A DNA stretch of 35,951 bases from an uncultured Oscillospiraceae bacterium. GTDB taxonomy: Bacteria; Bacillota; Clostridia; Oscillospirales; Oscillospiraceae. Below the pieces are notes generated by a model. It saw only the letters and a program-made list of their open reading frames with translations. It did not search any database and was not told where the DNA came from. A program made the translations under genes and the position numbers. How positions within the stretch are numbered: position 1 is the stretch's first letter; every line of letters starts with the position of its first letter. Shown piece by piece: positions 1-35,951 of this stretch. The DNA lies in contig CANQSU010000006.1 of the NCBI GenBank assembly GCA_947626585.1, positions 1 through 35,951 on the forward strand. The letters are read 5' to 3'.

Positions 1-93
1 CTGCAGACGATACCCAAGGAGATCATGGAGCGGGAGTCCGGGTTCGGCGTCTGCCGGTACCGGGTGCGGGAGGAGTTTCAGATCAGGGCATAA
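1..93 (+). CDS. 3' end of an unidentified protein (partial)
   Basis: An open frame enters from the left edge and stops at TAA 91-93, giving the last 30 residues, which end in EEFQIRA. It is followed five bases later by a strong terminator, as expected for a real gene end. The piece is rich in charged residues and carries no motif that I recognise, so no function is offered. Confidence 0.6.
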   Translation: MQTIPKEIMERESGFGVCRYRVREEFQIRA

Positions 94-97
94 GAAA

Positions 98-140
98 CCC
101 CCGGTCGATCTTGTGGAGGCTCGACCGGGGGCTTTTCTTT
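98..140. terminator. Bidirectional intrinsic terminator
   Basis: A perfect 11-bp stem (98-108 with 121-131, 12-base loop) is followed on the plus strand by CTTTTCTTT. On the minus strand it is followed by TTTCTTA. It lies between two convergent gene ends, so it can end both the left-edge gene and the long minus-strand operon whose last stop is at 207. Confidence 0.85.
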
Positions 141-206
141 GTTTCGGCAGCGCAAAAATTGGGCCGTGTTCTTTAGAACTTTCAGGATGTTTTTCCTTTT
201 ATGGAA

Positions 207-2855
207 CTACTCCACCAACCCATACTTGACCTTGATGCGGTCCAGCTTCTCCAGCATGGGCTCGGCGGCAAAGAAGAGCGCCAGCGCCGTGGCCGCCGCC
301 TGGACGCAGTCCATGGGGAAGCCGGTGAAGTAATAGGTCAGGATCACGCCCCAATTCACCGTGGCCGACCAGGTCAGAGCGGAGGCCGGGTTCATGATCC
401 CGCCGTAGACCACGATGGCGGTGATGGCGCCGAACACCGCCAGCGCCTCCCGATTGCGGCGCAGAAGCCCCCTGCGGAACAGCACCCCCGCCAGAAACCC
501 GATGATCCCCATGGCGAACATCTGCCAGGGCGTCAGAGGTCCCTGGGAGAAAAACATATTGGACGCCAGCATGGTCAGCGAGCCCACCAGGAAGCCCGTC
601 TCGCCGCCGAAGGCCACCCCCGCGATGATGGTGATCGCCATCACCGGCTTGAACTGGGGCAGCATGAAAAACGCCACCCGGCCCGCCACCCCCAGGGCGC
701 ACAGGACGGCCGTGATCACAAGCTCCCGCGCCTGGGGCCGGCGGCCCTCGAACACCAGGAAGAACGGCAGCATACACTCCAGCAGCACCAACAGGGAGAT
801 GAAATAGTATTTCCGGTCCCCCAGATAAAATCGGCCTACGAACAGCGTCACGGGGATACACAGCAATATCATCACCGCGGCCGCGGCGGTCCGTTTGCTC
901 AGCTTTCCCTTCGCTGCCGGGGATTGGAGCGCCGCGGCGGGCGGTTTCGACCGCCTGCCGATGGAGGCGGCCAGCGCCGCCAGCGCCGCGATGAGCACCC
1001 CGTACACCGCCAGGCTGGGGGCCGCCGCCTCCGTCAGTCCGCCGCCGGTGACGAGAGCGCTGAGGTCCGTCACCGAAAGCGCCTTGAGAAAGGCTCCCAA
1101 GGCCACCAGGGCGCTCACGATTGCGGTTATTTTTCGCCACCGCGGCAGTGTCTTGACGGCGGCCCGCTCCGACTGCTTTTCGGGCAGCGTATATCCGGTC
1201 CCGTCGGTCGGTTCCTCCCGGGGCAATGTCCCACCGCAGGCGCGGATCACGTCCTCCGCCGTCACCGCCTCCGGCAGCACGGCCCGGCACATGCGGCTGG
1301 CCGATGTGGTGTAAAAGCTGTTGCCGGAAAAGAACCGGCGGGGCGTGTCCTGGGCCACGATGTTCCCGTCAAAGAACAGGGCGCAGCGGTGGGCGTGGCG
1401 GGCGCAGAACTCCACGTCGTGGCTGGCCATGAGCACCGTCACTCCGGCGGCCAGCAGGTCCCGCAGGATGCGGGCGAACACCAATTTGAACTCCGCGTCC
1501 AGGCCCTTTGTGGGCTCGTCCATGAGCAGGATCTCCGGGCGCAGGAGCAGCACCTTGGCCAGCGCCGCACGTTGCTGTTCGCCTCCGGAGAGGTCGTATG
1601 GGTGCCTGTCCAGAAGCTCTTCCAGCCGGCACAGCGTGACGATCTGAGCCAGCCGCTCCATCTGCACAGAGCCGTCTGTCCGGCGGCCCTGGAAGATCTC
1701 CTCCAAATCCTCCCGGACGGTCTTTTTGACAAAGAGCGTCTGCGGGTCCTGGGGCAGCACGCCCACGGCGCCCCTTGTGACGATGTCGCCCCGATAGGGC
1801 GTCTCCAGCCCCGCCAGCAGCTTCAGGGTAGTGGTCTTGCCGGTGCCGTTGCCGCCCAGCAGGGCCAGAAACTCGCCCCGCCTCACCCGCAGGTCCAGGC
1901 CCTTCACCACGTCGGGCCCGTCCTTATCGTATTTGAACCACACCCCCTGGGCCTCGATGGCGGCCTCCTCCGGGTATGGATAGGTCCGCTCCGCCGGAAG
2001 GGGCAGGGGCGGGTGGCGCTCACAATAGCGCTCCAGCCAGTTCCGTCCCTCGTTCACGGTGACGGGGCAGTCCCCCTCCGCCCCCGTGGCGGCCCAGATG
2101 CGCATGGGCGCGGGCATTGCCAGGGACATCCCCTGTCCCGCATTCAGCAGCTCCCGGCCCACCTCCGCCGGAGCGCCGGCGCAGACCAGTCTGCCCCCGT
2201 CCATGACGGCCACCCGGTGGGCGAGGGGGAACGCCTCCTCCAGCCGGTGCTCCGTCAGGATCACCGTGGTGCCCAGCTCCCGGTTGACCCGGCCCACGGC
2301 CGCCAGAAAGTCCGACGCGGCGATGGGGTCCAGCTGGCTGGTGGGCTCGTCCAGAATAAGGATCTGAGGCTGCATGACCATGACGGAGGCCAGATTCAGC
2401 AGCTGTTTCTGCCCGCCCGACAGCTCCGTCACGTTCTTGTAGAACCACGTCTGGATGCCGAAGAACGACGCCATCTCCGCCACCCGGCGGCGGATAGAGG
2501 GGGTGTCGCGGCCCAGGCTCTCCAAGCCGAAGGCCAGCTCGTGCCACACCTTATCCGTGACGATCTGGCTCTCCGGCGACTGCCGCACGAACCCGATGCG
2601 CTCGCTCTGGGCCCGCAGGTCCAGAGAATCCAGGTCCTCGCCGTCCACCAGGATCCTTCCCTCACGGACGCCGTGGGGCCGGAGGACGGTTTTCAGCTGT
2701 AAGAGCAGCGTGCTCTTGCCGCACCCGGACGGACCGCAGAGCACAAGGAATTCCCCCCGCTCCACGCTCAGGGTCAGGCCGTCCACGGCCCGCCGCTCCT
2801 GCTCCGGGTAGGTAAACGAGAGGTCCTGTATCTCAAGGATGTTGTTATCCGGCAT
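207..2855 (-). CDS. ECF transporter: two fused ATPase domains plus C-terminal membrane (S-like) domain
   Basis: This 882-aa protein is a double energy-coupling-factor ATPase. The first ABC domain has Walker A GPSGCGKST (residues 41-49), signature LSGGQ (145-149) and Walker B ILILDE (165-170). The second has Walker A GGNGTGKT (334-341), signature LSGGE (422-426) and Walker B ILLMDE (442-447). Residues from about 575 to the end are hydrophobic, with several membrane spans resembling an ECF substrate-binding S component (GVAFGGETGF, then a C-terminal helix pair). Separate EcfA and EcfA' proteins and a free S protein are more common, so the A-A-S fusion is notable. The ATG at 2855 follows GGAGGGG and overlaps the upstream EcfT gene by 11 bases. 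Its place under a cobalamin riboswitch makes corrinoids the likely substrate (inference). The ATPase assignment is firm; the substrate is not proven. Confidence 0.9.
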   Translation of the reverse strand: MPDNNILEIQDLSFTYPEQERRAVDGLTLSVERGEFLVLCGPSGCGKSTLLLQLKTVLRPHGVREGRILVDGEDLDSLDLRAQSERIGFVRQSPESQIVTDKVWHELAFGLESLGRDTPSIRRRVAEMASFFGIQTWFYKNVTELSGGQKQLLNLASVMVMQPQILILDEPTSQLDPIAASDFLAAVGRVNRELGTTVILTEHRLEEAFPLAHRVAVMDGGRLVCAGAPAEVGRELLNAGQGMSLAMPAPMRIWAATGAEGDCPVTVNEGRNWLERYCERHPPLPLPAERTYPYPEEAAIEAQGVWFKYDKDGPDVVKGLDLRVRRGEFLALLGGNGTGKTTTLKLLAGLETPYRGDIVTRGAVGVLPQDPQTLFVKKTVREDLEEIFQGRRTDGSVQMERLAQIVTLCRLEELLDRHPYDLSGGEQQRAALAKVLLLRPEILLMDEPTKGLDAEFKLVFARILRDLLAAGVTVLMASHDVEFCARHAHRCALFFDGNIVAQDTPRRFFSGNSFYTTSASRMCRAVLPEAVTAEDVIRACGGTLPREEPTDGTGYTLPEKQSERAAVKTLPRWRKITAIVSALVALGAFLKALSVTDLSALVTGGGLTEAAAPSLAVYGVLIAALAALAASIGRRSKPPAAALQSPAAKGKLSKRTAAAAVMILLCIPVTLFVGRFYLGDRKYYFISLLVLLECMLPFFLVFEGRRPQARELVITAVLCALGVAGRVAFFMLPQFKPVMAITIIAGVAFGGETGFLVGSLTMLASNMFFSQGPLTPWQMFAMGIIGFLAGVLFRRGLLRRNREALAVFGAITAIVVYGGIMNPASALTWSATVNWGVILTYYFTGFPMDCVQAAATALALFFAAEPMLEKLDRIKVKYGLVE

Positions 2856-3753
2856 GGGCGTTCCCCTCCGTGCGCTCGTTCCACTGCCTGTCGCCGTACA
2901 CGTCCATGGCCAGGGGCGTCAGGCACAGCGCCAGATACGCCGCGCCCAGCAGCACCGCCATGGGGGACGGCTCCACCCCGCCCAGGACGGGGAAGTACAG
3001 CCAGGACGCGCCCCCGGCGGCGGCCCCGGCGATCACGAAGCCGCCGGCGGACACAAGCCAGGTCAGGGCGTACCTGTCCCTCTCGTCCAGCGCGTAGATG
3101 GAGAACGCCGTCCGCCCCGGCAGGCCGTAGCCCCGGCTCCGCATGGAGTCCGCCGTCTCGATGGCGTTCTCCAAACTCCACGTCACCATGATGGACAGAA
3201 CGGTGACGGCCTCGCGGACCCGCCGCAGAAATCCCTCCTCATCGCCGCTCCGGCCCAGACACCGCCGGCTCTGGCTCACCCGGCGGAACTGCGCCTTGAA
3301 CCGGGGGACGAACCGCAGCGTCATGGACAGCACCAGGCTCATGGCCGGGATGATCCGGCCAAACAGGTACACGAACTTGTCCGTGGTCAGCACCTCGGTG
3401 CAGGAGGAAAACCACAGCACCACGCTCACCAGCATGGCGGCGGAGGCAACGCCGTACCAGATGCTCTCCGCCGTCAGGGGATTGCCGGTGGGCAGGTACA
3501 GGAGGATGGTGGCCCCCTCGTGGTTGAACGCGGGGTTCACCACCGCCGCCAGCAGGGCCATGGGCAGCAGATACCGAAGGCCAGACCTCACCGCCCGGCC
3601 CCCTTTCAGCACGACCTGATAGGCGAACGCGGAGGCCAGGGAGATGCAGATGTAGGCCGGGTGGGTGAGGAACATGGTACAGCCCAGCACCAGCGCGAAG
3701 TACAGAAAGTTGACCAGTGGGTGGCAGCTTGAAAATGTGTCCGCGTGTCTCAT
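2845..3753 (-). CDS. ecfT: ECF transporter transmembrane coupling subunit (EcfT)
   Basis: This 302-aa polytopic membrane protein couples ATP hydrolysis to movement of the substrate-binding subunit. Family features seen are NPAFNHEGAT near residues 73-82 and the coupling-helix motif SMRSRGYG (203-210), which is the ARG-type motif that docks on the ATPases. Amphipathic, basic coupling segments follow residue 148 and several hydrophobic helices surround them. The chosen ATG at 3753 has GGAAAGGAG upstream; a longer open frame to 3909 lacks membrane character and is rejected. It starts 17 bases after the stop of the tethered DUF4430 gene and its end overlaps the ATPase gene by 11 bases, so the two subunits should be made together. 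Confidence 0.92.
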   Translation of the reverse strand: MRHADTFSSCHPLVNFLYFALVLGCTMFLTHPAYICISLASAFAYQVVLKGGRAVRSGLRYLLPMALLAAVVNPAFNHEGATILLYLPTGNPLTAESIWYGVASAAMLVSVVLWFSSCTEVLTTDKFVYLFGRIIPAMSLVLSMTLRFVPRFKAQFRRVSQSRRCLGRSGDEEGFLRRVREAVTVLSIMVTWSLENAIETADSMRSRGYGLPGRTAFSIYALDERDRYALTWLVSAGGFVIAGAAAGGASWLYFPVLGGVEPSPMAVLLGAAYLALCLTPLAMDVYGDRQWNERTEGNAHAG

Positions 3754-3770
3754 GGGGCGCTCCTTTCCCC

Positions 3771-4703
3771 TCAACCCTGCACCGCGCCCGTGCCGCCCAC
3801 GTCGGCGCCCAGATTGCAGGTGTACACCCAGCGGATGACGTCGCCGTCGGAGAGGGTATAGGCGCTGCAGCCGTAGTTGGGAAATACGCTGTTGACGCTG
3901 TACATCCACCCGGACAGCTCCCCGCAGTCGAACTCATACAGATTGCCGATGCCCTCCACATAGACGGAGTTGTACATGGGGGTGAAGGATGCCTCCATGT
4001 GGATGCCGTTGGCCCGGGTCACCCGCTTCAGCACGTCATATACGCTCTCGCCCTCGGTGAAGGTCACGGAGGTGGTCCCCAGCAGCGTGCCGCCGGGGGG
4101 CACCAGTCTCGCCTTGCCGGGGGTCAGATAGTCCATGTTGTTCAGGATGGTGGCGCAGGAGATGGAGATGGTACACACCGGCTCCCGAGGCTCCGGCGTT
4201 GGTGTAGGAGCGGGTGTGGGTACGGGTGTAGTTACCGGTGTGGGTTCGACCGGCTCCGGCGTGGGTGCGGGCGTCGGAGTTGGTGCGGGTGCCGGCGTGG
4301 GAGCAGGCGTCGGCTTTTCCGGTTCCGAAGTCGGCGCGGACGTAGGTTTTACAGGCTCCGGGGTCGGGGCGGATGTTGGCTTTTCAGGCTCCGGGGTAAG
4401 CGTGGGCGCAGGCGCGGCCGGCTCCAACATGGGCGTGGTCGTAGGAGCGGCGGGATCCGCTGTCCCCGCCGCCGGACTGTCCGACGGCCCGGCAGCGCTC
4501 ACCCGTTCTGTCACGGACGGGGAGGGCGCGGCGGTGGGTCCGTCCTCCGGGGTCCCGCTGACGGCGGCGCTGGGCCCGCCCCCAGCGGTCCAGCCGTGGG
4601 AGTCCGGGGAGCTGCCGCCGATGTAGAAGGCCACGGCCAGCGCCGCGACGATCACCGCCGCCGCGATGACCTTCCCCCTGTGCTTGTTCCAAAACTCTCT
4701 CAT
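3771..4703 (-). CDS. Membrane-tethered DUF4430 (transcobalamin C-terminal-like) protein on a Pro/Thr stalk
   Basis: This 310-aa protein has a basic N-terminus and one hydrophobic helix (residues 11-29), which acts as a signal anchor. A low-complexity linker follows (about 30-175), the last part being runs of TPEP, TPAP and KPTSAP units that look like an extended cell-wall-spanning stalk. Residues about 177-302 form a DUF4430 domain: VYDVLKRVT (221-229), then GELSGWMYSVN (261-271) and SDGDVIRWVY (285-294), the hallmark strand pair. Four cysteines (183, 260, 279, 296) could form disulfides. In animals this fold is the C-terminal B12-binding domain of intrinsic factor and transcobalamin. ATG at 4703 overlaps the upstream stop as ATGA, and EcfT follows 17 bases downstream. 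I infer a membrane-proximal corrinoid-handling partner of the ECF transporter. Binding is not shown. Confidence 0.85.
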   Translation of the reverse strand: MREFWNKHRGKVIAAAVIVAALAVAFYIGGSSPDSHGWTAGGGPSAAVSGTPEDGPTAAPSPSVTERVSAAGPSDSPAAGTADPAAPTTTPMLEPAAPAPTLTPEPEKPTSAPTPEPVKPTSAPTSEPEKPTPAPTPAPAPTPTPAPTPEPVEPTPVTTPVPTPAPTPTPEPREPVCTISISCATILNNMDYLTPGKARLVPPGGTLLGTTSVTFTEGESVYDVLKRVTRANGIHMEASFTPMYNSVYVEGIGNLYEFDCGELSGWMYSVNSVFPNYGCSAYTLSDGDVIRWVYTCNLGADVGGTGAVQG

Positions 4704-6304
4704 GACTGTTTCCCGCCCGTCTTGCGGTCCAGCTTGTCACAGAAGCGGTGAATGACCGCCGCCACCTCGCAGCGGGCGGCGCTTCCGCCGGGATCCAGGA
4801 CACCGCCGTCTTTGCCGGTGAGCAGCCCCTCGGCCACGGCCCACTCCATGGCCTCCCGCGCATAGGAAGAGATTTGGCCGGCGTCGCCGTAACCCCTCAG
4901 ATCGGCGGCCGCTGAGGTGTCGTACCCTTTGTAAACCGCATAGCGCATGAGCATGAGGGCCATCTGCTCCCGGGTGACGTTGTCCCCCACGCCGAATTTG
5001 GTGTCGGGATAGCCCTCGATGATTTTATTTCTGTTGGCCCAGATCACCGCGTCGGTGTACCACTGGCCGGCCGCCGCGTCCCCGAAGGAGGACCCGCCGC
5101 TGACGGCGGGCTCCCCGTCCAGACGGTACAGCACCGTGGCCAGCATCTCACGGGTCATGGGGGAGAGGGGGGCAAATCTGCCGTCCCCCACGCCGCCGAA
5201 CAGTCCCTTGTGGACCGCAAACGCCACGTCGTCATAGAACCAGTCGTCCTTCGAAACGTCGCTGAAGCTGATGTCCGGGATGTCGGGGACGGGCTCGTCC
5301 CCCTCTTCCGGCGTCATATCGTACAGTGTGTTCATGCCGTTCATCGCCCGCTTTGCCGCCGCCAGGGCGTACAGGCCCTGCTCGGTGGCCATGCCGTCCA
5401 CACCGCCGCCGTCGCCGGTGTGGACGAAGCCCTTGCCGGGGGTGTAGAAGCTCAGCAGCGCGTCAAGGACCGTCCGGCCGTTTTTGATAAATCGGCTGTC
5501 GTCCAGACTGACGCCCAGTTCGGTGAGGGCCACCACCACCTGTGCGGTGGATTCGCAGGTGGGTATCCCCGCACCGAAGGTGGCGGACGCGCTGAAACTG
5601 CCGTCCCCGTTCTGCAGGGCGGACAGCCTTGCCAACGCCCGGTCCACCGCCGCCCGGACGTCGGCCCGGTCCGTGTACTTCGCCAGCGCCTGGAGGGCCA
5701 TGCCGGTGACGTCGGCGTCGTCCCCCCGGCCGCTCACCAGGGCCCAGCCGCCGTCCTTCTCCTCCCGGCTGAGGATGTAGTCCACGTACATCTCCCTGGT
5801 GGCCTGGATCTTGGCGTCGGGGTCGACGGGCATATCGTATCTGCCGCTGTCCAGGGCGATTAGCGCCCAGATGGGGCCGTTGATACCCTGCCAGATGGTC
5901 TTGTCAAAGTCTCCCAAAGGCTTTGTTAGGTCATAGCCTGCCACGCTGTGGGGGTCCTTTCCGATGGCCGTCAAGGCCAGGATCACACGGGAGTACTCCG
6001 TGTACTTGTGGGCGTGGAGCTGTCCGTTCCGCTCCAGGACATAGTTCTCCAGGTTTTTGTAATAGGTATCGTACCAGCTTTGGGGCACGGCCTCGCCGGA
6101 GCGGGCCAGGCCGATAATAGCCCACTCGCCGCCGGTGGAACCCACTTGGGGATTGCTCACCGTCTGATACATATACGCCGCTGTATCCTGAATGGCGGCC
6201 TCTAAAGCCTTGTCGCTGACTGCGGCGGAAGCGTTCACTGTCAGGCCCAGAAGCATGACCAGTGTGATTAGTAAACTCAGTCCTCTTTGCTTGAGCTGTT
6301 TCAT
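4700..6304 (-). CDS. SLH-anchored alpha/alpha-barrel protein (terpenoid cyclase / transcobalamin N-domain type)
   Basis: This 534-aa exported protein has a signal peptide (residues 1-28, cleavage near ASA-AVS). Residues about 30-330 form repeated helical-hairpin units of the prenyltransferase/squalene-cyclase superfamily: DVTGMALQALAKY (198-210), ESTAQVVVALTELG (251-264) and MATEQGLYALAAAK (305-318). Transcobalamin and intrinsic factor N-terminal domains share this alpha/alpha barrel. Catalytic aspartate motifs of true cyclases are not evident and the protein is outside the cell, so a ligand-binding role is more likely. Three SLH modules follow (about 346-390, 408-450, 468-520), which would hold it on secondary cell-wall polymers. 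ATG at 6304 overlaps the previous stop (ATGA) and its own stop overlaps the DUF4430 start, so barrel and beta domain are translated in tandem. Confidence 0.85.
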   Translation of the reverse strand: MKQLKQRGLSLLITLVMLLGLTVNASAAVSDKALEAAIQDTAAYMYQTVSNPQVGSTGGEWAIIGLARSGEAVPQSWYDTYYKNLENYVLERNGQLHAHKYTEYSRVILALTAIGKDPHSVAGYDLTKPLGDFDKTIWQGINGPIWALIALDSGRYDMPVDPDAKIQATREMYVDYILSREEKDGGWALVSGRGDDADVTGMALQALAKYTDRADVRAAVDRALARLSALQNGDGSFSASATFGAGIPTCESTAQVVVALTELGVSLDDSRFIKNGRTVLDALLSFYTPGKGFVHTGDGGGVDGMATEQGLYALAAAKRAMNGMNTLYDMTPEEGDEPVPDIPDISFSDVSKDDWFYDDVAFAVHKGLFGGVGDGRFAPLSPMTREMLATVLYRLDGEPAVSGGSSFGDAAAGQWYTDAVIWANRNKIIEGYPDTKFGVGDNVTREQMALMLMRYAVYKGYDTSAAADLRGYGDAGQISSYAREAMEWAVAEGLLTGKDGGVLDPGGSAARCEVAAVIHRFCDKLDRKTGGKQS

Positions 6305-7050
6305 TTGACGTATTCCTCCTTGTGAACTCCGTCGCGGGACGACGCCTCTGGAGATCCCGATGAAGCGCCGCGTGCCCGCAGCCAGAATTGACGCATGTGT
6401 TTCATGGTGTTCTTCCCCAGCACAGGTATCCCGATCTGATAGAACAGATTCTGCTCATTTCCGCAGCCCAACTTCTTCAGCTGTTTCCTCTGTGCTGCCG
6501 TCACCACCGGCGGCAGGCCCATCCTCTGCGCGGACCGGACCAGCCCTTCCAGCATCTCGCGGTCTGAGTCCAGAATTGTGATGTGCTTGGCCTGTGCGAT
6601 CCGATAAAATGGCTCCAGGTCGATTCGATCCGGCCAGTCCGGAGGCCACCGCCGCTCATCGCGCAAATTCTTACGTCGGATAATGGCCTGCGTCTTTGCC
6701 CGCTCCAAACTGCCAAAGCGCTTCCGAATATAAATTTTGTAAATACAGTAGATCCGTCCAAACTGCAGTTTCCTTTCGGCCCCTGTCCGCGTTTTGAGAA
6801 AGATGTCCAAAAGCTCCTCATCCGTATAGCTCTCATATACTTGGAGGCCGATCTGACTGCTCAGGCAAAAAGTTTCGTAAATTTCATCATCGCAGCTCTT
6901 GAAATCCCCGGTCTCCTGAGCCTCTTCGTCCAACTCAGAGAGCCATTGACGATACCCTTCCAGCTGTTTCCGGGTAAGCTTGCAGCTTTCGCTCTTTTTG
7001 TTTATGGGACCTCCTTTGGGCTTGCCGGGAATGGGCCCGCCGCAACGCAC
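6301..7050 (-). CDS. Unrecognised 249-aa protein with a possible homing-endonuclease-associated repeat
   Basis: The protein is charged, has no signal peptide or membrane span, and ends in EEYVK overlapping the next ATG. Residues about 77-119 contain a segment ending FGSLERAKTQA, which resembles the short repeat found beside HNH and homing endonucleases; this is a weak match by eye and no nuclease active site is visible. The gene looks lower in GC than its neighbours, hinting at later acquisition. The start is uncertain. The longest frame begins at a GTG (7050) preceded at 8 bases by GGGGAG. A much better Shine-Dalgarno, AAAGGAGGT (7017-7009), lies inside the frame just before an ATA codon (7005-7003), with no ATG nearby. 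It sits 46 bases after the TIM-barrel stop, within the operon. Confidence 0.6.
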   Translation of the reverse strand: MRCGGPIPGKPKGGPINKKSESCKLTRKQLEGYRQWLSELDEEAQETGDFKSCDDEIYETFCLSSQIGLQVYESYTDEELLDIFLKTRTGAERKLQFGRIYCIYKIYIRKRFGSLERAKTQAIIRRKNLRDERRWPPDWPDRIDLEPFYRIAQAKHITILDSDREMLEGLVRSAQRMGLPPVVTAAQRKQLKKLGCGNEQNLFYQIGIPVLGKNTMKHMRQFWLRARGASSGSPEASSRDGVHKEEYVK

Positions 7051-7096
7051 GAGTGTGACTCCCCGTGGCGGGGCTCATTTTGTGTGTTCAGAGCAA

Positions 7097-8071
7097 CTAA
7101 ATCTTCCCGTTCAGCAGCCGGCATTGCCGCCACAGCGCATCCCGCTTCCGCGGCCAGTCCTCTCCGCTCAGCTCATGGGTGAGCCAGGACGGCGCGATGC
7201 GCTCCAGCACCGGCAGGATCGCCGGGTCCGTCCAGGGCTCATGCCGGTCGATTTGCAGGATGTGCCGGTAACTGACGCCGAACCGCTCCGCCGGGTCTGC
7301 GGGAAGGTCCGGCGGCACCGCCCCGGTGTGTGCCGCCACGTAGGCCCCGCTGAGGGACTGGTGCAGGTGGACACCCCGCACCCACCGGGCCAGGCTCCCG
7401 TGCCGCTCCAGCATCTTTTGGATATAGGCGGCCCCCTCCGCTTGGGTGCGGAGGCGGGTGTTGGTGTTCATCAGGTGCCCCGTGTCCAGAAGGAGACCTT
7501 TTTGGCCGTAATGGACCCCGTCCAGCAGCCGCTCGGTCAGTCTCGGCTCCGTAAAGGTGAACCCGGGCCACCACTGGTTTTCCATCAAAAACGCGAAGGG
7601 CCACTCCCGGCCGTCCAGCAGGGTGTTGATGAGCTCCGCCGAGGCGTCGATGACCTCCTCGCTGCTGTGGAGCCAGCGGCAGGTGAAGGTCTCCTCCACC
7701 GAGACGTCGGAGACATGGAACACTACATAGTCCGGCCTCAGCGCCGCGGCCCGCTCCAGGTCCGCCCGGTATGCGGCCAGCAGCGTCTCCCGGCCGGTGC
7801 CGCCGTAGAAGCGGCGCACATTCTCCATATTGTCGAACTTCCGCTCCAGCGCCGTATGGTCCTCCCGGTACAGATCCAGCCAGTCCGAGAAAAAGGTCAG
7901 GTGGTAGCCGATTACCATGCCCTCGGGCAGCCCGGGCGGGAAATCCTCCCCGGCCCAGATGCCCTCCAAACCGTCGCAGCCCAGGTCCCGCAATTCGCGT
8001 TCCACCGCGTCCCAGTTTCCGAACTCCGCCAGAGCCCGGCCATCCAGGGGAAAGCTTACCGTCTGCCGCAC
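7097..8071 (-). CDS. Xylose-isomerase-like TIM-barrel protein (AP endonuclease 2 superfamily)
   Basis: This 324-aa cytoplasmic protein has the alternating strand/helix pattern of a TIM barrel. Candidate metal ligands lie at strand ends: H57 (GYHLTF), H119 (VFHVSD), E164 (LMENQWW), D196 and H199 (DTGHL) and H235/H237 (VHLHQS). That arrangement is typical of sugar-phosphate isomerase/epimerase and endonuclease IV relatives that bind divalent metals. The GTG start at 8071 has GAAGGG upstream. It sits downstream of a cobalamin riboswitch between the giant surface protein and the rest of the uptake operon. A role in handling an imported corrinoid or its lower ligand is possible but purely contextual. 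The fold is fairly sure; the substrate is unknown. Confidence 0.75.
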   Translation of the reverse strand: MRQTVSFPLDGRALAEFGNWDAVERELRDLGCDGLEGIWAGEDFPPGLPEGMVIGYHLTFFSDWLDLYREDHTALERKFDNMENVRRFYGGTGRETLLAAYRADLERAAALRPDYVVFHVSDVSVEETFTCRWLHSSEEVIDASAELINTLLDGREWPFAFLMENQWWPGFTFTEPRLTERLLDGVHYGQKGLLLDTGHLMNTNTRLRTQAEGAAYIQKMLERHGSLARWVRGVHLHQSLSGAYVAAHTGAVPPDLPADPAERFGVSYRHILQIDRHEPWTDPAILPVLERIAPSWLTHELSGEDWPRKRDALWRQCRLLNGKI

Positions 8072-8126
8072 CGCTTAGCCCTTCTTTCTCTCGTTGTACG
8101 CTGTCACAGCTGATCCGCTCCAAATG

Positions 8127-8166
8127 CGGCGTGAGCCGGACCCGGTTTCGGGTCCGGCATACGCCG
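8127..8166 (-). other. Intercistronic hairpin
   Basis: A stem of ten pairs (8135-8144 with 8149-8158, loop of 4) is extended by an outer six-pair stem (8127-8132 with 8161-8166) after a two-base internal loop. No T-run follows on the minus strand. It is therefore more likely an mRNA processing or stabilising element between the giant surface-protein gene and the TIM-barrel gene than a terminator. Confidence 0.6.
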
Positions 8167-8188
8167 TGTTGTTGTCATTTCGGGCCGG

Positions 8189-11100
8189 TCACGCCACGAT
8201 CAAGCGGACCATGCGCTGAAGGATCATCGCCACCTCGGCCCGTGTGGCGTCGCCCGCCGGATCGAGTCTGCCGCCGTCCATGCCCTGGATCAGCCCCGCG
8301 CCCACGGCCCACTTCACCGCGTCGGAGGCATAGCCGGAGACCGCGTCCCCGTCGGCAAAGGCGTCCAGATCGTCAGAGGCCGTCACGTCCAGGCCCAGGT
8401 CCTTGGCGTACCGCCACAGCATGGTGGCAAGCTGCTCCCGGGTGACGTCGCTGTTGGGCGCAAACTTTCCGTCATAGCCCTCCACGATGCCGTGCTGACT
8501 GGCCCAGGCCACGCCCTCGGTGTACCAGGTGCCGTCTTCCACATCGGTGAACGCGCCGGTCACGTCCGCGTCCTGCTCGTTCTCCAGCCGCCACAGCACC
8601 GTGGCCAGCATGCCGCGGCTCATGGGAAGCTCCGGCGCGAAGGCGCTCTCCGACACGCCCACAAAGAGCTCACGGCTGGACGCAAAATCTACCGCGCCGT
8701 CATACCAGACGCCGGCGGTCACGTCGTCGAACTCCTTGCGGTTGTCCGCCAGCTTCACGGTGCAGCTGCCGCCCAGCAGGGCGTCGATGCGGCCGTCCTC
8801 CGTGATGGACTTTTTCACCACGGTTTCGGTGCCGTCGGGCTCCACGATCACCAGCACCTGGCCCTCCGCCGCCGGCAGTCCGGCCTTGAGGCCGCCCGCC
8901 AGCGCCTCCACCGCCTTGCCGTCCACGGACACCTGAATGGCGGTGCCGCCGTCCTTGGTCTCCACGGAGACGCTGACCTTGCTGCCGGTCTGGCCGGCCA
9001 GGCCCTCCAGACTTGCCTGGGGGATGGTCACGTCAGCCGCGCCGGTCTTGACGGTGAGGTCCGCGTCGGTCTGCTTGGCCACCGCGTCCACGCTGGACTT
9101 GTCCAGCTCCACGGTGATCTTGTCCGCGCTGCCCTCCACCTGGGGGGCGATGACGATCTCGTCCGCGCCGGTCTGCTTCGCGTCGGCCACCGCGTCCTTT
9201 ACCGCCTGGGTGCCGATCTCCGTTTTCGCCTCGCCGGAGGCGTCGGGGGTGACGGTGGGGGAGAGGGTCTCGGCGGGCTCGGGGCTCTCAGAGGGCTTGG
9301 GAGGAGTAACGGTCCCGCCGCCCCAGTTCTCGGAGCCGTCCTCCTTTGTGTAGTCGTCAGTGTAGTGGAAGATGATCACATCGCCGCTATCCAAGAATTG
9401 TTGTTCCACACCCAAGTCGGAGTGTGTGCCGTTGATGGTGTACATCCATCCGGAGAGTTCACCGTTGCTGAATTCGGACAGCGTCGTGCCGTTCCAGGTT
9501 ACAGTCTCGACGTAGTTACCCGAGTTGACATAGGAGAGCCCCGGATTCTCGCTGGCTACTTTCTCCATCAGATCCCAGACCGTGGAGTTGAAGGGCACCT
9601 TGTAGGTCCTGCGGGCGATCCAGGTTTGCAGGCCGCCGTACTTCAGCGTATGGGAACCGCCGCCCTTGCCATGAGGTGTGTCGCCCATAAGGGTAAAGGA
9701 CACGGAAAGCTCCGTGGGCTTGTCCGACTGCGGGGGTATATCCAGCACACGGATATCAAAGAACGCCTGTATGCCCTGATACTCCGCCATAACCGTATAC
9801 ACGGCCCGTTTGCTCATATCATAGCCGGAGAAAGTGACCTGGGCGGGTTCAACCGTTTTGGTGTTGCCGTCGCTGTATGTGGCGGTGATGGTCATACCAT
9901 CGGAGTTGAATTCGTCGCCCACATAATAGGTATCCTTGTATGTACCGGAGATTTCGAGCTTGTAAACCACAGGTACATCAGAGTGTACAGGATGCTTGGA
10001 ACCTGTGGCCCAGTTTTTCAGGCTGGTTTCAGAGGCTTGCAGCTTGTTCAGCACATACCCGTCCAGCATTTGATCCGCAGTGACCGCCATGCCCAGGTTG
10101 TCTGCGTCCTTGCCCAGAGGATCGTCTGCACGGTTGCAATTATTCTTGTCTACACCGGTCAGATTCGGCAAAGCCTTGGAGGTATCAAAGTAGGTAGTGC
10201 CGCTGATAGAACCGTGAGACGCATTGGTGTCCACATAGGTTGCGCTACCAATAGCCCCGGTGGCACCGCAGGTGTCCAGGTAATAGTTGTTGCTAATGAT
10301 CTGATACTTATTTAGGCTGCGGGTATAACCCACGACTCCGCCGACAGAAGCGCCGGCTCCCGTGCCTTTCAGAGTACCGTAGAACACATTGTCGGTGATA
10401 TAGCCGTTGTTCCAGCACTGGATTATACCGGACTCCGCTCCTAGGATGCCACCGACATATCGGGTGCCGGTGATCGTGGCGTCAACATAGCAGTTCTGAA
10501 TGGTCACCACAGGGGAGTTGGGGGCTCCGCCGTAGCCGGTCCCAATGATCCCGCCGGCGTTTCCCCCAGTGGATGTCACCGTTCCCATAAATGCGCAGTT
10601 GATGATCTGGCACGGCCCCATGCTCTGGTCTTTGGCACTGATGATACCGCCGACAGTATAACCCCCATACACATCGGCGTAACTGGTGCAGTTGATTACG
10701 GTACCGTTGATTTTACCGGCAAAGCTGCCCACCTGGCTCTCCGATCCTGGGCCGTTGCTTTCAGCATCCCAGCCGATCTTTACGTCCCGCTCCACAGTGC
10801 AGTTGCGAATGTTTACAATGTTGCCGCCGGAGGCCATGGGGTTGCCGCCGATAAAGCCGGCATTTCTGAGTACGGAACCGCTCTTGATGGTACAGTTGAT
10901 GATATCGATGGTATCCGGGCAGCCCGCCTTGAAACTTCCACCCATTCCCACATTATAGTCTCCGTCATCGCCGTAGTCCACATAGTAGTGGCTGACCAGG
11001 CCATAGCCGGCCATATAGGGGGCGAAAATGTTCAGATTCTTTACGGTGGCCTCTCGGACGTACTTGAACAGGGGCTCCGTCTCGCCGTAGGCGTAAGTCA

Positions 11101-13552
11101 GAGTGTGCCCCTTCCCGTCCAGAGTTCCGGAGAAGGGCTGTAATTTTTCACCGGACCCTTCCGTTTCGCCGGCGCCTATTGAGGTCCAGTCCTCTGTCAG
11201 GGTGATGTCCTCTGTCAGTTCAAAATATGCGCCGGCAAAATCGTAGGCTTCGCTCTTGGGCGATTTATTTACATATTCGCGGAGCTTCTCCAGATCAGAT
11301 TGACTTTTTAGCTTCCAAGGGCTGTTCTCGGTGCCGTCACCATCCCACGATCCGGTCACCTCTGTATAATCCGTCGGGGCGTTTTCTACATAAACGAAAA
11401 CATCTACATATTGTGACCTGAAGCTTCTTCCCAACAATTCATAATCAATAGCGCACCTATACAAGCACGGACCATATTCATTGTCGGTTTGGGGAATAAG
11501 CTGAAACTCAATTTCAGCCTTACGTGATGTTTCCTTTATTAAGCTGCCAACTGCACTGAATCCCCCATCATAAAGTCTATAATAATTATAATCAACAACA
11601 AGGCCATCAGTATTTGCCGGAACTGCCGATGTTATTTTATATTTCAATGGGGATGCTAGGTCACCGGTATGGTAATAAAACCCTTCTGTGAAGTTTCCAT
11701 GGCTAAACGCATATTTGCTCATATCATCGCCTGGTAGCCTCGACGGGGAACTCAACAGAGTGACAGTAGGGGTGGGATCCGGATAGACGATGATTTGCGC
11801 CGGTACAGAACTGGCCGCCGCCCCCTCCACGTCTTTGTTTGTGACGACACAGTAATAATAGAAGGTCCCGGACTCCTCCGCGCTGGGCGTATAGCTGGTC
11901 TGTTCCGCGCCGGGGATCAATGTGCCGCCGCTGTTGCTGTTTTCCGTGTTCTTGTACCACTGGTAATTTACGTCCCCACTGGCTGTGGCGACCACCGATA
12001 TGGGCTTCGCCGTGTCGCCGATGATATACCTGTCTCCCTCGGGCTGCGTCAGAATTGTGGGCATTGCCGCCTCCGCTACCAGCCGGAGGTTTAGCGTATA
12101 GCTATGGTCAACATAGCCGTCGCCCTCGCGGTGAACCTTTACCGGCACATGGATGACGCCGTCGTTCTTTTCCAGCCCCGCCAGGGACAGAGAGAATGCG
12201 CTCCCGGAGGCTGCCTCTTGGCCGTTGATGGTTACGGTGTCCCCCTCCTGCTTGGCAGTGGCCGTGATTTGGACGTCCTGGGCGCTCTCACTGATATAGA
12301 CGCTGAAAGCGTCCCCGACAGGATCGAACTCTCCGATCGGTGTTCCCCCCGCCACAGCCAGACCGGTCAACTCCACAATGCGCTTTATATCGACATTATA
12401 AGAGGCCAGGATTGCGTTGATATAGAAATTAGGGGAAAAAACCCGAAACTGCAGTGTGCTTTCATTTGTGACCGCGACCGCTTTGGGCGTGTCGTTGAAA
12501 TTGTATGTTCCAGCAATCATGGCCCTACCGGGCGGCTCAGCAAACACGCACCACTTAAGGGAATCAAACACCTGCCCATCCGAAGATACCTTGGCATAGA
12601 TGTTTTTGCTGCTCTCCGGTATGGTGATCGAACGGTCTTGGTTCCCCGGCTGAAATGCAGGCGTCAGGAGATTGGCGGTCGTTCCCCCGGCATCCATACC
12701 GAGCCAGATATTCGTGACTTCCGGGACTGCGTCCAGCACCGTTACAAGGCAGACAGGAACCAACGTCGTCTCTTTCTTGAGTTCGTCAGAGGTTGCAGTC
12801 AACACATAGCTACCGGATTCCGAAAAACATAGGGTAAGCGCACCGTCTACATCCTGTGTAGCATTCAACGAAGTAAATTCTGTTATTCCATTATCTTCTA
12901 TTTTTCCCGCCGAGAGACGTATGCCGGTAGTTTTTAACTCTGCGTTTACAAGTGAACTCCGTGTCAAAACATAGATTTTCGCGGGCAAGGCCTTTACTGT
13001 TGTCAGAGTTTCGGATGCCGGGTCAGTCTTTGCACTTGAACCGCTATGGGGCGTGAAAAAGGCGTTTTTCGTTTTGTTCTCAGCACCCGCGGCAACTCCC
13101 ACGTTCAGCATATCTCCCGTTGATAATGCTGTGCTGCCAATTTTTTGGGAGTAGGCATCATTGGCATTCTTTGTCGGCATACTGATCAGGACCGCGCCGT
13201 CCTTCCCCCAAACTTTGGTGGCAGATTGATGCTTTTCATCCGCCGCAAAGCCACTCTCACCCTCTGAATAATACTGTTCATGAGCGCAGACCAGCGCGTC
13301 ATAAGTGGTGATTTGACCGTCCTCATCCTTGTCTGTCACGGTCAGTTCCTTCATGGCCATATAGGATTTATCCTTTGCTTGTACGAGTTCACCATCTATG
13401 CTGACGGTGACCCGGATGTCGACGCTCTCAGCCGCCGAGGTCGTTACCGGCAAGTCAGCTTCCAGCTGTTCCTGCGACGCTGCCAATGCAGTGGCAGGAC
13501 AAAGGCTTATCAGAAGTGCTGCTGCCAACAGATAAGATAGAATTTTCCTCAT
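8189..13552 (-). CDS. Giant SLH surface protein with Ig-like, beta-helix and DUF4430 domains
   Basis: This 1787-aa secreted protein begins with a signal peptide (residues 1-25). Residues about 44-160 form a beta domain containing a calcium-loop-like DKDEDGQITTYDAL (75-88). An Ig-like domain follows near 498-590 (NYQWYKN, YYYCVVTN). A GLUG/right-handed beta-helix-like stretch covers about 740-1130 (GDGTENSPW, FSGTLDGKGHTLTY, many NC and GGI repeats). A bacterial Ig group 3-like domain lies near 1190-1255 and a DUF4430 domain near 1270-1385, with GELSGWMYTING and SGDVIIFHY. A Pro/Ser/Glu linker, a beta domain and three SLH modules (about 1604-1787) complete it. ATG 13552 follows AAGGGAG. It is the second gene of the riboswitch operon, probably a surface scaffold presenting a corrinoid-binding domain (inference). 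Length is well beyond ordinary DUF4430 proteins. Confidence 0.88.
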   Translation of the reverse strand: MRKILSYLLAAALLISLCPATALAASQEQLEADLPVTTSAAESVDIRVTVSIDGELVQAKDKSYMAMKELTVTDKDEDGQITTYDALVCAHEQYYSEGESGFAADEKHQSATKVWGKDGAVLISMPTKNANDAYSQKIGSTALSTGDMLNVGVAAGAENKTKNAFFTPHSGSSAKTDPASETLTTVKALPAKIYVLTRSSLVNAELKTTGIRLSAGKIEDNGITEFTSLNATQDVDGALTLCFSESGSYVLTATSDELKKETTLVPVCLVTVLDAVPEVTNIWLGMDAGGTTANLLTPAFQPGNQDRSITIPESSKNIYAKVSSDGQVFDSLKWCVFAEPPGRAMIAGTYNFNDTPKAVAVTNESTLQFRVFSPNFYINAILASYNVDIKRIVELTGLAVAGGTPIGEFDPVGDAFSVYISESAQDVQITATAKQEGDTVTINGQEAASGSAFSLSLAGLEKNDGVIHVPVKVHREGDGYVDHSYTLNLRLVAEAAMPTILTQPEGDRYIIGDTAKPISVVATASGDVNYQWYKNTENSNSGGTLIPGAEQTSYTPSAEESGTFYYYCVVTNKDVEGAAASSVPAQIIVYPDPTPTVTLLSSPSRLPGDDMSKYAFSHGNFTEGFYYHTGDLASPLKYKITSAVPANTDGLVVDYNYYRLYDGGFSAVGSLIKETSRKAEIEFQLIPQTDNEYGPCLYRCAIDYELLGRSFRSQYVDVFVYVENAPTDYTEVTGSWDGDGTENSPWKLKSQSDLEKLREYVNKSPKSEAYDFAGAYFELTEDITLTEDWTSIGAGETEGSGEKLQPFSGTLDGKGHTLTYAYGETEPLFKYVREATVKNLNIFAPYMAGYGLVSHYYVDYGDDGDYNVGMGGSFKAGCPDTIDIINCTIKSGSVLRNAGFIGGNPMASGGNIVNIRNCTVERDVKIGWDAESNGPGSESQVGSFAGKINGTVINCTSYADVYGGYTVGGIISAKDQSMGPCQIINCAFMGTVTSTGGNAGGIIGTGYGGAPNSPVVTIQNCYVDATITGTRYVGGILGAESGIIQCWNNGYITDNVFYGTLKGTGAGASVGGVVGYTRSLNKYQIISNNYYLDTCGATGAIGSATYVDTNASHGSISGTTYFDTSKALPNLTGVDKNNCNRADDPLGKDADNLGMAVTADQMLDGYVLNKLQASETSLKNWATGSKHPVHSDVPVVYKLEISGTYKDTYYVGDEFNSDGMTITATYSDGNTKTVEPAQVTFSGYDMSKRAVYTVMAEYQGIQAFFDIRVLDIPPQSDKPTELSVSFTLMGDTPHGKGGGSHTLKYGGLQTWIARRTYKVPFNSTVWDLMEKVASENPGLSYVNSGNYVETVTWNGTTLSEFSNGELSGWMYTINGTHSDLGVEQQFLDSGDVIIFHYTDDYTKEDGSENWGGGTVTPPKPSESPEPAETLSPTVTPDASGEAKTEIGTQAVKDAVADAKQTGADEIVIAPQVEGSADKITVELDKSSVDAVAKQTDADLTVKTGAADVTIPQASLEGLAGQTGSKVSVSVETKDGGTAIQVSVDGKAVEALAGGLKAGLPAAEGQVLVIVEPDGTETVVKKSITEDGRIDALLGGSCTVKLADNRKEFDDVTAGVWYDGAVDFASSRELFVGVSESAFAPELPMSRGMLATVLWRLENEQDADVTGAFTDVEDGTWYTEGVAWASQHGIVEGYDGKFAPNSDVTREQLATMLWRYAKDLGLDVTASDDLDAFADGDAVSGYASDAVKWAVGAGLIQGMDGGRLDPAGDATRAEVAMILQRMVRLIVA

Positions 13553-13568
13553 AATACTCCCTTCTCAC

Positions 13569-13613
13569 AACAGCAGGGGGAGTGCGATTTACACTCGCAT
13601 TCCCCCTGCTGTT
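13569..13613 (-). other. Long intercistronic hairpin upstream of the giant gene
   Basis: A 19-pair stem with only one G.T pair (13569-13587 with 13595-13613, 7-base loop) lies between the small secreted-protein gene and the ribosome binding site of the giant gene. No T-run follows on the minus strand. Such barriers commonly protect the 3' end of an abundant upstream cistron, which would let the small protein be made in excess over the giant one. Confidence 0.7.
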
Positions 13614-13661
13614 AAACGTTATTTCAAATTTGCTTTGCAGTCAATAAACATTTGCCTTGAT

Positions 13662-14285
13662 CTACATCTGGGTATAGAGCTCATAATACCCGCAGTCCAC
13701 ATAGAGCGTGATGCCGCCCTTTGCGGGGATGTTGCTGAGATACTCTGTCGGGAATGTGATATCGTTGGTTGCCGCATCGCCCATAGCCACTACAAACCCG
13801 TAGCCCTTGATGAAATAGAGCTCATCAGTGATTTTCTTAAGCGAGGTCACATGAGCGAGATTTTCAAAGTCGGAGATGTAGAAGCCCGGGGCTCCAACCA
13901 CAGGATCAGGATCATATCCATAACTAGGGGTATCTACTTTTGCGACCTCTGCAATCACATCCAAATAGGAAACTTGCCCCGGCAGGGGATCTGGATGTCC
14001 ATTTAGGTACAGATTTTTATTCTGCAAGAGCGCATCAGTAATAGTAACATCGACAGGGCCATATACGATTTGGTCAGCTGTGGGGGCACCAATGATTGCC
14101 CATTCGTACTCAGTCGCATCAGGGTCTTCCTCGGTGTTGTAGGAAATCGTGCAGTCTTTAGTGAAAACTACACGAACCACGCCTTCAGGGACATCATCCT
14201 CCGCCGCGAACGCGGTCGCGCCCAGGGACAGGACCATCATCAGGGCCAACACCATGGCCAGGATCTTCTTACTTGCCTTTTTCAT
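13662..14285 (-). CDS. Small secreted protein, possible diverged DUF4430 domain; first gene of the B12 operon
   Basis: This 207-aa precursor has a typical signal peptide (residues 1-28, ending ATAFA-AEDD). The mature chain is about 180 residues with no membrane anchor, SLH module or sorting motif, so it should be released or loosely held. YLDVIAEVAK (107-116), GFYISDF (134-140), GYGFVVAMGD (161-170) and a final GGITLYVD (190-197) follow the order of the DUF4430 strand and helix blocks in the two clearer copies of this operon. I infer a diverged member of that fold, with moderate trust. The chosen ATG at 14285 has AAAGGAAG 7 bases upstream; longer frames run into the regulatory leader. It is the riboswitch-proximal gene and is separated from the giant gene by a strong hairpin. 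Confidence 0.75.
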   Translation of the reverse strand: MKKASKKILAMVLALMMVLSLGATAFAAEDDVPEGVVRVVFTKDCTISYNTEEDPDATEYEWAIIGAPTADQIVYGPVDVTITDALLQNKNLYLNGHPDPLPGQVSYLDVIAEVAKVDTPSYGYDPDPVVGAPGFYISDFENLAHVTSLKKITDELYFIKGYGFVVAMGDAATNDITFPTEYLSNIPAKGGITLYVDCGYYELYTQM

Positions 14286-14516
14286 AACACAACTTCCTTT
14301 CATAATTTTTATAAACGGCCAGGGACAGCCGCTTATGCGCAAAGATAACATTGGCGTCACGCCACAGATACGGTACCAGTTCCTGCGCTGCCGTCCGCCC
14401 CGACGCGCACCGCGTTGTTCGGCCCCTTGACCCGCTCCTGTCATCGCAGATTTCCCCAAGGCCGGTATCTTCTCCCGCTGTGGGTATTCAGTTGTCAACG
14501 CCCAAAGGGCGTAAGA
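14286..14516 (-). other. Untranslated leader between tandem terminators and first gene
   Basis: About 230 GC-rich bases separate the second terminator from the first ATG. There is no convincing reading frame on either strand. Complementary segments are visible (AGATAC near 14470 and GTATCT near 14365) and a short GGCGTGACGCC hairpin lies near 14355, so it is probably structured, but I cannot assign a known RNA family. Confidence 0.4.
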
Positions 14517-14561
14517 TACGAAAAACAAAATGCGGCCTGACGCTCCCGCGTCACAGCCGCA
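14517..14561 (-). terminator. Second intrinsic terminator of the riboswitch leader
   Basis: On the minus strand a long stem (14561-14548 with 14544-14531, with a small bulge) is followed by ATTTTGTTTTT. It stands directly after the first terminator, making a tandem stop downstream of the cobalamin riboswitch. Confidence 0.8.
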
Positions 14562-14574
14562 TCCGGGCACAGCA

Positions 14575-14602
14575 ACAAAAAGCCACGGCAAAATGCCGTG
14601 GC
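14575..14602 (-). terminator. First intrinsic terminator of the riboswitch expression platform
   Basis: On the minus strand a perfect 9-bp stem GCCACGGCA / TGCCGTGGC with a 3-base loop is followed by TTTTTGTTG. Its position about 50 bases after the B12 box marks it as the probable switch-controlled terminator: B12 bound, transcription stops. Confidence 0.85.
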
Positions 14603-14649
14603 GCCACTGTCCTTATCACCGCTCACATCTAAATCGGATGCGCCAACCG

Positions 14650-14875
14650 GTTTGCTTCGCGTAGGTCTCCTGACTTGTGTATAGGGCAGCCTGCTGGCGG
14701 CCCGCGCCGGACGATCAGCCTTCTCAGTTTCCCAATGACCGGCTTTCGCCCTGGGATCGTCCGTCTTCACACTTACAGTCGCGCTACGGTGGGGATTCGC
14801 ACCCCTTTGTCTGCTCCGCCGGGCGATGGGCCTGTGGCCTTTAGCTGCGGCGGACACGCGAAACGGTATTCAATT
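14650..14875 (-). promoter_or_regulatory. Cobalamin (AdoCbl-type) riboswitch
   Basis: Read on the minus strand, the conserved cobalamin riboswitch blocks appear in the right order. They are GGTGCGAATCCCC (about 14804-14792), GCGCGACTGTAAG (about 14784-14772) and the B12 box AGTCAGGAGACCT (about 14676-14664). The ends pair as a closing stem, TTCGCGT with ACGCGAA. Spacing to the promoter (TSS near 14894) and to the downstream terminators fits a transcription-attenuation switch. It should shut off the whole minus-strand operon when cobalamin is plentiful. Confidence 0.93.
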
Positions 14876-14900
14876 TTGAAGGTCTTTTCTTCCAATTTCC

Positions 14901-14929
14901 ATAATATACCCGTGCAGGCGGAAAGTCAA
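14901..14929 (-). promoter_or_regulatory. Sigma-70/A promoter of the B12 operon
   Basis: On the minus strand, TTGACT (14929-14924), a 17-base spacer and TATTAT (14906-14901). Transcription would start near 14894, about 20 bases before the riboswitch. Confidence 0.75.
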
Positions 14930-14994
14930 ATGAAAAAAGCGTATGGTCAAGTATGCGGGATAGTCATGGGCTGGGCGGGACGGTGATTGCTCAC

Positions 14995-15023
14995 TTGACT
15001 TTCTGCATATAAACTACTACAAT
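14995..15023 (+). promoter_or_regulatory. Sigma-70/A promoter of the Fic gene
   Basis: TTGACT (14995-15000), a 17-base spacer and TACAAT (15018-15023). The start codon follows 25 bases later, with GGAGG 7 bases before it. Confidence 0.8.
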
Positions 15024-15048
15024 AATGTGCAGAAATGGAGGACGACAC

Positions 15049-16095
15049 ATGAGAAAATTCGATTACTCTTTTTTGAACAACGGGCTGCTGCCGGCCAGCC
15101 TTGTGAATCTGACCGCGAATATTTCGGCATTGAAAACCATGGCAGGTGTCCGCAAAGAGGAATACGCGCGGATTTTTACAGAGCTGGAGGCCGTGGCAAG
15201 GGTACAGTCTATCAAGAGCTCCAATGCCATTGAGGGGATCGTCACCAGCGATGAGCGTATCGCGGCCATCGTCAATCAGAACAGCGCGCCGTTGAACCAT
15301 AATGAAGCGGAGATCGCCGGATACCGGGACGCGCTGAATGAGATCCATCTGGGCTTTGCCCATATCGACTTCCGGGAGCGGGACATCCTCCGTCTGCATG
15401 AGATCATGATGTCGATCGCGGGCTATGAATACGGCGGGCAGTACAAGATGGATGACAATGTGATCTTGGAAGTGGACGCGGACGGAAACCGCCGTATGCG
15501 TTTTCGCCCAATCTCCGCCGCGGACACGCCGAAAGCCATGGAACAGTTAGAGCTGGCCTACCTCGCGGCGCGGGACGACGCGAATATCAATCAGCTTCTG
15601 CTGATCCCCTGCGTGATTTTGGATTTCCTCTGCATCCACCCGTTCCGGGACGGCAACGGCAGGATGTCCCGTCTGCTCTCGCTGCTGCTCCTTTACAGGA
15701 ACGGCTATGACGCCGGGAAATATGTGTCCTTCGAGGAACAGATCAACAACTATAAAGCCTATTACTATGAGGCGCTCCGTCAGTCCTCCGAAGGCTGGGA
15801 CACGAACGAAAACAGCTACTTCCCGTTTATGGAGAATTTCCTCTCCATGCTCTATATGTGCTATAAGGAACTGGACAAGCGGTTCGCGGTGGTCAACGGC
15901 AAGCGGATCACGAAAAAGGCCCGCATTGAGGCCACGGTATTGAACAGCCTGACGCCCCTTTCCAAGGCGGAGATATGCAGGATCCTGCCGGATGTCAGTC
16001 CCACGACTGTGGAGGCCGTGCTGGGAGCAATGGTCAAAAGCGGCGCGATCAAGAGGCTCGGCCCACCCCGGGCAGCGAGATATATTAAAATGTAA
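15049..16095 (+). CDS. Fic family protein (AMPylase-type, class II)
   Basis: This 348-aa protein carries the full Fic catalytic motif HPFRDGNGR (residues 197-205), whose histidine and acidic/Asn/Arg residues transfer a nucleotide, usually AMP, to a hydroxyl on a target protein. An inhibitory-helix motif SNAIEG (58-63) of the form [ST]xxxE[GN] lies N-terminal, which defines a self-inhibited class II enzyme. The C-terminal 70 residues (after NGKRITKKARIEA) look like a winged-helix DNA-binding domain, a common arrangement in this family. The ATG at 15049 has an ideal GGAGG and its own promoter. It runs away from the B12 operon and ends at a strong terminator. No separate antitoxin is adjacent. 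Target unknown. Confidence 0.93.
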   Translation: MRKFDYSFLNNGLLPASLVNLTANISALKTMAGVRKEEYARIFTELEAVARVQSIKSSNAIEGIVTSDERIAAIVNQNSAPLNHNEAEIAGYRDALNEIHLGFAHIDFRERDILRLHEIMMSIAGYEYGGQYKMDDNVILEVDADGNRRMRFRPISAADTPKAMEQLELAYLAARDDANINQLLLIPCVILDFLCIHPFRDGNGRMSRLLSLLLLYRNGYDAGKYVSFEEQINNYKAYYYEALRQSSEGWDTNENSYFPFMENFLSMLYMCYKELDKRFAVVNGKRITKKARIEATVLNSLTPLSKAEICRILPDVSPTTVEAVLGAMVKSGAIKRLGPPRAARYIKM

Positions 16096-16099
16096 CAGG

Positions 16100-16130
16100 A
16101 AGGCGGCTGAGCGATCAGCCGCCTTCTTTG
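16100..16130 (+). terminator. Intrinsic terminator of the Fic gene
   Basis: A perfect 11-bp stem (16100-16110 with 16115-16125, loop GCGA) is followed by CTTTG. It begins five bases after the Fic stop codon. Confidence 0.85.
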
Positions 16131-16300
16131 ATTCAGCGTCGCAACTTTTGATCCTCGCTATCCTATCAGACCCAAACGCTGACCCATACGCGGAAATAAC
16201 GCTATGGGGCGGACGGAACACATGGAGCGGAGAGTATCTTTTTCTGTGCGAAAGACCTCCAAACGGACACAAAACTGCGGGAAAACAGTATCGAAGGCAC
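16131..16300. other. Non-coding junction left of the element
   Basis: There is no supported gene here. One GACCTCC heptamer (16254-16260), like those inside both element ends, lies just outside the left repeat. This could be the right-hand remnant of an older element that used the same tRNA site. Confidence 0.35.
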
Positions 16301-16346
16301 CTCATAACCCGGAGGTCGTGCGGTTCAAATCCCACCCCCGCAACCA
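16301..16346 (+). repeat. Left attachment repeat: tRNA-fMet-like 3' half
   Basis: Anticodon loop CTCATAA, anticodon-stem strand CCCGG, variable loop AGGTC, T-loop TTCAAAT and acceptor strand ending CCCCGCAACCA are recognisable. The T-stem 5' strand has an extra base (GTGCGG opposite CCCAC). There is no 5' half upstream, so this is not a working tRNA. The first 18 bases (16301-16318) are identical to 23872-23889. Confidence 0.8.
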
Positions 16347-16349
16347 TAA

Positions 16350-16392
16350 GAAACCCTGTAACTTCAACGGTTACAGGGTTTCTTCTTCTTTG
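16350..16392 (+). terminator. tRNA-associated intrinsic terminator, left copy
   Basis: GAAACCCTGTAAC (16350-16362) pairs with 16370-16382, loop of 7, followed by a T-rich TTCTTCTTT. It is duplicated with the tRNA fragment at the right end. Confidence 0.8.
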
Positions 16393-16415
16393 CCCTCTGA
16401 CGGCTCAAAGGACGG

Positions 16416-16468
16416 TTTGGCCTCCTTTTGGCCTCCGAGGGGCTTAAAATCGGGAAAATATGGCCTCC
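16416..16468 (+). repeat. Left cluster of GGCCTCC heptamers (possible integrase arm sites)
   Basis: GGCCTCC occurs at 16419-16425, 16430-16436 and 16462-16468, the first two preceded by TTT. A matching cluster lies inside the right end. Short direct repeats flanking the core are typical of arm-type sites bound by the N-terminal domain of tyrosine integrases; this role is inferred. Confidence 0.5.
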
Positions 16469-16479
16469 AGCCCGGGGTG

Positions 16480-16899
16480 TCTGCCGTACAATTCAATATC
16501 GAAGGACAGCCCTGGAACTGCATTGACCGATGCGGTTTTGGGGCTTTTTCTATTCAATTTTCTAAGGCAAAAATTTTTTCTAAAAATGTATATCCTTTCG
16601 TTTCATTCATATACTCCTACTGTAACAAATAATTCGACAGCGGTTTTCGACTTGCTCCATGTTGTACTGGAAAATTGTCCTTTCCCTTTAACTTGATAAC
16701 TACACGCTCTAAAAGCCGAAAAAAATTTTTCTCTGATTCTTGCTGTCTTTGATTTTCTGTTTCGTTATTGTTTACAGACACAGCAGACATAGAGCGTTTT
16801 CTTCTTGCTTTCTGGCAGATTTCTTTCTTACATAGAGCCTTGCGAAAATCCTCAGTTTCATAGCTTGCGCTCTAAATTTAAATCTAAGGAGGAAAAAAT
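16480..16899 (+). other. AT-rich upstream region of rep, candidate replication origin
   Basis: There is no gene in these roughly 420 bases. Repeated motifs include CGCTCTAAA (16705-16713 and 16868-16876) and ACATAGAGC (16787-16795 and 16830-16838), the second family being partly the reverse complement of the first. Spaced repeats just before a HUH initiator gene fit an origin or initiator-binding region. No nick site is proven. Confidence 0.35.
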
Positions 16900-17733
16900 A
16901 TGTTTGAACCGAAACCTAAAACTGAGATTCAGTTTATTGGTTACAGCCCTCCCCTGCCTACTGACGATTCTACTGTTTATGTGTCTGAAAAATGTCTTGA
17001 AGTAGTCTCTTCCCGGCATAGGCAGAACAACCTTTCAGCCTATCGCAGAGTTGACAAATATCACTTTGTCGATCAATGCACTGGGGAACTTCGAGATTAC
17101 CGCCCAAAAGAACATTCGGAGCAAGACACCCCGTCCCATAGCTATCATGGTTTTAATGAACTGAGACGGACAATCTTAGCTAATTTTACTGGCTCAGAGC
17201 GGGAACTTCATTTAGTACTCACTGCCGCGCCTGAGCATAGCGCCGATTTGGCAGAACTTCAACAGACGTTTCGGAGATTCTGGAAGCGTTTTAGTTATCG
17301 CTATCCCTTAATTGAATATCTGTCTATTGCTGAACCACACGAAACCGGACGTTTTCATTTTCATGTCTTGGTAACAGCTCCCTCGCAGAGCAAACTGTAT
17401 ATTCCTAATGCCCAGATCCAACAGCTGTGGCAGGTTGGATATACCAAAGTGACCCGTACCGTATCCGGGGACAGATTATCTGCCTATTTCTGTTCAGCAA
17501 AAAAGAAAGAGCGGTGGGGCAAGTTTTATCGACCAGGACAGAGGCTATTTCGTTGTTCTAAGGGAATCATCAGGCCTCAACGGAAAAAATTGAAAAGAGA
17601 GGAGGTCGATACCATTGTGGAGCAAGGCGGGTTTCGATGGGTCTCTGGGAAAACCTATACGGTTAGTTGTGACTATGGAGATGGAAATAAGCATTTTACA
17701 AACGTCATCACCAAAGAGCAATACCAACGGTAA
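16900..17733 (+). CDS. HUH-type rolling-circle replication initiator
   Basis: This 277-aa protein carries the metal-binding HUH motif in GRFHFHVLV (H153 and H155) and a downstream Y196 followed by a lysine-rich stretch (LSAYFCSAKKKER), the expected nicking tyrosine region. An upstream SERELHLVLTAA strand (99-110) fits motif 1 of these enzymes. Such proteins nick one strand at the origin and prime rolling-circle copying. The ATG at 16900 has AAGGAGG 7 bases upstream. The AT-rich region before it holds spaced repeats. In an integrated element this would allow a replicating circular form after excision, or assist mobilisation. The C-terminus is rich in aromatic and Gly residues with no further motif recognised. 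Confidence 0.8.
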   Translation: MFEPKPKTEIQFIGYSPPLPTDDSTVYVSEKCLEVVSSRHRQNNLSAYRRVDKYHFVDQCTGELRDYRPKEHSEQDTPSHSYHGFNELRRTILANFTGSERELHLVLTAAPEHSADLAELQQTFRRFWKRFSYRYPLIEYLSIAEPHETGRFHFHVLVTAPSQSKLYIPNAQIQQLWQVGYTKVTRTVSGDRLSAYFCSAKKKERWGKFYRPGQRLFRCSKGIIRPQRKKLKREEVDTIVEQGGFRWVSGKTYTVSCDYGDGNKHFTNVITKEQYQR

Positions 17734-17827
17734 GGAACGCTACCAGCATACAGATGCTGACGCACCATACACTCGGAAAGAGATTAACCAGCAATATTGG
17801 GATTTACGAATTATTGATAATTGTTAG
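17675..17827 (+). CDS. Possible small overlapping ORF after rep
   Basis: This frame starts inside the 3' end of rep and runs 50 codons to TAG 17825-17827. Its C-terminal half (YTRKEINQQYWDLRIIDN) reads like real protein and covers an otherwise empty gap before the next gene. No good ribosome site precedes the ATG. It may instead be the remains of a longer gene or a frameshifted extension of rep. Confidence 0.25.
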   Translation: MEMEISILQTSSPKSNTNGKERYQHTDADAPYTRKEINQQYWDLRIIDNC

Positions 17828-17838
17828 GAGGTACTTTA

Positions 17839-18258
17839 ATGTTTAGTTTGTCTGATATTATTGCCACAAGAGATGGAACTCTCGATAAATTCTCGTCCAA
17901 TATATTGAAGCAGTGTGGTTACCTGTACTCTATTGTAGAGACGGTAGTTGATATACTGTATGATGAACAAGAATGCCTATGGGAAGATATTGATGGTGGC
18001 AACTTTGATGAACTTGTAGAGGTTGGAACTCTCTATCAAACATACGGTTTACTCAAAACTTGCATAGATACTATATCACTAATGCTGGAAAAGGCAGATG
18101 CTTCTATTCAAGCCAAAGAGAAGGAATGCGAATTGCTTCGAGCCAAAAATGAGAAATGCGCCTTGCCTCAAACCCAAAATGAAGAAAACGATTTCGTTCG
18201 AGCCAGAAATAACGACACTGACACAAAAGAGGAGAGATTTCAATGTAATATCATTTGA
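17839..18258 (+). CDS. Hypothetical protein with C-terminal 11-residue repeats
   Basis: This 139-aa acidic protein starts at an ATG with AGGAGG 7 bases upstream. The first 95 residues are predicted mostly helical (LSDIIATRDGTLDK to DTISLMLEKADAS). The tail consists of three imperfect 11-residue units (KECELLRAKNE, KCALPQTQNEE, NDFVRARNNDT) encoded by 33-bp DNA repeats. I do not recognise a family. It sits between the replication initiator and the xis/int genes of the element, a place where accessory copy-control or mobilisation genes are common. Confidence 0.6.
   Translation: MFSLSDIIATRDGTLDKFSSNILKQCGYLYSIVETVVDILYDEQECLWEDIDGGNFDELVEVGTLYQTYGLLKTCIDTISLMLEKADASIQAKEKECELLRAKNEKCALPQTQNEENDFVRARNNDTDTKEERFQCNII
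18121..18219 (+). repeat. Three tandem 33-bp repeats
   Basis: Units 18121-18153, 18154-18186 and 18187-18219 share the pattern ...TTGC.TC.A.CC.AAAATGA. A partial fourth unit precedes them (18100-18120, CTTCTATTCAAGCCAAAGAG). The period keeps the reading frame of the host ORF. Confidence 0.6.
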
Positions 18259-18423
18259 ACGGTGTTGTCAACACAGCTTCTATAGATTACGATCAATATT
18301 TAACCCCTGAATTGAGGTCATGCGGTTGTCAAGAAATGGAGCAAGACGATTCAGAACGTCCCTAAACAGCCTTTTTTCTGCCTGAAGCATTGGGGACACC
18401 CCAAAAACTTTGGAGGCGAAATA

Positions 18424-18645
18424 ATGGACTACGAAATATCAAATATCCCATCACTTGAAACCGCAGAGGAACTATTACAATGGCTGATTGAACGCTTTGA
18501 GGACCTGAAAGAAGAACACGGCCTTTTGATTCTGAACGGTGACGATATAGCTGATTTATTAGTAGAATTATGGCGGTTTCAAGATGAACGTGCCAGAACT
18601 GGTGTGCAAAACAAAGCAGACAATAAGGGGGTAGAAATCGTATGA
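18424..18645 (+). CDS. Hypothetical small acidic protein
   Basis: A 73-aa, strongly acidic, helical protein (SLETAEELLQWLIERFEDLK) with GGAGG 7 bases before its ATG. Its stop overlaps the next ATG by four bases, so it belongs to the accessory operon leading to xis and int. No family recognised. Confidence 0.6.
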   Translation: MDYEISNIPSLETAEELLQWLIERFEDLKEEHGLLILNGDDIADLLVELWRFQDERARTGVQNKADNKGVEIV

Positions 18646-18836
18646 TACCAATCGAGAACACAAAAGAACTGGATTTAAAATCTGTGGCGGACGTGTTGCT
18701 GGATATATTGGATTTGCCTCCGGGTGATTATGACATTCAGGTAAGGAAAATCGGGAATACTTCTGCTGTCTCCGAAAAGAACGGCCGTCAGTTTCATGTG
18801 GAGGTTCATAATGGCAAGAGTTCGCACCATATTTGA
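18642..18836 (+). CDS. Hypothetical small protein
   Basis: A 64-aa protein starting in an ATGA overlap with the gene before it, with AGGGGG upstream. It contains LPPGDYDIQVRKIG near the middle, suggesting a short beta-hairpin. Its 3' end overlaps the start of the Xis-like gene by 26 bases. Function unknown. Confidence 0.55.
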   Translation: MIPIENTKELDLKSVADVLLDILDLPPGDYDIQVRKIGNTSAVSEKNGRQFHVEVHNGKSSHHI

Positions 18837-19056
18837 GGCATATCAGCTATTAAAGTCCGAAGACCCTAATACGCGGATCACAATCGGAATGCTCCGCCGC
18901 TGGGTAGCCGATGGGACTATCCCAAGCATACGAGCAGGGAGAAAAATCCTATTGAACTATGATATTCTGCTCGAATATCTCTCAACACCTTGTGCCAGCC
19001 ATACCGCTATAACGGACAGCGCACACAGGGAGATCCGGCCTATCTCAGCAAAATAG
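18811..19056 (+). CDS. xis: Excisionase-like MerR/HTH DNA-binding protein
   Basis: This 81-aa protein contains a winged helix-turn-helix of the excisionase type: ITIGMLRRWVADGTIPSIRAG, then KILLNYDILLEYLS. That layout (HTH, short loop with basic residues, wing, final helix) is typical of Xis proteins that bend attachment-site DNA and direct the integrase to excise. The ATG at 18811 has GTGGAGG upstream; a longer start at 18796 is less well placed. It lies directly before the integrase gene, separated by an untranslated stretch with a large inverted repeat. Confidence 0.75.
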   Translation: MARVRTIFEAYQLLKSEDPNTRITIGMLRRWVADGTIPSIRAGRKILLNYDILLEYLSTPCASHTAITDSAHREIRPISAK

Positions 19057-19120
19057 AATAGGTACAGCAGTGAAGCAGTGGACGACCCTTTCCGTCTCCG
19101 ATTATTCTCGCTGCTGTCCC

Positions 19121-19168
19121 TTCCAGAAAAAATTGCAAAATTTTGAGAAAATGTTTTGCAATCTGGAA
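19121..19168 (+). other. Imperfect inverted repeat upstream of int
   Basis: TTCCAGA and TTGCAAAA (19121-19140) are mirrored by TTTTGCAA and TCTGGAA (19154-19168). It could be an operator for the regulator or Xis, or an attenuating hairpin controlling integrase expression. No promoter with good spacing was found beside it. Confidence 0.5.
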
Positions 19169-19243
19169 AAAATTGATTTATGTTAACTTTGGGGGAAACA
19201 ATTTGAACCATCCCCATACGCTATATGAAAGGGTGTAGCGAAA

Positions 19244-20437
19244 ATGGCAACCGCACGTTGGCGGGGTTCATCCTATGAAATCCGGGTGTATTGCGGCTTG
19301 AATAGTGAGGGAAAGCGAGTGGAAAAACACACTCACTGGAAGCCTGACCCCACCATGACACAGAAGCAAATCGAAAAAGAACTGGAACGGCAAAAAGTGC
19401 TGTTTGAGAACAAAGTCCGAAAAGGAGAAATCGTCAATAGCAATCTCTATTTCAGAGATTTTGCCTCCCGATGGATGGAGGAATACGCCAAACCTCGGTT
19501 AGCGCCCAAGACATTCCAGCGATATGGAGAATATCTCCGGCGTATCAATCAGGCAATCGGGCACATCAAACTGGCAGACCTTCGCCCCATACACCTGAAC
19601 GCCTTTTATAAAAATCTGGCGGAGCCCGGAGTAAATAAGCAGGGCAAGCGAGATAAGAACGGAAAGCTGGTAGAGCAAAAGCCGCTTGCGCCTAAAACCA
19701 TTCTGGACCACCACCGGTTGATTTCCAAAATACTGAAAACCGCTGTCCGCTGGGAACTTTTAAATAGAAATGTAGCCGAGCGGGCCGATCCGCCAAAGCT
19801 CACCGGGCAGGAGCGGGAATGTCTGGACGAAGCACAGTTGAAACAAATGCTGTTTCTGCTGAATCGGGAACCGCTCCCCTATCGAACAATGATTATCCTG
19901 CTTCTTTATACGGGAATGCGCCGGGGAGAGTTGTGCGGCCTGGAGTGGAAGGACATAGATTTTGAAAATCAAACCATTTCCATATCCCGCTCGTCCCAAT
20001 ATATCGGCAACCGGCAGTTCATCACCAAGGAGCCTAAGACAAAGGCCGGTATTCGCAAAATGAGTATCGGCGAAAGTATCTGTCAGATGTTGCGAAGCTA
20101 TCGTAAATACCAGGACGACCAAAAGCAGAAGGTGGGTGACCGCTGGGTTGAGAATGACCGACTGTTTACGCAGTGGAACGGTCTGCCCATCTATCCCGAC
20201 ACTATCACGGATTGGTTTCCCAAGTTTTTAGAGCGGTGCGGACTGCCGAGAGTAACGCTTCATTCTCTCCGGCACAGCAACGCCACCATGATGATAGCAG
20301 AAGGGGTGGACATTCGCACCGTTTCCAACCGCCTCGGCCATGCACAGACCAGCACCACCTTGAACATCTATACTCACGCGCTGAAATCCCGTGACAGGGA
20401 CGCGGCGGAGAAACTGGACAAGGTATTTAACTTCTAA
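19244..20437 (+). CDS. int: Tyrosine recombinase (integrase)
   Basis: This 397-aa protein has three parts. An N-terminal three-stranded arm-binding domain covers residues 1-50 (ARWRGSSYEIRVYCG). A helical SAM-like core-binding domain spans about 65-180. The catalytic domain has R226 (TGMRRGEL), H340 and R343 (LHSLRHSN), H366 (LGHAQTS) and the nucleophile Y376 (LNIYTHAL). Lysines at 262-267 fit the beta-hairpin lysine. All key residues are intact, so it should be active. It would recombine the tRNA-derived core with the circular element. Length matches the Tn916/ICE-type integrase family. A strong terminator follows 19 bases after its stop. Confidence 0.95.
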   Translation: MATARWRGSSYEIRVYCGLNSEGKRVEKHTHWKPDPTMTQKQIEKELERQKVLFENKVRKGEIVNSNLYFRDFASRWMEEYAKPRLAPKTFQRYGEYLRRINQAIGHIKLADLRPIHLNAFYKNLAEPGVNKQGKRDKNGKLVEQKPLAPKTILDHHRLISKILKTAVRWELLNRNVAERADPPKLTGQERECLDEAQLKQMLFLLNREPLPYRTMIILLLYTGMRRGELCGLEWKDIDFENQTISISRSSQYIGNRQFITKEPKTKAGIRKMSIGESICQMLRSYRKYQDDQKQKVGDRWVENDRLFTQWNGLPIYPDTITDWFPKFLERCGLPRVTLHSLRHSNATMMIAEGVDIRTVSNRLGHAQTSTTLNIYTHALKSRDRDAAEKLDKVFNF

Positions 20438-20455
20438 TCAAACTGGAAAATACAA

Positions 20456-20494
20456 ATGCTCCGCCTCTCAAATACGAGGGACGGAGCATTTTTT
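20456..20494 (+). terminator. Intrinsic terminator after int
   Basis: ATGCTCCG (20456-20463) pairs with CGGAGCAT (20482-20489). An inner CCTC/GAGG stem extends it, and a run of six T follows. Confidence 0.85.
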
Positions 20495-20628
20495 CGCAAG
20501 TTTTTCAAGATAGCCTCATAGAGCCGGTTTAGGGACGCTGTGGGACGTTCTGGACGGAAAGCCGGGCAGGGGGGCGGTTGAAAACGGTAAGCGGTTATGA
20601 ACGTCTACAGCAAAATAACGACTGGTAG

Positions 20629-21834
20629 CTATGAGTTCACTATTTCAAATTTGCCATCTTTAAGTATTACTAATTTATTGCACTTTGGACATTGGCAATT
20701 CAATGAATTGACTGGAAAATAGAAATCCTGACCGCAGTATGGACATTTAGCTGCATAAGCCTTTTTCTTCCTTGTTAAAAGAAGGCGAATCCCAATGATA
20801 CCTAATGCTACGGGAATCCAATAAAGCCACAAAGAGGGAAAATAGCCAAATATATATTTCGCAAAAACACGCAAAATCAAGGCCAGTAAGGCTCCTATAA
20901 AACAAAGAATTGCTAATATGCCCCCGTGTCGATTAAGCGTCACAGGTACTAACTCGGAATTGTTTTCGTGATTTTGTTCGCTGCTACTTGGCCCTTGTGT
21001 TGTAGAATTATTGTTTTCTGCCCCAGAGGAACTATGGCTACGGAGAGTTGGCTCAATCGTTCCAAGTAACATATTCCATTCCAAATCTATTATGGAATCT
21101 TTTGCAAGGTTAATATTTATAGTAGCTTTCCGAAATGCGCACTTGAAATTGATTATATAGCTTCCTCGTGGCAAAGAAAAATCAAGAACTTCTCCTCCTC
21201 GAATTTTCCCCGATATATTACCGGGAACAACTGTTACGACAATACAGGGATTGGTAGCTGCCGATGGCTTTTTCATCACAATTTTTAGAGAATGAATTTT
21301 ATTATCCTTTTTATTCTCAAATTGAGGCGTTTCATGTTGTTGTACCCCAATCGCCGCGCCGCACTCCGGGCAGAACTTTGTCCCGGCTTTCAGCGTTGCT
21401 CCGCAGTTCCCGCAGCGGATACTTCCCCCGTCGGCTGTATCTTTCTGCTCAGGCTCCGGGGCGTGATACACGGGCTCAGATTCAGAAGCTCCAGCCGGCT
21501 CCGCCGATTGCTGGGGCGGTTTCTCTTGACGTTCTTCCTTCACAGGCTCACGATTCACAGGCGCAGCGGGTTCCGGCTCCGTTTTGACTGGTCCGGCCTG
21601 TTCCGGCTTGGAATCATTCTGTACTTGCCCGGTCGGAACGGATTTCAACCGAACCGTTTTCCGGGGCTTTGCCCCTGCATTGCTGGCTGATTCCACACTG
21701 GAACTTGAAGAAGCCGGCACAGCCGTTTCCTCCGGTATCTGCTCCATCTGCCGGACCAGACGGGTCTTAGCTCCACATTTGGGACAAAACCTGTCATCGT
21801 CTCTCAGCTTTGCACCGCAATTTCCGCAAAACAT
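20629..21834 (-). CDS. Zinc-ribbon membrane protein with N- and C-terminal metal-binding modules
   Basis: This 401-aa protein begins with a double-CxxC zinc ribbon (CGNC at 3-6, CPKC at 17-20). It repeats the module at 141-158 (CGNC, CPEC) after a Pro/Glu/Lys-rich linker. Residues about 180-265 are a beta-rich domain (CIVVTVVPGNISGKIRG, SYIINFKCAF). Two membrane spans follow (about 304-325 and 328-352), then a C-terminal CPYC/CPKC ribbon (364-384). Zinc-ribbon proteins of this style are common in Clostridia but poorly understood. Its ATG shares one base with the upstream stop (TGATG), so it is translationally coupled to its partner. It is cargo of the integrative element; function unknown. 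Confidence 0.75.
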   Translation of the reverse strand: MFCGNCGAKLRDDDRFCPKCGAKTRLVRQMEQIPEETAVPASSSSSVESASNAGAKPRKTVRLKSVPTGQVQNDSKPEQAGPVKTEPEPAAPVNREPVKEERQEKPPQQSAEPAGASESEPVYHAPEPEQKDTADGGSIRCGNCGATLKAGTKFCPECGAAIGVQQHETPQFENKKDNKIHSLKIVMKKPSAATNPCIVVTVVPGNISGKIRGGEVLDFSLPRGSYIINFKCAFRKATININLAKDSIIDLEWNMLLGTIEPTLRSHSSSGAENNNSTTQGPSSSEQNHENNSELVPVTLNRHGGILAILCFIGALLALILRVFAKYIFGYFPSLWLYWIPVALGIIGIRLLLTRKKKAYAAKCPYCGQDFYFPVNSLNCQCPKCNKLVILKDGKFEIVNS

Positions 21835-23207
21835 CAGCTCACCCCATTCATCGAATAAAATCCCCCGTCGTACAACACGGAGACAAAATCAATACCTTGA
21901 GCCGTTTCAACAGGGATATACCAGACTTTGCTCCCGCCCCAATAGGCGCCGCTGCCACCCGCCGTTGCAAACGTGTACCCGGCGTCCTGAACGCGCTTAG
22001 CGGCAACATCAAAAGTAAAGCCTACCAGAGATTCCGCCAGTTCATCGCTGACCCGGTCGGCCTCGTCAATCGTACCAGAGATCGTCCAAGTCTGGCTTTC
22101 CCACTCCAAGCCGACTTCCAGCCCAAAGAGAGACAGCGTATCAATATAGGCGCCGTTACCCGTGTTCACTATGGCGAAAGAAGTCCCGTTATTATCACAC
22201 CAATAATACTGGCCGTCCACATCAGGGTCTATTCTCTCGCCATTCGTGTCAAGACACTGACCATCCACATAAATGTCTGTGGAATAGCCGTCAAGCGATA
22301 TAAGGTAGAGCGCGTGGCTCTTTGTCATTGCCACAGTCGCTCCCATTCTGTCATCATAGAATACATTGATTCCCAAGGCTTTCAGCGAATCGTCCAGTGC
22401 AAACAGAGTAGCACCGCCATAGTATAGCGGCTTACTCAGAGCGACAGGGCCGTTGTCCGTTGTAACTTCAAAGGTGTCCGGGAAGAAGTCTGCATCCATG
22501 GACACGTCCCACATGGAATTGGGGTCGGGCGCAGTGATGTCTACGGTCACATGAATGACCCCATCCGAAATGACCAGTTCACCTGTGCCGGAATTGCCCC
22601 AACTGTCATTGACCGCGAAGGAAGCCTTGTCCCCATCCATAGTCACAGTAATCGGATAAGTGCTGGCAATCCTGCCGGACGGCGCGGCTTGCGTACTTTC
22701 CAAATAGAAGGTAATCGTATTCTCTCCCACGTCTGACAAATAGAGGGCCTGCCATCCGTTTTCCTCGTCACCGACAGTACAGCCCTCCGCCGCCCAAGTC
22801 CCGATATATAGCTTGGAGAGATCACCGGCCGGAGGCTCCGTCACCGATTCAGACGGCTCTGTGGGCTCCTGTGTCGGTTCCAGCGAAGGGGTTTCGGAAG
22901 CAGTGATTCCAGGGCTCTCTACAGTCCCGCCTGGGGTATCGTTACCGCCTGGTCGGAGAACGAAAGCCACTATCAAAGCCAGTACGACCACGACGACCAC
23001 TGCAATACCCGCAATCAGCCCCATATTGAGCGACTTTTTCGCCGGAGCGGGAGCAGATTCTGAGTGCTGGGGCTGTTTCCCGGAATTTCTATCCTGATTG
23101 ATAGAGGACGCTTGATTTGATTGCTCTGAATCCTCCATTGGCTGACCACAGAAGGGGCAAAACTGTTCATTTGGTTCCAGTTTGGCCCCGCATTTTCTAC
23201 AATACAC
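21834..23207 (-). CDS. Zinc-ribbon, single-span membrane protein with copper-amine-oxidase-like repeat domain
   Basis: This 457-aa protein starts with YCRKCGAKL (residue 1 encoded by GTG), a CxxC/CxxC zinc ribbon (3-20). After a short linker comes one membrane helix (about 62-84), a Thr/Glu/Pro-rich stalk (85-130) and an extracellular beta domain (about 130-235). A segment resembling the copper amine oxidase N-terminal/stalk repeat follows (about 260-300, LGINVFYDDRMGATVAMTK). The GTG at 23207 is chosen because a well-formed promoter maps to 23265-23293 and the zinc ribbon begins at once; the longer frame to 23339 would start upstream of the promoter. It is the first gene of a two-gene unit inside the element. 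Confidence 0.75.
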   Translation of the reverse strand: MYCRKCGAKLEPNEQFCPFCGQPMEDSEQSNQASSINQDRNSGKQPQHSESAPAPAKKSLNMGLIAGIAVVVVVVLALIVAFVLRPGGNDTPGGTVESPGITASETPSLEPTQEPTEPSESVTEPPAGDLSKLYIGTWAAEGCTVGDEENGWQALYLSDVGENTITFYLESTQAAPSGRIASTYPITVTMDGDKASFAVNDSWGNSGTGELVISDGVIHVTVDITAPDPNSMWDVSMDADFFPDTFEVTTDNGPVALSKPLYYGGATLFALDDSLKALGINVFYDDRMGATVAMTKSHALYLISLDGYSTDIYVDGQCLDTNGERIDPDVDGQYYWCDNNGTSFAIVNTGNGAYIDTLSLFGLEVGLEWESQTWTISGTIDEADRVSDELAESLVGFTFDVAAKRVQDAGYTFATAGGSGAYWGGSKVWYIPVETAQGIDFVSVLYDGGFYSMNGVS

Positions 23208-23264
23208 GAAATCACCCTCGCCTCTCTGAGATACGAAATGCTGAGATTTGCCAGACACAAAGCA

Positions 23265-23293
23265 AGTATAACCCATTTGGAATAGAATTGCAA
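23265..23293 (-). promoter_or_regulatory. Promoter of the zinc-ribbon gene pair
   Basis: On the minus strand TTGCAA (23293-23288), a 17-base spacer and TATACT (23270-23265). The GTG start lies about 50 bases downstream of the expected start of transcription. Confidence 0.7.
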
Positions 23294-23376
23294 TACATAT
23301 GTAAAATAAAACCGTTACATAAGCGATATACATAAACATCCCATTTCAGTATTAAACTGTTTACAGGAGGGATAGT

Positions 23377-23682
23377 ATGGATACGCTTGAACGCATACGG
23401 AATTATATGCAGGCGAGAAATTGGACAGAGTATCGTCTGGCGAAAGAATCCGGCCTGTCACAGTCTACCATTGCAAATATGTTCAGCAGACATACGGCGC
23501 CCAGCGTCCCCACATTAGAGGCGATTTGTAAAGGCTTTGGAATCACACTGGCTCAGTTTTTCTCCGATGGTGACGGCTTGGTGGAGTTAGATAAGGAACA
23601 GCTGGCTATGTTTCAGAAGTGGTCTATGCTGACGCCGGAGCAGAAGGAACTTCTCTCAAAATTGGTTGACAACATGAAATGA
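23377..23682 (+). CDS. XRE-family transcriptional regulator
   Basis: This 101-aa protein is almost entirely a Cro/CI-type helix-turn-helix (residues 5-65: YRLAKESGLSQSTIANMF, then TLEAICKGFGITLAQFF), with a short acidic helical tail (LTPEQKELLSKLVDNM). AGGAGGG precedes the ATG. It is divergent from the zinc-ribbon pair and lies next to the right end of the element, a usual place for a regulator of excision or of neighbouring cargo. The 170-base divergent spacer probably holds its operator. Confidence 0.85.
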   Translation: MDTLERIRNYMQARNWTEYRLAKESGLSQSTIANMFSRHTAPSVPTLEAICKGFGITLAQFFSDGDGLVELDKEQLAMFQKWSMLTPEQKELLSKLVDNMK

Positions 23683-23706
23683 GCCGCCCAACCCGTGGAC
23701 GGCTCA
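23680..23706 (+). terminator. Hairpin after the XRE gene (weak terminator)
   Basis: TGAGCCG (23680-23686) pairs with CGGCTCA (23700-23706), with inner CC/GG pairs. Only ACTTCGTTT follows, so termination is probably partial. Confidence 0.5.
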
Positions 23707-23712
23707 ACTTCG

Positions 23713-23752
23713 TTTGACCTCCGATTTTTTCTTTGGCCTCCGATTGACCTCC
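23713..23752 (+). repeat. Right cluster of (G/A)CCTCC heptamers (possible integrase arm sites)
   Basis: GACCTCC at 23716-23722, GGCCTCC at 23735-23741 and GACCTCC at 23746-23752, each preceded by TT. They mirror the cluster at the left end and lie 120-160 bases inside the right repeat. Confidence 0.5.
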
Positions 23753-23871
23753 TATGAAACAGCATGACGTAAAATGAATGAGAACGAAACGGCAAGTTCC
23801 AGCCGCTGAAACCAATGGGAACAAAGCGAAACAAGCCAAAAAAAGCCCAGCCGAAAAATATCGGGTGCGCG

Positions 23872-23916
23872 CTCATAACCCGGAGGTCGGAGGTTCAAGT
23901 CCTCCCCCCGCAACCA
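23872..23916 (+). repeat. Right attachment repeat: tRNA-fMet-like 3' half
   Basis: This is a complete 3' half of an initiator-type tRNA: CTCATAA anticodon loop, CCCGG, AGGTC, a perfect T-arm (GGAGG TTCAAGT CCTCC) and CCCCGCAACCA. The upstream bases do not form a 5' half. It shares 18 identical bases with the left repeat at its start, and the acceptor end plus terminator are also shared. Confidence 0.8.
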
Positions 23917-23919
23917 TAA

Positions 23920-23960
23920 GAAACCCTGTAACCGCAACGGTTACAGGGCTTCTTCTTTTC
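23920..23960 (+). terminator. tRNA-associated intrinsic terminator, right copy
   Basis: GAAACCCTGTAAC (23920-23932) pairs with 23940-23952, with one G.T pair, followed by TTCTTTTC. It is the duplicate of the terminator at 16350. Confidence 0.75.
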
Positions 23961-24004
23961 TGCCCTCCGGTTTGAAACCCGCCGGAAACAAAGCAATCAA
24001 CGCC

Positions 24005-24142
24005 GTGAAACAAAATCGGCGCGTCCTGCCCCTGGAAGAAGCGGATATGCCCTGTCAGGACGACGACGGTCTGTTGTTCAACGCCATAGAGGCTAAAACC
24101 GCGTTCGCGGCTTTCTATGCTTCTGACCGTGCGGCCTCATAA
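24005..24142 (+). pseudogene. Short remnant reading frame right of the element
   Basis: A 45-codon frame from GTG 24005 to TAA 24142 encodes a plausible protein end (FNAIEAKTAFAAFYASDRAA). No ribosome site precedes it and no stop separates it from upstream codons back to 23970. It looks like the 3' scrap of a gene cut off by the integration or by an earlier element. Family not recognised. Confidence 0.3.
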
Positions 24143-24148
24143 CGCATG

Positions 24149-24183
24149 AAAGAGCCGCCTGTCGCAGTGACAGGCGGCTCTTT
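24149..24183. terminator. Strong bidirectional intrinsic terminator
   Basis: A 15-bp perfect stem (24149-24163 with 24169-24183, loop of 5) has a T-rich edge on both strands. It lies 14 bases beyond the stop of the large minus-strand surface-protein gene and also closes the plus-strand remnant. Confidence 0.9.
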
Positions 24184-24197
24184 TGCGGGTATTCGGC

Positions 24198-27100
24198 TTA
24201 CTTCACGACATTTTCGCAGAACCGCATGAGGATGGCCGCGACCTGCGCCCGGACGGCTCCGCCCGCGGGGACCAGCGTGGTCTCGGTGATGCCCGTGATG
24301 AGGCCCGTCCCCACGGCCCACTGGATGTAGTCCTTTGCCCAGGACTGGACGCTCCCCGCGTCGGTGTAGGCGGACAGATCGTCCCTGGCCGTCAGATCGT
24401 AGCCCTTCAGGGCCGCGTAGCGGTACAGGATGGCCGCGGCCTCCTGCCGGGTCAGGGCCTGGTCGGGCCGGAAGGTCCCGTCGCCATAGCCGTCCACGAC
24501 CTTGTTGGCCGCCGCCCACGCGATGGCCTCGCTGTACCATCTGCCGGCGGGCACGTCGGTGAAGCCGGCGGCTGCCGCCTCGGGCCTGCCCTCCAGCCGC
24601 CAGAGGATGGTCACCAGCATGGCCCGGCTGGTTCCGGTGTAGGGCTCGAAGGTGGTGGGCGTCATGCCGTCCATCAGGCCCTTCGCCACCACATAATCCA
24701 CAGCGTCATAATACCACTGGCCGGGCGCCACATCGATGAACCTGTCGGCCGGGTGCTGCCCGGTCTCTCCCTTTTCCTTGAAGGTCACCGACACGGCGGC
24801 GCCGCCGTAGGGCATGGCGAACCTGTATGTGCCGTCGCCGTTGTCAATGAGCCACACCGTCCCGCCGAAGTGGTCGGTCACCGTCACCTGATCCACCGTG
24901 TACCCCTCGTCGGGGATGACGGTCAGGGTGACGTAGGTCCCTTGAGCGGCCGTCCGCCGGTCTGCCGTGACGGTGCCGTGGACAGTCTCCGCCGGGAGGT
25001 CCACCGCATAGCTGGTGGGACCACCGGAACTCTGGTACCATGTCAGCACATAGGTGGAATAGTACTTCGCCTTGAGTTCAATGGCCGTGCCGTCCCGGAT
25101 CACCTTTAGGCACTCGCCGTCGGCATTGGGGCCGGCGGTGATGGTCTGCATCTCCCCCGCGTGGAAGCGGTAGATGGTGTAGCTGCTCTTGCCCTGCAGC
25201 TCCGCGGGCAGGTGAATGACGGTGGTGATCAGCGTCGTGGCGTCGGTGATGGTGGTAGTCCCGTCGTGGCCGCTCGTGCTTCCCGTCACGGTCTTGGTCA
25301 GGCCCAGCTCCAGCACCATGCCGATCTGCTCCTCCGGCACAGGGATCTCCTCGATCTGATCCGGGGTGGCCTCCGTGCCCTTGACGGTCATCTTGAACTC
25401 CACCGTGCCGTGGTCCTCCAGGACGGTTTGCCTGTCGGCGTCGGTGTAGAGGCCGGAATCGGCGACGCCCTCCAGATCCACCACGGCGGTGACGTCGGCC
25501 TCCACCACGGTGTTCAGGGCCCCGGCGGGCAGAGTATACGTCTCGCCCGCCATGTCGCTCTTCTCCACGTCTACCCGGAAGGTCTTGACCACCGTGGCGC
25601 TCCCGTCAAAGTACCGGATCTCCAGGTTGTAGATGCCGGGGGCCAGCTGATCGAACGTAAACGCGCCGTCGGCGCCGGTGATCGTCTCGCCCATCTCCAG
25701 GGCGCCCTGCTTCAGGGTCACGGTGGCGCCGAGCCGGGGCGCGGCCTCGCCGCCCGCCGCCGCCTCCTGCAGCACCGTACCGCTCACCGTGCGGGTCTCC
25801 GCCACGGCCAGCCACTCCGCCTTGAAGGTCACGTTGACGGCGGGCATGGGGAACTCCTCGTTGGGCCGGTAGGCGGCGCCGTTGTAGCTCCATCCCTGGA
25901 AGATGTAGCCCTCGCGGGTCAGGCCCTCGGGGAGGATCACCATCTGGCCCTCAAGGACCTTTTCCATGCCCTCCGGGGCCGTGCCGCCCTCATAGCCGGC
26001 GTCCAAGGTAACTGTGTAGGTCTTGACGCTGCCGGGGTCGTTGGTGAGGACCAGCTCGCCCACCTTGTGGGACGCGCCGTCGGTGGTGGCGGAGTGGCGG
26101 AAGTTCGGGTTGCCGATCTCCACCCACACCTCATAGGTGCCGGGATCGGTGGGCGCGGTGACCTCCGCGCCGTCCTTTTTGTAGACGATCACCGGCCGGA
26201 GATCAGATCGGACGGGCGTACCCGCGGCGGGGTACTGGTGGTCGGTGCCCTCGTCCTTATCCGGCGCGTTGTCCACCACGCCCCAGACGGCGCTCAGCGT
26301 CACCGTGGAGGGGTGGGTCGTCGTGAGATCCCACACGTTGTCGCTCACGGTAAAGGTCACCGGCGCGGGGACGATGCTCACCGTGGCCTCTGGGTTCTTC
26401 ACGGTGTAGTTCCCGCCGTTCTGGCCGTAGAGTCCCACGGTCACCGGATGGTCGCCCACATCGGAGCCGTCGGTCTCGGCAAAGGCCACCAGGTACTCCC
26501 CGTCGTAGCTGTCGGGACTGCCGGTGTCGAACCCGGAAGGCAGCCCCTGTCCCGGAGGCAGCTGCTTTCTATCCGCGTTGAAGGCGTCCTGCACCCGGAT
26601 GTCGGGGTGCATGGGGTGGGCGTGATAGACGTAGCTCAGATGCGTCCAGATCACCGTGACCTCATAGGGGCTGATCTCGATCGTGCCGATCTGCAGCGCA
26701 TGGGTGTCCGCATCCTGGCCGGAGAAGGCGTAGTTGTAAGTATCGCCGCCCTCCACGGGGTTGATGGTCACCCAGATCTCATAGGTCCCGGCGTCCCTGA
26801 CTTTCTCCAGCTCGGCGCCGTCCTTCTTGTAGGTGACGGTGTAGCCATTGGCCTCCGCCGGGTCGATGGCGACGGCCTCGCCGGCGGTCTGGGCCACGGC
26901 GGCCTTATGCTGGTAGCTGTCGTAGGTCATGGTCAAGGCGTAAGCCGTGCCGCTGCCGGCGACGGCATAGCCGCTGGGGTTGGGGTCGGCGTTGGTCTCA
27001 TCGGTCGGCCACGCCGCCTTCTGCTCCCCGCCGATGGCAAAGCTCACCTCGGCGGGCTTGATGGTGTACTCCCGAGAGGCATTGCTCAGCACGTAGTTTT

Positions 27101-30100
27101 TGGCGTCATCGCCGGTGAGGGCCGCCTCGGCGGTGTATGTGCCGGCATTGATCTTGTCGTTGTCCGTGTAGGTGAGGCTCACGTTGTCGTCCGCCACGAA
27201 ATCCTTGGTCGTGGCGGTGACGTTCTTGGCCTTGCCGTCATAGGTCAGGCCCTCATCGTCCTGCCAGGTCAGCGTCACCTCTTTGGCGGTGATTTCCGCG
27301 CTGGTTTCGCCGCCGGTGATGGAATCGCTCTTGAGCTTGTAGTTGCCGGCGTTTTCCGTGAGCCGGATGCCCGTCACCTCGACGGTCTTATTTGTCCCCA
27401 CGTTCTTGTCGGTGAAGGTGAAGGCGCCCTCCGCCATGGGTACGTTAATATTGAACGGCGCGCCGGCCAAATCCTCCGCGAACTTCAGCTTGCCGTTTTG
27501 GGCAGTTGTATTGCCGTCGTAGGTCTTGCCGTCCACGGAATCCACCACCGGCGTCAGTTCAAAGGGATTGACGGTGATCTTGATCTTCGTACTCAGGCTC
27601 TCCGGGGTGAAGTTCCCCTCGTCGCTGCTGGTGGGCGTGAATTTCACGGTGTACTCGGTGTTATTGCTGTCGGACACGGCGGGATACTTCGCGCCGTCCG
27701 TCGCATCCCACGCCCATGTGCCGGAGATGATCGTCTCGGTGCCCTGGATCTTCGCGGTGCCCTCAAGCGCGCTGTCGCGCAGCGTGTCGCCGTAGGTGAT
27801 GGCCTCGCCGGCGACCTCAAGGGTCAGCGTGGCCTTGGTGATCTCCATGGTGCCGACCTTGGCCTTTTCATTTGCGCCTTCAAATTCGTAGTTCTTCTTG
27901 GCGTTTTCGCTGGTCAGCTCCACCCAAACGCCGTAAGTCCCGACGTTAGTCTCACTCCCATTGGCGGCAGTCTCGCCGCTCTCATCGCTGTTGGCGCGGT
28001 AGGTAACGCTGTAATCGCTCCCCTGCGTCAGGGGAGGCGCGCCGTTGGTGTTCACCGTAACATCGCCCACGGTCTGAGGCTGCGTGTTATAAGTAGAAGT
28101 TTTCTTTACGTTATCCACGCTCACCGTGGCCTTTTTAATGGTGTAGCTCTGTGTGACAGCCTCGGGCAGCTTGTAGTTGTCTGCGTCGCCACCCTCGCCA
28201 TTCACAAGATCGATGACCTTGGCGGTATAGCTATTAGCATCGATGTTCTTGTCGTTTTCCAGAGTGGCGTTGAGCGCTTCTCCGTCCACACCGGTCTTGA
28301 CCGTTGCGGTGACACCTTGCTCGCTACCATTATAAGTAAACTCTGTCGTGGACGACCACTCCAGCTCAACCTCTTTCTTCCCGATCTCAACGGTGATGCT
28401 GGCGGGCGTGGTGTCGTTGTGGTTCTTATCGCCCGCGACATAATACCAGACCTTATATGTTCCGGCGTCCTTGCCCTTTATGTCAGAGATATCGGTTTTC
28501 CAGTCCTCAGTACCGGTTCCCGGATTTTCGTTACCCACATAATACTTCATTTCGCCGCCGGTGGCGGTGCCTGCGGTCCGGATAAGCTCCTGTTCCGTGC
28601 CGTTATATTCAAGGCCGCTCGCGCCTGTGGGCTGGGCCGCGCTGCTGCCGGCCTTGACGATCTCCACCGTAACGCCGGCCGGATTTTGGGCAGTATAGTA
28701 CTGCTTATCCGTCCCGCCAAGGGTGACGGTCACGGTGACCTTTATGTCTGTGCCCACGTCCGCGCTCTCAGCTTCGGCGGTGAAATCGGCCTGCACCGTG
28801 TCGCCGCTCACAAGACCCTCAGGCCCACTCAGGATGCCTTTGACAGTTTTCGTCTCATCGTAGGTCTTTGTTTCCGGCGTAAACGTGAACGTCAGCTCCT
28901 TGGGCTGTACGGTCACGGTCTTTTCTGCGCTGGTCTTCTCGGCGATATTGGGATCTCCGCTGTATGTGGCGGTAATTTTGATATTCTGGCCGTTCGTCCC
29001 GAACAGGGTGTGCTGCAAATTCTGATCGTTAGCGCTGATCGTCAGCGTCGCCGTGCCGGTGCTCACATCAACAGGGTTGCCGATGGGCGTATCGTTAACC
29101 TTAAACTGCACCTTGCCGGCGAGTTTGCCGGCGTCAACGCCGCTCACGGTCACCTTGGCAGTCAGGGTGATCTGGTCGCCGTAGGTGAGGGGTCCCTCGG
29201 GCGCGGTCACCGTCACCGCAGGCGTGGCCTGCTGAATAGAGGCGTCAATGGATGCAACCGCGGTACTTTCGTAGTTATCACCGCCGTCAACATAGTACCA
29301 GACCTTGTAACTCTTGGCCTCGGTGCCCTTGATCTCATTGACGTCAGTTTTCCAATCGGAACTGTCGGTGCCCGGGGCAATTTCGCCCACATAGTATTTC
29401 ATCGTGCCGCCGGTGGCGGTGCCGGCACTGATGAGCACCTGCTCCGCACCGGTATAGGTCGGGTTTGTGGCCGTAGGGGGGGTCACAGAGGGCGCGGCCT
29501 TCGTAATATTGACGCTCACATTTGCCGTGGTGGTCTGTCCGCCGTCATAGGTGACGGATACCGTGCCTGTATGGCTTCCAACCGCAAGATTTGGTTTGAG
29601 TTCGATTTTATATGTAGCGTTGCTTCCGCTCGCCGCAACATTTTGGTCGCTTCCGGTGGTGACGGTGAAGGAGTCCTCGCCGGCGGTCATCTTGACTTCG
29701 GTGATCGTCGCGTCAGACCCACCATCATTTGCAATCGTGAGCGTCTGGGCCTCCGTGGTCGCGCCATACTTCACATCGTTAAAGTCGACGTCCGTCACCG
29801 TCAGGTGCGGGGCCGATTTGATGGTTATTGAGGTTTCCTTGCCGTAGAACGCCGTACTCGTGGCCTTGAGCCGTATCTTGTATTCGCCAGGGGCAAGGTT
29901 GGTCATATCACCTGTGCAGGTTGTCCATTCTCCCGCGCCAGGGCCCTGATACTCCATCGTGTCGTCCGTTCCCGTGATCTGGCCGTTATTTCCTTGGTAT
30001 GTTGTCTCGTCCGTGCTGCTCAGACTGGGCGCATTGGGCCGGTCGGGCACACTGATGGCAGTCCAAGGAGACGCCTCTTTACTTTCGTCGCCCGTCCTGC

Positions 30101-30923
30101 GGATATAGAGAGACTTGCCGATATATGGGGTAATGCTGGCGCCGGTTCCCAATTCTCCGGTGTCGCCTTGCGATGAGCTGACCTCGAAACCGTCCTGAAT
30201 GGTCAGCGTCTCAGCTTCAAAATTTATGGTATACCCTTCGCCGCTTCCAGGTGCGGCCTGTGTGGCCTTGGTGATTTTCACGCCGGCAACCTGTGTCGCC
30301 TCAACCCCCGTGTAGTTCCCGCTCTCGTCGTCCTTGACCCTATACCACACATGGTAATCCCCGACAGCCGTACCCTTGATCTCATCGGCACTCGTTTTCC
30401 ATGCAGCTTCATCGGCCGGGGCAGAGGTGTCCTCCGTCAGGGCATACTCCATTTGGCCAAAGTCGGTGGAACCCGCGCTGATCAGTACCTGCTCCGAACC
30501 GGTGAAAGCGGGATTTAGCGCAGTGGGCGCGGTAGCGGTGGCTTGGGCCTTTGCTATGGTTACGGTGCCAGAATACGTCGCGTCTATGCCGTCAGCCCCG
30601 GCACTATCCTCGACCTTATACCACACGTAATAGTCGCCCGCGTTGACGGCGGTAAGCGCTGATACCTCGGTCTGCCAACTTGGGTCAGTCCCCGCACTCT
30701 CCGCGCTCTCCCCGATGGCAAAGGAAAGTGTACCTGTCTCGCTTTCCAGCGAAGCGTTCTTAATCAACTGTAACTCCTCGCCGGTATAGACCAAACCAGC
30801 GTTAAGTTCAATACTGGGGGCCACTGCCGCCGGGGCCGCCAGCGCGGTCTCGGGCGCCAGGGCGATCACCATACAGACCGCCAGGGCAAAGGAAAGGATA
30901 CGCCTCATGTTCAACTGCTTCAT
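24198..30923 (-). CDS. 2241-aa SLH-anchored repeat-rich surface protein (adhesin-like)
   Basis: After a signal peptide (residues 1-30, PETALA-APAA) come four modules of about 85 residues with the pattern YTGxEQxLI ... TGGxMKYYVG ... WKTDVxxIKGT ... YKVWYYV. They alternate with many MBG/YDG-type and Ig-like units (TYDETKTVKG, KTYDGNTTAQ, LTYDGKAKNV). A Listeria-Bacteroides (InlB B) repeat lies near 1638-1703 (YIFQGWSYNG), a carboxypeptidase-regulatory-like beta domain near 1709-1780 (GADGAFTFDQLAPGIY), a divergent InlB-like unit near 1990-2050, and three SLH modules near 2058-2241. ATG 30923 has a GGGGG ribosome site; a longer frame to 31454 reads through the promoter and leader and is rejected. 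It probably acts in adhesion or cell-surface structure, possibly regulated by the adjacent two-component system. Confidence 0.88.
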   Translation of the reverse strand: MKQLNMRRILSFALAVCMVIALAPETALAAPAAVAPSIELNAGLVYTGEELQLIKNASLESETGTLSFAIGESAESAGTDPSWQTEVSALTAVNAGDYYVWYKVEDSAGADGIDATYSGTVTIAKAQATATAPTALNPAFTGSEQVLISAGSTDFGQMEYALTEDTSAPADEAAWKTSADEIKGTAVGDYHVWYRVKDDESGNYTGVEATQVAGVKITKATQAAPGSGEGYTINFEAETLTIQDGFEVSSSQGDTGELGTGASITPYIGKSLYIRRTGDESKEASPWTAISVPDRPNAPSLSSTDETTYQGNNGQITGTDDTMEYQGPGAGEWTTCTGDMTNLAPGEYKIRLKATSTAFYGKETSITIKSAPHLTVTDVDFNDVKYGATTEAQTLTIANDGGSDATITEVKMTAGEDSFTVTTGSDQNVAASGSNATYKIELKPNLAVGSHTGTVSVTYDGGQTTTANVSVNITKAAPSVTPPTATNPTYTGAEQVLISAGTATGGTMKYYVGEIAPGTDSSDWKTDVNEIKGTEAKSYKVWYYVDGGDNYESTAVASIDASIQQATPAVTVTAPEGPLTYGDQITLTAKVTVSGVDAGKLAGKVQFKVNDTPIGNPVDVSTGTATLTISANDQNLQHTLFGTNGQNIKITATYSGDPNIAEKTSAEKTVTVQPKELTFTFTPETKTYDETKTVKGILSGPEGLVSGDTVQADFTAEAESADVGTDIKVTVTVTLGGTDKQYYTAQNPAGVTVEIVKAGSSAAQPTGASGLEYNGTEQELIRTAGTATGGEMKYYVGNENPGTGTEDWKTDISDIKGKDAGTYKVWYYVAGDKNHNDTTPASITVEIGKKEVELEWSSTTEFTYNGSEQGVTATVKTGVDGEALNATLENDKNIDANSYTAKVIDLVNGEGGDADNYKLPEAVTQSYTIKKATVSVDNVKKTSTYNTQPQTVGDVTVNTNGAPPLTQGSDYSVTYRANSDESGETAANGSETNVGTYGVWVELTSENAKKNYEFEGANEKAKVGTMEITKATLTLEVAGEAITYGDTLRDSALEGTAKIQGTETIISGTWAWDATDGAKYPAVSDSNNTEYTVKFTPTSSDEGNFTPESLSTKIKITVNPFELTPVVDSVDGKTYDGNTTAQNGKLKFAEDLAGAPFNINVPMAEGAFTFTDKNVGTNKTVEVTGIRLTENAGNYKLKSDSITGGETSAEITAKEVTLTWQDDEGLTYDGKAKNVTATTKDFVADDNVSLTYTDNDKINAGTYTAEAALTGDDAKNYVLSNASREYTIKPAEVSFAIGGEQKAAWPTDETNADPNPSGYAVAGSGTAYALTMTYDSYQHKAAVAQTAGEAVAIDPAEANGYTVTYKKDGAELEKVRDAGTYEIWVTINPVEGGDTYNYAFSGQDADTHALQIGTIEISPYEVTVIWTHLSYVYHAHPMHPDIRVQDAFNADRKQLPPGQGLPSGFDTGSPDSYDGEYLVAFAETDGSDVGDHPVTVGLYGQNGGNYTVKNPEATVSIVPAPVTFTVSDNVWDLTTTHPSTVTLSAVWGVVDNAPDKDEGTDHQYPAAGTPVRSDLRPVIVYKKDGAEVTAPTDPGTYEVWVEIGNPNFRHSATTDGASHKVGELVLTNDPGSVKTYTVTLDAGYEGGTAPEGMEKVLEGQMVILPEGLTREGYIFQGWSYNGAAYRPNEEFPMPAVNVTFKAEWLAVAETRTVSGTVLQEAAAGGEAAPRLGATVTLKQGALEMGETITGADGAFTFDQLAPGIYNLEIRYFDGSATVVKTFRVDVEKSDMAGETYTLPAGALNTVVEADVTAVVDLEGVADSGLYTDADRQTVLEDHGTVEFKMTVKGTEATPDQIEEIPVPEEQIGMVLELGLTKTVTGSTSGHDGTTTITDATTLITTVIHLPAELQGKSSYTIYRFHAGEMQTITAGPNADGECLKVIRDGTAIELKAKYYSTYVLTWYQSSGGPTSYAVDLPAETVHGTVTADRRTAAQGTYVTLTVIPDEGYTVDQVTVTDHFGGTVWLIDNGDGTYRFAMPYGGAAVSVTFKEKGETGQHPADRFIDVAPGQWYYDAVDYVVAKGLMDGMTPTTFEPYTGTSRAMLVTILWRLEGRPEAAAAGFTDVPAGRWYSEAIAWAAANKVVDGYGDGTFRPDQALTRQEAAAILYRYAALKGYDLTARDDLSAYTDAGSVQSWAKDYIQWAVGTGLITGITETTLVPAGGAVRAQVAAILMRFCENVVK

Positions 30924-30942
30924 GGAAATACCCCCTATAAAC

Positions 30943-31030
30943 AAAAAAGTGTGGTCGCCGCCACAGTTTTCCCGCCCGGAGGGACCATTGCAAGCCGTGC
31001 GGACACGGCTTGCGGCGGGACGTCCCGCCG
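30943..31030 (-). promoter_or_regulatory. Structured 5' leader of the giant surface protein
   Basis: Three inverted repeats are stacked in the leader. They are a 16-base palindrome (31014-31029, GGCGGGACGTCCCGCC), CAAGCCGTG with CACGGCTTG (30991-30999 and 31004-31012), and a short TGTGG/CCACA stem followed on the minus strand by TTTTTT (30965-30943). The last resembles a weak terminator just before the ribosome site. An attenuation role is possible; no RNA family is recognised. Confidence 0.45.
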
Positions 31031-31049
31031 GGCTGTTCTTACGCCCTTC

Positions 31050-31058
31050 ATTATACCA
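31050..31058 (-). promoter_or_regulatory. Extended -10 promoter of the giant surface protein
   Basis: On the minus strand TGGTATAAT forms a perfect -10 with the extended TGn motif. No good -35 stands 17 bases upstream, as often seen for extended -10 or activator-dependent promoters. The leader to the ATG would be about 120 bases. Confidence 0.55.
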
Positions 31059-31200
31059 TTTTTTCGAAAAAGGCTGCGTCCCATTCGTGCGTTGAAAGGC
31101 CTCCTTTCGTGCGATATTTGTGGAGGGGCTGAAAATCCGGTGGACTTCCGCGCGGCAAAGTGCTATATTGAAAGCGATATCTTGAGAGGAGGCTGACGCC

Positions 31201-31944
31201 ATGGCGGAGCGGCTTCGCATCGCGGTCCTGGACGACGACGCGCGCGAACTCGAACGGATGCGGTCCGTCCTGGAGGCGCTGGGCGAGACGGGCGGCGAGT
31301 ATTTCACCGGCGCGGAGGACCTTTTGCGGGCGGCGGAGGCCGTCCCGCCCTTCGACGTGGCGTTCCTGGACATCTGGCTGGCCGGCGCCAACGGGATCGG
31401 GGCGGCGGAGCGCCTTCGGGCAATCAGCCCGCGCACGGGGCTGGTGTTCGTCACCGCCAGCCGGGAGTACGCGGTGGACGCGTTCCGGCTCCATGCCCTC
31501 CACTATCTGGTCAAGCCCTTCGGCGCGGAGGATGTGGCGGAAGCCCTCCGCCGGCGGGAGGCGGCCCACGGCGCGAAGCGCCCCTCCATCACGGTGACGG
31601 TCAACCGGGAGAGCACCCGGGTCTATCTGGACGACATCGTTTTCATCCAGTCCCTCCGCCACGCGGTGGAGATCAGGCTGACGGACGGCCAGTGCCTGCG
31701 GGTCTGGCAGCCCATCTCGGAGGTGGAGGGGCTGCTGGACAGGAACTTTCTGAAGATCAACCGGGGGCTTGTGATCAACATGGACGAGGTGACCCACATG
31801 GATCTGGACACCTGCACCATGTCCGACGGGACGCGCCTGCCGGTCAAGAAAAAGGACCGGGCGGCGATCCGCCGGCGGTACGACGACTTCCTCGTGAACG
31901 AACTGCACGTGATGGCGGAGGCGCGGCGGGGAGGCGGCAAATGA
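31201..31944 (+). CDS. LytTR-family response regulator (AgrA-like)
   Basis: This 247-aa protein has a receiver domain (residues 4-120) with acidic pocket D11/D12, phosphoacceptor D57 (AFLDIWL), T85 (VFVTAS) and K105 (LVKPFG). A LytTR DNA-binding domain follows (about 130-240: DDIVFIQSLRHAVEIRL, LLDRNFLKINRGLVINMDEV). Such regulators bind direct repeats upstream of surface and virulence-type genes. GAGGAGG stands 8 bases before the ATG. Its stop overlaps the kinase start (ATGA), so sensor and regulator are co-translated. It is divergent from the giant SLH protein, its most likely target. Confidence 0.93.
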   Translation: MAERLRIAVLDDDARELERMRSVLEALGETGGEYFTGAEDLLRAAEAVPPFDVAFLDIWLAGANGIGAAERLRAISPRTGLVFVTASREYAVDAFRLHALHYLVKPFGAEDVAEALRRREAAHGAKRPSITVTVNRESTRVYLDDIVFIQSLRHAVEIRLTDGQCLRVWQPISEVEGLLDRNFLKINRGLVINMDEVTHMDLDTCTMSDGTRLPVKKKDRAAIRRRYDDFLVNELHVMAEARRGGGK

Positions 31945-33320
31945 TGTGGGCGATCCATTTTGTGGAGGTTCTAGGGTTCTTTTTCCAGTTCTATCCCTGC
32001 GCGCTGCTGTGTTTTCTGCCCTTTGGGGCGGAGAAGCTGGCCGCTCCAAAGGGCAGGGTCCTTCTCTGCCTGACCCTGGGGGCGGTCGCCGCCGCGGCGC
32101 TTTTCCCCGTGGCGATCCATCTCACCGGCGCGGACACCTATATGTGGTTCAAGCTGGGGGCCAACGGGTATATGCTCCTGGTCATCGTTCTCATGGTGGC
32201 GGCGTACATCCTCTGGGTCCGGGAGAACGTGATGAAGAAGCTGCTGGTGGTCTATGTGGTGATCCTGTACGCGGCGCTGATCTACTGGCTGTCCAACGGC
32301 TTCGCGGTGCTGATGCAGCCGTATTTCGGAAACTGGAGCGCAGGATACCTCTCGGTCTACGGCCCGTCGTATCTGATCTTATACGCGATCACGCTGGTGA
32401 CGCTGTTCCCGCTGGTCTGTCTCTTCATGCGGCGGAGCGTGGCGGCCTTTCTCCGGGAGATCGAGCCGGCGCGGATGCGGCGGGAGTTCCACTACGCCAC
32501 CCTGTCCACGGCGGCGTTCCTCGCCCTGATGATGGCGGCGGATCTCATCATCGGCACGCGTCTGGGGCTGGGTCTGGGCAAATTCGTCATTCTGTTCCTG
32601 GTGCTCAACCAGGCGTTGCTGTACTGGATGATCTTCACCAGCGCCGTGAACCGCTCCCGGGAGGAGAACGCCCTGCGGGCGGTGCAGGCGCAGAAGCTCC
32701 AATACGACAAGATCTCCGCCGACATGGAGCTGGCCGCCCGTATGCGCCACGATATGCGCCACCACTGGAACTACCTCTACTCCCTGGCGGAGGCCGGGGA
32801 TCTTGACGGGATCCGGGACTATCTCTCCTCCCTGACCGCGCGGGCCGGCCGCCGGGAGAGCGAGACGTTCTGCGCCGATCCCACCGTCAACGCCCTTTTG
32901 CAGTACTACATCGGCCTCGCCCGCGACGGGGGCGTCGCCTGCACCGTGGCGGCGGTGTGCGGGGTGCTGAACGTCCCCGCGGAGGACCTGGTCGTGATCA
33001 TCGGGAACGTGCTGGAGAACGCCGTCGGGGCCTGTCTCCGGGCCGGCGGCAGCACGGTCATCGACGTGAAGGCCGGCGTTCTCCACGGCGAGTTCGTCTT
33101 TGAGGTCGTCAACAGCTACTCCGGCATCAGGCTCGCCGGGGACTGTGAGGACGCCGGCGGATTTCTCCCCGCCTCGGCCTTTCTCAGCATCCGCGGCGGC
33201 GCCGGACGGGGCATTGCCAGCGTGGCCGATCTGGCCCGGAAGCACCTGGGCTCCGCCGTGTTCAGGTACGACGGCGAAAAGCGTCTCTTCACCACGCGGG
33301 TGATCCTGAACCAGGCGTGA
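31941..33320 (+). CDS. GHKL-type sensor histidine kinase (AgrC-like)
   Basis: This 459-aa protein has about six N-terminal membrane spans (residues 1-230) with little extracellular sequence, as in AgrC/peptide-sensing kinases. A dimerisation helix carries the likely phosphoacceptor in RMRHDMRHHWNY (about 266-277). The GHKL ATPase domain shows an N-box NVLENAVGAC (about 355-364) and a glycine loop GAGRGIASV (about 420-428). The ATG at 31941 overlaps the regulator stop; a second ATG follows immediately. No AgrD-like precursor or AgrB-like protease is encoded beside it, so the signal is unknown. Its 3' end faces dinB with 21 bases between. Confidence 0.88.
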   Translation: MMWAIHFVEVLGFFFQFYPCALLCFLPFGAEKLAAPKGRVLLCLTLGAVAAAALFPVAIHLTGADTYMWFKLGANGYMLLVIVLMVAAYILWVRENVMKKLLVVYVVILYAALIYWLSNGFAVLMQPYFGNWSAGYLSVYGPSYLILYAITLVTLFPLVCLFMRRSVAAFLREIEPARMRREFHYATLSTAAFLALMMAADLIIGTRLGLGLGKFVILFLVLNQALLYWMIFTSAVNRSREENALRAVQAQKLQYDKISADMELAARMRHDMRHHWNYLYSLAEAGDLDGIRDYLSSLTARAGRRESETFCADPTVNALLQYYIGLARDGGVACTVAAVCGVLNVPAEDLVVIIGNVLENAVGACLRAGGSTVIDVKAGVLHGEFVFEVVNSYSGIRLAGDCEDAGGFLPASAFLSIRGGAGRGIASVADLARKHLGSAVFRYDGEKRLFTTRVILNQA

Positions 33321-33341
33321 CGGGGCCGGCGGCGGTCCCGC

Positions 33342-34574
33342 TCAGAACGGCACGCCGTCCTCCTCCCCATCCGGCCGGTCGTTCGCCTGGGCGGCGGTAT
33401 ACACTGCCCCCTTGCCGTATTTGGCCCGGATGGCGTCCATGGTCCGCTCCAGCTTCTCCACCCGCTCCCGGCGCAGGGGCTCCTCCGGCCGGAACAGGCC
33501 AAGCTGCTCCGCCGCCTCGTCCTCCGGGACCAAGTTCTGGGCGGTGAGGGTGATGGCCCGGATGGGCGCTCCCGACTTCCAGCTCCGCTCCAAGATGTCC
33601 AGGGCGGCCCTTGTCAGCTCCCTGGCGGTGTTGGTGGGGGCGGGCAGGGGCCGCTGGCGGCAGATGTCCCTGAAATTGGGGTCCCGAATAGACACCTGGA
33701 GGGTGGCGGCCTTCATCCGGTGCCGCCGCAGCCGCACCGCCACCTGGTCGGCCAGCATGGCCACCCCCCGGCGGACCTCGTCCCGGGTGGTCAGGTTGTG
33801 GGGGAAGGTCTCCCCGCTGCCCACCGATTTCGGGGGCGTATACCGCCCCGCCGGGGCCACCGGGGAGTTCTCCAGCCCGTTGGCGTAGTTCCAGAGCTGT
33901 CCCCCCTGCTTGCCCAGCAGCTCCACCAGGGCCTGCCGGTCGAAGGCGGCCAGCTCCCCGATGGTGCCCACGCCGTACCGGGCCAGCACCTTCGCCGCCG
34001 CCCTCCCCACAAACAGCAGGTCGGTCACCGGCAGGGGCCACACGATCTCCCGGAAATTGTCCACGGTGATGACGGTGGTGGCGTCGGGCTTTTTGTAATC
34101 GCTGCCCAGCTTGGCGAAGATCTTGTTGAAGGACACCCCCACCGAGATGGTGAGGCCCAGGGACTCCCGCACCTCCCGGCGGACCCGGTCGGCCAGCGCC
34201 CTGGGGTCCCCGCCGAACAGGTGGAGAGTGCCGGTCACGTCCAGCCAGCTCTCATCGATGCCGAAGGGCTCGATCAGGTCGGTGAACCGGTAGTAGATGG
34301 CGTTGATCTGCCGGGAGTACACCCCGTACCGGTCGTGATGGGGGGGCAGCAGCACCAGGTCCGGGCACTTCTGCCGGGCCTGCCAGATGGTCTCCGCCGT
34401 CCTGACCCCGGCGGCCTTGGCCGGCTCGTTTTTGGCCAGGATGATGCCGTGCCGGCTCTTGGGGTCGCCGCAGACGGCCACCGGCCTGTCCCGCAGCTCC
34501 GGGTGTTCCAGCAGCTCCACCGACGCGAAAAAGCTGTTGCAGTCGCAGTGGAAGATGACCCGGTCCATGTCCAT
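33342..34574 (-). CDS. dinB: DNA polymerase IV (Y-family translesion polymerase)
   Basis: This 410-aa protein copies past damaged bases during the SOS response. Family motifs are the N-terminal metal site HCDCNSFFASVE (residues 9-20, D11), the catalytic pair FGIDESWLD (D107, E108), the helix-hairpin-helix thumb (GVGTIGELAAFD) and a little-finger domain. A beta-clamp binding motif QLGLF lies near residue 357. Two ATGs are close: 34574 (three bases after GGAGG) and 34568 (better spaced), so the true product may be two residues shorter. A LexA box overlaps its promoter. Gene ends convergently with the histidine kinase. Confidence 0.95.
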   Translation of the reverse strand: MDMDRVIFHCDCNSFFASVELLEHPELRDRPVAVCGDPKSRHGIILAKNEPAKAAGVRTAETIWQARQKCPDLVLLPPHHDRYGVYSRQINAIYYRFTDLIEPFGIDESWLDVTGTLHLFGGDPRALADRVRREVRESLGLTISVGVSFNKIFAKLGSDYKKPDATTVITVDNFREIVWPLPVTDLLFVGRAAAKVLARYGVGTIGELAAFDRQALVELLGKQGGQLWNYANGLENSPVAPAGRYTPPKSVGSGETFPHNLTTRDEVRRGVAMLADQVAVRLRRHRMKAATLQVSIRDPNFRDICRQRPLPAPTNTARELTRAALDILERSWKSGAPIRAITLTAQNLVPEDEAAEQLGLFRPEEPLRRERVEKLERTMDAIRAKYGKGAVYTAAQANDRPDGEEDGVPF

Positions 34575-34606
34575 GCTCCTCCCCCCTCTCTCAGGTCTGT
34601 GGCCGC

Positions 34607-34635
34607 ATTATACACCCCCGGCCCGGTTTTGTCAA
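34607..34635 (-). promoter_or_regulatory. Consensus sigma-70/A promoter of dinB
   Basis: On the minus strand, TTGACA (34635-34630), a 17-base spacer and TATAAT (34612-34607). Both hexamers are perfect. Such a strong promoter implies tight repression. Confidence 0.9.
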
Positions 34636-34646
34636 ACGTTTGTTCG
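34633..34646 (-). promoter_or_regulatory. LexA (SOS) box
   Basis: CGAACAAACGTTTG on the minus strand fits the Gram-positive LexA consensus CGAACrnryGTTyG. It overlaps the -35 hexamer of dinB, so bound LexA would block RNA polymerase. Confidence 0.9.
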
Positions 34647-34657
34647 ATATGATGCAA

Positions 34658-34686
34658 GGAAAAGAGAGTCCCCAAAGGGACTCTCT
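34658..34686 (-). terminator. Intrinsic terminator of dut
   Basis: A 10-bp stem (34663-34672 with 34677-34686, loop of 4) is followed on the minus strand by TTTCC. It separates dut from the dinB promoter. Confidence 0.8.
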
Positions 34687-34692
34687 CCGCTT

Positions 34693-35139
34693 TTATTTCG
34701 CCCCGGTGGAACCGAACCCGCCGGCCCCCCGGTCGGTGTCGTCCAAGTCCTCCGCCTCGGCGAACCGCGCCGTCAGATAGGGCGCGATGACCAGCTGGGC
34801 GATGCGGTCCCCGCTCTCCACGGTGCGGGTCTCCCCGCTGTGGTTGTGGAGGGACACCATCAGCTCCCCCCGGTAGTCCGCGTCGATGACCCCCACCTTG
34901 TTGGCGGGGGCCAGGCCCTGTTTGGTGGCCAGGCCCGAGCGGGCGTATACCAGCCCCACATACCCCCTGGGGATGGCCATGGCCAGGCCGGTGTGGATGA
35001 GGGCGGTCTCCCCCGGGGCGATGGCCACGGGGCCGTCGGTGAGGGCGTACAGGTCGGCGCCGGCGGCGTCGGCGGAGCCGTAGGCGGGCAGCTTGGCCCT
35101 GGGATCCAGCTTCTTTACGGGCAGGGGCGCGGTGAGCAT
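34693..35139 (-). CDS. dut: dUTP diphosphatase
   Basis: This 148-aa enzyme hydrolyses dUTP to dUMP and pyrophosphate, keeping uracil out of DNA. All five trimeric dUTPase motifs are present: AGADLYA (26-32), ARSGLA (66-71), GVIDADYRGEL (83-93), GDRIAQLV (110-117) and the C-terminal RGAGGFGSTG (137-146). The ATG at 35139 has GGAGGG upstream; a longer frame lacks support. It lies 17 bases after nrdG, forming a nucleotide-metabolism operon with the anaerobic reductase genes. Confidence 0.97.
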   Translation of the reverse strand: MLTAPLPVKKLDPRAKLPAYGSADAAGADLYALTDGPVAIAPGETALIHTGLAMAIPRGYVGLVYARSGLATKQGLAPANKVGVIDADYRGELMVSLHNHSGETRTVESGDRIAQLVIAPYLTARFAEAEDLDDTDRGAGGFGSTGAK

Positions 35140-35156
35140 AGTCTGTCCCTCCAACT

Positions 35157-35705
35157 CTATTTCGTGATGGGCCTGATGGTCATCTCCCCGTCCCACAGGA
35201 CGACGGAGCCGGAGATCAGCGTCCTGCGCACGTCAATGATGCGCTGGTTGGCGCTGCCCCGGAAGCGCAGGTTCAGATCCTTCTGGGCCTCGATGAAGGG
35301 CCCGTCCACCAGGATGTCGATGCAGAGGAGCAGGCTGTCGGTGACCTCGCACCGGGCGCGGCTGGGCAGGAGCAGCTCCCGGTCCAGCAGATAGCCGGAA
35401 TAGCACCAGATGGTCTTGTCGGGGTAGGTCTCCTTTACCCGCCGGACCAGGGGGAGCAGCGCCCGCTGGTTGTCCGGCTCGAAGGGCTCGCCCCCCAGCA
35501 GGGACAGCCCCTTGATGTGGGCCGGGGCCAGGGCGGCCACGATCTTGTCCTCGTCCGCTTTGGTGAAGGGCCTGCCGTAGCCGAAGTCCCAGGCCTCCTC
35601 GTTGAAGCAGCCGGGGCAGTGATGGGTGCAGCCGGACACGAACAGGGACACCCGCACGCCGGGGCCGTTGGCCACGTCCACCCATTTGATGTCAGCGTAA
35701 TTCAT
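35157..35705 (-). CDS. nrdG: Anaerobic ribonucleotide reductase activating protein
   Basis: This 182-aa radical SAM enzyme installs the glycyl radical on NrdD. The iron-sulfur motif CTHHCPGC (C26, C30, C33) has the CX3CX2C spacing. NGPGVRVSLFVSGC precedes it, and a SAM-binding LLGGEPFEP lies near residue 74. GGAGAG precedes the ATG at 35705. It follows nrdD, with a hairpin in the 84-base gap, and is followed by dut. Length and motif order are normal for the family. Confidence 0.97.
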   Translation of the reverse strand: MNYADIKWVDVANGPGVRVSLFVSGCTHHCPGCFNEEAWDFGYGRPFTKADEDKIVAALAPAHIKGLSLLGGEPFEPDNQRALLPLVRRVKETYPDKTIWCYSGYLLDRELLLPSRARCEVTDSLLLCIDILVDGPFIEAQKDLNLRFRGSANQRIIDVRRTLISGSVVLWDGEMTIRPITK

Positions 35706-35719
35706 AAATTTCTCTCCGT

Positions 35720-35754
35720 ATCGGAAAAGGGGCGGCCCAAAGACCGCCCCTTTT
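35720..35754 (-). terminator. Intrinsic terminator between nrdD and nrdG
   Basis: An 11-bp stem (35725-35735 with 35744-35754, loop of 8) has CCGA on its minus-strand exit side after TTTT, and a T-run on the plus strand. In the operon direction it would probably reduce nrdG/dut expression relative to nrdD rather than stop it. Confidence 0.65.
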
Positions 35755-35789
35755 TAATTCGGTCAGCCGCCGCGCGGTCTCCCCACAGC

Positions 35790-35951
35790 TTACAGGTGGA
35801 GCACCCGGGCCTTGATCTCCTTGGTCTTGCCCACGTTCCAGAAGTTCTCGCCCAGATAGCCGCAGGTCCGGCGCACCACGTTCATCTTGGCGTGGTCCTT
35901 GTTGCCGCAGCAGGGGCACTCCCACTCGCCGTCGTCGTTGATCTGGATCTC
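35790..35951 (-). CDS. nrdD: Anaerobic ribonucleoside-triphosphate reductase, C-terminal part
   Basis: The last 53 residues of NrdD enter from the right edge. They carry the zinc-site cysteines (CPCCGN), then the glycyl-radical segment RRTCGYLGENFWNVGK, in which the tripeptide around RTCGYLG holds the radical glycine. The end EIKARVLHL is also typical. The rest of the gene lies outside the window. Confidence 0.95.
   Translation of the reverse strand, partial: EIQINDDGEWECPCCGNKDHAKMNVVRRTCGYLGENFWNVGKTKEIKARVLHL

Follow-up and report, generated by a model that had tools for sequence, protein, structure and literature searches.

The window, a stretch of 35,951 nucleotides from an uncultured Oscillospiraceae bacterium of Gram-positive type, carries on its minus strand an operon in which a cobalamin riboswitch and a terminator precede genes for surface proteins and an ECF transporter. 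A consensus scan placed a promoter-like site (TTGACT-17-TATTAT, 10 of 12 matches), which by itself is no proof of function, at positions 14929–14901, upstream of the riboswitch. The aptamer (RF00174, positions 14876–14643) matched the full model (1–189) at 36.2 bits, above the gathering score of 31.5, bearing out the claim of the sequence-only reading that the operon opens with such an element, and was the only riboswitch of its family to exceed the gathering score in the 3.08-Mb assembly, in which 150 of 207 candidates were scored. Directly 3' of the aptamer lies an intrinsic terminator (positions 14602–14582; a 9-bp stem with 7 G-C pairs, then TTTTTG) that is probably the expression platform of the riboswitch. 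As terminator-like sites were as numerous in the region as in shuffled sequences (12 observed versus 12.0), the case for this terminator rests on its strength and its place; together with the preceding stretch it folds at -22.7 kcal/mol (z -2.1), a stability equalled in 7 of 200 shuffles.

The transporter occupies the downstream end of the operon. A T-component of the CbiQ family (positions 3753–2845; PF02361, E 9.7e-9) starts with an ATG at 3753, 17 nt past the stop of a DUF4430 gene, and is followed by an 882-aa protein (positions 2855–207) carrying two CbiO-type ATPase domains and a C-terminal CbrT-like S-component (Pfam ABC_tran twice, 3.7e-57, and ECF_trnsprt, 3.4e-7), so that the full ECF transporter read from the letters is indeed present. 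The only significant PDB match of the S-component profile was CbrT (6fnp_A, E 1.4e-13), colinear over residues 6–177 of 182, with the next match, 4hzu_S, at E 2.6; the link to B12 therefore rests on more than the riboswitch. With an S-component homologous to CbrT, two ATPases and a T-component, the transporter is a probable member of the CbrT type and shares these parts with ECF-CbrT of Lactobacillus delbrueckii, a proven B12 transporter (PDB 6fnp; Santos et al. 2018, PMC5997447). It differs from the latter in joining the ATPase domains and the S-component on one chain and in being encoded with extracellular proteins, whereas the ECF module of L. delbrueckii is described as shared by CbrT and FolT2 (PMC5997447). 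Import of a B12-related substrate other than an intact corrinoid, such as cobalt, a lower-ligand base or a nucleoside, would suit the naming of the CbiO and CbiQ families after cobalt transport as well as the distant likeness to CbiR of a TIM barrel encoded in the operon. We consider it highly unlikely, given that the likeness of the S-component to CbrT extends over the full length, that CbrT moves cobalamin and cobinamide (PMC5997447) and that neither CbiM nor CbiN is among the Pfam matches listed for the operon's proteins, the listing for the 882-aa protein comprising 25 matches.

Between the control region and the transporter lie six genes. The first encodes a 207-aa secreted-type protein (positions 14285–13662) with an N-terminal hydrophobic segment at residues 4–29; the possible third DUF4430 domain suggested for it had to be abandoned, as the protein gave no Pfam match and reached an hhalign probability of 0.2% against the DUF4430 alignment. 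The second encodes a 1787-aa surface protein (positions 13552–8189) in which Pfam recognized Cadherin-like, Ig (weak) and Big_3 domains, a DUF4430 domain (aa 1323–1398, E 6.8e-9) and three SLH repeats. Two genes that the sequence-only reading had not mentioned come next. One, at positions 8071–7097, codes for a TIM barrel of the AP_endonuc_2 superfamily (PF01261, E 6.4e-5, 23.2 bits against a cut-off of 31.1) with relatives at 57–60% identity, and in three relatives this gene sits between the CbiQ and ATPase genes. The same superfamily includes CbiR, a cobamide-remodelling phosphodiesterase that hydrolyses cobamides and of whose homologs 25% are reported to adjoin putative transport genes (PMC7733943). 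An assignment to CbiR was nevertheless rejected: the protein scored 12.5 bits with the CbiR model NF041277 against a cut-off of 105, and CobS, which would complete remodelling, was not found in the 84.75%-complete assembly, nor was CbiC. The other gene, at positions 7050–6301, encodes a 249-aa protein with relatives in four other loci (28–36% identity); HNH_repeat was matched in three of the five family members and is not listed for the window's own.

The remaining two genes, which overlap by 4 nt, encode a barrel protein (positions 6304–4700) and a DUF4430 protein (positions 4703–3771). The former has a signal peptide (N-terminal hydrophobic segment, residues 7–30), an alpha/alpha-toroid domain at about aa 29–335 and three SLH repeats (Pfam, E 9.4e-29), and is thus of secreted type and anchored through SLH. 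Taken alone, its toroid stayed below the Pfam cut-offs, with SQHop_cyclase_C at E 0.01 for the whole protein and 0.0024 after trimming (17.4 bits against a cut-off of 26.1), which does not make it a member of that family. A profile built from 51 barrels matched squalene-hopene cyclase at 7.5e-14, and NCBIfam squalene_cyclas matched 34 of the 51 at E≤0.001; the extracellular alpha/alpha barrel proposed for this gene was thereby upheld. These same matches would favor a secreted terpene-cyclase-like or other toroid enzyme whose position in the operon is incidental. In the barrel alignment, D168-x-D170 is nearly invariant and T172 invariant, and they align with the cyclase DVDDT stretch, which we take to contain the catalytic D-x-D-D motif of squalene-hopene cyclase; the barrel consensus, DPDIT, lacks its third Asp. 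A cyclase of membrane terpenoids located outside the cell would moreover be odd, and barrels are regularly linked to a CbrT-like S-component, which together make an enzymatic role very improbable. We also considered whether the barrel could be recognized by sequence as an alpha domain of the animal type and rejected this: transcobalamin was absent at E≤10 among the matches of the 51-barrel profile, a profile of barrel-DUF4430 fusions matched it through the beta half only (E 0.41), and PF01122, the eukaryotic cobalamin-binding protein family, was not among the matches of the window's barrel and appeared in one of the 51 barrels at E 0.11.

The DUF4430 partner combines an N-terminal hydrophobic segment (aa 8–33), a Pro/Thr-rich linker (aa 40–175, with 43 Pro in 136 residues) and a DUF4430 domain of transcobalamin beta-domain type (aa 218–295; PF14478, E 1e-17). 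The two halves are accordingly separate proteins, one held by SLH repeats and the other tethered to the membrane, as had been proposed. Both clear DUF4430 domains claimed for the operon were recovered as members of PF14478 (64.8 and 36.5 bits against a cut-off of 23.8), which places them in the SLBB transcobalamin-like clade, they are the only two DUF4430 matches in the whole 3.08-Mb assembly, and PF14478 matched all 56 rows of the DUF4430 alignment at E≤0.01. When the DUF4430 profile was compared directly with the beta segment of human transcobalamin-2, hhalign returned a probability of 62% (E 7.4e-5). With the human and bovine beta segments together the probability was 49%, a score that none of 200 column shuffles reached, the reversed control giving 0.3%; in a plain database search the transcobalamin match was weak (E 1.8, rank 3).

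To describe the pairing in relatives, we collected 45 de-duplicated non-fused barrels at E≤1e-60, including that of the window. A DUF4430 ORF lies directly downstream of 40 of them. Four of the other five end at most 2 nt from a contig end and the fifth has 379 nt downstream, so that 40 of the 41 barrels followed by over 2 nt of sequence show this adjacency. Thirteen further loci each contain a one-chain barrel-DUF4430 fusion, with the DUF4430 domain after the barrel, as in transcobalamin, in 12 and before it in one. This adjacency and the 13 one-chain loci indicate that the halves belong together. The two-anchor arrangement is conserved in relatives, with SLH repeats in 37 of the 40 paired barrels and an N-terminal hydrophobic segment in all 40 DUF4430 partners (median linker 113 aa). 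Among 33 loci scanned, 18 have a cobalamin riboswitch upstream on the same strand; nine of the 15 without one above the gathering score start at or inside the first gene of the operon, and in six loci upstream sequence is present and contains no riboswitch above that score.

We then turned to 398 genomes drawn from the phylum of the window (397 without its own). A barrel/DUF4430 match was present in 49 of the 397 and a CbrT-like S-component in 111; all 49 also have the S-component, within 10 kb in 38, a count that ignores shared ancestry. By hand count, with at most four candidates scored per genome, a barrel match is missing from the neighborhood of 6 among 26 DUF4430 places, and a DUF4430 match from that of 3 among 18 strong barrel places, these three belonging to one genome. 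In a mirror-tree comparison of 26 loci, the partial distance correlation between barrel and DUF4430, given CbiQ and the S-component, was 0.475, a value reached in none of 2000 permutations and the highest of five; it argues weakly for the pair because shared ancestry is not accounted for in the permutation and barrel-CbiQ stands at 0.376. Fixed gene order, one-chain fusions and co-occurrence with the transporter support the proposal of a functional pairing between the two halves. An alternative is corrinoid uptake without a joint clamp, the tethered DUF4430 domain binding B12 by itself and feeding the ECF transporter while the SLH barrel has another task, be it storage, docking to the wall or making contact with a donor protein. 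It would be in keeping with the different anchors of the two halves, with the 6 DUF4430 places that lack a barrel match in their vicinity and with a transcobalamin homology detectable in DUF4430 and not in the barrel. We judge it unlikely in view of the near-constant adjacency, the natural fusions and a partial correlation that is the highest of the five.

Record titles give animal gut or faeces as the source of many of the related assemblies. The operon is also present in Paenibacillus and in a Pelotomaculum assembly, neither of them typical gut organisms, and a host carrier is for this reason unlikely as the general donor. That the system mainly serves piracy of B12 from host carriers, as for BtuG, which takes B12 from intrinsic factor (PMC6143338), is a notion to which the gut origin of many relatives lends some color; with the operon in those two lineages it appears scarcely credible.

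The riboswitch, the CbrT-like S-component and the homology between DUF4430 and the beta domain of transcobalamin together point to corrinoid uptake. We favor, with a probability of roughly 65%, a B12-repressed operon in which the SLH toroid and the tethered DUF4430 domain close on a corrinoid for ECF import. From its anatomy, the riboswitch would let transcription through the terminator when intracellular cobalamin is low, and the surface proteins and the ECF importer would then be made. The SLH-anchored toroid would be held in the S-layer or wall and the DUF4430 domain would extend from the membrane on its long proline-rich tether. From these sequences we infer that the two might close on the corrinoid in the manner of the alpha and beta domains of transcobalamin and that the membrane-tethered half might hand it to the CbrT-like S-component, after which the CbiO/CbiQ motor, identified by homology, would import it. 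The 1787-aa SLH protein with its second DUF4430 domain is probably a further capture arm. More tentatively, and somewhat short of even odds, the corrinoid itself could act as glue between the S-layer toroid and the membrane-tethered beta-grasp domain, so that a two-piece, two-anchor clamp would capture it and pass it to the ECF transporter in a single assembly step.

The core idea of B12 scavenging by Gram-positive transcobalamin-like domains is already published: Burroughs et al. (2007, PMC1796856) predicted it from sequence, with toroid fusions in either order and CbiO/CbiQ operons, and proposed that animals obtained their B12 carriers from Gram-positive bacteria. The operon is hence less novel than the sequence-only reading assumed. 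Common to that prediction and the window are the DUF4430-type beta-grasp, secreted or surface proteins, CbiO and CbiQ genes in the operon, a paralog as second surface protein and the scavenging proposal; the window differs in its separate, overlapping toroid and DUF4430 genes, its SLH versus membrane anchors, its cobalamin riboswitch and its CbrT-like S-component. The words riboswitch, SLH, S-component, energy-coupling, adjacent and split do not occur in the text of PMC1796856, whose figures could show a split pair, and the best-ranked matches in the openly licensed literature contained no description of one, which does not prove that none exists. As a form, the split pair with its two anchors and its riboswitch control appears to be new. 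Transcobalamin, intrinsic factor and haptocorrin of animals likewise consist of an alpha/alpha toroid and a DUF4430-type beta domain, with detectable homology in the latter and no sequence-level link found for the former, but they are single chains, whereas the window has two anchored ones. BtuG and BtuB of Bacteroides also capture corrinoids at the surface and feed an importer (PMC6143338), as the window's proteins may; BtuG, a lipoprotein with a beta-propeller fold, works with the outer-membrane BtuB (PMC6977713), and the folds in the window are different.

According to Putnam and Goodman (PMC6977713), btuFCD homologs are encoded by many Gram-positive gut species that lack btuB and that may rely on variants of known machinery. 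In the genome studied here, a MetH-like B12-binding protein is present while CbiC and CobS were not found at 84.75% completeness, in line with corrinoid uptake. A BtuF/BtuC-like pair lies behind a sub-threshold cobalamin riboswitch, and the operon is consequently not the sole candidate B12 importer of the genome. The operon is a concrete, testable candidate for an extracellular capture system, and 49 of the 397 other genomes drawn from the phylum have barrel/DUF4430 matches. If the reading is true, it suggests a role for secreted toroid-SLH and DUF4430 proteins that in family libraries have either no name or one taken from cyclases, and the 2007 proposal of a Gram-positive origin of animal B12 carriers could be put to a functional test. 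Should the two-anchor clamp prove true, the split form and the fusions in both orders would show bacterial stages behind these carriers.

The minus strand from 14929 down to 207 carries, in this order, a promoter-like site, a cobalamin riboswitch (14876-14643, 36.2 bits), a terminator (14602-14582) and eight genes, and reads as the single riboswitch-headed operon that the sequence-only reading had described. Intergenic gaps along it measure 109, 117, 46, -4, -4, 17 and -11 nt, and the last five genes, encoding a 249-aa protein (6301-7050), the barrel (6304-4700), the DUF4430 protein (4703-3771), the CbiQ-family T-component (3753-2845) and the ATPase/S-component protein (2855-207), overlap or nearly do so. 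No other riboswitch of this family passed the gathering score among the 150 of 207 candidates that were scored in the 3.08-Mb assembly. Within the first 15.1 kb the terminator ranks first among the 12 terminator-like sites listed, a number showing no excess over shuffled sequences (12.0), and 9 promoter-like sites were found versus 4.6 in shuffles. Two DUF4430 domains were found in the assembly, both in the operon, as previously proposed; a possible third at 13662-14285 failed in both domain search and profile alignment. Adjoining the promoter side of the operon, genes for a Fic-domain protein, a REP_ORF2-G2P replication-associated protein and a phage-type integrase (15025-20437, plus strand) suggest an integrated mobile element. 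Elsewhere in the window, 24198-31454 (minus strand) encodes an SLH surface protein of 2418 aa that bears YDG, Big_3_5 and Flg_new repeats.

Besides its toroid region, the barrel protein has a signal peptide and three SLH repeats. Taken alone it lies below the threshold for toroid families; among 51 barrels including this one, Prenyltrans matches 43 (best 5.9e-7) and SQHop_cyclase_C 42 (best 4e-9) at E≤10, and a profile of the barrels matches squalene-hopene cyclase at 7.5e-14. Polar positions that vary little or not at all among the barrels are Q111, N114, D168, D170, T172, E223, Q227 and Q281 (numbering of alignment A1); the DUF4430 domain has an S-G-W-x-Y stretch. Its DUF4430 partner begins with a hydrophobic segment (aa 8-33) followed by a linker rich in proline (43 of 136 residues) and the domain. 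The different anchors assigned to the two halves, SLH on one and membrane on the other, recur among 40 pairs, the window's included: SLH is present in 37 barrels and an N-terminal hydrophobic segment in all 40 partners, eight of which have a lipobox-like motif, with a median linker of 113 aa.

Short teleost Tcn-like sequences are described as sharing a C-terminal DUF4430 domain with TCN proteins (PMC4350170). The bacterial DUF4430 profile aligned colinearly with the beta segment of human transcobalamin-2 (hhalign 62%, E 7.4e-5) and reached 49% with the human and bovine segments together; no shuffle out of 200 scored as high (highest shuffle probability 3.1%), and a reversed control gave 0.3%. 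In plain profile searches the transcobalamin match was weak, with E 1.8 using alignment A2 and 0.41 using the fusion profile. Neither the barrel nor the fusion profile found transcobalamin through the barrel, and PF01122 gave one match among the 51 barrels (E 0.11). Homology with transcobalamin is thus supported for the beta half, and for the alpha half at the level of toroid families only.

To follow the pairing of barrel and DUF4430 we used 99 genomes, the window's own included, together with a scan of genome contigs. Judging by the kin which that scan recovered, the window comes from a bacterium of Gram-positive (Bacillota) type. The set comprised loci L001-L111 and the window, minus L001-L003 (copies of the window's locus), L006 and L010 (loci found twice) and ORFs carrying both domains. 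At E≤1e-60 it contained 45 barrel ORFs, 40 of them followed immediately, on the same strand, by a DUF4430 ORF. Because recruitment relied on similarity to the window's barrel, and some loci are close kin (e.g. L048 and L050), these are not independent events. Four of the five unpaired barrels end within 2 nt of a contig end and the fifth (L064) has 379 nt left; in L090 the directly downstream ORF encodes a large SLH protein that carries DUF4430, with the short DUF4430 gene coming next. Both domains are fused in one chain in 13 ORFs from 13 loci (L001-L009 left out of the count), DUF4430 following the barrel in 12, as in transcobalamin, and preceding it in one (L063); the L033 fusion has one DUF4430 on each side. 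In the L063 fusion both domains are of operon type, and its N-terminus, judged by eye, resembles a lipoprotein signal. This 512-aa apparent lipoprotein (9395-10930), in reversed order, is encoded downstream of a second operon, where barrel and DUF4430 are split and CbiQ and ATPase/S genes are present. Another one-chain relative is L091:4015-5517.

The L063 fusion was also the query for a neighbourhood search across the window's phylum (398 genomes, or 397 other than the window's; counted by hand with the window excluded and no more than four candidates scored per genome). A DUF4430 match lay within about 4 kb at 15 of 18 barrel places (E≤1e-60), and a barrel match at 20 of 26 DUF4430 places. 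The three barrel places with no nearby DUF4430 are all in one genome, G344, for which scoring covered 4 of 15 candidates.

NCBIfam assigns no family to the S-component, its best model being folate-family ECF S (19.3 bits vs a cut-off of 60). A 23-row S-component profile gave one significant match among PDB sequences, 6fnp_A (E 1.4e-13; next match E 2.6), colinear over residues 6-177 of 182. This entry is ECF-CbrT, and CbrT is reported to take up cobalamin and cobinamide, in work that employed an E. coli strain without btuF, btuC and metE (PMC5997447). Since the profile matches CbrT, the transporter indicates a corrinoid as the predicted substrate of the operon. In the same phylum draw, as identified by genome handles, the S-component occurred in 111 of 397 genomes; 49 had a barrel or DUF4430 match, and every one of these also had the S-component (hypergeometric 5.6e-32, without correction for kinship). 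In 38 of the 49 the two lie within 10 kb on one contig; ten of the remaining 11 genomes have them on different contigs, and in G344 both are on contig C10, >20 kb apart. A CbrT-like S-component with no barrel/DUF4430 match at E≤1e-15 was seen in 62 of the 397.

An Rfam scan covered 33 loci, and in 18 of them the barrel gene has a cobalamin riboswitch upstream, on the operon strand. These include the six Paenibacillus loci (L033-L036, L040, L051), where at most about 400 nt separate it from the barrel match; in L034-L036 the other DUF4430+SLH gene, on the opposite strand, has a second riboswitch in front of it. In nine of the 15 loci without one (L041, L042, L046, L048, L049, L052, L055, L059, L090) the sequence starts at or within the first gene of the operon, and the remaining six (L045, L058, L060, L062, L063, L065) have upstream sequence with no riboswitch above the gathering score. 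Four loci (L037, L043, L050, L053) contain two or three cobalamin riboswitches within about 22 kb around the operon.

The 6301-7050 gene belongs to a family that occurs in or beside the operons of the window, L042, L050, L053 and L066, its members in L050 and L066 lying between two cobalamin riboswitches. Three of the five members have HNH_repeat (homing-endonuclease-associated) domains, and the family might be a DNA-binding regulator. The gene at 7097-8071 (minus strand) encodes an AP-endonuclease-2-type TIM barrel with 57-60% identity in relatives and invariant His/Asp/Glu positions; it is located between the CbiQ and ATPase genes in L048, L050 and L066, and in the window it lies upstream of the alpha/alpha-barrel gene.

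B12 scavenging by Gram-positive transcobalamin-like domains, toroid-fused and encoded with CbiO and CbiQ, was proposed by Burroughs et al. 2007 (PMC1796856), as was lateral acquisition of such domains by animals; a reviewer cautioned there that the clade may have ligands other than B12. The text of that paper, figures apart, mentions no riboswitch, SLH, S-component or split, and among the best-ranked openly licensed papers we found neither an experimental test nor a description of a split, riboswitch-controlled form. The general idea was thus already predicted in 2007, the split, riboswitch-controlled form appears to be a new version of it, and the system has apparently only been predicted so far.

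As read from sequence, this version combines a riboswitch with terminator, a predicted wall-type anchor on one half and a membrane-type anchor on the other, and a CbrT-like importer. The barrel and DUF4430 domain would close on the corrinoid together, and the membrane-anchored half would deliver it. Such a two-piece clamp is physically plausible by analogy, since split intrinsic factor reportedly can reassemble around cobalamin. Neither CbiC nor CobS was found at E≤0.001 in the assembly, which is 84.75% complete; it contains one MetH-like B12-binding protein and, elsewhere, a sub-threshold riboswitch (29.4 bits) preceding BtuF- and BtuC-like genes, these names being readings of the translations. 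At that completeness, this gene content fits an organism that would live as a corrinoid scavenger.
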